Origin: Isoetes taiwanensis
Taxonomy: Eukaryota; Streptophyta; Lycopodiopsida; Isoetales; Isoetaceae
Reading direction: 5' to 3'
DNA length: 64,000 bases
Assembly: GCA_021234155.1 (NCBI GenBank)
Contig: JAJEKV010000054.1
Coordinates: 6,421,042 to 6,485,041 of the forward strand
Below, one piece after another: positions 1 to 64,000 of the stretch. The position numbers and the translations under genes are program-made. Every line of letters begins with the position of its first letter. The first letter of the stretch is position 1. Under the pieces are notes generated by a model, which saw nothing but the letters and a program-made list of their open reading frames with translations, was not told the DNA's origin and did no database searches.

Positions 1-2640
1 AGAGATGGACATAAGCAAACATGGTGCAGTTTTGCATTCCCATTGGCCCATCTAAACGTTAAGAATATTTTAACATTTCAATAAATATAGATATTGAAGT
101 AACTCTTAGGAATAATTAAGAATAAACATTGGTATATTAAGGTGAGTTAGAGGTCAATGTGTAAAAGGGAAATCTTTTACAAAAGGCAAAGGTTCATCTA
201 TAAAAGAATTGGATTCTTACTTCAAGGGGAGTTGCAGACAGAGATTCTTCCTTTAGTCTTAGATCCAATGCATACGCTTATCTTGGTCCTTTGTCTTAGT
301 CCTTATTAAATTGATGGCAGAAACCTAGAGAAGATAGAGCGATTACTATATCAGATTCTCGGGATTTGGTAGAGTTTTCTCAAGCCTGGACCCATTTGGG
401 TGTGGTGAATTTGTGCCAAGATTGCCAAGAGTCTGGCTGTAAGAGAGTTTTTAGTGTTATATGAGTTCCTTACTTCGTTGAATTTGCAGATGATGGGCAC
501 CTTTGTAATAATTGGGATCAGAGTTCAGTTCGAAAGCCATTGGATCTTTTGGCCATGGTCTGATGATATATACTAGATTAGATATGCTAAAAGAAAAGTT
601 AAAGAAGATTAGAATGTTAAAAGCAAAGTTAAAGGAATTAAAGAATTCAGTGCTTTTGAGCTGTCAAAGAACTTCCAAAAATCTCCTATTGTTCTAGAAC
701 TGTCGTGCCATAGCCAGGTTTAAACATTTTTAATTCCAATGGATTTGCCACACACCTTTGTACACATTTCCTTCTGTTATAAAACACAAAGCTTGGACAC
801 CCAGTCGACCAAGTAGAGCGACAATCGAAACTTCTAGAAATGCTGAAAGCAAACTGCCAAATGACGGCAACCTATTTCTTAATCACCATTCTTAGTAATA
901 CTTTGAATAGCAAGATCTATAGTTTCCCTTCGAAAGCCCTGAAGCTCTCTGTCAGTTAGAGCCGAGTTGAACAAGATACACTGCCAAGTCTTCGATGCCA
1001 TAGATTTATAGAAGCGCCTAAAATCTAGCCATTGATTTCAACCATCTAGCATAGTCATAATCAAAACCTAGTTTGTTATTTGGTGGCCTGAATTTGCAGT
1101 TGCAGAAAAGGTCAAGGATTTCTTACCAAATAAGGAAAATGAATAAACAATTGAGTAGAACTAATAATGATTTAGTTGGGTAAGATATCAAAGAAAGAAA
1201 AAATAATTTAAAGTCTTCGTAAAGTGATTTTGACTTATAATAATATTATTTTTTTCTTGCTTGAATCCCTGTAGGTTGAGAAAGAGGTGAATGGTAAATT
1301 ATTTTCTTTGGATGAAAACCATAGAACTTTGTCTAGATGGTCAACCTATGTTAGGTGACTCAACAACTTGCGTATAGCTAATAGCATAAATTATCAAACC
1401 CAAGGAGCCATCACAACTTGGTTGGGCATACTCATTTGCACATGGTTTGTTGAGTTTATGCAGGACAAGGACATTTCTTTGCGAGAAATCTTTTGGGGAG
1501 ATTGTTTTGCAGGAAATAATTCTGGGAAGCATTTTTACCTATTATAGATGCAAGGAGCAAACCTAAAGGTTTAGGTGTTTTCAAAGTGAGAGTTTTCACA
1601 ACTGATTTGTGTGTGCATGCGAGTGCTACAATGACTGAGCATAGCAAGAATTTGAATTCAAATATTAATGGATGTATTTCCTTTTCATTCAAATGTTTGT
1701 TTTAAGAAAATATACTAAGAGATTATTGTGTCTGCAATGCAATAGCCAAGTCCTAAGTATAATTTTCGAGATATTTTTCAAGGATAGATGGTAAGATTAC
1801 AAGCCTTAGAGAAGAGACGGGTTATAAAACTCTAAAGGATAGATCGCAAGAATACCAGCCTTAAAGAAAATGTGAAAAACCTTTTAAAGCAAATAGTTAG
1901 GTGATTAGCTTTAGGAGAAGGTTTTTACTTCTCCTCAAAACAGATGATCGAGTTAGATCAGCCTTCGAGAAGGACGAAATTTTTTAATACAGATGATTGA
2001 GTTCGATTAATCTTTAAGGAGGTTATTCCTGCAAGACAGATGGTCGAGGTTGATTAGTCTTGAGAAAAGATCTGATATGGCACAAGCTCGGAGTTGATAG
2101 ATGAACCTAAGCAAGCGGGTGCAATTATAATTCTATTGGCTCATCTAAATCTTAAGAATGCTGTAACATTTAAATAAATACATATAATTGAGTAAACCGA
2201 GGAATAATTAAGGATAAACCTTGGTGTATTTAAGGTGACTTAGAGGTCGTCGTGCACATGGGAAACCTTTTGCAAAAAGCAATGGTATGTCTATAAGAGA
2301 ATTGGATTCTTGATTTGAGGTGAGTTGCAGCCATAGATATAGATTCTTCGTTTAGTCTTAGATCCAATACCTATCATGATCTTGGCCCTTTGTCTTAATT
2401 CTTGTTAAATTGATGCTAGAAACCCAGAGAAGATAGAGCAGTTGCTCTATCGAATTCTTAGATTAGGTAGAGTCAGACATGTTTTGTTTGATTGTGTTCT
2501 CAAGCTTGGACTCGATTGAGTGGTGAATTTAAGCCAATATTATATTTTTGTGCCAAGAGTTTGGTTGTAAGAGAGTTTTTAGTGTTCTATAAATCCGTTA
2601 CTTCGTTGAATATGCAGATGATGAGCACCTCATAATAATG
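1..2640 (+). mobile_element. Degenerate LTR-element with two direct repeats (probable LTR pair, short or non-autonomous)
   Basis: Bases 1-510 and about 2096-2640 are diverged direct repeats. They share the same ordered landmarks: a TATA-like tataaaagaattgg/tataagagaattgg, 'ttagtcttagatccaat', 'agagaagatagag', 'gtaagagagtttttagtgtt' and 'acttcgttgaat'. Just after the first copy, at about 513-527, is ttgggatcagagttc, close to the initiator-tRNA-Met primer site common in plant LTR elements. Between the copies are only about 1.2-1.6 kb without a recognisable gag or pol; the longest plus ORF (512-697) is lysine-rich and unrecognised. The 5' edge lies outside the window. A short non-autonomous element or a deleted copia-type element fits. 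No target-site duplication could be checked. Confidence 0.45.
1780..2065. repeat. Degenerate short tandem repeats in the putative LTR U3
   Basis: Two imperfect units start 'aaggatagat' at 1780 and 1834. Three more start 'acagatgatcgag'/'acagatgattgag'/'acagatggtcgag' at about 1940, 1990 and 2035, each followed by a 'gatcagcctt/gattaatctt/gattagtctt' block. Spacing is 45-55 bp. Such arrays are common in LTR U3 regions. Confidence 0.5.
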
Positions 2641-3165
2641 GCATGTGATCATAACCTGCTTTCTTTTGTACTCCATGGTATCATGGTGCCCATCGTAAAG
2701 TAGGTTATGATGATAGAGACTACTGCCATCGGTACGCATATCATCGTCAGTAATCTACAATACTGCGTTGCATTTTCTAGGGATACAATAGAAAGAGTGA
2801 TGGAAACTCGTATTACTCTGGGTTTAAAGCAGCGAGATTTGCCAAACCTTTTTTCTCTGCCTCTTTGGGTCAATGTAGATTAGTTACTTGCTAAGTTCCC
2901 AAGCAGTGAAAGAGGTTGGAAAAGTTAACTCAAAATAGCAAGATTTCCCACAACTTGTTTTATTATGTCCCTATTAAAATGCAGCTACATATTCTAAATG
3001 AGGTGCACCCTGGACTACCACAATCGTCGGATTCGTCGATCCTATGACCCAGATCGTATGTTGGGGCCTCGGGGCACCTCTCATTTCGCTTATAGTCAAT
3101 GATTGGAGGCGCCTATGATTTTGAAATATGAAATACGATTTCGCCTAAGGTTTTGAGAGCATATT
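2641..3165. other. No recognised feature
   Basis: AT-rich sequence. A 74-codon open frame on the minus strand (2649-2873) resembles no family I know. Nothing else could be supported. Confidence 0.5.
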
Positions 3166-3571
3166 GAATCTCTATACGGTTTTGTCGAAGATTTTTAGAA
3201 TATGAAATACGGGGGCTCGAACCTCTACTAAAACAACTCAATGTTCTAATAAGACTACTTTAACCAATGTATCCAGTGAGCTAATGTGATTATTTTTTAT
3301 CTTGAAACTATGTTTTTTTATAAAACAACCCATTCAACTGTTTTAGGGATATATGGTCTATGGTTCCAGGAATTGTTATTTTTCGAATCTCTATACAGCT
3401 TTGTCTAAGATTTTAGAATATGTAATACGATGGCTTGAACCTCTACCAAAATAACTCAATGTCCTAATAAGACTACTTTAACCAATGTACCCAGTAAAGC
3501 TAGTGTGATTAACAACCCATTCAATTATTTTAGGGATATATGGTCTATAGTTTTAGAAATTGTTATTTTTA
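3166..3571. repeat. Two-unit tandem duplication (about 0.2 kb)
   Basis: Unit 1 (3166-3384) and unit 2 (3385-3571) share, in order, 'gaatctctatac', 'ttttagaatatg', 'aataagactactttaacca', 'aacaacccattcaa' and 'tttagggatatatggtcta'. They differ by scattered substitutions and by a deletion of about 30 bp in unit 2. No coding content was recognised. Confidence 0.75.
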
Positions 3572-6543
3572 CATCCATATCAAATCCACCTGGAACCCCT
3601 GTTATTTTGCTACATATTTACTTGCTAAGCTCCATCTAAAAGTTCACAAATACAAACAAGGTCTAAATGGTATATCTTAAATGGTGTTGTGCACCATATA
3701 TATGCTAGTCGTCCTCACCCATGGGGACGAGCTTATTTGAGAAGACTTAAGTATTTTTTTAGATAGAAGGGGTGGGTAGATAGAAAGATAGATAGATAAA
3801 TATAATTATAACGTTCACGAGACTACCAAGTGTCATGGAACACGATACAATGAACAAGACATCAAGCCCACAATCAGACTAGAGGACAAGGTCCCACTAA
3901 AATCAATACATAGGGGGGAAAAAAAAACCAAATGAGGAAAAGAAAGAGCTCTATATAACTAGTCTAAGGATCAGAAGACCAGTGATTCTAAATTATAGTC
4001 ATGCCTCCTTAAAGAACCGCCCATTTTTTTTTTGGATGTCGTCCTTCTTCCTCTTGCCTAACTTTTTCCTTATTTTACAGTAAGGTCTTCTTGGATGAAA
4101 AAAATTAGTTCCATTTAGGTGACTGTCGTTCTGCATAAGATGTAGCCAAGAAAGTCTGTCTCTGTCGATGTTGGGTTGCTCCAACTCTAATAGCAGATGT
4201 AATGCCCTCAGCTTGTATATGCATGATCTCTGTGAAGAATTGTGCCACCTAACCTATATCTAAGCAAATCTCCTCTTTTGAAACTCCAACAATGCATAGA
4301 TTCAAGGCTTGTGCCGACGGTCATGTATTTGTATCAGCCTGTGAAGTGTCATGTTGCAACAAGTGTACATGGGAAATTTGCATAGATAGGTCTACCATCT
4401 TGTTATGTATAACAACCATTAGCTCAGATGCAAGAGGTTGCTCATGTACAGTATTCTCGGACCCTGCAGCATGTCCATGTTTCTTCCATGGCTCTTACAC
4501 CGATTAGAGTCCAAAATTTCTAAAAATGACGGAGAAGAAGATAGTTAGCAATTGGAACAAATGGCTGGTATATAGGACTATGTTGTATCTGTGTGCCTCA
4601 TACTATCCAGTATACTCTGTAATTGTACCTGATCTGCATCTGGTAGCAATGAAAACACAACTTCTACTTTGACCAATTTGGCCTCATGAAGCTCAATTTC
4701 ACGTTTTTCCATCTTAAACTCTACAAGTTGTGATCATAATGTGGTGAACAGTGGCTCTGCATACTTCTTTGCAACTTGTATGTTGCACCCCCTCGTGTTG
4801 GGCATGTTGCTGCTTTTGAGCATGGCTCTCCATCTTTAGTGTCGGCTTGACTCAAGTAACCCCCAATATTGCCTCTCGATCTGACTCAAAATAAACCTTT
4901 CCAGATCCAAATGTATATAGCACTCTGAAAAGATAATCCCAAATGAAGATTTGATTCAAGTAAGGAAGCAATACTAGTTCAACGTTGCTTTTAGATCTCA
5001 CCCTAATTGACCCAAAATGGACCTACGAGCATCCAGAAGAAATCTCTACATTAAATGCTCCGTATTGCAGGATTCTTGCTGCTATGGGAAACTATACATG
5101 TGGGCTATCAATTATGCAAAAATCGTCATGTCCTAACCTCGACTTTGAAAACCCTAAAATACTAGAGAGAGAAAAAGTGGAAGAGGGCTCTAAGAGAAGT
5201 TAGAGCCCTCTCTGTGGTTTGGCAGCTAGTCCTTTGGGTTAGTAATTAGAAGTTTTTATGTTCAAGTCTCTCTTAGTAAGACCCTCCAAAACTACGTGCG
5301 TAAATGGAAGGGGTTCAATTTCAATGTGTTTCCATTCGTGTACCTACCAAGGAAAATACAATTTTTTTTTTAAATTTCACGAAAGGGAGTCTATGGTTGG
5401 TAAGAGGGGAAGCCGTATGATATGAATAGGGATAATCCTGAATATAGGCACATACGATTCAAAGCATCAGATTGCTCCATTGAATTTCAGGATTTCAAGG
5501 TAATCACTTCGTCTGGGAGATGATTTTAGAGATGATTGTCATCTAGCAGGAACACGAATTTTCTCAGCCATGACAAGTATATAAGCCGTAGTAGCTGTAC
5601 ATTGTATAGGGTTAATTCAAAACAACAACTGTCGTGTTAGTGTCATCTATTGTTTAAGTTATTTTTGTTGGATTTCAGTTGAATTGCAAAATATTGAATG
5701 CTAATTGATCTATTAAAACTTGCACCATGTACGTTAATTTAGTCCATAATTCAATCATTCATGAGATAACACGAAGGGTCTCTCTCATTATTCTAAGTAC
5801 TATTGTAGATAAATTACCACAACGTGTTTCTCATGTAGTAAGATAAATTTGAATTTCTTGATTAGTATATTATCTTGTCAATCATTAAAAAGTTGTGAAC
5901 ACAGATGCAAAATTAAAGGCTACATCAAAATGTACAAGAGGAAAATTTTAATGGCATATTCAATTGTATATGAGGGATTTTTTACTAATCGAATGCCGGA
6001 TAAAATCGAGAGGGGCGACAAATATGATGAAATTCAAACAATGTATGGGAGAGGTGGTCTTCAAATGATAATATGACGTACAAAATTGATAGGGGCTGCA
6101 AATATAAGAAATCCTAACATTGTATGGGAGGGGTAGTTATCTAAAAATAGGGAGTATACTAGGGGTTTCCTTAAAACCCTATGAACTCAGATGGCATATC
6201 CCTTACTACATCTAGACTAATTCCTCTTTCATTTCAAATGTTTTATCTTTTTCTCCTCACACACACATCGTGCTCCATCGTTCTTCGGTGATTTCCAAAC
6301 CCTTGTTCATTTTTCTTCCATAAGATGCATGAAGGGCACTTGGAGGGCCCATGTAGTGCAAATTCTGTCAACACCAGATTGTTTGACATAATTTTTTATC
6401 CAAGACCCCGTTTCCAATGAGATCTATTGCATTGGAAGCTTTCTTCAAAATCTTTTTGTTAGTGTATAATATGGACATATTAGGTTAAGTTCTCTAAATC
6501 GAAACAACCTTTTTTTGGCCAGGCTTGGTAGTCAACTTCATGA
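3572..6543. other. Unrecognised AT-rich intergenic sequence
   Basis: Open frames of 60-75 codons occur on both strands (for example 4292-4507 plus, cysteine-rich, and 5849-6076 plus), but none shows a domain I recognise. A short 'gata' run lies near 3780-3800. The right edge is where homology to the 8.2 kb unit starts. Confidence 0.5.
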
Positions 6544-9384
6544 TGCACTTAGTCGGCAAGGTGAGGGAAGCACATCTGCAAAAGAAATGGATAGTCTACA
6601 GCGAAGTCACGACAATTACTCTAAACCATTGGCATTCTAAATCTTGGATCGACTCGGACTGCAAGGACCATGGAAGCACGAACTGGAAATTTAGTTTGAG
6701 CGCATGGTAGGAGATTACATTTCCACTTTTCGGGGAAAATCAAACACACTAGATGTCCAAGCACATGTCCTTGTCATCAATGAGCAAGAAGATTTGATCC
6801 CATTTATCTTCATGTTGTACCACCACAAAACCATGACGAGTACACGAATACATCGGACTTTACCATAAACGCTAACTCCATCAAGCTCCTAGATGTGAGA
6901 CGGGTGAAACAAAGAGGAGAAAGGGTAGCATCAAGAAAAGGGCAAAAGTCTACATTATTGAAAATGACGCGGCTAACAGGTCATACTTTGGCCAAGTACC
7001 CTGCAGAAAGACTTCCAAAAGCCATTGGAGGGATGGCCGTAAGAATGGGCGCGTCATGTCTGCCATGGCAAAAGAACTATGAGGTCCCAATATACTTGAC
7101 CATGACATAGAGAAATTTGTGATAGACGAGAGATGCAACACTCTCAAACGAGTTATTGGTATCCATTTCAGTGGCTTCTAAAAGTTTCCTTGCTACTCTG
7201 AAACGGTGGCCTCTTGGGATGTATCAACATATCGCGTTCGTTATGAAGAAGGTACATACGTAGGTAACAGAGTGAGAGCATGCTAGGGCGTTTTACTGTT
7301 TTTTGTATCTATTGGAAGCCAAAAAGGTACTCAAACACTGGGTAGTTTGAGGGCTTGAGAAGGTCTAATTAAACATGAACATTGAATGTGCATGAATCTT
7401 TCTTGTTTCTAACATCAATGTTTTGATTTTAAGTTGAATAGTAATGTGTTTTTGATTTGCATTTTCAATTTTTGAATTGACATGTGATGTAAAGAAGAGA
7501 AAAGTATTCAATTTGTTAAGTACTTACAAGATGTACTTTGAGAGGTGTCGAAAGTGGTATAATCTAACTTGCTCTTACCCAACACCACTCCTCAAAAGAA
7601 GTTACATGTCTATGGTGGAGGTAAGAAGGGAGGCTATAATCCTTTAAAAATTGAGTAGGAATTACCATCCTCAAAAAGGATAAAGAGACCACCACAAAGG
7701 TAGAAGATACTCTCACCTAATAACACAAAAACTAGTCTTCGTAAAGATGCACTTGACTCCCTCAACCGAAGTCAAGAATCGAGTTATGTCGCAAAAAGGA
7801 GCAAATGGACTGCTCGGTCGACTAGGCATTAACATATTTTTTAAAAGAGTAAAAGATAGCTAGGCATCTCCAAAGAAGTTTCCCCCTAGCATTGCTCTGA
7901 TACCAATGAGACACTTTCACATCATGTGAAGCCAAAGAGCATCTGGAACAATGATGAGTGCGCAACTATGATTTGGAAGTATGTATTAACACATTCCAAT
8001 TTAAGTTTTATCTTATTAATGTGGCAATTAATGTAAAGTTGTTACATATATAGGTGTATTTCTCAAATGGATCAGAGATCATAATGCCTACATATAAAGG
8101 TAAGATCATAAATGCCTACATATAAAGCTCCAAAAACAAGGGCTTGTGATCAAGGTTGTGAGCAAGGGTATTCACTATTCACATGTGCACCCCTATTCAC
8201 ACATGTGAACATGCACACATGTAAATACCCCTTGCTTGTATGGCATGCTTACGTGAAATGCTTAGGATCCCATTTCGGGCCAATCAGACTTGACCGAAGG
8301 ATCCCGTTTCGGGCGCTTGCAAATCAACTTGATCGAAGGATCCTGTGACCTGTCTCGGGAGCCAATAAAGTGCACGGTTAATATATGTGAACTTGGGACC
8401 ATAGCAGTCTAAAGGCAGGATAATCCAAAATTATAAGCTTCAATGTAGGTGAATGTATATAAACTCGAGACCATAGCAGTCTCAAGGTGGGCAATCATCC
8501 AAAACCGTAAGCAAGCTCCAATGTGGTTTATAGGTTCTTTGGTAGTGGTTTCCATAAGACACTGGTCCATCACGATGACGCCTTCTCAATTAAAGTAAAC
8601 AAGGTGCTTCAGAACTTTGGGCTGCCGTATGGAAGATTTCAACTCAAAACGCAAATTGGATGATATGCTCCGGTATGAGATTTCAACTATGAGATGAACA
8701 CTATTCTCTTTGATAAGTGAAATTTGATTCCAAGCTGTAAATAGTGCTATAATGAGGTATATTTATTTGGTCTTTAATCTTCTATCTCGCTTTTTATTGT
8801 AAGTAGGCATCAACAGTGACTTACTACTCTGGTTATTTATTTGCAGGACCATTATGAATTGGACAATATCAAGTAAAATTTGATTCTAAACTCTTACAGA
8901 TGGATGGCTGGATCCTCCGTGTGAATATGCACCCAAACCAAAGGGGGTTTCAAGGGGGATTTAATTTTAAAGTGTTGGATATAATGGTTTATGTGTTAAC
9001 CCAAAAAAATTTTGGCCCCTTCGGGGCCTTAAAAATTGACGAACGAACTAGAAAAAATTCGTAATATGGATCCAACCGTCAATGTAGTCCAAGACAAGAT
9101 AAAATATCATCCTTGTCATTGGAGCTGGGAGAATCTTAGAATCTCTTTAAAGACCTATTCGAAAATGCATCTGGCAAAAAGCCATAATAATTTATATTCA
9201 AACTCTAACCAGAACCACAAAACAGGCATCATACCATGCTTATAGCTCAAGGAACACTGGAACACTAGATTCTCGTTATTAGAATATACATTAAGAATAA
9301 TGAGTGGACGTATAGTTTATTGCCCCCTAGGATTTGAACCTAGGCATGGCCACCAAGAAAAAAGAAAATAACCTAACTGTATTT

Positions 9385-9770
9385 GTGGTGTCCATGTGAA
9401 GTCTGTAACCCTGGAAGTCTTGAATAACTCTGGAGCGAGGAACCTGCGCCTTCAATGGCGACGCTTACTGGCTGGTTTGCTACTGCACTCATCAGTAACA
9501 TCACTATAACCATCAATACTTACTACCTTGCCGTTATTACAGGGAGCTTCAGAACCTAGATAAGGATAGTCAGCCTCTGTATCTATGCCTTTATTTCTCA
9601 CCATGAACTGGAAAGCATTGTCCATGAGTCCACCTTGGCAGCTATTGTTCACCTCTGTGTCACCAGTCAACCAGTTCTTGATGCCATTGTTCAACCAGTT
9701 CTTGATGATGTCTTTATTTTATTGATGCCTTCTACTGCACCACCAGTAGCAGAGAATGCCCAACAGGCCC
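9385..9770 (-). pseudogene. Papain-family (C1A) cysteine protease, exon fragment
   Basis: Read on the minus strand, the fragment opens at an AG acceptor (intron side 9771 onward) with the active-site stretch GACWAFSATGG (catalytic Cys visible). After a frameshift it continues with NNSCQGGLMDNAFQF, GIDTEADYPYLGSEAPC and, in another frame, AVANQPVSVAIEG, in the order found in plant papain-like proteases. The region around the catalytic His and Asn is absent, and there is no signal peptide or propeptide. At least two frameshifts and the missing ends mean no active enzyme. It lies only in the segment unique to copy A. The family call is firm; subfamily is not resolved. Confidence 0.85.
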
Positions 9771-10829
9771 CTGAAGATAAGAGAAATGAAATGGAGCCTA
9801 TTACGATCTGTAAAAGTACTTAATTCATGTTGTACTTAGATCCTATCTGTGCTGCATTCCTCACATGCAAATGAATGCACTTACCAACTATATCTACCAT
9901 AACAAGTGGAGATCTTAACTTCACTACATTCCTTTCAACCAAGAGAGACCAGATGGTAGCCTTCTCATTTTTCTTCTATGTCAAACTTCGAGCTAAAATC
10001 ATCTCGTCTTCTTCTCAAGGGGGCCAGCTCTAGTTTGAATCCTTTTTTGGTAAAGCATAGAGTCTGTGCACACCATGATGGCTTCAATGGCCTCTTTTCC
10101 TCCTGCTATTGTTACTTTTCAAGATAGATGGTGTTCCTCATTGGCATTAACAGAAATCTGAGATTATGCCTAGGTCATAGGGCTAGTAAATATTCTGCAT
10201 CCCTGCATCATGCCATATTTCATTTCTCTTTAAAACAGGCCAACTCTATATTTATTTTCCATACATTTAGGCATCCAGCAAGAGGAGCCAGAAACATGGC
10301 AAAAGCTTTATCAATAGTCCAACCCACAGATCCAGACAAGGATGAAAGTGTGCGAGAATTTGGACTTGGGTCGCTAAGATCCGAATCGAAGTAGGTTCGG
10401 ATGCCACACTCTCGCAGGACTTACATGGTCCTTTAGAACTCCCTTGATTTGACGGACTGTTCAGACTTGAGTGGATATGCAAAAGCTAAAGGCGTTGGCT
10501 CGGAGCCCTGCTAAGCATTCCATACATTGAACTCCCCTGCCAAGAAAACACAGCCCCTTGTTTTAGATAAAAAAACACGACAAGAATCAGTCCCTAAAGA
10601 TGACAGAATCGCAAAAGGTGTGGATACCGCGAAAGTGAAACAAAGGGAATGTTTCGTCCAATTTGATGTCCTTGTTTTTGTACACGACAAAAGAGGGGAG
10701 ATTCAATCTTCTTCTTTATTCGAGACTTCAATTTCGTGCAAAATCAGAGCTTCGAAGGCCGAATATGTTGCACCATAACAACATCCCTCAATCTGTCTGC
10801 ACCTGCATACCTGAGACTGAGAGAGAGAA

Positions 10830-10935
10830 TGCTTCAGATAACCCTAAAATAACCCTAAAGTGAAACGAACGCTTCAGATAACCCTAAAATAATGCTTCAG
10901 ATAACCCTAAAAATAAAAATAAATAAAAATAAAAG
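10830..10935 (+). repeat. Short repeat with telomere-like CCCTAAA motifs
   Basis: A core of 'gcttcagataaccctaaaa' occurs at about 10831, 10871 and 10894. CCCTAAA, the complement of the plant telomere heptamer, occurs four times (10842, 10853, 10882, 10905) but not in register. An A-rich 'aaataaaaataaaaa' tail follows. The spacing argues against a true interstitial telomere tract. Confidence 0.7.
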
Positions 10936-13198
10936 GGGGTAAACCATTGATGATATGGAATTTAGACAATAAAATGTGGAGTGCACTCTAGATATACTAA
11001 TTAGTATGCCTCGTGCAATACGCCCATGAAATCATATGAAAACCATGCCAAAAAACGTATAAAATCACAAAACAAACCCCCTGTTATAATGCTACATATT
11101 CCAACAATACATTGGCAAAGTCAATAGCTAAAGATAATGCACTATTTTCTTTTGTTCATGATCGCAAATAGAGTCATAAAACAACATGCCATTATTTCAG
11201 TTGTCATTTGAGCTAGGGTTTATTCTTGAAGAGTCAACAGTTGTGTCTTGCATTACCTTTGTTTTTTTTGGCCATTTTGGTGATGAGTGTGTGGCAAAAG
11301 TGCAGAGGCCAAATGGTAGAGACACGGGAGAGATAACTAATGAGGTGCTTGATCACTTGGAGAGGTTAAATGCTTCCTTTGCATGCAATTTTACTTTGTG
11401 TAATTTCTTAGAATGGAGAGATTAAATGTAGACACAACGAAAATAATCGTAAAACTGGAGGGATAAATTATGTGGTGCTAGATCAAGTGGAGAGGTTTAA
11501 TGACGAAATTTCCTTTTGTGTACAACTTTAGTTCATGAGACTTTTTGAAAGTATATTATGATCCCAAACTACCAACAAGCAACCAAGCATAGTATAGGAA
11601 ACAACAACCTATTTTGTTAAGTGTGCTAACTTTCATCGTTTTTTTGCATTTGCTAACCACTTGCATTACTTTCTTGCCTTTGCTATTTTGTTTACCAAAG
11701 GTAATGGGAGAGGTTACATTGCACAGAGAGGCACAACCAAAAGTGCATTTCATAAAGGATAGGAGCTGGGGTCTTATATTGAAGGGCTACTTATTTATGT
11801 CCTACAACATCGCGCAGCAAGACATGACCCTCGAGATGTTTGGACAAGATTGTCCTTGATGTGAGTGCCCGAGTTTGATAAAATATAAACATCTTGATTT
11901 TGGATTTTGATGCTTGGGACAAATTATCCTTGATAGAGTGCCTAGAGTTTGACAAAACTCTATAGACATTTCAATTTTGGATTGCCCTCTACTCTAGTAA
12001 TAGAAACACCTTTTCTTTCTATGGGATATCACACGAGCTAAATTAGAACTGATGCATACTACTTAAGGGCTGATAAATAATGTAAATAAGACAATTTATG
12101 CATATCGCAGAAGGACAGGCACAACCAAAACTACTATGACAAAATTCGTAAAAGTCATAAAGGCTACTCCTTTACATACGAGGCCCATCTAAACCAGACC
12201 CCTAGTTATGCGCCACAATGCTATGCACATGTTTACTCGCGACATATGGAAGGGCAAACAAAAATGTAATATGAATGCCAACTCCATGTATCCCTTTTGC
12301 CATAGATTAAAGGGGACTATGCATCCATTATATGTGATTGAATTAAAATGAATTGAATTGGAAAAGGCCTAGAGGGCGAAAGTTTTTCCATCTTGCACGA
12401 CCTGTTTGCTAAATTGTTTGGAGTGCTGAAATAATTAAGTTTTCAAAATCTTTTCCCTTTTTTTCCAGATGATTTATGTTGCATTCTCCATCGGGGAACT
12501 CAGTGTGGGGAAACGAAGAAAAATGAACATATTTATAGCCTCCTCGTGGCGGGGGCATCTCCATTTTCGAGGAAAAGGCTCTATAGCTCAGATTAGCATT
12601 TTTCAAGACTCGTGATTTTTTTTATTTTATGTCAATGGTTATATTTTGTATTTTATAAGGCTCCATATTCAGATTTGAGAATGGTTATGTTTAATATTGT
12701 ATTGTATTGAATCACGGTTTTTAATTGAATTGACGCGAGCAAAGGTTTTTGCTTTTTAAAAATCTAATGGCCCTTGATGAGAAATATGAGATAAAATATT
12801 CCTAGGATAATGGGCTCCAAGGCAAAAATATCAAAGTCTAAAACAAATCATGTCTAAAAGATGCCCGGAAAAAAAATTGACACTCTAGGAGGTGAAAAGA
12901 AAGAAAAAAAGAGGAATTTTTATTTTTATTTTTGAGTAATCAAATCGTTTTCCTCTTTATGTTTTCCTCGTCTTTTTAGGGCATTTCGTTTTTCTTCTTA
13001 TTAGGGTTTTGGCTCTAGGTCTCGCAGACTATCGTGGCGGTATGCTCGAAGTTCCCTTGCCATGGCGGCTACTCCTCGGTGGCGCCTTTGTATTTTCATT
13101 GCATAGAATAGTTTTAAGGACTTTCTAATGCGATTCATCCGCATAGTATATGATCTTGCAGCCAAGCTTTGTGCATAATCCGATAATGGTGCATACAG

Positions 13199-14166
13199 TG
13201 TGCAACCGGTTTTGAAGAACAAACGGCACTACACCAAGTCAAAGATGGCAAAGACACCGAGAACATCAAGTCTATGAGCATTTCGAGCCACCAACCCCGA
13301 GAGGTCGCCACCAACAAAATCTCAAGCAGTTCAATCAGGTGCATTATGGACTTTCATTATGTTGCCTTAGTTTCTTAAATTATTCGTGAAGTAAGAGTAA
13401 GATTTTGCTGGTTTTGGTTCTGGATGAAGATGAGTGGGTAAATGTAAGGACTTGGGCCGTCGAGGTCACTCCCATGCGGCGCGGCGAGAATGCATAGTCG
13501 TGGATTCCCGGAGATACAGTTCTCTGTTTTGTGTATTTCAAGTTGCTAGACTCTTGCAAAGAATAATGCACTTTGTTGCAAATGAAAGATGACTTCTGTG
13601 AGGTTGACTAGTGGGTTCTCCGGTTCGGGAGGGTAATGAATGTGCTCTTTACTATGATGCCAAGATTCTTCAAGTTCGAGACATAGGCATGATATCCAAG
13701 GTTGCCGTTGTAAGTTTTGGGTTCGTTATGAGCATGATTTATCCGAGGTAATCTTTTGGAGAGTGTGCATGTTTGTTATGAACTTGGTCATCTAACATGA
13801 CAAGTCATCCAGAGATTGTACGTGAAGAAAGGTTTGTCGAGGCCGTAAACCGAAGTTTAGGCTAAAACAAATCCGCAGTTGAACAAACCTTTGGATGCTC
13901 GGGATATCACGATCTCTGGCGGTGAACCTCGAGCTTGCAACCTAATAGCAAATTAGCCATGGGACATCATCACCTTCGTTGGGCCTAATACGGTATGCTT
14001 TTGAATTCTCCCACTATGAATATTATTTGTTCTTATTGTGAGCAAGGCATTATGATATTGTATGTCATGCAACAAACCTCGGGCCTCGCTCTATATAAAA
14101 GTACGCGGTCTACAATGAATCCAATTGAAACGTATCCTTTAGAAAACACGGGGAATGGTAACATGA
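13199..14166 (+). pseudogene. SHH: SAWADEE-homeodomain (SHH1/SHH2-like) 3' fragment, copy A
   Basis: Same exon order as the cleaner copy at 53688-54656: homeodomain recognition helix (WFQNK type), SAWADEE second half beginning 'gaagtaagagtaag' at 13388, then the [12 protein letters not shown] exon, the EIVPLKKVCRRP exon and the C-terminal exon. Here the frames are broken at sites that read CAG or CTG in copy D: the acceptor before the EVRVRF exon reads 'attcgt' instead of 'attcag', and 'gtgtgc' has lost a base at the first exon. Family identity is secure by comparison with copy D. Whether the breaks are real or base-calling error is open. Confidence 0.8.
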
Positions 14167-14896
14167 CAAAAGTGAGTCCAAACTCAAATACAGGCATATA
14201 TTCATGACAAATTTGATGACGTTCAAGACTAATGCGTTTTAGATATAATTGGTGTGGGGCTATGAACAATGGGGAGATAGTCTAATGGCGCCACAACAAC
14301 GAAAGCGCCTGGCGCTTTTATCGGCACATCTTCATCGTCTTTGATCCTTGCTTTAGCACCCCAATTTAACTCATTTTAGAACAACAATATGGATCGGGTA
14401 TCAAAGGCTAGCATTTTACATGCTAAAATTCAGAATTAGTCGCATGAATTTCAATGCATATTAATGGTTTGCATGCGATTGGAAAATATGTGTTTTGGGG
14501 CTTTTCACGGATGCAATCATGAGATTTTGCGGCCTCGAAGGATGTCGATGCTATTATTAGTAAGGTAACCTATAGAACTAGCTATATTTCATAAGCGGTG
14601 ATTTTGCAAATTCATTGCTATTCTCGCTTCTAATTTTTTAGAGTATCATGAAAGGAACCATACAAACTGTGCATCAAATGTGCAAGTAAAAAAATTCTAG
14701 TCCGGTAATTTTGAAATATCTTTGAAATATCGGCTTTTCTTGTATTGAGACCATGATACCGGTTTACAAACCAACACACATTGCCATGTAGGCTATCTCA
14801 AGATGGTAGGAAATGGTCTTTTAACCCGGGCCTAGAGCAGTAGTTTAAAGGTTGTTTATGTTGTGTTAGAAGCCCAATGTTAATCATCCTTGTCGG

Positions 14897-15104
14897 GTTA
14901 TACAAACAAGGGAAGAAAGCAGGTTGAATTTGAAGTGGTTGGCTATGTGGTTGAAGAACTTCGGGAATAGTGGGCATTATGACAAGGTTTTGCAAGGATT
15001 TGGAAGATGCAAACATCTTCATTGGGTCTCTAATTGTTGTGAAGGAGTTGGCCACAAAGTTTACTAGATGCAAAAGACAGGTTGACAAGAACAACCTATC
15101 TTAG
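14897..15104 (+). pseudogene. CHLH: Mg-protoporphyrin IX chelatase subunit H fragment, copy A
   Basis: Matches the exon at 55388-55590, which is the better read. In this copy the acceptor reads 'tgtcgg' for 'tgtcag', and extra bases at 'aacttcggg' and 'gacaagg' break the frame. The nucleotide match to copy D is otherwise continuous to the 'ctatcttag' stop. It lies on the same strand as the SHH fragment and about 730 bp downstream. Confidence 0.75.
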
Positions 15105-18100
15105 CAAAGATGAGACTATACAATGCGAGATAGTGATTAGATAGACTTAGAGGTGATTCAATCTAAGTCGCAAGTGCAAGGTCGATTACTTCCTTAGATA
15201 CAAATTTGTTTGTTACTTATTTCGAAATAAATTTAATCATAGTTTATGAGTTTTGGAAATGGTTGGGGTTCAAATCCCCTTGCTCTTGAAAAGAGCAGAT
15301 ATAGTGACATAGTCGTAATAAATACTACTATATATACGAAACCATACACTACTATATATAAGAAACTACTATATATAAGAAACCATACACTACTATATAC
15401 AAGAAACCATACACAATCCGGTCTATTACACTTGAAATGCTTCAAACAAAACACTACTGGTTTATAAATGATAACCATTATTGTTTATGAATGATAACCA
15501 TGATTAGCTAATGCATAACAAAACCATGCACATTTAGAACAAACAATTACATCTAGGATTGATAGCAATAATAGTAATTTGCGTCTAATACAATGGGAAC
15601 CATGTGCATTTACCATGACATTAGCTTGCTAGTTTACCACAATAACCAACCACATTATAAAACTCATGAATAGAGCACTGTATTAAACCACATCCACAAC
15701 CGTCATGTTATACCACATGGACAAACCATACCTTTAAAACACTATAATTATACCACATCTATTTACCAACATGTAATACCACTTTGAAAAACTCTACATA
15801 GAAGCCATTTGCAATTACGTGCAATAATACCACCCTAATAAACCTTAGGAGAAACAACTTAGTTTAGCCACATATGGTTTTAATGAAATTAACCCCCAAA
15901 CACGCATTGGTTTTGTCGAGTGTTTTTCTAGTCATAACCATGGAAAAACCACGTAATCTTTTTTAATTTTGGGTGCCTTGTGATTTTTAGACCTTTTTGC
16001 GATTGAAGACCGGAGCATATTCGTGGAGTCGGGTTGGATCCTTATCGACACATCATTTGGAGCTTCCATATCGCATGGATCGCGACGGCTGCGAAATGAA
16101 GGTGTACAATTTGTATGCCCCAAAGACAATTCGCTTCGTGTGAGCCGAGCGTCCCGTATTCAACCCTCGTTTTTGAAATTTGCAACATGCATATGGAACT
16201 CGAAAAGTCCATTCTTCTACAATCCATGCTTTTTATACATTAAGCAAATTCAAATTTCGAATTGTAGGGGCAAGAAGCCCTGTATTGGGATGAAGTAAAG
16301 ATCCCGGTTAATGCTGGGTTCACATGGATGAACTGCAAGCTTTCGGCTTAAAACCTCAAACTTGGGCTTGAGGCAAAAAATTCATCAACCCGTTTTGGAA
16401 AAATCAGCCCTTGCAAGATCCAACTTGCATAGCCGATGCATTGGGCCTGAATTTTAATGATCTCGACTCGCCGGAGGACTCAAATGAGGAGGGCCTAAAC
16501 TTCTCCATGTGAACCACGATAAGGCGCACAAGCAGTGACCGAATGAAAATGAAAGTCGATACAAAGCTTCAACCTACACATTCAAATTTTTGAAATGTGG
16601 AAGGGGAAGCTTGTATGGCCATGGCCTCTAAATGAAAAAAATAAAGAACGGACACGCATGCGCTTGGTATCCGACAAATCAAGAGACACCGCCATGAGTT
16701 CTTTGGTATGCTATAATGCAATTGGCTTTTAGAAGTTTACATGTTGCATCAGCCTATCCGACAACCAACGTAATTAAATACATATGGCGTCATGAATGCT
16801 AATCCCCTTATTAGGAGAATATTCCAAGTAAATCAGAATGATGAGAGTTTGATATCCTAAGTGGCATGGGAAAAAAAGGAGGGAAATATGACGTGGAATG
16901 GCTGATAGGAGGCCATTTTGAGACCCCAACCGCGCCCTAATGTGCACTTAGTCGGCAAGGTGAGGGAAGCACATCCGCAAAAGAAATGGATAGTCTACAA
17001 TGAAGTCACGACAATTACTCTAAACCATTGGCATTCTAAATCTTGGATCGACTTCGATCGCAAGGACCATGGAAGCACGAATCGGAAATTTAGTTTGAGC
17101 GCATGGTAGGAGATTACATTTCCACTTTTCGGGAAAATCAAACACACTAGATGTCCAAGCACATGTCCTTGTCATCAATGAGCAAGAAGATTTGATCCCA
17201 TTTATCTTCATGTTGTACCACCACAAAACCATGACGAAAGTACACGAATACATCGGACTTTACCATAAACGCTTAACTCCATCAAGCTCCTAGATGTGAG
17301 ACGGTGAAACAAAGAGGAGAAAGGGTAGCATCAAGAAAAAGGGCAAAAGTCTACATTATTGAAAATGACGCCGGCTAACAGGTCATACTTTGGCCAAGTA
17401 CCTGCAGAAAGACTTCCAAAAGCCATTGGAGGGATGGCCGAAGAAAGAATGGCGCGTCATCTGCTATGGCAAAAGAACTATGAGGTCCCAATATACTTGA
17501 CCATGACATAGAGAAATTTGTGATAGACGAGAGATGCAACACTCTCAAACGAAGTTATTGGTATCCATTTCAGTGGCTTCTAAAAGTTTCCTTGCTACTC
17601 AAACGGTGGCCTCTTTGGGATGTATCAACATATCGCTGCTCGTTATGAAGAAGGTACATAATGTAGGTAACAGAGTGAGAGCATGCTAGGGCGTGCCTTT
17701 TTTTGTATCTATTGGAAGCCAAAAGGTACTCAAACACCGGTAGTTTGAGGGCTTGAGAAGGTCTAATTAAACATGAACATTGAATGTGCATGAATCTTTC
17801 TTGTTTCTAACATCAATGTTTTGATTTTAAGTTGAATAGTAATGTGTTTTTGATTTGCATTTTCAATTTTTGAATTGACATGTGATGTAAAGAAGAGAAA
17901 AGTATTCATTTGTTAAGTACTTACAAAGATGTACTTTGAGAGGTGTCGAAAGTGGTATAATCTAACTTGCTCTTACCCAACACCACTCCTCTAAAGAAGT
18001 TACATGTCTATGGTGGAGGTAAGAAGGAGGCTATAATCCTTTAAAAATTGAGTAGGAATTACCATCCTCAAAAGGATAAAGAGACCACCACAAAGGTAGA

Positions 18101-21100
18101 AGATACTCTCACCTAATAACACAAAAACTAGTCTTCGTAGAAGATGCACTTGACTCCCTCAACCGAGTCAAGAATCGGGAGTTATGTAATGCTAAAAAGG
18201 AGCAAATGGACTGCTCCGTCACCTAGGCATTAACATATTTTTAAAAAGAGTAAAAAAGATAGCTAGGCATCTCCAAAGAAGTTTTTCCCCTAGCATTGCT
18301 CTCGATACCAATGAGACACTTTCACATCATGTGAAGCCAAAGAGCATCTGGAACAATGATGAGTGCAAAGAAACTATGATTTGGAAGTATGTATTAACAC
18401 ATTCAATTTAAGTTTTATCTTATTAATGTGGCAATTAATGTAAAGTTGTTACATATATAGGTGTATTTCTCAAATGGATCGAGAGATCATAATGCCTACA
18501 TATAAAGGTAAGATCATAAATGCCTACATATAAAGCTCCAAAAACAAGGGCTTGTGATCAAGGTTGTGAGCAAGGGTATTCACTATTCACATGTGCACCC
18601 CTATTCACACATGTGAACATGCACACATGTAAATACCCCCTTGCTTGTATGGCATGCTTACGTGAAATGCTTAGGATCCCATTTTAAGGCCAATCGACTT
18701 GACCGAAGGATCCCGTTTGAGGGCGCTTGCAAATCAACTTGATCGAAGGATCCCGTGACTGTCTCGAGGAGCCAATAAAGTGCAGTTAATATATGTGAAC
18801 TTGGGACCATAGCGATCTAAAAGGCGGGGATAATCCAAAATTATAAGCTTCAATGTAGGTGAATGTATATAAACTTCGAGACCATAGCGGTCTCAAGGTG
18901 GGCAATCATCAAAACCGTAAGCAAGCTCCAATGTGGTTTATAGGTTCTTTGGTAGTGGTTTCCATAAGACCTTTGGTCCATCACGATGGCGCCTTCTCAA
19001 TTAAAGTAAACAAGGTGCCCCAGAACTTTGGGCTGCCAGGTATGGAAGATTTCAACTCAAAAGCAAATTGGATGATATGCTCCCGGATGAGATTTCAACT
19101 ATGAGATGAACACTATTCTCTTTGATAAGTGAAATTTGATTCCAAGCTGTAAATAGTGCTATAATGAGGTATATTTATTTGGTCTTTAATCTTCTATCTC
19201 GCTTTTTATTGTAAGTAGGCATCAACAGTGACTTACTACTCAGGTTATTTATTTGCAGGACCATTATGAATTGGACAATATCAAGTAAAATTTGATTCTA
19301 AACTCTTACGGATGGATGGTGGATGAATAGACATGGACTAGCCTATTCCAACAATACATTGGCAAAGTCAATAGCTAAAAAAGATAATGCACTATTTTCT
19401 TTTGTTCATATCGCAAATAGAGTCATAAAACAACATGCCATTATTTCAGTTGTCATTTGAGCTAGGGTTTATTCTTGAAGAGTCAACAGTTGTGTCTTGC
19501 ATTACCTTTGTTTTTTTTGGCCATTTTGGTGATGAGTGTGTGGCAAAAGTGCAGAGGCCAAATGGTAGAGACACGGGAGAGATAACTAATGAGGTGCTTG
19601 ATCACTTGGAGAGGTTAAATGCTTCCTTTGCATGCAATTTTACTTTGTGTAATTTCTTAGAATGGAGAGATTAAATGTAGACACAACGAAAATAATCGTA
19701 AAACTGGAGGGATAAATTATGTGGTGCTAGATCAAGTGGAGAGGTTTAATGACGAAATTTCCTTTTTGTGTACAACTTTAGTTCATGAGACTTTTGAAAG
19801 TATATTATGATCCCAAACTACCAACAAGCAACCAAGCATAGTATAGGAAACAACAACCTATTTTGTTAAGTGTGCTAACTTTCATCGTTTTTTTGCATTT
19901 GCTAACCACTTGCATTACTTTCTTGCCTTTGCTATTTTGTTTACCAAAGGTAATGGGAGAGGTTACATTGCACAGAGAGGCACAACCAAAAGTGCATTTC
20001 ATAAAGGATAGGAGCTCAGTCTCTTATATTGAAGGGCTACTTATTTATGTCCTACAACATGGCAAGCACATGACCACGAGATGTTTGGACAAGATTGTCC
20101 TTGATGTGAGTGCCCGAGTTTGATAAAATATAAACATCTTGATTTTGGATTTTGATGCTTGGGACAAATTATCCTTGATAGAGTGCCTAGAGTTTGACAA
20201 AACTCTATAGACATTTCAAATTTGGATTGCCCTCTACTCTAGTAATAGAAACACCTTTTCTTTCTATGGGATATCACACGAGCTAAATTAGAACTGATGC
20301 ATACTACTTAAGGGCTGATAAATAATGTAAATAAGACAATTTATGCATATCGCAGAAGGACAGGCACAACCAAAACTACTATGACAAAATTAAGTAAAAG
20401 TCATAAAGGCTACTCCCTTTACATACGAGGCCCATCTAAACCCGGACCCTAGTTATGCGCCACAATGCTATGCACATGTTTACTCGCGACATATGGAAGG
20501 GCAAACAAAAATGTAATATGAATGCCAACTCCATGTATCCCTTTTGCCATAGATTAAAGGGGACTATGCATCCATTATATGTGATTGAATTAAAATGAAT
20601 TGAATTGGAAAAGGCCTAGAGGGCGAAAGTTTTTCCATCTTGCACCACATTTTGCTAAATTGTTTGGAGTCTTGGAAATAATTAAGTTTTCAAAATCTTT
20701 TCCCTTTTTTTCCGGATGATTTATGTTGCATTCTCCATCGGGGAACTTCGGTGTGGGGGAAGCGAAGAAAAATGAACATATTTATAGCCTCTGTGGCGGG
20801 GGGCATCTCCATTTACGGAGGAAAAGGCTCTATAGCTCAGTATTAGCATTTTTCAAGACTACGCATTTTTTATTTTTATGTCAATGGTTATATTTTTGTA
20901 TTTTATAAGGCTCCATATTCAGATTTGAGAATGGTTATGTTTAATATTGTATTGTATTGAATCACGGTTTTTAATTGACGCGAGCAAAGGTTTTGCTTTT
21001 AAAAATCTAATGGCCCTTGATGAGAAATATGAGATAAAATATTCCTAGGATAACGGGCTCCAAGGCAAAAATATCAAAGTCTAAAACAAATCATGTCTAA

Positions 21101-21443
21101 AAGATGCAAAAAAAAATTGACACTCTAGGAGGTGAAAAGAAAGAAAAAAAGAGGAATTTTTATTTTTATTTTTGAGTCTTGAAATCGTTTTCCTCTTTGC
21201 GTTTTCCCTCTGTCTTTTAGGGCATTTCGTTTTTCTTCTTATTAGGGTTTTGGCTCTAGGTCTCGCATGACCATCTAATGCGGTATGCTTTCGAGAAGTT
21301 CCCTTGCCATGGCGGCTACTCTCGGTGGAAGCCCTTTGTATTTTCATTGCATAGAATAGTTTTAAGGACTTTCTAATGCGATTCATCTGCATAGTATATG
21401 ATCTTGACCAAGCTTTGTGCATAATCGATAATGGTGCATACAG

Positions 21444-22414
21444 GTGTGCAACCGGTTTTTGAACAAAACGGCACTACACGAAGTCAAAGATGGCAAAGAC
21501 ACACGAGAACATCAAGTCTATGAGCATTTCTCGGAGCCACCAACCCAGAGGTCGGCCACCAACAAAATCTTCTGCAGTTCAATCGGGTGCATTATGGACT
21601 TTCATTATGTTGCCTTAGTTTCTTAAATTATTCAGAAGTAAGAGTAAGATTTCTTTGGTTTTGGTTAGGATGAAGATGAGTGGGTAAATGTAAGGACTTG
21701 GGTTCGTCAGAGGTCACTCCCATGGCAAACAGAATGCATATTTGTGATTCCCCGGAGATACTGAGTTCTCTGTTTTTGGGTATTTCAAGTTGCTAGACTC
21801 TTGCAAAGAATAATGCACTTTGTTGCAAATGAAAGATGACTTACTGGGTTGACTAGTGGGTTCTACGGTTCGGAGGGTAATGAAGGCTCTTTACTATGAT
21901 GCCAAGATTCTTCAAGTTCGAGAGACATAGGCATGATATCCAAGGTTGCCGTTGTAAGTTTTGGGTTCGTTATGAGCATGATTTATCGAGGTAATCTTTT
22001 TGGAGAGTGTGCATGTTTGTTATGAACTTGGTCATCTAACATGACAAGTCATCCGGGAGATTGTCCATTTGAAGAAGGTTTGTCGCGAGGCGAAGGCGAG
22101 TTTAGGCTAAAAGCGGTCACGGTTGAACAAACCTTTGGATGCTCGGATATCGCGATCTCTGGCGGTGAACCTCGAGCTTGCAACCTAATAGCAAATTAGC
22201 TCTTTGGGACATCATCACCTTCGTTGGGCCTAATCTGGTATGCTTTTGAATTCTCCCACTATGAATATTATTTGTTCTTATTGTGAGCAAGGCATTATGA
22301 TATTGTATGTCATGCAAGCGACCTTGATCTCGTCTATACTCTGATTAAGGCACGGTCTACAATGAATCCAATTGAAGCGTATCCTTTAGAAAACCGCGGG
22401 GAATGGTAACATGA
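21444..22414 (+). pseudogene. SHH: SAWADEE-homeodomain (SHH1/SHH2-like) 3' fragment, copy B
   Basis: Contains the same five exon blocks as copy D in the same order and spacing. Many one- to three-base differences occur at former CAG/CTG/CG sites: 'gcgagtttagg' for 'ctgagtttagg', 'ttcggagggtaatgaaggctc' in place of the open copy-D sequence, and 'ccgggaga' for 'ccaggaga'. Frames are closed in several exons. AT-rich intron parts are almost unchanged. The fragment lacks homeodomain helices 1 and 2 and the first part of the SAWADEE domain, as in all copies. Confidence 0.8.
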
Positions 22415-23140
22415 CGTGCGTGAGTCCAGCTCAAAAACGGGCATATATTCATGACAAATTTGATGGCGTTCAAGACTAATGCGTTTTAGATATAATTGGT
22501 GTGGGGCTATGAACAATGGGGAGATAGTCTAATGGCGCCACAACAACGAAGCGACTAACGCTTTTCTTGGCACATCTTCATCGTCTTTGATCCTTGCTTT
22601 AGCACCCCAATTTAACTCATTTTAGAACAACAATATGGATCGGTTATCAAAGGCTAGCATTTTACATGCTAAAATTGAGAATTTTGCATGAATTTCAATG
22701 CATATTAATGGTTTGCATGCGATTGGAAAATATGCGAGGTTTTGGGGCTTTTCACGGATGCAATCATGAGATTTGCGGCCCTCGAAGGATGTCGATGCTA
22801 TTATTAGTAAGGTAACCTATAGAACTAGCTATATTTCATAGCGGTGATTTTGCAAATTCATTGCTATTACGCTTCTAATTTTTAGAGTATCATAGAAAGG
22901 AACCATACAATCTGTGCATCAAATGTGCAAGTAAAAAATTCTAGTCGGTAATTTTGAAATATCTTTGAAATATCGGCTTTTCTTGTATTGAGACCATGAT
23001 ACCGGTTTACAAACCAACACACATTGCCATGTAGGCTATCTCGTGATGGTAGGAAATGGTCTTTTTACCCGGGCCTAGAGCGATAGTTTAAAGGTTGTTT
23101 ATGTTGTGTTAGAAGCCCAATGTTAATCATCCTTGTCGAG

Positions 23141-23349
23141 GTTATACAAACAAGGGAAGGAAAGCGAGGTTGAATTTGAAGTGGTTGGCTATGTGGTTGA
23201 AGAACTTCGGGAATAGTGGGCATTATAGCCGAGGTTTTGCAAGGATTTGGAAGATGCAAACATCTTCATTGGGTCTCTAATTGTTGTGAAGGAGTTGGCC
23301 ACAAAGTTTACTAGATGCAGCCACAGTTGACAAGAACAACCTATCTTAG
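23141..23349 (+). pseudogene. CHLH: Mg-protoporphyrin IX chelatase subunit H fragment, copy B
   Basis: Matches the exon at 55388-55590. The acceptor region reads 'cttgtcgag' against 'cttgtcag', and 'agccgaggttttgc' replaces 'gacaggttttgc', closing the frame. The strand and distance to the SHH fragment are the same as in the other copies. Confidence 0.75.
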
Positions 23350-25172
23350 CGGCATGAGACTATACAATGCGGGATAGTGATTAGATAGACTTAGAGGTGA
23401 TTCAATCTAAATTACGCAAGTGCAAGGTCGATTACTTCCTTAGATACAAATTTGTTTGTTACTTATTTGAATAAATTTAATCATAGTTTATGAGTTTTGG
23501 AAATGGTTGGGGTTCAAATCCCTTGCTCTTGAAAAAAGCAGATATAGTGACATAGTCGTAATAAATACTACTATATATCTGAAACCATACACTACTATAT
23601 ATAAGAAACTACTATATATAAGAAACCATACACTACTATATACAAGAAACCATACACAATCCGGTCTATTACACTTGAAATGCTTCAAACAAAACACTCT
23701 TGGTTTATAAATGATAACCATTATTGTTTATGAATGATAACCATGATTAGCTAATGCATAACAAAACCATGCACATTTAGAACAAACAATTACATCTAGG
23801 ATTGATAGCAATAATAGTAATTTCGTCTAATACAATGGGAACCATGTGCATTTACCATGACATTAGCTTGCTAGTTTACCACAATAACCAACCACATTAT
23901 AAAACTCATGAATAGAAACCTTTGTATTAAACCACATCCACAGCCAGTCATGTTATACCACATGGACAAACCATACCTTTAAAACACTATAATTATACCA
24001 CATCTATTTACCAACATGTAATACCACTTTGAAAAACTCTACATAGAAGCCATTTGCAATTACAGGTGCAATAATACCACCCTAATAAACCTTCTTTGGA
24101 GAAACAACTTAGTTTAGCCACATATGGTTTTTAATGAAATTAACCCCAAACACGCATTGGTTTTGTCGAGTGTTTTTCTAGTCATAACCATGGGAAAACC
24201 ACGTAGTCTTTTAATTTTGGGTGCCTTGTGATTTTTAGACCTTTTTTGCGATTGAAGGCTGGAGCATATTAGGTGAGTCAGTTGGATCCTTATCGACACA
24301 TCATTTGGAGCTTCCATCTTGCATGGATCATACAGGCCTTGAAATGAAGGTGTACAATTTGTATGCCCGGCACAATTAAGCCTTGTGTGAGCGAGCGTCC
24401 GATTACTAACCTCGTTTTTGAAATTTGCAACATGCATATGGAACTCGAAAAAGTCCATTCTTCTACAATCCATGCTTTTATACATTAAGCAAATTCAAAT
24501 TCCGAATTGTAGGGGCAAAAGCCCACGTATTGGGATGAAGTAAAGATCGGTTAATCTTTGGGTTCACATGAATGACTGAAGCAACTGGCTTAAAACCTAT
24601 TTGAACTTGGGGTGAGGCAAAAAAAATTCGGCCGTTTTGGAAAATCAGCCCTTGCAAGATCCAACTTGCATAAACGATCTGTGTGGCCACTATCGATCTT
24701 GACTCATGAGAACTTCGGCGGAGGGCCTAAACTTCTCCATGTGAACCAATAATAAAGCGGCGGCCCTAGCGCCTGAAATGAAAGTCGATACAAAGCTTCA
24801 ACCTACACATTCAAATTTTGAAATGTGGAAGGGGAAGCTTGTATGGCCATAACCTCTAAATGAAAATAAGCGCAAAGAATCGGTGACGCATACGCTTGGT
24901 ATCGACAAATCAAAGAACAAGTCATGAGTTCTTGGGTATGCTATAATGCAATTGGCTTTTTAGAAGCGCCACATGTTGCATCGACCTATCGACAACCAAT
25001 AGAATTAAATACATATGGCGTCATGAATCATAATCCCCTTATTAGGAGAATATTCCAAATAAATCTGTAATGATGAGAGTTTGATATCCTAAGTGGCATG
25101 GGAAAAAAAGGGGAAATATGGCGTGGAATGGCTGATAGGAGGCCATTTTGAGACCCCAAATCCGCCCTAATG

Positions 25173-27232
25173 TGCACTTAGTCGGCAAGGTGAGGGAAGC
25201 ACATCCGAAAAAGAAATGGATAGTCTCTGAGAAGTCCGACAATTACTCTAAACCATTGGCATTCTAAATCTTGGATCATTTCGGTTTGCCAAGGACCATG
25301 GAAGCAATTTGGAAATTTAGTTTGGCGCATGGTAGGAGATTACATTTCCACTTTTCGGGGAAAATCAAACACACTAGATGTCCAAGCACATGTCCTTGTC
25401 ATCAATGAGCAAGAAGATTTGATCCCATTTATCTTCATGTTGTACCACCACAAAACCATGACGAGTACACGAATACATCGGACTTTACCATAAACGCTAA
25501 CTCCATCAAGCTCCTAGATGTGAGACGGGTGAAACAAAGAGGGAGAAAGGGTAGCATCAAGAAAAGGGCAAAGTCTACATTATTGAAAATGGCCGCGGCT
25601 AACAGGTCATACTTTGGCCAAGTACCCTGCAAAAGACTTCCAAAAGCCATTGGAGGGATGGCCGTAAGAATGGGCGCATCATGTCTGCCATGGCAAAAGA
25701 ACTCCTATGAGGTCCCAATATACTTGACCATGACATAGAGAGGGTGAAGATGCAACACTCTCAAACGAGTTATTTGTATCCATTTCGGTGGCTTCTAAAA
25801 GTTTCCTTGCTACTACGAAGCGGTGGCCTCTTGGGATGTATATCAACATATCGCGTTAGTTATGAAGAAGGTACATACGTAGGTAATAGAGTGAGAGCAT
25901 GCTAGGGTGTGCTTTTTTTTGTATCTATTGGAAGCCAAAAAAAGGTACTCAAACCTTTGGGTAGTTTGAGGGCTTGAGAAGGTCTAATTAAACATGAACA
26001 TTGAATGTGCATGAATCTTTCTTGTTTCTAACATCAATGTTTTGATTTTTAAGTTGAATAGTAATGTGTTTTTGATTTGCATTTTTCAATTTTTGAATTG
26101 ACATGTGATGTAAAAAAGAAAAGTATTCAGCTGTTAAGTACTTACAGTATGTACTTTGAGAGGTGTCAAAAGTGGTATAATCTAACTTGCTCTTACCCAA
26201 CACCACTCCTCTAAAAAGTTACATGTCTATGGTGGAGGTAAGAAGGGAGGCTATAATCCTTTAAAAATGAGTAGGAATTACCATCCTCAAAAAGGATAAA
26301 GAGACCACCACAAAGGTAGAAGATACTCTCACCTAATAACACAAAAACTATGCACTTGACTCCCTCAACCGAGTCAAGAATCAGAGTTATGTGCGCAAAA
26401 GGACAAATGAATTTGCTTTCCCGTCAGCTAGGCATTAACATATTTTTTAAAAGAGTAAAAGATAGCTAGGCATCTCCAAAGAAGTTTCCCCCTAGCATTG
26501 CTCTGATACCAATGAGATACTTTCACATCATGGGAAGCCAAAGAGCATCTGGAACAATGATGAGTGCGCAACTATGATTTGGAAGTATGTATTAACACAT
26601 TCCAATTTAAGTTTTATCTTATTAATGTGGCAATTAATGTAAAGTTGTTACATATATAGGTGTATTTCTCAAATGGATCAGAGATCATAATGCCTACATA
26701 TAAAGGTAAGATCATAAATGCCTACATATAAAGCTCCAAAAACAAGGGCTTGTGATCAAGGGTGTGAGCAAGGGTATTCACTATTCACATGTGCACCCCT
26801 ATTCACACATGTGAACATGCACACATGTAAATACCCCTTGCTTGTATGGCATGCTTACGTGAAATGCTTAGGATCAAATCAACTTGATCGAAGGATCCTG
26901 TGACCTGTCTCGGGAGCCAATAAAGTGCACGGTTAATATATGTGAACTTGGGACCATAGCAGTCTAAAGGCAGGATAATCCAAAATTATAAGCTTCAATG
27001 TAGGTGTAAATGTATATAAACTCGAGACCATAGCAGTCTCAAGGTGGGCAATCATCCAAAACCGTAAGCAAGCTCCAATGTGGTTTATAGGTTCTTTGGT
27101 AGTGGTTTCCATAAGACACTGGTCCATCACGATGACGCCTTCTCAATTAAAGTAAACAAGGTGCTTCAGAACTTTGGGCTGCCGTATGGAAGATTTCAAC
27201 TCAAAACGCAAATTGGATGATATGCTCCGGTA
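25173..27232 (+). repeat. 8.2 kb tandem unit, copy C (first 2.06 kb only)
   Basis: Homologous to 57421-59557 of copy E and ends abruptly after 'gatatgctccggta'. It covers the degraded coding-like start and the AT-rich part only, so it lacks SHH and CHLH fragments. A short deletion is visible at 26877, where 'ggatccc...' of the other copies is skipped to 'ggatcaaatc'. The following base belongs to the unrelated 25.3 kb block. Confidence 0.9.
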
Positions 27233-27685
27233 CTAATTTCTGAGCAGCAAAAGCCAGTGCTACTTACACACGACGAGAAGAGCTGGCTATAGAGATTATG
27301 AGCTTGCCTCATGTTTAAATCAGGAGGAAGATGTGAAAGACAGAGATGCGAAAAAACGACTCAATCTGTGGATATTGCTCGAGGAACAGTCATCTCAATG
27401 GCCAGAAAGACTGCTGCAGACTATGCTTAAAGGTGGAAACAAGAAAATCCAGAATCCATGGCCTACGGGCCAAAACAAATGAAGAAGTTGCATGCCTCTT
27501 GCAACGATGCCACGTGCATATTTTGTCTAATCATGATATTAATGGGACGAATTAAGGTTGTACGCTCCCTAATATGCATTAAAGACAAGACCATGTTAGA
27601 TCAACATCCCCACATGGGAAGCTTATTTTCAAGTATCACACTGCTAATTACAAAACTGTGTTCTCCCTCACCATGTACTTTGGTC
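27233..27685 (+). other. Coding-like sequence converging on GLDH, unidentified
   Basis: Around 27290-27460 one plus frame reads as a charged, tryptophan-containing segment (KKRLNLWILLEEQSSQWPER, 20 residues). An adjacent frame upstream contributes ATYTRREELAIEIMSLPHV, suggesting one protein split by a frameshift. It ends at a stop near 27480. I do not recognise the family. It could be the 3' end of a gene cut by the array junction at 27232. The rest, up to the GLDH stop codon, is probably shared 3' flank. Confidence 0.3.
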
Positions 27686-30600
27686 TTACTCACTTGTAGT
27701 CCTGGGAAACAGCTTGTCCATAAGATTGTTGCTTAGAATATTGTTGGGGTCAAGTTCAATGCGAGCTTTGCTGAAAGCCTCAACTGGATAACGCGCTCTT
27801 AATCTCTCTCTTATCCATTGCATCTCCTCATCATTGACAACCTGTAGATACATGCCAGATCAAATAGTAGCACTGAGGCATAGTCCAAATATTAAACATA
27901 CCTCAATCTTGGCCCAATGTTCAAAGGCCTTGTAACGATCCCACAACTGCTTTTGTGTAGAAGCCCTATACTCGAAGAACTTGGAGGTTGTTTCTTTTCT
28001 TTGTGCCTCATCCTCGGATGGTAAGTACATGATTATCCCTACCTGCATTGGCAGTGGGCTTCAACAAACTTCTATACAGATAATTGTTTGAAATATGACA
28101 TAAATGCGGTTCACAAAACTCATAACACGAATTTCAATAAAATCTTTATAACCTGAAGATTTATATGTTGCATAAACTCTAAGCCAAATGAGAATTGACT
28201 AGTAAAAGTCTTACCCAGGAGAACACAGCATCTGCAGCTTCACTTGAAGCAGGACTCATGGTGCTCTTACTAGCTCCAGTCCACCGTTGTTCAATGGGTG
28301 CTGGTGCAGGTATGCCTTCCTTCTTGACAATTTGAAGCAACTCCTCCATGTATTTTATGTCTTTCAAATCTGGTTTTTTAACTGTTCCAGCAGGGAAACA
28401 TACTTCTGAAACCCACTGCTGTCCCCCACAATCAAAGCCCAAAATCTCATGACTCCAACCTACTCGGTATTTGCTGCGCGCTTCAATACTCAGCCTCCAC
28501 CTTGTTTATCTTGACCCGTGTTCCTTATTCAAAGGATCAAAAGCAAGCAGCCTGTCCGCAACTCAGTAAATGATGACTGTAACAATTCTTCTTCTGACAG
28601 GACATGCTTGCTACCAACAGCCATTCCAGTCCACATTCCAGCTTTTTCGTCAGTAGCAGCTGTGGATTTACCATGAACAATACTTTCCTCTTTCTCTAAT
28701 GGCCTGCAAAAAAATATAACAATTACCTTATGATATCGACCTTGTTACCCAGCAAAGATAGCATTTAATTGGAAAGTTTGCCATGAAGTAACAACTAATG
28801 AAACAATCCTTCTTCAAGAATCTGATGGTGTTAACGGTTACAGGAGGTACCCATATTTCTTGGATATTTCTCTATACAGTGCACGTACAGGTTCCAGTCT
28901 CTCATCTGAAGTGTATTTCTGCTTATTTTGGGAAGGCTCTTTACCTACAGCAACAGGATTGCATTGCACCACTACCACTGCTTCAGTGTCAGGAATCCAC
29001 ATATATCTCAAGTGCTTATTCTCTTGTAACCATTTCCTGTTAGTACAGGTGACAAAAAATGTGAGACAACCAAATTAAAGATAATGCATTAAACAAGACA
29101 ATAATGTAGAATCCCGTGAATCTACAGTTCCAGCCAAATGCTATTATTGTTGTCTTCTTGATCTGCAGTCCAACTGGATCTATCTGATTATCAGTAATGA
29201 AGTTTGTGCGTGAGATATCAGGACCCATTAAACTACATCCTAAATAAATGTGATAGGGCGTCCTCACTGCTTAAAAAGATATGGTATCCTTGCTGCTTAA
29301 AAGGAATACCAAAAGACCAATGAAGTTTTAGGAAAAGCCGGGAAAAAATAGTAAAAGAGATTCTCAACTTATGATGCTTTACTAGCACACATCCCTGAGA
29401 AACAATTGGCAAAAATAAAATAAAATTCATAGCACAAACCTATAAATGCTGGCAAAAGTAGAAAATTATTAAGAGTAATAGAATAGCGAAGGTGTTCTAG
29501 ATGCACAATTATAAACATGATGCTAAAAATAAGGATCTTTTCAATCCAAATCAGAAGCAAGGTTTAGCAACTCAAAATCATATATATTGATGGGCCAACA
29601 AATTGCAGAGTTTTGGGCTATAACTATTTAGATGTACTGTTAAGACATGCCCATCCATCCCATTAACATGACGTATTCGACGTGCGCATCATGCAGTCTG
29701 TTGTTGCATGGCTTTAATGGTAAAAATTATATAGACTAATGGACGGGCACGCATAAAATACCTACAAACGTAGGAACGTTGCCTATGAATATGTTTGTTA
29801 CAAGGCAAGATACACTTGAATTTAACACTGTGCTTACCTTTGCATCTAACGTAGGCAAAATACAACATGGCACCACATGACACAAGTACAAATTAGAATG
29901 CAATTACCTGTGTTTCTTCGGACTTCATTTAAGCTTGATACAAATGTGTGCTCAATGAGGCGATGAGCAGGCACACATTGAAGAGTAACTTCTGCAACCA
30001 CCCTAAAGCTCCCAACCCACACCGAGAAGGTAGAACAAGTCTGAATTAGTCTCAGGAGACAGTTCCAATGTACCACGAGCCGGGGTCACAAGCTTCATGC
30101 TCACAACTTGCTCATCAACTGGTGGTATTCTTGCCCCAGTACCATGTGCTCCAACCTGAAGATCAAATCAAATATATCCTTAAAGAAGAAAGAGCTGACT
30201 AATCCAGATTTTATTCATCATTTTCACATTAGCTTTCTCAAGGGGATATTCGATTTAAAAGAGTACCTGTATAAATCCTCCAATTTGCTGCTCCTTGATT
30301 GAAGCAAAATTTTGTAAAGTCAAGCCATAAAGTGCCAATTCTTCCACCACCTGCTCAACTCTGATGCCTGTTTGGACAGTCACTCTTTGGCTTTCTTCAT
30401 CAATCTCAAGAACCTTGTCCATGAGACCCATGTTTATCATGCCGTCATCACTTAGCCCAATTCCATTAGGCGACAACCCTGACCCAAGTGGCCGGATTTT
30501 TTGTTTCTTTTCATGAGCTAACTTCACAATCTCCTCCAATTCTGAAAGAGATTCAGGTTGATAATAAGCCCTGGTTTTAGCTTCATGTGTATTACTCCAA

Positions 30601-30947
30601 TTCGTCACAACATGTTCCTCATGAAGCTCCTCTTTCCCAGACTTTCCATAAAACTGAAAATAAGTAGCAATCCCACAGCCTCCCAAAAGAAGAGTATATC
30701 CAAGATAACGACCCAATTGAGAAGAGGCTATGTCGGATGCAGTCCCTTCGGCAGCTGCTGCAAATGATCTACCCAACAAAGCTCTCGAGAAACTATTCGC
30801 AATATATGGGTTAACTGATCTTACTTCACTAAGCTTATGATATGAACTCGTTATTCCAGACCTTTTTGAACACGAGCCGGATTCAGAGCTAGAAACCCAA
30901 AAACGGATTCTAAAACGAGTCGCTTTGAAATGTTTAAGGCCTAACAT
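27686..30947 (-). CDS. GLDH: L-galactono-1,4-lactone dehydrogenase, six exons, mitochondrial
   Basis: This enzyme catalyses the last step of plant ascorbate synthesis at the mitochondrial inner membrane, passing electrons to cytochrome c, and helps assemble complex I. Exons on the minus strand: 30267-30947, 29908-30155, 28851-29036, 28215-28703, 27902-28042, 27686-27841, all with GT-AG borders. Exon 1 gives an Arg/Ser-rich presequence, a hydrophobic segment (LGRYLGYTLLLGGCGIATYF) and the FAD-binding stretch RPLGSGLSPNGIGLS. Exon 2 has VGAHGTGARIPP. Exon 4 has GFDCGGQQWVSE and PAPAPIEQRWT. Exons 5-6 have VGIIMYLP, HWAKIE and ELDPNNILSNN. Exons 2 and 4 carry three and four single-base deletions. 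With these counted back, all phases match and the length is about 635 residues, near the family's 600-odd. Probably an intact gene with sequencing errors; a very young pseudogene is the alternative. Confidence 0.93.
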
Positions 30948-31439
30948 TTTAGCAGGATTACATCAAATCTCCCAAACTCTGATCATCTTATCTAAGGCGA
31001 ACCTCTTCCTTCCCACAAAGGAGACTTCATTCCAGCTGGGGCTAAGCATTCTGGCATGCAGAACATTCTTAATTAGAATTCAGGAAAAAAGGGCGAAGAA
31101 AATATGCCCCAGATGTCGGCACCTAAGATATGCTGTTGAGCCCTTGGGCCATAGTCCATGGAAATATGTGTACTGTTTTTTTTCTAGTTGGTTTTGAACA
31201 TGACCCATGTGGGCGTGAGAATATCTGGTAATTATTTTTTGTGATTGAAGAATTGAATTGAATTAAATGGCTTTCGTCATCCAAAAAATTAATAGGCTTA
31301 TGGGACCAAATAAAAGCCGCAATGACAAAAGCGTATTCTTTGCCGGGTTAAAAAACTTCGGCCTTGAAGGGTTTGAGGAAAAAACTTGGCGATAATAAGC
31401 GTCTTTGAGATATTATGATACATTTCCATTTCAATGCAG
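30948..31439 (-). promoter_or_regulatory. Upstream region of GLDH (5' UTR and promoter presumed)
   Basis: About 0.5 kb between the GLDH start codon and the LINE remnant. No TATA box or other element is convincing on the minus strand. The assignment rests on position alone. A plus-strand frame at 30925-31197 has no recognisable domain. Confidence 0.3.
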
Positions 31440-32270
31440 TGTTTAAGGACATATTCGTGCTCACATCCATGATCTCCCTAGAATAAGATTCGATATCCTG
31501 TTGAAACTGTGTCCATCGGCACATGGAGTGGTTTGGTTGGGCGGGATCAACTTCGACATTCTTGAACTGGATGCGGGTGGATGCAAGACAGTCTTGAAGA
31601 GTATGGCATTCATTCTCAATGACGCCCTATTGGCAATACTGATAAGTCCTGGCCACATGCGCCTCTTGAGCCCATCTGCTTGTCTCAATTCGGAGGTGAT
31701 ATGCATGTGTGCAAATTAGAGGTATCAATCTGCGCTTCTTCATTGACAAATGTGTATGCGGATGGCGTTCTCCGGACCGGGTGCAAATGCCGGGATTGAT
31801 CAGGCTCTGGTAGTGTGTCGTCTTAACCTGTTCCAGGGCACTAGCATCTAAAGCTTGCTGAGGAAGCAAGCATCAAGATATTGCTTTAGGTGATGATGGT
31901 CCTCTTGGTTTATGCAGTACACATACGTGCTCATGATCATTCCATCAGAGAACCACTTAGCTCATCTCCCCTTCAGCCGGACCTTGAGGCATTGTGGACC
32001 TATAGCCAGTGGTATAAACTTAGCGTTTGGCGAGCACTCATTACCCCAAACTAACTACCTTCTTAGGTATATAATGTGGCCGGTCAAGTCGCGGTCCTCT
32101 ATAGAGGCAAGAAGCATGTCTCTTCGAAGAAGAATCGATATGGAATTTTGTGGATCTTACCCCAAAAGCTTGAGCTAGAAGGCTTTTGCACTTGCTCTCG
32201 GACATTCTAGGTGGTAGGAGAGATATCAGGACCCCAAATTCAACCCAGGTATTACAAATGATTTTGTGAT
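31440..32270 (-). mobile_element. LINE (non-LTR retrotransposon) remnant, C-terminal part of the reverse transcriptase protein
   Basis: On the minus strand the frame reads EQVKTTHYQSLINPGI, then MKKRRLIPL, HLRIETSRWA, and YQYCQ*GVIENECHTLQDC. This is the Cys/His-rich tail seen at the end of many LINE reverse transcriptases (C-x2-C ... IENECH-x-L-x2-C). The same order of motifs occurs in the plus-strand copy at 33040-34005, which supports both calls. Upstream, 32041-32270 may be an earlier part of the same protein, but I cannot match it. Several stops and frameshifts are present. Confidence 0.5.
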
Positions 32271-32828
32271 TTTTTGACAAGTATGAGTATTCTAAGGCCA
32301 TATAATGGCGATCTTTGGATTTTTGGCTTTTGTGGTTTTGCATGGTTGAGGGGCTTTTCATTTGTAGTATTCTGTCCAAAGTGTTTTGTTTTCTAGTTTC
32401 TTTATTTGAAGTTAAGGTTCCTATTTAGGTAGTGCGATAGAGTAGCGGCAACACGTGTAGCCATGGCGACACAGTAGATCCTATGTTTGCTTAGCATGGG
32501 ATGAGTACATGCGAGCAAGAGTTGGATGAGACTTTAGGTATGAGTCCCATCATTAACACAATAACAAAACAAAAATAAGATATAATGGTAGGTCTTTGAA
32601 GTAGGAGACACTAGATATATCCCAAGACTCTCCAAAGAATAAGCTTTCTCCACGAAATGTTTTGGGTCCTTACTTAAAAATTTCTTGGCATTTTGCTCGG
32701 GAGAGCAATTCAAGCTCTTCTTCTCCGCAAATGCTCGTCTAAGATTGGCTCTCAGAGTAACGGAGGTGTGGCGCCCATCTCATGCATACACAATCCGGCA
32801 ACTCATATATCTTTGTGATGTCAATCTC
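32271..32828. other. No recognised feature
   Basis: Sequence between the minus-strand LINE remnant and the GGAA microsatellite. I see no domain or repeat in it. Confidence 0.4.
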
Positions 32829-32884
32829 GAGGAAGGAAGGAAGGAAGGAAGGAAGGAAGGAAGGAAGGAAGGAAGGAAGGAAGG
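32829..32884. repeat. (GGAA)n microsatellite
   Basis: About 13 perfect GGAA units without interruption. Open frames across it encode Lys/Glu-Gly-Arg or Pro-Ser-Phe-Leu repeats, which are a by-product of the simple repeat. Confidence 0.98.
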
Positions 32885-33039
32885 TGTATTTTTGCATTAG
32901 TAGCACAAGCCGGCATCCCTTAGGACATCTGACGGCACATGCGGCGTCACTGGATGCTCTTGACACTTTTGCGATTCACGGCATCGCGAGTTAACTTGGC
33001 CAAAACTAGAGTCTTTGTTGGTTTCATCATCCGTCGAAA

Positions 33040-34005
33040 GGCTCCCCTCATTCATTTACGGGGACAAGATGTAGAGGTAGCCCGACCTACAAGTACTTGG
33101 AAATTGAGTTCTCTGCTACCACCGGGATCTTTGCCATCCCGGGTTTGCAGTCCGCGGCGGTTGGAAGCACTATATACCATGCGAACAACGACCACAAAGG
33201 CGAGTTATATGTCTGGGGCCACCGGTCACACTTGTTTAGGGCCTTGGTCGGTGATCCTCTTGTATGGGGGCGAGGAAGTATGGGGTTTGATGATATCCCT
33301 CAACACGGAATGACCTCGGCGGTCGAAAGCCTTCTTGGCTTACGAGCCCATGGGGGTAAAGTCCACAGTTCCATACGGATCCTACTCCGGAGCGGGTTTC
33401 TACCCCTTCAATGGGCGCATTGGAGCGCCATATCATTTACTTCGGAAGGTGGTTTGCCATGGGCGATACCGTTTGCCCAACCTTGCTTTGGCCATGGCGA
33501 TGGGTCCCCAATGCACGAAAACTCTTTGAAAGGACAAGCAAGCTTCAGTTGTTCTCCGCATTTGGGGGAATGCGGGCAAGCCGGTCGTCTGGTGCGGACA
33601 AAGAAAGATCACAAGGCAAAGCGATGCTACTTTCCTTTGCAAGCTCACGGAATGCGGTGCTGCGATATGCGTTAAGGCGGCACACTATCGGCACCAAGTC
33701 AATCCTAGGCTCACGAGAGGCCGCACCGATGCTTGTACACCCATTTGCCCATGAAGAAGCGCCAAACTTATAGCTTCCATTACATACGCAGTGCGCATCT
33801 TCTGTATTGACCAGGCGGGCGATTTTGGGGAATCCGCGGGGAGGGAAGGCTTTGCCATTGTTGCCACCGGGGCACCATTGAGAATGAATGTCATGCCCTC
33901 GAGATCTGCCCAACGTTTGCCCATATCAGAGGCGGTATGTTCGATTACTTCGTGCACGGCCAGCGTTGCATGAGTTATTGAATCTCCGGCGTCCGGTGGG
34001 TTTGT
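33040..34005 (+). mobile_element. LINE (non-LTR retrotransposon) remnant, RT thumb to C-terminal Cys/His tail
   Basis: GC-rich stretch with coding signal spread over three plus frames. In order: YKYLEIEFSAT (a common 'KYLG' post-polymerase motif), WGHRSHLFRALV, ILLYGGEEVWG, EPMGVKSTVPYG, GAPYHLLRKV, RLPNLALAMAMG, VKAAHYRHQVNPRL, and at 33860-33960 LCHCCHRGTIENECHALEIC followed by PTFAHIRG. The order and the final C-x2-C...ECH...C pattern fit LINE reverse transcriptases. The catalytic core and the endonuclease are not seen, so it is probably 5'-truncated as is typical of LINEs. Frameshifts may be partly sequencing error, since GC-rich CHG/CG sites are common here. Confidence 0.6.
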
Positions 34006-37000
34006 TGGGGTCATACCTCGGGGAGGTTATGGATGCCGCGAACTGGTGTCCTCCGGGGCGATATTGAAGCTGTCCTATACAATTATGCGACATGCGACAT
34101 CCTTATTACGCTAATATTTTTCCCTCGAAAACCCTTTGGCGGGTTTTTTAATCTGGCGATGTCGTTTCTTTGCTCTCTTTTTGTTTTGGGTCCCATAGGC
34201 CAATTGGTCTCTCATGGACGATAAAAATCTATTATATTCTATTCTTAGACACATCTTTTCCTTGGAAAAATGGATGGATTGAAATGGATTGACTCTATTG
34301 CATTTTAAAACCTTCCTATGGCGGCTCCTTGCGCGATATATGGCAGCCCATGGTATACATGAAAGACCTTTCCCATCCAAGCGGCCACGTCATTATTATG
34401 GGCCCTAAATAATGGGGACTAAGCCTATCAGTAGAGGACATAGAGGTGTCATTCCATCCGATCCTCTAGGAAATTTACCTATATGTCGAAAGCAAAATAT
34501 ACAAATATAAGCACTTTGTAATAATGACAAACTACCTCGAAGGGTAGTGATAATCCATCCATCCATGTCATCCGAATCTGACGGGGATTTCACCTTTAAC
34601 ATTCCGTTACCAAACATGTGCGTGGCCTGGTTAGGGGTTTTGCCTCTCGAGGGTTAGTATCACGGCTGGAAAATATGCGGGTTCACCACCACATTTTTTT
34701 GGGCGTGAGTGGATTTAGGGAGTCTTGTGGTGGGAACTCCCTCACCGACTTCATCTGGTAGGGGTCCTTGAAGCCTTGAAGATCGAAGCTTTTAGTCATA
34801 TGGTTCCTTCAAGATCATAGGGGTTTGCAATGAGCGTTTTGGTTTTGATTGAAGGATTGGGGTGTCGATTTGGACAAAACAGGTGAAATCTATTCTCAAA
34901 ACTACGCCTAATACCTATTGCTTTTAAGTTTCCAGCTAAGAACAATGCAATCATCTATGTCTATTGCAGCTAAGTGAAGACCAAGGGAAATTTAACAAAG
35001 TTTCATATTCACGATTTGTTCATGACCGACATGCTTGTTCTTCAGAAATTGTCCACATCAAGTAAAAGGTATTCTCCTTTGGTGTATTTCCGTTTTTAGG
35101 CATCCATCTTCAAGAGAAAAAGGTTTTGATAGCAATGCATGTTTGTTGAGATTTTGTTATGGCGAGGGACTTTTCATTGCTCAAAATCACTATCTATTTA
35201 TCCTTGAAGGTTCTTTTTAGCTCATGACAACAATTAGAAGATACTAGCGCTGGAAATTTCTTTGTCTAGCGGGGGCTTTAGAACCTCAAAAGTATCTATA
35301 TTGTATTCTTGAAGCCGTATTGAAGCCAGCGGCAGGCTTCTTCTCTTGTATGACGGAGTTGGCTACACCAACTAGAAGGTACTAATTTCTGAAATAATTG
35401 AGTTTTTAGGCATAGATTTAGGCATAGATATCTCCTCTTGCATGCGGCTAGTATGTGAAGGCAATACTTCCTAACTCTCTCTTTGCATGATTTGTAGGAA
35501 ATGGCATTGAAACAAATATTGTTATAAAGCACAATTGATGGGAATGAGAAGTGCTCAAGAGGTTGGCTTTGTGAAGTGAGGCAAAATGCAAATTGCAGCC
35601 GATGTAGAAAAACAATAGAATTGGATGAGATAGATGGCTTGGAGGGTCATGAATTTGTATTCTTGGGAGAAAGGAAGCTTCCTTTTGTCAAAGCGACAGA
35701 GGAAAGGTACAAAGTTACGGAAGAGGAAGTGCTTGAAAGGAGGCATACCATTGATTAATCTGCAAGAAAGAGGAGGATGTGGAGGATGTGGCTGCCACTT
35801 GAGGTTTGTAGATCGGACCCAAGCATATGAGGAAAAGGCAAGTTTGAGTCTCGAGAGGTGTGAAGGTAGGCTGCACTCCAAGCTTGCATCAAGGGCTCTT
35901 ACATGTAGGTGGATTCACACTTACGGAAAATACAAGACTAAGATGAGAAGTCAAGGCAAAGAAAAGATAGGTTTGAGCTCATGTCTTAGGATGTCAATGG
36001 AGTGGGAGGTGTTTAGCATTTGGTGCGTAGAATCGAACTGAAATATGGAGAGGAGGAGATGACATGTTGTACAACTTCGCCATGCATACATGGAATCAAA
36101 GGAGCACAAAGCTGAATTTGCAAAAGTAACTCACAAAGTGTTGTTATAAGCGAGGAAAGTGCCGAAAGATAAATTGGAAGATTGCGATTATGGCTGAAAA
36201 CAAGGCTGCGGTTGAAGAGTGCATGGCCACGAAGTTGCTCCTTTTGTGGAACAAAGTGGTGTCATCTTTGAGTTGTGAGGCGTTTGAAGGAGGTCTTTAC
36301 TCCTCTTTCCGCCAAAGAGGAGGCTTTGGTTGATAACATGAAGGAGCATGTAAAAGTAGTAGACATGCACAAAATCCATTGCCAAAAGAAAGGAAAGAGG
36401 ATGACAAGATGCATGAACAAAACAAGCATGGAAGGCCTCGGAAGGAGAATTTGGATTCCTTACAAAAGAGCATCTTGTCATTTTTTCCTGGCGAATTATC
36501 ACTCAATTCTACATTTGCTGAAATATTTTTCGTGCATTCTAGAATCCTTTTCTTACATTCAATTCACTATATGTTGAACTTTTGTTTTGAAGTAGAGACT
36601 TATGGCACATTTCTTTATGGACCAATGTAATGAAAGCTGGACCAAGCCATCCAAATGAGACTTCAAATGAAAGTAAAAGGCCACGTACCATTAGTTCTAT
36701 TAGTTCTTTGCCTTGTTCTTTGTTTGTTGTTGGGCTGTTAGTTTGGATTGTAGTAGTTCATTGTATCTCGCTCTCTTCTCATTGAAATTTAAATAAAAAC
36801 AATACAAGGGACTATGCATACGGGATATCTATCTTTGGGGTTATTGGCAACTAACATATAGATATGCATCAAGACAAGAGATTTGAGACCATTCTTGGAT
36901 GAGTCTAGGCCAGGCCTAAATTAGTATTGTGAGCGGTTGTGTCAAAAATTCACGGTAGATGGTGAGATGATTAAGATCAAGGAACAATTAGAGCCGTCAA

Positions 37001-40000
37001 ATGTGCTAGAGTGAGTCAGAACAATGTTTCAAACTTCAATGTTCTTTCTGCCTTTGCCATACCAAAGGAAAGAGACTTAGTATGAGGGTTTATAGACAAA
37101 GTGAGGATAAAGTAGAAGGCGAGGCTTAGGGAACACAAAATCAGATTGAGGAGTTGACTACTTGACAAGGTTCAACTCATAACCTTGCCAAAGTATGCAT
37201 GAGAATAGAAGCTTGAGAATGGGTTGAGATTGAGCAAATTAAAGACACTTGCATTGTCATTAAAGAGTAAGATCTCTTAGCGGCGAGAAACATTGTTTGA
37301 GTCTATATGAAGCGTGGTGATGTCGAGAAGTTTTGCATGGATATTATAAGGGGCTTATTCTCGTGGTAAATTTGAAAGCAAGCCTGCATTGTGGAATTTT
37401 CTAATGACCTTCTTGGAACATATTAAGGCCACAGCCATAGGCGGTACAAACAAACAACAAAAGGTTGTTTGAAACAATCAAATTTTGGGGAGGGAAGGAT
37501 GCGACTTCTTGTCTATGAACTTTGGAGTCTAGTGTGTGTCAACAACAAGGTGAGGTCTTGGCAAGACACTTAGCTACAAGGCTGGAATAAATGAGGAGAC
37601 ATTTGTATACAGCCCAAAGATTTATGGCAATCATGTCTTGAAATGTGGGTCGATTCATGGAAGTGTACCAACTATAAGTGGTAGAAAGATGAGGCCAAGT
37701 AATCAAGAAGCTGATCAATGGTGTGCTAGAGATGATAGTTTGGTAGGTTTTTGTGGTAGAAAAGAAGATCATTCTTGTATCACTAATTTTTGTAGTTCAT
37801 GTTGGGAATGGGGAGGAGGGCTACATTGTTGATGCATTTGAGATGAATGTGGTTGCACATTATGCGTGTGCTCATTGTGGATCATTACATTCCCGTCTAC
37901 AAGCTCGTGTTGTCCATACAATTGACATGTAATAGGTTTGACCATAAGGCGTGAGATGTCAATGGGATGAAAATAGCTCATTCGGAATTTGCATTTTAAA
38001 GTGTTTTAGGTCCCCTAATTGGACACTCTCTCGATGGAGATGCGAAGCCGGAGGCTTGTATGTTAGAAGACACACTACCTTGAAAGAAATAGGAAAAAGT
38101 TTGCCATTCCATGGGAAGGATGGGTGTTCACTGCTGCCATGAACAAAGATAGCAGCATACATGGACTCCATGATCAAGACTTCATCCATAATGGGAAGAA
38201 ACATCAATCCCTTGACAATGCATCTCGGGAGGCTTTACTTGGGTAAAGAACTTCGTCACACTTAATGGCGTGTGTACGTTTTCCACAATTTTCAATGTGA
38301 GCATGGTCTTCAAATCGGTGTGATACCAAAAGGCAGACAAAATTAGCGGGCTGCGAAAAGGATTGCCTCCACGAAGAGTTCAAAACTAGTGAGAAGGAGC
38401 CTCACGTGATCCAAAACATAGTACTCAATCGTGCATTAGGGATGAGACTTATCTCGTAGGGTTTCCCTCTATATAGAGCATATTCCTCTCTCTCCTCACA
38501 TGGATCTATGGAACCCGGATAGGAAGCGGTAACACCGTCTCTTTCTTTAGCCGGAGGGCGTATTTGCTATCTATTTATTTTTAATTATAGTCTTAGAGAT
38601 TCTTACTTTCTTGTTGCTCTTGTCATGTGCAGCTTATGGAGACTTTGGATATCAAAACATAAACACACATTGTTTTTGAAGACAAACTTCATTAATTAGT
38701 GAGACATTTTGGACATGAAACTTTCTTGCCACTTTGTAGTCTTACACTCATAAAGTTTTTTAGAAGTGCGCTAGGAAGCTTCACGTCCCATTGGATGCCA
38801 GGGGTCAGATGCATGCGAATTTCTTCTCAAAGATAGGTGGAATGGTAAGGCAGAGGATCCTACCTTTGGGGCTGATGTACTTGATGGTGCAAATGCTCTT
38901 AGCAGTGGCTGAATTTAAGTCACTTGGAACCTTTTTATTCCTGCGACACATATCAAGCGGAAACATTTTGGCAAGTACTTTCCGGGAGGAAAGTGGATGG
39001 TAAAGACAATGAGTTAAAAGTGTGGCGTGGCAGATTACACACTTATAAGACGGATGGCTTATGATAGTGGATGCACTAGAGGCGGGACTTAGACATGCAG
39101 GAATTATGGCTGCACAAGTAGGCATCACTTGTGAGGAAGGTGGAGAGCAAATTGGTGGAGCAAACGCCACGGAAGCAGAAGATTTTTTCAATAAGATTAC
39201 TTCATGAGATTGGAACACAGCTGAGTGAATTGAGATGAGTCGGTTCGATGATGTAGAACAAGAAGAATGATGATGGTATAGCGAAGACAGTTAGTCTTCC
39301 CAATGATATTTGCATCACAACTGAGTTAAGGCATACATTTGACTCCATGGTGGGCGAGGGTAGAAGCACCATCTCCCACAAAGATTGAAAGAAATGTCAC
39401 TTTCTTGATAACTTAAGCCCTATTTGCAAGGACACTTTGAGTGATAACTAATTGGTAATCCGCGTAGCATCCAAGCAGCCAGTCAACAAAGGTCAAACTC
39501 ACGGTCCATTTAAGCTCGGAAAACAAGTTAATACAGCGTACCTCTCTTGGAGATTGGATGGTGTGCCATCTACTTTTGAGATGGATTCGGAAGCAAGAAA
39601 AGGCAAACTCATGGCTTGAAACAAGGAGGACGTGATGCAAGTTTGAGTATTTGGGAAGGGTACTTAGTATGCGCAGGCTTGAAGCATGGGAGGCATGGAA
39701 AGAAACTAGAAGGGGTGGACTTGGTTAACAGACCACCATACTCCATAGGAAGCTTAATTTGGCACAGTATAATGAACATAAAGCGGTGGGAGGACGTGGT
39801 ACACTTTTGACCTTCGGATAGCCCGATCAATCTCACTAGACTCTGTAATAGCGCCTGTATATTTTAACATGCGTGGAAATCAGGACAATGGTAGATGCAG
39901 CTTGATGAGGCATGATATACAGTCTGCAGTTACATAGCACAGGTGAAAAAAGGTCTCTATTGTATTTGTTTTTGCAGATGCATTCTTTGAGAACTGTGTT

Positions 40001-40259
40001 CTGAAATCTTGTTTTCATTGAAATGGGGCTGAGGAGAAAGATTGTTTGAAGATCTAGGAACAGAGATCATTAGTAAGTGAGGCGTGAAGTATGAAAATTG
40101 ACAAAAAAGCAGTTTATGCATTTAGAGATACATAGTTATAGGTATTTCTAGTTTGAAGATTATGGGGATGCATTATGCTTGGAGGGTGCCTTCTACTGTA
40201 ATGATTCTTGCGATCTGTAGATTTTGTAGGCGAGACAAACCAATAGAGTTGCATATTTG
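34006..40259. other. Long stretch without recognised genes
   Basis: Possible LINE 3' tail to about 34300, then AT-rich DNA. Frames of 60-137 codons occur on both strands (for example 35634-36041 plus, 38805-39218 minus, 36188-36502 minus). None gives a domain I know, and they overlap each other as chance frames do. Some purine-rich plus-strand stretches at 35570-36040 look like decayed coding sequence of unknown origin. Confidence 0.4.
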
Positions 40260-40420
40260 AATTACAATTTTTGCTTCACATATCATTTTCTTTGTTTAAG
40301 TTGGTGTTTAGGTTATTTTAAGTTAGGCGACAGTTTTGGTGTTTAAGTTGGTGTTTAAGTTCTTTGTTTAAGTGTTTGAGTTGTTGATTAAGTTTCCCAA
40401 AGGTTACATTTAGGTTGGTG
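40260..40420. repeat. Degenerate T-rich short repeat
   Basis: Repeated variants of 'tgtttaagttggtgttta' at about 40295-40400. A separate duplicated 'ctttggaggaaagaatgca' occurs at 40537 and 40634. Low complexity, no coding content. Confidence 0.55.
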
Positions 40421-41519
40421 AAAAATGTTTGCTTTTTGGTTAGGGACATGGTCGGCGGTAAAAATAGTACTGAATCGATTACTAAGTGTTGCAAATGTCT
40501 TTATGTCTTTGTCATTGGCTTGTGCTGGTTAAGCTCCTCTTTGGAGGAAAGAATGCAATTGTTCTTTGTTCTTTGGTTTTGTACTCTATGTTTCCTTAAT
40601 TGGAGGTTCTTTTTAACAACGTACTCTTTGTTCTTTGGAGGAAAGAATGCATTGCATTTATTTCCCATTTGTTTATGCATTTGTGGCGATTCCAGTTTGG
40701 GGTCAGGATTAGGTAGCGTCAATTACATTTGTGAAGAAAAACCATATTATATTATAAAAGCATTTTAAAAAAGGTTGTGCGGGGAATGGGGTAACCTTAC
40801 TTTTGTACAAAAAGCGAGAATAAAGTTTTCACGAGATTGTAAGACCTAAATGGCATGTTATGAGTTATAGGATGTAGCTTTATCACAAAAGTTTTAAAAT
40901 TTTAGAAAGCGAGGATCCAATAGAAAAAGTTTTCTGGGGATTGTCCAAGATATAAATACGTGAACCACAACCATGGCTACTTTCGAGACAGTATAGAGCA
41001 TTAAAAGTAGCTGGAAGGCATCACCAAGAACCCTTTCGAAGAAAATTCAAAATCCGACCTCCATGTTCACTGCAAATGGCGTTCTCTCCATCTCTAAACA
41101 CGATCAAGCCAATTTTGCACTTTTCTCTCACGAAACCTTAGCTCCTGTTCCTTGCCGGGTAAACTTTGGCCACGAAACCATGTCACATCCAGGATGGCTA
41201 GAGTCGAAGAAGATTCTTACCATAGGTTTATTTCTGAATGAATTTTCATCCTAGCCATTGGAACTCTGAAGCGATTTTGTGGAGAGGAGATGTAAAATAA
41301 GGAGGCAGGAGCGAGAAAGGAAGAACTTAGAATTGAACCGGAATGAAGGAATGAATCCAGGCAGGGCAGAGGCTAAATAGAAGGGTTTTGTGAGGTCAAA
41401 TCAAAAGCATAAGGAGGAATTATACTGGCCAATTATTTTCATGCGGGGTTGGGCAGGATTCGAGGCGAGTTCTCCTTCTTTATATACATGCCATGCAGGA
41501 TGGCCATGCAAATGATATC
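40421..41519. other. No recognised gene
   Basis: A plus frame at 41063-41254 (63 codons), with in-frame coding-like sequence from about 41010, reads as an ordinary soluble-protein sequence but matches no family I can name. The rest is AT-rich. Confidence 0.3.
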
Positions 41520-41790
41520 TCTTTAAGGATTAGCTATAACATTGACCATAAGCTTAGACATTTAGGGATTAAGCTAGTAAAATGACTCTAAGCTAGTAAA
41601 CTATAGGCTCTAAGCTAAGTAAAACAAACTCTAAGCTGAGCAAAAATGACTTTTAAGCTGATAAAATAGTTAGACTCTCTATTTTTTAAACTAGTTTACC
41701 GTTTTTAAGCTATAACATTTAAGGACTATAACATTTTAAGGATTAAACCATTTAAGGATTAAGCTGTAACATATAAGGATCGTGTTTTTC
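41520..41790. repeat. AT-rich degenerate repeat of 'ctaagctagtaaaatga' and 'tataacatttaaggat' type
   Basis: Variants of 'ctaagctagtaaa' recur about every 20-30 bp between 41568 and 41670. Variants of 'aacatttaaggattaa' recur between 41705 and 41785. The block may belong to the LTR or non-coding part of an unrecognised element. Confidence 0.5.
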
Positions 41791-44559
41791 AAGCAGAGTA
41801 TCCCGATTACTTTACCACTAGGGACACACTAAGGATGCATTAGAGTCTTAACCCAATGAGACAAGCTTAGGCGAGAATGAAGATGAGAGAAATGTCTATT
41901 GAACATTGTAGAATTTTCCTTCTCCCTGAACCATTTTTTCTACGAAGATAAGACTCGGCACAAAATAAAAGTCCACCAAAGATCAGGTGAGGGGTATGTA
42001 AAAAGCGTAACATAGTCCAGGAAACATTATATCTCTGATGGAAATTGGGTTTTCATATTCGTATACTTAGGGGTTTCGACCTCAAAAGTCATTATCTGAG
42101 GGTTTTTAGAAGAGTGACCCCTTACCGCACATAATTATCCCCATGTGCTAGGTGAAATCCCCAGGGAATCTGACCATATAATAAATACATCAAATAGAAA
42201 CCTACAGGGCTCGGACTCAAAGGAAATGGAAGCTTATAGTTTGAGGGTCCTGAATTGGTCAGGACTAAGTTATAGCAATGGCTTGGGTGGCAATGGAGCA
42301 ATAGCTAAGTTAATCCCATGGTATGATCCAAGGCCTTCGGGTTGCATCTCGGTCATTGAGATTGAGGAAGGGTTGCATCTCCCCTCAGTAGTGCAATGGC
42401 TCCATGGGGCAGCTAGAGGATCGTGGCAACTGCGTCCATACCGGCCCGAACTCCCAAAGAGCAAAAGCTAGAGGCAGGCACGCAGCTCTTGGTCAGAGCG
42501 ACACCATTGCAGGGAAGTTGGGACTCATGCATTACACACTTGCTGATGTGAGCTATAAGCCTAGCCGCTATGGGTCAGGTAAGCGGCTCGGCATAGACCT
42601 CCCTTCACTTCTGGCCCGGCCGTTATGTAGACGCCGGTCACTCCACATAACCTCCCGTAGCGAGGCCAGGCTATACACGGCCCGCATAATATGAGAACTA
42701 TTAGGTCCCAAACTGAAACATCATCTAAATAATAGCTACTAAGTCTCTACCCTTGATACACAAGAGATTGCAAACTTATAAGATCAACCATCATAATATA
42801 TCAACCTTAACGCGGTAAATAACAAGAATAAAAGCCGATCCTAATCACATACATCTAACTTATAGTTAGGGTTCATTGATTAGGATTCATGCCTGAACTA
42901 TAGGTTTCCTAGAATGGCTCTACTAGGGCCTGTGTACAGCTCCACAGAGTCTACTTTCAGGAAGTACACACTCTGACGGTATGGGTGGCTCCCACGGTTC
43001 TCCCATCTCTGGCTTGAGGTGGTTCGAGTAGATGATTCTCCTCTACTGCGGCTGCGGCACTGGGCACTCACTTTGCATCACAAGCTCCCATGAAGGCGAT
43101 CCTGAATCCGGGTGGTGGCGAATTGATGGATCGAGAAGTTGGTGGAGCCAAAAGTGGGTCTGGGAGTTTGGGGTTTGGCCTTTATGTAATGCGGGTTCAC
43201 ATGAGGGCCATCTAAGCTCCAATAGGGTCCGTCCATGTGGCTAGTCACCTATAGGTGAATGTAGTGTTCCATACTGTTTATCACCTTTTTGAGAGTATAA
43301 ATACACGACATCACCTATGAATAATTATTGAGCATTCAGTGGCTATAAGCTAAGGTTAACTATGATAATAATTAGTGTGTCATGGAAACCCTACTTAAAA
43401 TGTAATTTAAATTTAGGGCTTAACCTAATATAGCCAAAAAAGGGCTAGAATATTAAATTAGTTAATATTACCAATCTAGAGTTACACCGCCCAAATCGGG
43501 ATTAGACAGGGAGAGTAAATAACTTGGGATCAAATTTGAGTTTTATACCCTATTTGCCCCAATGGTCGAAATGGGAGGAGTTGGTGGAGGAGGAGTCTTT
43601 GTTCTACCACATTCCGGCCGAGAAGGATGGAGCACCGAGAGAGATAGTGGATCTAGCTAGATCCAGGTTGAGTATATAGATAGCTTAGTTCCTAGATGGT
43701 CATAGGACTAACCTTTGTATGTGGAAGGTAGCTAGGATTAACCTTTGAATGGGCATTGTAGCTGGTTGTCTCTATTTTTGCATGTATTTCTTTGTAGAAC
43801 TATGGATGGATTGATGTATAATGATAATTCTCTTCTGTTTTCCATCTGTAATGCCCAATTGCTACTTGGCACTTGAAATGTAAGGGATTAATATTAGAAA
43901 ACTAGCCATTGTATCAATTCCACCTTGAGACATGAACCATTTACAATTTAAACTCTTTGCACTTTTTAGAAGTAAAAATAAGATTTCAAAACTAAGGTTG
44001 AGCTCTCCCAGAGACTAAGATTAAAAGAGCAAGAATTTAAAGCGAGGTTCTAACCTTAAACATGTGTGATTTGTTTAACATCAAAGTTAACAAGATCTTC
44101 GGTACTGTTGAAACTCAATGCTTACCTTGATGCAACAACTCCTCTGGCGCGCAAAGCGCCAAAGAATAAAACTTTGCAAGCGCCTAAGCAAGCAAAACGA
44201 ACTGCACATAGCGCCACAAAACGAGAACTGCATGGCCTAAGAATAGAACCTTTATGTACTCATGAGAGACGCATAGAAAAAAGTGATTTTTCGGCATTAA
44301 TATAAGTGGCGGGTTCAAGCCAAGTTAAAGAAATCAAAGAAGTTATAGAAATGTGATGAAACAAATTCTGAAATTAAGTATGTATAGTATCAAAAAAAAT
44401 TACATAAAAAGAGGGGCCTTTTTAATACAAGTTGCTTTCGGCTCTTTCAAAATTAAAAGCTGATTCGAGGCAGTTTAAGGAGGAGATGTCTAGTTTCCAT
44501 TCAAAAGCTTAAGGTAGAGCCTTTTTGGAATCTTGAGCTTCCGTTTTAAAATTTAAAAC
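41791..44559. other. Unrecognised sequence with a GC-rich block
   Basis: 42140-42700 is clearly more GC-rich than its flanks and has an open frame of 108 codons (42145-42471 plus) and another of 96 (42404-42694 plus), with no recognised domain. It may be part of an LTR element. The remainder to 44559 is AT-rich without recognised content. Confidence 0.35.
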
Positions 44560-45150
44560 GAAACAAAAAAAAAAAAAAACCGGTTCTAAAATATAAACTC
44601 CTCCTCTTCTTCCTCATCGCTTTTCGTCATGTCTCCTCAAGGATGAAGCCTGCAGCACCTAAAACTTCTTTATCGAGGAGGGCATTGAGGATTATGCGCT
44701 TCTTCTCTTCTTCCAATTCCTCTCCACTATATATCCTCCTCCTCCTTCTGCCATTCCTCATCAGCCCTTCTCTTCTCCTTCTCCTTCTCCTTCTTCTATC
44801 CTTTCGCTCCTCATTTTGGGAAATTGCTTTATTGATCTTTGTGAATTGTATGTAGGGATGGGGATTGCCCGAGATGGGATTGCCCTCAAGAAAAAGCTCC
44901 TTGCATTCCTGCGGATTGTGGTGCGAAGGCCCGCAATGGCATCTCGCGAGATGGGGAACGGATTTGGAGATCAATTCTTTTCGATCTCCTTCTTCCTCCT
45001 TCAAGCAACTATGGCGGGGATGGGCGGGGGTGGTATGGCTCACCATGTTGGAGTTGGAGGAAGGAAGAAGGCTGGTGAAGGTGAAGCTACGTAAGGGAAG
45101 GCGGGGTTTGAGAATGAAGGAGAAAAGGTTCCTCGATATAGTAGTTGCAT
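44560..45150. repeat. Low-complexity polyA and CTT/CTC (GAA/GAG) tract region
   Basis: A run of A at about 44565-44579 is followed by a pyrimidine-rich tract (44695-44815) of CTT/CTC triplets. The 175-codon minus frame over it encodes a run of arginines and has no domain. I treat it as a product of the simple sequence. Confidence 0.6.
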
Positions 45151-47465
45151 GCAAGATTTCTATAGTAGGTCACGAGCATATTATGCTTCATCACATCATA
45201 TCTGAATTATACCTATCACAATTAACTATTAACCTCTAGAATTACTTACACCTATGTACATCATTAATTCTCTAAAATTACCCACAAGTCTGACTATACT
45301 TACAACCTATTTTTGCCTATATTAATACTCTAGAATTACACCCCATAATCAATTCAGTTATCATTAATTCTCTAGAATTATTTACACCCTATGTTATGAT
45401 TAATTTTATAATTCTTTGACCGTCAACTATACTTACAAATTTTTTGCTATACTTACAACATACATTTGCCTATTTTGTTTAGGTTTTTTTTTGTATTTTA
45501 AAGTTGCCCTTTAATCTATTTCTCATATTTACTTTTTGTCCTTTTTTTTAAGCTAATACTAGAACATTTAAATTTGTATAGGTGAAGTGTGTGGATGCTA
45601 AAATGTAATGCCTTTCACCTCCAACATGTATCTAAATATTGTTAACCCATTATTAACATTGTTCTTGTAGGTCAATGGTGTGGACCACCCAAAGGGGTGT
45701 GGTCGGCACAGGACTATTACAAATTATCCTCTACAAAGAGCTTGGATTGGAAGAGGCCAAGAAGGTGAAAGTCAAGCGCAATACAATAAAGAGCTAGTAG
45801 GTGAAGGAACTATCATAATTAGCCGATCCCTATCCAGTATCCCAATGATGAAAAGTTAGGAGAGGATAAAGTGGGTGTGGCCTGTCGCTTTGGAAGAGAA
45901 TTGAAGGTTCCATGCATCATGCCATGGCCTATACATACTGCATTGAGCTTATGGGAGATTTTTTTTTTACGAGCGGAAGGTTGTGATGACACGATTTTCT
46001 TGATGCACCTCAATATTTGCCGGGGTCCGCAGTTCAAAAAGAGGGCACACTCAATGGTAAACATTATCCTAGCAAGAGGTCCAAGTCAAGTAGTGATTGT
46101 TCACGTGAAGCTATGGCTAAGGTAAAGGGAATGGAATGTTGTTAGGTTAATTGTGTTGAGAAGTTTGGAATTGATGAATTGGTGGAAACAAGAGCCACCT
46201 TCAAGAGTATACTTATGATGAGACGAGGAGTTGTATGTACTCCATTCATGATCTTGCACTTCAAGATGAAAAATATCCAAAGAAAGAAGATACCTTTGCT
46301 AGGTATGGATATATAAAGGTGCATGAAGACATATTCATGGCATTCCAATTTCATCTTGTAAAAAATTGGCAAACAAGTCATGCAAGGAAGTAAAATTGCA
46401 TTACATGGAAATAATCGCATGTTGAGGCCAACTTCTAGGATCCCGGCTTCTAGGGAGGTTTTTTGATAATTGTGTTGGGAACTCAAATGTTGAGAATATG
46501 CCACATAAAAGTAGGAAAGATCAACAGGAAAAAAGTCACGAGAAGAGATTGCCATCCCATTGTACACTTAAGAGTATATATTGGAGGAAGGAAATGCTTT
46601 GCTTCGAGAACTAATTACTGCAATATCTCAACCCGGCCAAGAGACTATGGAGCAAACACTTCAAGCATGTCACTATAGACACTTCAACAACTTTACAAAG
46701 TGCAACTTGTGTGCGGTTGAAAGGATTCCGGATAAGACTAAGCAACCAAGCCAAAGGGCTAAGATAAGGGAGTAAAATGAAAGATCACCAATGCAATAAC
46801 CATCATGTAGATCCACTTATTGGATGTGGAGAACGATTATCATGTTTGGAACCCAATAACTATGTTTGTATTATACATGACATCAATCGGAAGATTTATT
46901 TGCCACAATATAGTTACATACCCAAGCAAATCAATAGAGCTTATATTATGCAGGTCTCCGATAGATGCAATAGTGCATAGCTCGGTGCAATTTATTATGG
47001 TCATTTAGTTTGCAATTGTGGAGTGATGGTCCAGATTTTTATATTGGAAATGTGATGAGGTGCTTGAGAAACTATGAGAGTGGGTATTAGGTGACCTCCA
47101 CAACCCCGGAGGTGGTAGCCAACCTCTTGATTGCATTGTTGGATAGAAAGCCTAATAATCTAGAGAAGTTTACTAAGGCAAAGGTTTAGGAAGCAAGGTT
47201 TCAACATGTTGGAGCTCAAAGTTCACGCCCCAACCTGCGAGATCTACCTCCAAAGTTCCTCTTCCAACTTGACAATTGTCTTTGGACAAAATAAAAGCAA
47301 TTTATATGTTCTCATTCCTATCTTATTTGACATGGGTGTCTTGAAAAGAGTGAATTTAGGTTCTTAATGCTGGACATACTCATGAGGATGTGGATGTATT
47401 GTTTGGGGAAGTATGGTGAGTTGAAATCTCAAACCGTGACTTCAATCTTCCCAGGCTAATGGAAG
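45151..47465. other. AT-rich DNA with decayed coding-like stretches
   Basis: 45240-45560 has repeated 'taattctctagaattac' variants. At 46560-46775 a plus frame (LLRELITAISQPGQETMEQT, 20 residues, followed by a CxxC) looks like part of a real protein, perhaps a retrotransposon gag, but cannot be assigned. No other recognised content. Confidence 0.35.
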
Positions 47466-47975
47466 TGTTAGTCCATTGCCTCCCGGCACGGGACTATTCA
47501 CTCATCTGACGGACCAGATCAAGAACAAGGATCCTGCCACCACAGGTCAGCCATCAAAGGCTCTGTGAAGACCAGCGGCCGGACCCTTGTGATCAAAGCC
47601 CTGCGTCTGTCAACAAGCAGGCGCCCGGACAAGTGACGGCGTCGCCACGTCGGCGTCGAGCGATTCTAGGCAACTCAAGAGGCACGCCCAAAGATTCCCC
47701 AAATCGGGCCTCCTTCCGTGAATTGCACCGAGATCGATCAAATTGTACATATTGGGCCAAAGGCCATTGTACTATATCTCTGGAGTAGAGCCTACAACTG
47801 TAATTTTTAGATGAGTTTTGATACTTGTCTATACTCTTGATTTTCTCGATTCGCGAGAGCTCATGTATGTTTATCCATTGATATCAAGGGAAGCTTGTCA
47901 TTTTCCTCTCATTGTTCTCTTTTTTGTTGTTTTCTTCCTCACATTCCTCTTTTTGCCAAATCACCAAAATTGACA
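47466..47975 (+). repeat. Putative 5' LTR of the gypsy element
   Basis: Starts 'tgttagtcc' and ends near 'aaaattgaca' (TG...CA). It changes from GC-rich to T-rich downstream, with a transcript-end-like 'atgtatgtttatccattg' late in the LTR. The partner LTR is missing from the window, so the borders cannot be verified. No convincing primer-binding site follows. Confidence 0.35.
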
Positions 47976-48019
47976 TAGTCCAGTTCTGTTAGATCCACGG
48001 GTCCTCGCTGCAGGGTCGT

Positions 48020-49480
48020 TGCCTTGCAGAGTTCCCAACCCACTCCCAAACAATCGCCGCCGGCGTCGGGTCTGATTCTTCCTCTTCCTCGTCAACATGT
48101 CCAAACTTCACACCTGGAAGAACTTCTTTCCCGACGGCGCCTCGCCAGCCATCACGACGGGAAGCTGTTCGTGATATGTATGATCTGCTTACATACTGAG
48201 GGGAGGCCACATTCCGGGTTCAGGGCTCGGCAAAACACCCACACGTGTCATATACCGTCAATTCCCCACCTCAAAGCGTGCACCAAACCTTCTCCTGACC
48301 CTGGGTCCTCTCATCACTGCTCGGGGAGCCTATGGGGCTCCACCTTCTCAACCTTACTTTCATACCCCCGGAACATGCCTACATCCATCATTAGATGCGG
48401 CCCATAAGCCCTGCCTTCACAACCATCATCTCCCAGGGTGGTAAGGATATCCCCCATCTCTTTTGCTCCTCCCGCGGGACTTTCCCCTTCCCCTACCTTT
48501 CCAAGCTCTTCACATTTTACAATCTTCAGACCCTCAAAACCAATGATCGAGGCACCTCAGTACACCTCCACCAGCAAACAGCCCCTTCCGCCGGGCTCTT
48601 TTCAGGCACCATACCACCTCCAACTCCCCTCAATATGAGAAATCCCCTATCCAGGTTCCGATCCAGCCAAGCACTTTCCTCTACCTTTTGGGACCCTTAA
48701 GGCGACTTATCACCTTTGGCAACCACGAAAGGCAAACCCTTAGACCAAAGTGCTCAGGCCTACATGGAAGAATTTGAGGGCTTCGCTTTCCGAATGGTCA
48801 TCATAACCTCAACTGAAATTCCACATCTTTTACACCACACTGCGTGGCTCCTCATCAATGGCTCAGGTCCAACAAAAAGCCACTTTCGAAACAAGATTGG
48901 TGGGAAATGAGAACTTTTCTTTCTCACTATGGGACCACGGATGATGGTCGGCTTCATCTCAAGCAACTTCAATGACCTTCCAAGAAGGCCGCAGTGCGCG
49001 AGATTTTTGCGGTCGACTTCTCACATTACGCTTTCGGCAAACTCAAGGAGTACCCACCGCGAGCGGATCTTGGTACACGGTTTCTCCAAGGACTTCCTCG
49101 GCTATCCGACCATGACCGAATACGCCAAGACTTTGGAGCAAAAGCATCGATCTTGTCAATCACTTTCGGTCAATGTTTCCTCCCCGTGGCGTGGCTCTTG
49201 AGCTCCCTTTCATTCCACGATCATGGTTCCCCGGTGGCTGTTCAACCTCAACACGCCCAATCCACGGCGGTCGCGGTCGGTTGGTGCCATATCGCGAAAT
49301 ATCAAGGCCACTTTGCTAATGAGTGCAACTCCACCAATGGCCCGCCTCATTGTAAGCGATGCAACATGTGCAATCGTACCCACGGAAGAGTGCACTGCAT
49401 CATCCTACACCTTCGCAGCAAGATGGTTTATCATCTGAAACAACACCTCGGCCTGTCGCCCAATATCAAGTAGGCCACCG
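48020..49480 (+). pseudogene. gag-like region of the gypsy element
   Basis: Proline-rich coding-like sequence over several frames. At 49280-49330 it has CHIAKYQGHFANEC, which keeps the spacing of a CCHC zinc knuckle (C-x2-C-x4-H-x4-C) but with alanine at the second cysteine. A second Cys/His cluster (CKRCNMCNRTHGRVHC) follows at about 49348-49395. Nucleocapsid-type RNA binding is the known role of such knuckles. Frames are broken. Confidence 0.6.
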
Positions 49481-50339
49481 CGCAAGCGCAACAGCCAATC
49501 AACTCTATCAGCAGCGGGAGCAACAACGTAAATCTAAATACACGCCCCTCCTTTTGATCGCCGAAGCTGGAGTGTTATCGCTGCCAAGAATGAGGTCATA
49601 CCACCCGCGGCGTGTCCTCAGCTTTACAAGTTGGTGCAGCTCGCACAAAATCCAGGCCACATCGGGTCCGCCTCACGGCACAACTCGGATTGCTAATGGC
49701 AACAAGGCTGGCGATCCTGTTGGCGGAAGCCACCATACCGGCGACAATCCGCGCTATCAACCAGCTCCGCCAATCAACCTCGATTTGGATCCGCGCCAAG
49801 CCGGGATTTTTGGATTTTCCAGGCTCTTAATCCTCGGTCAGCCATCAAATTGGGTTGGTTTGGTTTCCGCTTGAACCGGGCGTCCGTCCATAACCATTAT
49901 ACCTATTGTACGCGCAGCACGCGCTGCGGTTGACACCCTTCCTCATGAAGAAAAAAAAGGTTTCACTTTGCGACTTGGAGAAACTCATGCATGTTATGCC
50001 TAAAAGTTCGCCAAAGCATTTTTGAACCTCATGCAAATTTCTTTGAAGGCCGCCCGTTGGCTAATGTTCATCACCACACTAGAGCTCAACAAGACAAGAA
50101 AGCACCTTCCGTCTCAACCTCCCGCGCTCTCGGACATATCCAAATATAGGCTGCGAGGGTTGACCTCTTTCGAAAAGTTCTTTGCTTCTTTCACCGCGCT
50201 CCGCCCTTTGTGGATCCGGCCGGAATCCTTTTCTCATGTACCCCTGGAACTCCAAAGGAGGAGCTAGCCAAAATCAAAATTCCTTTAAGTTTGGCCACAA
50301 TTTTGAAACTACGTACGCTCTCAAGGACCAGTTACCCTC

Positions 50340-50860
50340 AAATTTTTTTGGTTGGGGCTGTTGCTACCTCTCTCCCCGCGGTACATGCCACCCGCGATTG
50401 GGCAATCAACAAGTCAATCATGTTCAAATTGGCGGAGGTGGCAGCGGTCAATCTCATCCTTGGATAAACTCCGCAAACAAATGGGCATCAAACAGCTCTG
50501 TCGTGCCCCCATATGACATCAAATTGGCCAATGGCCATATCCGCGACCTCAATCTGCCTCTTCTTCACATCAACATTGGTGATCTCAGTTCCCCTTGGAA
50601 TTTGGTGTTTGGAAGGCTGGAGAAGATCGGTGATTATGAAATGTTGGTGTGAGACCTTTTCTCCCTAAACCAAAGGTATCCATTCTTGGAGCCCGCGGAT
50701 GGGTTAGTCATCCTGAGATGGTCACCTCAATGCCACCATGGACTTTAAAGCAAGGCAAAATGTCATTTGTCGACAATCTTTGAACCCTCTCTCTCGACAC
50801 GCAGATTTTGAGGGGCCGGAATATCTATCAAGTTGGGGCTCCACTGCGAGCGTCTGTCTC
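50340..50860 (+). pseudogene. Aspartic-protease-like region of the gypsy element
   Basis: Frame segments YDIKLANGH, INIGD and KIGDYEMLV occur in the order and spacing of the post-catalytic part of retroelement proteases (KLANG..., the I-G-D segment, and a DY-x-x-LG equivalent). The catalytic D-S/T-G is not legible. The call depends on its position between gag and RT. Confidence 0.45.
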
Positions 50861-51389
50861 TGTCATCCTACCGGGCTCAGCGTCCTTGGGAGAAATGACT
50901 CTTGTCCGGGACCGGTGGCCAAATTTGCTGCTTGACCACCACGGCTCCTTGCAATCCGAATCAGCGTGTTGATCACTTTTCAGATCTTTGAACCTCCTGG
51001 CACGCTCTGTAGATGTACGGCTGTCATGAAGCAACCTGCAGCATTGACTTTCGGCCAACCTCTCTTTTCACCCACCTTGATGCCCGCATCTGTTATGCTT
51101 CAACCTCCTGCTCCTGTGTCGAGGGACACGGAAGTTATCCCCATATTCGGGACTCCTGAAGTCGAGGGTGTGGGCGTAAGGCAACAATCCAGCTGTCAAA
51201 ATTCTTTGCCAAATCTTGGACACCCCTATATCGTAGCGAGGGCGATCCGCTCTTCAAAAGTTCAAACACATTTTGGCACGGGCTCACGAAGTCTTTTTGG
51301 GGATCAACAAAACCTTGGGGGGAACTCACCATTTCCTACCGTGCGATGCCGCGTCGATATAGCTTAGCGGCAGTGCGGCTCAACCCCAA

Positions 51390-52300
51390 TTACATTGATG
51401 CGTCAAAATTGACAAACTCCTTCGCTGCGGAGTTTTGATCTATGAGGTCAAACATTACGAAGATGAGCCCCATGTCGTCATTGCACTCAAACACAATGGT
51501 AAGATCGGCGTTTGCGTGGACTACCAAAAAACTCAATCAGGCCACGGGCGTGATCATTTTTTTTCGAACCAAGTTCTAGAAGAGGTTGTTGGACATGGAG
51601 AATGGCACTCCTTCATGGATGGTTTTCGGCTACAATGGATCTCAATCAAAGAATCTGATCAACTCAGAACTACTTTCACCACCGGGTAAGTGTCTTTTTG
51701 CCTACAAGGTGGTTCCTTTTGGATTATCAAACTCTCCATCAGCGTTTGAAGCGCATCATGCTCTTAGTCTTTTTCATGATTTTATGAAGGAAAATCCCTT
51801 CTTGCAATTTTTCAAGATGACTTCTCGCCTCTGATTTCCATGGTGACCATTTGGATAAATTGGAACTCGTCTTCGAGAAATGTGATGAGTGGGGCATTAG
51901 TCTCAATCGAGAAAGCACCTTTGCGTCGCCCGGTTGTTACGGTAGGACATGTGGTCAGCAAAGCAAGTATCACCACGGATCTGCCAAAATCGGTTATTGC
52001 TCCAAGGCTCAAGCACCGTGGCAATATCAAGGAAACACTGCTCTTGGGTAAGGTCAATTATTACTCCCTTTCATTCACGGACTACATGACCATTGCGAAT
52101 CCCATTCATAAACTCCGCGGTGATGAATCCACGGGCTTTAAATTTGAGCGGATCTTTACTTTCAAGTTCCAACCGCTCTTACTCTTGCTTTCGGGCCCGG
52201 TTGTTCCTCCTCAATTGGACAAACCCCTTTCATGTTCATGTCGATGTCTCGACCTTTTGCTATTGATTTGTTCTTTCTCCAAGAATATAATCACGCTGTG
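51390..52300 (+). pseudogene. Reverse transcriptase of the gypsy element
   Basis: Recognisable in successive frames: GKIGVCVDYQK (fingers), SFMDGF, ISIKESDQLRTTF, YKVVPFGLSNSPSAFE, then the catalytic pair as QDDF at about 51812-51824. After these come DKLELVFEKCDEWGISLN and the connection segment with NYYSLSF. These are Ty3/gypsy RT motifs in the standard order. At least four frame changes and several lost residues are visible, so it would not be functional as written. Confidence 0.9.
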
Positions 52301-52525
52301 ACAAACCAAGCGGAAATCGCCCGGTAGGAGCTCAATTAGCGACGCCAACTACTACGCCCGCAGGCGAAGCCTTAAGGGTTTAATTTTTCTGCGTCAGCCT
52401 TAGTCACTATCTTTTGGGCGGTCGAGATCAAATTCTTTGTTACACCGAGGCACTTCTTTATTTGATCAACAAATCCGCCCATGGGCGCATTACTTTCGTT
52501 GGGTCCTCATACCGATTGCACCATT
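52301..52525 (+). pseudogene. RNase H start of the gypsy element, cut at the array junction
   Basis: Pieces of an EALRV...HYLLGGRD...ALLYLINKSAHGRITF pattern are visible in shifting frames, matching the gypsy RNase H segment that carries the 'REAL' and 'DH..L.YL' motifs. It ends at 52525, where the sequence passes into 'cgagctaaattag' of the 8.2 kb unit. Confidence 0.65.
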
Positions 52526-53449
52526 CGAGCTAAATTAGAACTGATGCATACTACTTAAGGGCTGATAAATAATGTAAATAAGACAATTTATGCATATCGC
52601 AGAAGGACAGGCACAACCAAAACTACTATGACAAAATTCGTAAAAGTCATAAAGGCTACTCCTTTACATACGAGGCCCATCTAAACCAGACCCCTAGTTA
52701 TGCGCCACAATGCTATGCACATGTTTACTCGCGACATATGGAAGGGCAAACAAAAATGTAATATGAATGCCAACTCCATGTATCCCTTTTGCCATAGATT
52801 AAAGGGGACTATGCATCCATTATATGTGATTGAATTAAAATGAATTGAATTGGAAAAGGCCTAGAGGGCGAAAGTTTTTCCATCTTGCACGACCTGTTTG
52901 CTAAATTGTTTGGAGTGCTGAAATAATTAAGTTTTCAAAATCTTTTCCTTTTTTTTCCAGATGATTTATGTTGCATTCTCCATCGGGAACTCAGTGTGGA
53001 GAAACGAAGAAAAATGAACATATTTATAGCCTCCTGTGGCAGGGCATCTCCATTTCTGGAGGAAAAGGCTCTATAGCTTTGTATTAGCATTTTTCAAGAC
53101 TCTGCATTTTTTTATTTTATGTCAATGGTTATATTTTGTATTTTATAAGGCTCCATATTCAGATTTGAGAATGGTTATGTTTAATATTGTATTGTATTGA
53201 ATCACGGTTTTGCGCAATTGACGCGAGCAAAGGTTTTTGCTTTTAAAAATCTAATGGCCCTTGATGAGAAATATGAGATAAAATATTCCTAGGATAACGG
53301 GCTCCAAGGCAAAAATATCAAAGTCTAAAACAAATCATGTCTAAAAGATGCCCGGAAAAAAAATTGACACTCTAGGAGGTGAAAAGAAAGAAAAAAAAGA
53401 GGAATTTTTATTTTTATTTTTGAGTACTGAAATCGTTTTCCTCTTTGCG

Positions 53450-53600
53450 TTTTCCTCTGTCTTTTAGGGCATTTCGTTTTTCTTCTTATTAGGGTTTTTG
53501 GCTCTAGGTCTCGCAGCTACTGTGCGGTATGCTCAGAAGTTCCCTTGCCATGGCGGCTACTCTCGGTGGGCGCCCTTTGTATTTTCATTGCATAGAATAG
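53450..53600 (+). promoter_or_regulatory. 5'-UTR-like leader with a candidate start codon upstream of SHH
   Basis: 'cttattagggtttttggctc' resembles the TAGGGTTT-bearing leaders of plant genes. It is followed by an ATG in good context (gccatggcg, 53550) opening MAATLGGRPLYFH before a stop at 53598. It could be the old first exon of the SHH gene or an unrelated leader joined to it. The link to the exon at 53688 is inference. Confidence 0.3.
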
Positions 53601-53687
53601 TTTTAAGGACTTTCTAATGCGATTCATCTGCATAGTATATGATCTTGCAGCCAAGCTTTGTGCATAATCTGATAATGGTGCATACAG

Positions 53688-54656
53688 GTGTGCAACTGGT
53701 TTCAGAACAAACGGCACTACCTGAAGTCAAAGATGGCAAAGACACCTGAGAACATCAAGTCTATGAGCATTTCTGGAGCCACCAACCCCGTAGGTCGGCC
53801 ACCAACAAAATCTTCTGCAGTTCAATCAGGTGCATTATGGACTTTCATTATGTTGCCTTAGTTTCTTAAATTATTCAGGAAGTAAGAGTAAGATTTGCTG
53901 GTTTTGGTTCGGATGAAGATGAGTGGGTAAATGTAAGGACTTCAGTTCGTCAGAGGTCACTCCCATGCGAAGCAGCAGAATGCATAGCTGTGATTCCTGG
54001 AGATACAGTTCTCTGTTTTCAGGTATTTCAAGTTGCTAGACTCTTGCAAAGAATAATGCACTTTGTTGCAAATGAAAGATGACTTACAGGTTGACTAGTG
54101 GGTTCTCTGGTTCAGGAGGGTAATGAACAGGCTCTTTACTATGATGCCAAGATTCTTCAAGTTCAGAGACATAGGCATGATATCCAAGGTTGCCGTTGTA
54201 AGTTTTGGGTTCGTTATGAGCATGATTTATCTGAGGTAATCTTTTGGAGAGTGTGCATGTTTGTTATGAACTTGGTCATCTAACATGACAAGTCATCCAG
54301 GAGATTGTACCGCTGAAGAAGGTTTGTCGCAGGCCAGAAACTGAGTTTAGGCTAAAACAGTCACGGTTGAACAAACCTTTGGATGCTCAGATATCACGAT
54401 CTCCTGGCGGTGAACCTCAGAGCTTGCAACCTAATAGCAAATTAGCTACTGGGACATCATCACCTTCGTTGGGCCTAATACAGGTATGCTTTTGAATTCT
54501 CCCACTATGAATATTATTTGTTCTTATTGTGAGCAAGGCATTATGATATTGTATGTCATGCAACAGCCTTCAGTCTCGTCTATATACAGTGCACAGTCTA
54601 CAATGAATCCAATTGAAACGTATCCTTTAGAAAACATAGGGGGAATGGTAACATGA
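53688..54656 (+). pseudogene. SHH: SAWADEE-homeodomain (SHH1/SHH2-like) 3' fragment, copy D (best copy)
   Basis: Five exon blocks with GT-AG borders: 53688-53829, 53879-54022, 54116-54235, 54301-54483, 54567-54656 (stop TGA). Exon 1 encodes homeodomain helix 3 (VCNWFQNKRHYLKSK). Exon 2 is the middle of the SAWADEE domain ([10 protein letters not shown]...[26 protein letters not shown]). Exon 3 is [19 protein letters not shown], then [17 protein letters not shown] with the His/Cys residues of the zinc site. Exon 4 starts EIVPLKKVCRRPE. SHH proteins bind H3K9-methylated, H3K4-unmethylated histone tails and recruit Pol IV. About 225 codons are open, against roughly 260 for Arabidopsis SHH1. Homeodomain helices 1-2 and the first SAWADEE segment are missing. 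Exons 1 and 2 are only 49 bp apart and out of phase, so this is a fragment. Confidence 0.88.
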
Positions 54657-55387
54657 CAGCGTGAGTCCAGCTCAAGTACAGGCATATATTCATGACAAAT
54701 TTGATGACGTTCAAGACTAATGCGTTTTAGATATAATTGGTGTGGGGCTATGAACAATGGGGAGATAGTCTAATGGCGCCACAACAACGAGCAGCCTGCG
54801 CTTTTACTGGCACATCTTCATCGTCTTTGATCCTTGCTTTAGCACCCCAATTTAACTCATTTTAGAACAACAATATGGATCGGGTATCAAAGGCTAGCAT
54901 TTTACATGCTAAAATTCAGAATTAGCTGCATGAATTTCAATGCATATTAATGGTTTGCATGCGATTGGAAAATATGCAGGTTTTGGGGCTTTTCACGGAT
55001 GCAATCATGAGATTTGCGGCCTCAGAAGGATGTCGATGCTATTATTAGTAAGGTAACCTATAGAACTAGCTATATTTCATAAGCAGGTGATTTTGCAAAT
55101 TCATTGCTATTCTGCTTCTAATTTTTTTAGAGTATCATGAAAGGAACCATACAATCTGTGCATCAAATGTGCAAGTAAAAAATTCTAGTCTGGTAATTTT
55201 GAAATATCTTTGAAATATCTGGCTTTTCTTGTATTGAGACCATGATACCAGTTTACAAACCAACACACATTGCCATGTAGGCTATCTCGGCAGTGGTAGG
55301 AAATGGTCTTTTTAACCCAGGCCTAGAGCAGTAGTTTAAAGGTTGTTTATGTTGTGTTAGAAGCCCAATGTTAATCATCCTTGTCAG

Positions 55388-55590
55388 GTTATACAAACAA
55401 GGGAAGAAAGCAGGTTGAATTTGAAGTGGTTGGCTATGTGGTTGAAGAACTCAGGAATAGTGGGCATTATGACAGGTTTTGCAAGGATTTGGAAGATGCA
55501 AACATCTTCATTGGGTCTCTAATTGTTGTGAAGGAGTTGGCCACAAAGTTTACTAGATGCAGCACAGTTGACAAGAACAACCTATCTTAG
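55388..55590 (+). pseudogene. CHLH: Mg-protoporphyrin IX chelatase subunit H fragment, copy D (best copy)
   Basis: After a CAG acceptor the frame reads [28 protein letters not shown] and KELATK, diagnostic of the N-terminal region of the large chelatase subunit, which binds protoporphyrin IX in chloroplasts. Homology stops after about 55 residues; the frame then runs [14 protein letters not shown] to a stop. The remaining 1,300 or so residues of the protein are not found in the unit, so it is an exon-sized fragment. It lies on the SHH strand, 730 bp past the SHH stop. Confidence 0.85.
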
Positions 55591-57580
55591 CAGCATGAGA
55601 CTATACAATGCAGATAGTGATTAGATAGACTTAGAGGTGATTCAATCTAAGCTGCAAGTGCAAGGTCAGTACTTCCTTAGATACAAATTTGTTTGTTACT
55701 TATTTCGGAATAAATTTAATCATAGTTTATGAGTTTTGGAAATGGTTGGGGTTCAAATCCCCTTGCTCTTGAAAAGAGCAGATATAGTGACATAGTCGTA
55801 ATAAATACTACTATATATACGAAACCATACACTACTATATATAAGAAACTACTATATATAAGAAACCATACACTACTATATACAAGAAACCATACACAAT
55901 CCGGTCTATTACACTTGAAATGCTTCAAACAAAACACTACTGGTTTATAAATGATAACCATTATTGTTTATGAATGATAACCATGATTAGCTAATGCATA
56001 ACAAAACCATGCACATTTAGAACAAACAATTACATCTAGGATTGATAGCAATAATAGTAATTTGCGTCTAATACAATGGGAACCATGTGCATTTACCATG
56101 ACATTAGCTTGCTAGTTTACCACAATAACCAACCACATTATAAAACTCATGAATAGAGCACTGTATTAAACCACATCCACAACCGTCATGTTATACCACA
56201 TGGACAAACCATACCTTTAAAACACTATAATTATACCACATCTATTTACCAACATGTAATACCACTTTGAAAAACTCTACATAGAAGCCATTTGCAATTA
56301 CCGTGCAATAATACCACCCTAATAAACCTTACAGGAGAAACAACTTAGTTTAGCCACATATGGTTTTTAATGAAATTAACCCCCAAACACGCATTGGTTT
56401 TGTCGAGTGTTTTTCTAGTCATAACCATGGGAAAAACCACGTAGTCTTTTAATTTTGGGTGCCTTGTGATTTTTTAGACCTTTTTTGCGATTGAAGACTG
56501 GAGCATATTCGTGAGTCAGTTGGATCCTTATCGACACATCATTTGGAGCTTCCATACTGCATGGATCGACGGCTGTGAAATGAAGGTGTACAATTTGTAT
56601 GCCCCAAAGACAATTCGCCGTGTGGTGAGCCGAGCGTCATTACTAACCTCGTTTTTGAAATTTGCAACATGCATATGGAACTCGAAAAGTCCATTTTCTA
56701 CAATCCATGCTTTTATACATTAAGCAAATTCAAATTTCGAATTGTAGGGGGCAAGAAGCCCCGTATTGGGATGAAGTAAAGATCCGGTTAATCGCCGGGT
56801 TCACATGGACGAACGGGCTAATCGGGCTTAAAACCGGCTGAACTGGGCCGAGGCAAAAATTCATCAACCCTTTTTTGGAAAATCAGCCCTTGCAAGATCC
56901 AACTTGCATAGCTGATGCTGGCCGGAATTTTTAATCGAAGGTCGACTCCGCCGTAACTCACGGAGGGCCTAAACTTCTCCATGTGAACCACGATAGCGAA
57001 CTTGGCAGCCCTCGAAATGAAAGTCTGATACAAAGCTTCAACCTACACATTCAAATTTTGAAATGTGGAAGGCGGGAAGCTTGTATGGCCATGGCCTCTA
57101 AATGAAAATAGCGCAAGAATCGGTGACACGCACGCTTGGTATCTGACAAATCAAGAGACACCGTCATGAGTTGCCGGTATGCTATAATGCAATTGGCTTT
57201 TTAGAAGCGCCACATGTTGCATCAGCCTATCTGACAACCAACAGAATTAAATACATATGGCGTCATGAATGCGCAATCCCCCTTATTCCGGGAGAATATT
57301 CCAAGTAAATCTGTAATGATGAGAGTTTGATATCCTAAGTGGCATGGGAAAAAAGGAGGGGAAATATGACGTGGAATGGCTGATAGGAGGCCATTTTGAG
57401 ACCCCAAATCCGCCCTAATGTGCACTTAGTCGGCAAGGTGAGGGAAGCACATCTGCAAAAGAAATGGATAGTCTACAGCGAAGTCACGACAATTACTCTA
57501 AACCATTGGCATTCTAAATCTTGGATCGATTCGGACTGCAAGGACCATGGAAGCACGAACTGGAAATTTAGTTTGAGCGC

Positions 57581-57745
57581 ATGGTAGGAGATTACATTTC
57601 CACTTTTCGGGGAAAATCAAACACACTAGATGTCCAAGCACATGTCCTTGTCATCAATGAGCAAGAAGATTTGATCCCATTTATCTTCATGTTGTACCAC
57701 CACAAAACCATGACGAGTACACGAATACATCGGACTTTACCATAA
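57581..57745 (+). other. Unrecognised 54-codon open frame near the unit start
   Basis: ATG to TAA, beginning MVGDYISTFRGKS and running through HVLVINEQEDLIPF. It is also present at 6704 (A), about 17103 (B) and 25330 (C). A second coding-like segment in another frame follows (KVYIIENDAANRSYFGQV, near 57823-57877). Together they look like pieces of one protein or of adjacent exons. I do not recognise the family, and persistence across copies is expected for any sequence in the array. Confidence 0.25.
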
Positions 57746-59901
57746 ACGCTAACTCCATCAAGCTCCTAGATGTGAGACGGGTGAAACAAAGAGGAGAAAG
57801 GGTAGCATCAAGAAAAGGGCAAAAGTCTACATTATTGAAAATGACGCGGCTAACAGGTCATACTTTGGCCAAGTACCCTGCAGAAAGACTTCCAAAAGCC
57901 ATTGGAGGGATGGCCGTAAGAATGGGCGCATCATGTCTGCCATGGCAAAAGAACTCCTATGAGGTCCCAATATACTTGACCATGACATAGAGAAATTTGT
58001 GATAGACGAGGGTGAAGATGCAACACTCTCAAACGAGTTATTTGTATCCATTTCAGTGGCTTCTAAAAGTTTCCTTGCTACTCTGAAACGGTGGCCTCTT
58101 GGGATGTATCAACATATCGCGTTCGTTATGAAGAAGGTACATACGTAGGTAATAGAGTGAGAGCATGCTAGGGCGTGCCTGTTTTTGTATCTATTGGAAG
58201 CCAAAAAAGGTACTCAAACACTGGGTAGTTTGAGGGCTTGAGAAGGTCTAATTAAACATGAACATTGAATGTGCATGAATCTTTCTTGTTTCTAACATCA
58301 ATGTTTTGATTTTAAGTTGAATAGTAATGTGTTTTTGATTTGCATTTTCAATTTTTGAATTGACATGTGATGTAAAGAAGAGAAAAGTATTCAGCTGTTA
58401 AGTACTTACAGTATGTACTTTGAGAGGTGTCGAAAGTGGTATAATCTAACTTGCTCTTACCCAACACCACTCCTCTAAAGAAGTTACATGTCTATGGTGG
58501 AGGTAAGAAGGGAGGCTATAATCCTTTAAAAATTGAGTAGGAATTACCATCCTCAAAAAGGATAAAGAGACCACCACAAAGGTAGAAGATACTCTCACCT
58601 AATAACACAAAAACTAGTCTTCGTAAAGATGCACTTGACTCCCTCAACCGAGTCAAGAATCAGAGTTATGTGCGCAAAAGGAGCAAATGGACTGCTCCGT
58701 CAGCTAGGCATTAACATATTTTTTAAAAGAGTAAAAGATAGCTAGGCATCTCCAAAGAAGTTTCCCCCTAGCATTGCTCTGATACCAATGAGACACTTTC
58801 ACATCATGTGAAGCCAAAGAGCATCTGGAACAATGATGAGTGCGCAACTATGATTTGGAAGTATGTATTAACACATTCCAATTTAAGTTTTATCTTATTA
58901 ATGTGGCAATTAATGTAAAGTTGTTACATATATAGGTGTATTTCTCAAATGGATCAGAGATCATAATGCCTACATATAAAGGTAAGATCATAAATGCCTA
59001 CATATAAAGCTCCAAAAACAAGGGCTTGTGATCAAGGTTGTGAGCAAGGGTATTCACTATTCACATGTGCACCCCTATTCACACATGTGAACATGCACAC
59101 ATGTAAATACCCCTTGCTTGTATGGCATGCTTACGTGAAATGCTTAGGATCCCATTTCGGGCCAATCAGACTTGACCGAAGGATCCTGCCCGGGCGCTTT
59201 GCAAATCAACTTGATCGGAAGGATCCGTGGACTGTCCCGGGAGCCAATAAAGTGCACGGTTAATATATGTGAACTTGGGACCATAGCAGTCTAAAGGCAG
59301 GATAATCCAAAATTATAAGCTTCAATGTAGGTGAATGTATATAAACTCGAGACCATAGCAGTCTCAAGGTGGGCAATCATCCAAAACCGTAAGCAAGCTC
59401 CAATGTGGTTTATAGGTTCTTTGGTAGTGGTTTCCATAAGACACTGGTCCATCACGATGACGCCTTCTCAATTAAAGTAAACAAGGTGCTTCAGAACTTT
59501 GGGCTGCCGTATGGAAGATTTCAACTCAAAACGCAAATTGGATGATATGCTCCGGTATGAGATTTCAACTATGAGATGAACACTATTCTCTTTGATAAGT
59601 GAAATTTGATTCCAAGCTGTAAATAGTGCTATAATGAGGTATATTTATTTGGTCTTTAATCTTCTATCTCGCTTTTTATTGTAAGTAGGCATCAACAGTG
59701 ACTTACTACTCTGGTTATTTATTTGCAGGACCATTATGAATTGGACAATATCAAGTAAAATTTGATTCTAAACTCTTACAGATGGATGGCTGGATGAATA
59801 GACAGACTAGCCTATTCCAACAATACATTGGCAAAGTCAATAGCTAAAGATAATGCACTATTTTCTTTTGTTCATTATCGCAAATAGAGTCATAAAACAA
59901 C

Positions 59902-60141
59902 ATGCCATTATTTCAGTTGTCATTTGAGCTAGGGTTTATTCTTGAAGAGTCAACAGTTGTGTCTTGCATTACCTTTGTTTTTTTTGGCCATTTTGGTGAT
60001 GAGTGTGTGGCAAAAGTGCAGAGGCCAAATGGTAGAGACACGGGAGAGATAACTAATGAGGTGCTTGATCACTTGGAGAGGTTAAATGCTTCCTTTGCAT
60101 GCAATTTTACTTTGTGTAATTTCTTAGAATGGAGAGATTAA
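59902..60141 (+). other. 79-codon open frame conserved in copies A, B and E, unidentified
   Basis: The translation is identical at 11186-11425, 19435-19674 and 59902-60141 (starts MPLFQLSFELGFILEESTV; contains HFGDECVAKVQRPNGRD). No domain is recognised. The identity reflects the low divergence of the array here and is not evidence of selection. A diverged partial repeat of its 3' half follows at once ('gtgctagatcaagtggagagg'). Confidence 0.25.
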
Positions 60142-61908
60142 ATGTAGACACAACGAAAATAATCGTAAAACTGGAGGGATAAATTATGTGGTGCTAGATC
60201 AAGTGGAGAGGTTTAATGACGAAATTTCCTTTTGTGTACAACTTTAGTTCATGAGACTTTTTGAAAGTATATTATGATCCCAAACTACCAACAAGCAACC
60301 AAGCATAGTATAGGAAACAACAACCTATTTTGTTAAGTGTGCTAACTTTCATCGTTTTTTTGCATTTGCTAACCACTTGCATTACTTTCTTGCCTTTGCT
60401 ATTTTGTTTACCAAAGGTAATGGGAGAGGTTACATTGCACAGAGAGGCACAACCAAAAGTGCATTTCATAAAGGATAGGAGCTCAGTCTTATATTGAAGG
60501 GCTACTTATTTATGTCCTACAACATCGCGCACATGACCCTGAGATGTTTGGACAAGATTGTCCTTGATGTGAGTGCCCAGAGTTTGATAAAATATAAACA
60601 TCTTGATTTTGGATTTTGATGCTTGGGACAAATTATCCTTGATAGAGTGCCTAGAGTTTGACAAAACTCTATAGACATTTCAATTTTGGATTGCCCTCTA
60701 CTCTAGTAATAGAAACACCTTTTCTTTCTATGGGATATCACACGAGCTAAATTAGAACTGATGCATACTACTTAAGGGCTGATAAATAATGTAAATAAGA
60801 CAATTTATGCATATCGCAGAAGGACAGGCACAACCAAAACTACTATGACAAAATTCGTAAAAGTCATAAAGGCTACTCCTTTACATACGAGGCCCATCTA
60901 AACCAGACCCCTAGTTATGCGCCACAATGCTATGCACATGTTTACTCGCGACATATGGAAGGGCAAACAAAAATGTAATATGAATGCCAACTCCATGTAT
61001 CCCTTTTGCCATAGATTAAAGGGGACTATGCATCCATTATATGTGATTGAATTAAAATGAATTGAATTGGAAAAGGCCTAGAGGGCGAAAGTTTTTCCAT
61101 CTTGCACGACCTGTTTGCTAAATTGTTTGGAGTGCTGAAATAATTAAGTTTTCAAAATCTTTTCCCTTTTTTTCCAGATGATTTATGTTGCATTCTCCAT
61201 CGGGAACTCAGTGTGGAGAAACGAAGAAAAATGAACATATTTATAGCCTCCTGTGGCAGGGCATCTCCATTTCTGGAGGAAAAGGCTCTATAGCTCTGTA
61301 TTAGCATTTTTCAAGACTCTGCATTTTTTTATTTTATGTCAATGGTTATATTTTGTATTTTATAAGGCTCCATATTCAGATTTGAGAATGGTTATGTTTA
61401 ATATTGTATTGTATTGAATCACGGTTTTGCTAATTGACGCGAGCAAAGATTTTTGCTTTTAAAAATCTAATGGCCCTTGATGAGAAATATGAGATAAAAT
61501 ATTCCTAGGATAACGGGCTCCAAGGCAAAAATATCAAAGTCTAAAACAAATCATGTCTAAAAGATGCCGGAAAAAATTGACACTCTAGGAGGTGAAAAGA
61601 AAAAAAAAAAAGAGGAATTTTTATTTTTATTTTTGAGTAATCGAAATCGCTTTTCCTCTTTGCGTTTTCCTCTGTCTTTTAGGGCATTTCGTTTTTTTCT
61701 TCTTCATTAGGGTTTTTGGCTCTAGGTCTCGCAGCTCATGTGCGGCGGTATGCTCAGAAGTTCCCTTGCCATGGCGGCTACTCTCGGTGGGCGCCCTTTG
61801 TATTTTCATTGCATAGAATAGTTTTAAGGACTTTCTAATGCGATTCATCCGCATAGTATATGATCTTGCAGCCAAGCTTTGTGCATAATCCGATAATGGT
61901 GCATACAG

Positions 61909-62864
61909 TGTGCAACCGGTTTCGTAGAACAAACGGCACTACTCAAGTCAAAGATGGCAAAGACACCGAGAACATCAAGTCTATGAGCATTTCGAGCCAC
62001 CAACCCCGAGGGTCGGCCACCAACAAAATCTTCTGCAGTTCAATCAGGTGCATTATGGACTTTCATTATGTTGCCTTAGTTTCTTAAATTATTCAGAAGT
62101 AAGAGTAAGATTTGCTGGTTTTGGTTCGGATGAAGATGAGTGGGTAAATGTAAGGACTTCCGCCTCGCCGAGGTCACTCCCATGCTAAGCAAAGAGAATG
62201 CATAGTTTGTGATTCCCGAGAGATTCTGCTTTGTGTATTTCAAGTTGCTAGACTCTTGCAAAGAATAATGCACTTTGTTGCAAATGAAAGATGACTTACT
62301 GTGTTGACTAGTGGGTTCTCTCGTTCAGAGGGTAATGAATGTGCTCTTTACTATGATGCCAAGATTCTTCAAGTTCGAGACATAGGCATGATATCCAAGG
62401 TTGCCGTTGTAAGTTTTGGGTTCGTTATGAGCATGATTTATCCGAGGTAATCTTTTGGAGAGTGTGCATGTTTGTTATGAACTTGGTCATCTAACATGAC
62501 AAGTCATCCAGAGATTGTACCGTGAAGAAGGTTTGTCGCAGCCGTAAACCGAAGTTTAGGCTAAAAAAGTCCACGGTTGAACAAACCTTTGATGCTCGGG
62601 ATATCACGATCTCCCCGGAGGTGAACCCGTGAGCTTGCAACCTAATAGCAAATTAGCTATGGGACATCATCACCTTCGTTGGGCCTAATATGTGTATGCT
62701 TTTGAATTCTCCCACTATGAATATTATTTGTTCTTATTGTGAGCAAGGCATTATGATATTGTATGTCATGCAACAGACCTTGCCTCGCCTATATACAAAG
62801 GTACGCCTACAATGAATCCAATTGAAACGTATCCTTTAGAAAACATAGGGGAATGGTAACATGA
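61909..62864 (+). pseudogene. SHH: SAWADEE-homeodomain (SHH1/SHH2-like) 3' fragment, copy E
   Basis: Same five blocks as copy D, with small changes at its CAG/CTG sites: 'catacagtgtg' for 'catacaggtgtg', 'ttcagagggtaatgaatgtg' for 'ttcaggagggtaatgaacagg', and 'aaaccgaag' for 'aaactgag'. It ends in a shortened frame at the C-terminus (four instead of five G at 'atagggg'). The first homeodomain helices and the first SAWADEE segment are missing, as elsewhere. Confidence 0.8.
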
Positions 62865-63602
62865 CAAAAGTGAGTCCAAATTTCAAAAGCAGTGCATATA
62901 TTCATGACAAATTTGATGACGCTCAAGACTAATGCGCTTTTTAGATATAATTGGTGTGGGGCTATGAACAATGGGGAGATAGTCTAATGGCGCCACAACA
63001 ACGAAAGCCCAAGGCTTTTATCGGGGCACATCTTCATCGTCTTTGATCCTTGCTTTAGCACCCCAATTTAACTCATTTTAGAACAACAATATGGATCGGG
63101 TATCAAAGGCTAGCATTTTACATGCTAAAATTCGTAAATTAGTCGCATGAATTTCAATGCATATTAATGGTTTGCATGCGATTGGAAAATATGCGTGTTT
63201 TGGGGCTTTTCACGGATTCAATCATGAGATTTGCGGCCTCGGAAGGATGTCGATGCTATTATTAGTAAGGTAACCTATAGAACTAGCTATATTTCATAAG
63301 GTGTGATTTTGCAAATTCATTGCTATTCTCGCTTCTAATTTTTTAGAGTATCATGAAAGGAACCATACAACAGGCATCAAATGTGCAAGTAAAAAATTCT
63401 AGTCCGGTAATTTTGAAATATCTTTGAAATATCTGGCTTTTCTTGTATTGAGACCATGATACCGGTTTACAAACCAACACACATTGCCATGTAGGCTATC
63501 TCAAGCAATGGTAGGAAATGGTCTTTTAACCCGTGCCTAGAGCAAGAGTTTAAAGGTTGTTTATGTTGTGTTAGAAGCCCAATGTTAATCATCCTTGTCA
63601 AA

Positions 63603-63808
63603 GTTATACAAACAAGGGAAGAAAGCAGGTTGAATTTGAAGTGGTTGGCTATGTGGTTGAAGAACTCGTGAATAGTGGGCATTATGACAGTGTTTTGCAA
63701 GGATTTGGAAGATGCAAACATCTTCATTGGGTCTCTAATTGTTGTGAAGGAGTTGGCCACAAAGTTTACTAGATGCAAAGACAGCTTGACAAGAACAACC
63801 TATCTTAG
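63603..63808 (+). pseudogene. CHLH: Mg-protoporphyrin IX chelatase subunit H fragment, copy E
   Basis: Nucleotide match to the copy-D exon from 'gttatacaaac' to 'ctatcttag'. The acceptor reads 'gtcaaa' in place of 'gtcag', and 'gacagtgttttgc' replaces 'gacaggttttgc', which closes the frame after the EELR segment. Confidence 0.75.
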
Positions 63809-64000
63809 CAAAGATGAGACTATACAATGCAGATAGTGATTAGATAGACTTAGAGGTGATTCAATCTAAGCCGCAAGTGCAAGGTCAAGACTTCCTTAGA
63901 TACAAATTTGTTTGTTACTTATTTCGAATAAATTTAATCATAGTTTATGAGTTTTGGAAATGGTTGGGGTTCAAATCCCTTGCTCTTGAAAAGAGCAGAT

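Follow-up and report, generated by a model that had tools for sequence, protein, structure and literature searches.

How an 8.2-kb unit with pieces of the unrelated genes SHH and CHLH came to be repeated in Isoetes taiwanensis, and whether these pieces could act back on silencing, are the questions raised by this locus. SHH, a factor of RdDM, reads chromatin and recruits Pol IV to silenced DNA. The window, meaning the whole stretch analysed, comprises 64,000 nt of contig JAJEKV010000054.1 (GCA_021234155.1, forward-strand positions 6,421,042 to 6,485,041), and the copy numbers of its segments D and E and of a larger block come from one assembly. An earlier note on this DNA had proposed a transposon-like or segmental unit with unrelated gene fragments in tandem, and both halves of this proved right: probably, a non-autonomous Pack-CACTA-like element with pieces of CHLH and then SHH lost its 5' end and was passively copied as a remnant inside a tandem segmental duplication.

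Results and Discussion

The assembly does contain the 8.2-kb repeat (Table 1). Its unit is made up of two segments, D (2.14 kb) and E (6.1 kb), which alternate as D-E-D-E-D across 6544-27232, and the locus holds five copies of D and four of E (one partial) split by 25 kb, which rules out a satellite-type tandem array of many contiguous units. From the head-to-tail 8.2-kb array described in the earlier note for 6544-64000 the repetition is retained and the continuity is lost, as 27233-52525 is a 25.3-kb non-array stretch, and the sequence after 52526 is not simply a series of further 8.2-kb units, as had been claimed, but repeats the entire 12034-52508 block. The CHLH landmarks named there (14897, 23141, 55388 and 63603) do recur at homologous positions with four same-strand matches of 96-100% identity, the unit border falls exactly at 16943 and 25173 and was seen again at 6544 and 57421, and all copies have a single orientation, no 24-mer of the window recurring on the opposite strand, simple sequence aside. 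U1 is 10.4 kb long because of a 2.2-kb insert (8914-11096) that takes the place of ~20 bp of unit sequence, holds a fragment of a papain-like cysteine protease (9455-9718, minus strand) and is missing from E2 and E4, while E3 does not reach the site. Near-full-length matches to D were found five times among the 40 candidates scored of 232, every one at this locus, and diverged repeats elsewhere resemble it at unit positions 733-1037 and over shorter stretches. With 40 of 917 candidates scored, left-flank positions 4500-6543 showed a full-length match at this locus alone, and query positions 766-1712 gave partial matches (67-90%) indicating a diverged repeat inside. Ten frames from D and both flanks had no match in a Pfam scan.

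Table 1: Features of the locus in window coordinates.
Feature	Position	Strand	Remark
Left flank	1..6543	.	
D1	6544..8675	+	first copy of D
E1	8686..15982	+	5'-truncated Pack-CACTA-like element, split by insert
Insert within E1	8914..11096	.	
40.5-kb block	12034..52508	+	second copy 52526 to ~93244, beyond window
SHH fragment in E1	13185..14234	+	sense, 88% to donor as assembled
CHLH fragment in E1	14307..15063	+	sense
High-copy element 3' end	15983..16942	+	ending ...CCCTAATG
D2	16943..19083	+	
Junction filler	19084..19097	.	D to truncated transposon
E2	19098..24230	+	5'-truncated Pack-CACTA-like element with 3' inverted end
SHH fragment in E2	21430..22481	+	
CHLH fragment in E2	22559..23310	+	
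High-copy element 3' end	24231..25172	+	
D3	25173..27232	+	directly joined to unrelated right-flank sequence
GLDH-like gene	27689..30962	-	exons in pieces, inside 40.5-kb block
Junction of 40.5-kb duplication	52509..52525	.	
E3	52526..56468	+	Pack-CACTA-like part
SHH fragment in E3	53674..54722	+	96.3-98.8% to donor
SAWADEE matches in E3	53858-54028 and 54089-54226		
CHLH fragment in E3	54793..55552	+	
High-copy element 3' end	56469..57420	+	
D4	57421..59557	+	
E4	59568..64000	+	Pack-CACTA-like part, 3' end beyond window
SHH fragment in E4	61895-62934	+	
CHLH fragment in E4	63025-63768	+	

Segment E combines a Pack-CACTA-like transposon, truncated on its 5' side, with the end of a high-copy element joined to it. 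Large parts of E are shared by five dispersed relatives on other contigs (L003, L005, L006, L007 and L008), four of which carry terminal inverted repeats, CACAAGGCACCC... and ...GGGTGCCTTGTG, exact over 16-18 bp; L005 has the 3' end, and its 5' end was not found in the 9.7 kb read. All four two-ended relatives show perfect 3-bp target duplications (TAT, TCA, ATA and TCA). Short terminal inverted repeats starting with CAC and a 3-bp target duplication characterize CACTA (EnSpm) elements and are both present in these dispersed copies; the tips, however, are CACAA instead of the exact CACTA, and the element is therefore named CACTA-like, not CACTA. The target duplication of CACTA elements is 3 bp in PMC8978399, and 5-nt target duplications are given for annotated CACTA elements of rice and maize in PMC8903248. 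An exact genome search for the 22-base 3' terminus gave 316 occurrences, and the reversed sequence, taken as control, gave 0. Array copies have their 3' ends at 15982, 24230, 56468 and 64686, and a search of 130 kb allowing up to two errors did not find the 5' end in any of them, so that they lack the pair of ends of a mobile Pack-CACTA element. A listing of frames by size, with one L003 frame scanned against families without a match, brought no recognisable transposase in these copies; the longest frame within the four bounded elements, among frames of at least 90 aa, has 197 aa (L007). Transposase_21 has at least 167 matches in the genome (150 scored of 2311 candidates), and a link between a Transposase_21 gene and CACAAGGCACCC ends was sought among these and none established.

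The adjoining high-copy element ends at the identical final base in five of six dispersed copies fetched, the sixth ending two bases later, and in L016, the only copy with both ends read, no target duplication is visible. With its end on one side and D on the other, the unit border is ruled out as a transposon end-to-start junction. The array is apparently not produced by transposon movement, because the array copies have no recognisable 5' end within that search and the repeat includes D, 2.1 kb found in full only here. Helitrons capture intron-bearing gene pieces and can form tandem arrays, and rolling-circle capture might thus account for both the gene pickup and the head-to-tail order; we nevertheless regard this as extremely improbable, as all four two-ended dispersed elements show inverted termini and 3-bp duplications where a Helitron would have a CTRR end and no target duplication, and as neither the unit border nor the restriction of full-length D to this locus fits such an origin.

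Both gene assignments of the earlier note hold, and a spurious match, which it had named as a refutation, does not apply to either: SAWADEE exceeds the Pfam cut-off both at 53858-54226 of the window and on contig C1032, at a separate locus whose SHH exon matches solved SHH1 SAWADEE structures, and CHLH has a separate gene with a long open frame on C1071. Thus the element carries host gene pieces with identifiable donors, as Pack-TYPE elements do. The SHH piece lies in sense orientation with its introns kept, and that of L005 is 99.8% identical to the donor over 551 bp. It is present in three of the five relatives (L003, L005 and L008) and in the four array copies, and no SHH match was seen in L006 and L007. 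CHLH is found in all five relatives and all four array copies with 75-81% identity, a count that is partly built in for the relatives, as they were found by a DNA search with a query containing the CHLH piece. At the SHH insertion ~1.3 kb of SHH genomic DNA stand in place of 82-88 bp, with 1-3 bp shared at the borders. From the presence and absence of the pieces and their identity to the donors we infer a stepwise capture, in which CHLH would have preceded SHH.

As assembled, raw mismatch between array copies is 2.1-5.0% for D and, from unit position 3337 on, 4.3-7.2% for E, with many indels. An old tandem duplication with truly diverged copies would agree with these values, with the 89.5% identity of the 12034-52508 block to its second copy over 40.5 kb and with variants common to several copies. 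The kind of difference argues against it. After removal of clusters at least 60 columns wide, 39-51% of the difference clusters in the six E pairs have at least three differing columns and 10-20% are single substitutions (27-53% and 10-32% in the ten D pairs), whereas three comparisons of dispersed relatives, used as control, gave 11-21% and 61-82%, respectively. Of the E clusters 63-71% lie at a CG, against an expectation of 18-24%, and of the D clusters 47-68%, against 15-21%; CG is enriched in the control too (24-29%, 10-12% expected). Furthermore, unit positions 2142-3336 differ by only 0.6-1.4% between copies, and E3, the least noisy copy across the compared stretch, matches L003, which lies on another contig, with 98-99% identity over the SHH half of that stretch, in contrast to 90-93% for E1, E2 and E4 (96% in one E4 window). 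The frames of the GLDH-like gene, read by eye, are also broken at different places in the two block copies. True old divergence is thus very improbable, and most of the apparent 2-10% copy difference looks like CG-centred, multi-base and indel-rich consensus error, which is unfit for dating the array; such dating was dropped after this error test.

The 25.3-kb stretch carries the GLDH-like gene, a name we take from its frames, with a Pfam match to FAD_binding_4 and an ALO match below the cut-off. In another Pfam scan of eight frames, five had no match, including two read by eye as Ty3-type. An insertion of this stretch into unit 3 was dropped as an explanation, the same sequence being seen after D5. 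At the junction of the 40.5-kb duplication, Ty3-type retroelement sequence (by eye) meets the transposon interior at unit position 3337, joined without evident homology. D3 and D5 share three clean substitutions against D1, D2 and D4, as expected if, as we infer, the 40.5-kb copying followed the 8.2-kb copying; two other D sites group D3, D4 and D5 against D1 and D2 and one E site groups E2 and E3 against E1 and E4, neither of which fits simple pairing, and the proposed order is supported by three sites only. The 40.5-kb duplication could be genuine and recent, or else a haplotype artefact. As an artefact, 52526 to ~93244 would be the other haplotype placed in tandem by the assembler, each chromosome having one D-E-D-E-D and no 40.5-kb duplication, and we hold the chances of this to be even. 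Over the initial 3.9 kb of aligned right flank there are only 22 difference clusters, six of them single substitutions, an allele-like level, the D-E-D(-R) layout is identical in both halves, a near-identical GLDH exon 1 was found in these two copies only, and the partners at the junction lack evident homology, all in its favour. Against it, the surrounding 124 kb read contain no N run, and the same data would be expected from a true duplication that is very recent.

Starting from the anatomy, junctions, donors, inverted ends and target duplications of the relatives, and presence or absence of pieces as observed, the following course of events could be proposed for the Pack-CACTA-like remnant. 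An element with CACAAGGCACCC ends would have acquired the CHLH piece, and a sub-lineage would have exchanged ~82-88 bp for the ~1.3 kb of SHH DNA by gap-repair filling, of which the few base pairs shared at the borders are as expected. A transposon copy inside the high-copy element would have come to lie at the left edge of D. Break repair could then have fused one D copy, at its right end, to the transposon interior by a templated-looking filler (pieces of 19084-19097 repeat nearby sequence), giving L-D-E-D-R from an empty and a filled allele; the L-TE-D allele assumed here was not seen, and a one-time capture with deletion could give the same picture. Unequal exchange between two D copies would yield D-E-D-E-D, and finally the block would have been duplicated over 40.5 kb, truly and recently or in the assembly alone. 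No evidence for a function of the array was seen.

The SHH-bearing elements, including the array, might yield small RNAs that damp SHH and feed back on the silencing pathway. The sequence allows this: 21-mer positions matching the 7-kb donor locus on either strand number 205 in E1, 197 in E2, 716 in E3, 219 in E4 and 860 in L005, and 225 of 371 distinct 21-mers of the donor SAWADEE region are unchanged in E3. Captured gene pieces of maize have been reported as siRNA sources against their donors in the review PMC13317346, which also holds that selection works against the silencing of essential donors. The fragment is also missing from two of the five relatives, and we consider such feedback very improbable. 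The array would not be necessary for it, because three dispersed copies hold the SHH fragment as well. That the CACTA-like family spread the SHH reader part and that siRNAs from its copies, increased here through the tandem duplication, lower SHH and thus relax the silencing of these transposons, a self-limiting loop or 'epigenetic conflict', is very doubtful.

Comparison with known systems

Pack-CACTA and Pack-TYPE transposons are reportedly the subject of work by Catoni et al. in 2019. Tandem copying of a gene-capturing cut-and-paste transposon is a known kind of event, and the captured silencing gene is the notable part; a partial literature search on Pack-CACTA, Pack-MULE and SHH capture found no SHH capture by a transposon by title. 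The locus is a well-preserved case whose dispersed copies allow successive captures, CHLH followed by SHH, to be traced. Pack-CACTA and Pack-TYPE elements, as described in PMC8903248 and the review PMC13317346, are likewise non-autonomous, with inverted-repeat ends, several host gene pieces and dispersed copies; they differ in the tip (CACTA, against CACAA here), and here a segmental duplication multiplied a 5'-truncated copy as its passenger. In the SHH step, 82-88 bp would have been replaced internally, whereas the Pack-CACTA model in PMC13317346 is a fusion of neighbouring insertions. CACTA elements of Chenopodium share the 3-bp target duplication and captured host gene fragments, but, according to PMC8978399, were chosen for a putatively functional first open frame. 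In the maize siRNA conflict, as outlined in PMC13317346, a host gene fragment inside a transposon can match its donor, as it can here; in contrast, the donor here is itself an RdDM factor. With the later-captured gene belonging to the transposon-silencing pathway, the idea of a captured gene as siRNA source becomes directly testable on a silencing factor.

Structure of the array

In the assembled genome (1.66 Gb, 1110 contigs; a plant, judging by its genes) the window corresponds to contig C1061:6421042-6485041, and the sequence examined extends to 60 kb beyond it, with numbering continued above 64000. Comparison of the window with itself gave direct repeats at offsets of about 8.2, 10.4, 18.6, 32.2, 40.5, 48.7 and 50.9 kb and, simple sequence aside, no 24-mer repeated within it in inverted orientation. 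The 8.2-kb unit consists of a segment D (copies D1–D5) and a segment E (E1–E4). The landmarks in the chlorophyll-synthesis gene CHLH named in the earlier note are homologous points according to sequence matches, and its unit border at 16943 and 25173 was found again at 6544 and 57421. Its single head-to-tail layout did not hold: as D3 (to 27232) and D5 (to ~67735) are each joined directly to the same right-flank sequence, 27233–52525 is not an insertion and represents the right flank of D-E-D-E-D, and the entire 40.5-kb block 12034–52508 is present again at 52526–93244. When 40 of 232 candidates were scored, D matched at near full length five times, each time at this locus, and its unit positions 733–1037 are similar to diverged repeats elsewhere (71–79%).

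Table: Positions of array segments and of related features (window numbering unless another sequence is named).
Feature	Position	Remark
D1	6544 (start)	2.14 kb; followed by E (6.1 kb)
D2	16943 (start)	2.14 kb; followed by E (6.1 kb)
D3	25173 (start)	2.14 kb
D4	57421 (start)	2.14 kb; partial E3 ahead, followed by E (6.1 kb)
D5	65630 (start)	2.14 kb
Insert in E1	8914–11096	in place of ~20 bp; without counterpart in E2 and E4
Peptidase_C1 fragment in E1 insert	9455–9718, minus	papain-like cysteine protease
GLDH-like gene, one copy	27689–30962	
GLDH-like gene, other copy	L001 4194–7470	
High-copy element	L016 2835–6881	
SHH stretch at 99.8%	L005 6841–7391	adjoins stretch at 94.0%
Second SHH-like SAWADEE locus	G000 C951:574732–575073	

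E as a probable transposon with captured gene pieces

E is best explained as a Pack-CACTA-like element that captured pieces of two genes, was truncated and was multiplied by segmental tandem duplication. Large parts of it occur at five loci on other contigs, ending at unit position 7288–7290 where the flanks diverge. Both ends were recovered in four of the five (9644, 5966, 5786 and 4984 bp in total), each with CACAAGGCACCC inverted ends and a matching 3-bp duplication; for the fifth, L005, the 3' end is present and no 5' end was found in 9.7 kb of sequence. Exact copies of the 22-base 3' terminus number 316 genome-wide, against 0 for the reversed control. As judged from sequence, inverted ends and 3-bp duplications are marks of a CACTA-like transposon despite the CACAA tip; a 3-bp target duplication rule for CACTA appears in PMC8978399, and 5 nt is given for a rice and maize set in PMC8903248. 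The longest open frame within the four two-ended elements has 197 aa, and one frame of the relative L003 scanned against families gave no match. As the array copies retain four 3' ends and no 5' end was found in 130 kb searched with up to two errors, they are not expected to transpose on their own.

The final 0.94 kb of E is formed by the end of a different, high-copy element, for which all 40 candidates scored, out of 1388, gave matches; its inverted repeat of ~60 bp is known from the one copy read at both ends. This copy (CATTAGGGCGGATTTGG... at its ends) lies in L016 between parts of an apparent Ty3-type retroelement, recognized by eye, with no target duplication visible.

The donor of the piece of SHH, a reader gene of RNA-directed DNA methylation (RdDM), lies on contig C1032 and has two SAWADEE exons above the Pfam cut-off, one of them matched to solved SHH1 SAWADEE structures. 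Its stretch of 1308 bp, introns included, is found in sense orientation in L003, L005, L008 and the four array copies, lacking ~270 bp in L003 and the array and ~145 bp in L005; border overlaps with the donor are ~3 bp and ~1 bp by our own reading of the alignment. Identity to the donor is 98.8% and 96.3% for E3, 97.5% and 95.9% for L003, 90.3% for L008 and, as assembled, 87.7–92.0% for E1, E2 and E4. L005 is patchy (99.8% over 551 bp, 94.0% over 617), which could reflect gene conversion, a second capture or a consensus of uneven quality.

The CHLH piece, with its donor on contig C1071, is present in all five relatives, a count partly built in because the query contained this piece, and in all four array copies, at 75–81% to the donor with non-coding sequence counted. 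One E3 frame is donor-like across ~70 residues with one stop. CHLH was probably captured before SHH, since L006 and L007 carry CHLH and, in place of SHH, an unreplaced 82–88 bp of other sequence, and since CHLH identity to the donor is lower. The E1 insert, at whose ends self-comparison showed no inverted repeat, may be a further insertion with a captured gene or else filler from repair.

Reliability of the copy differences

With clusters spanning at least 60 columns removed, the six E pairs differ by 107–144 clusters each (39–51% with at least three differing columns, 10–20% single substitutions) and the ten D pairs by 17–70 (27–53% and 10–32%), whereas three comparisons of dispersed relatives, used as controls, gave 11–21% and 61–82%. 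Clusters lie at CG in 63–71% (E; 18–24% expected) and 47–68% (D; 15–21% expected), and CG is enriched in the controls also (24–29% against 10–12%); what sets the array copies apart is the multi-base, indel-rich form. Across the half of the compared stretch that holds SHH, identity to L003 is 98–99% for E3 and 90–93% for E1, E2 and E4 (one E4 window 96%); toward the 3' end of the stretch all four are at 97–99%, and at unit positions 2142–3336 copies differ by just 0.6–1.4%. We take this pattern as consensus error at CG sites, probably methylated, where the near-identity of the copies prevented polishing.

Clean substitutions, with five conserved columns on either side, number 11 in 2217 D columns and 14 in 5037 E columns. 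They group D3+D5 at three D sites, D3+D4+D5 at two and E2+E3 at one E site, the last not predicted by a simple duplication history.

A gene that we take to be GLDH-like, presumably of vitamin C synthesis, is present twice. By our own reading the breaks in its frames do not coincide between the two copies and probably stem from consensus errors, and its annotation from this assembly may be wrong; other matches to its exon 1 are 47–83% identical and have stops.

Origin of the array

D and the transposon interior are separated at their junction by a short filler. Its AGATTTCAACT recurs ~45 bp upstream, within D, and its TATGAGAT, contained in the filler of D1 and D4, recurs just downstream, a pattern that resembles templated end joining. 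Because D begins exactly where the high-copy element ends, the junction of the left flank (L) with D1 looks like a site without this element and E-D like one with it. Exchange between such empty and filled copies of the locus would yield L-D-E-D-R (R, right flank), and D-D homology would then have permitted the second E.

The 40.5-kb junction joins an apparent Ty3-type retroelement (by eye), two frames of which were assigned to no family by Pfam, to transposon interior with no evident homology. Over the initial 3.9 kb of aligned right flank the two copies differ by 22 clusters, six being single substitutions. This level is expected if the two blocks are alleles and also if they arose by very recent duplication, and we consider both about equally likely. 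Some of the array's copies may be artefacts of assembly.

Possible function and comparison with known systems

No function of the array is shown, and feedback on SHH is a candidate only, possible in principle. Positions of 21-mers matching the donor locus number 716 in E3, 860 in L005 and 197–219 in the other array copies; E3 contains 225 of the 371 SAWADEE-region 21-mers. For maize, captured gene pieces are reported as siRNA sources in PMC13317346. A literature search of partial coverage found no title on SHH capture. A tandemly multiplied Pack-CACTA-like element with gene pieces is an already known kind of event, the one unusual point here being that the captured gene is an RdDM reader.
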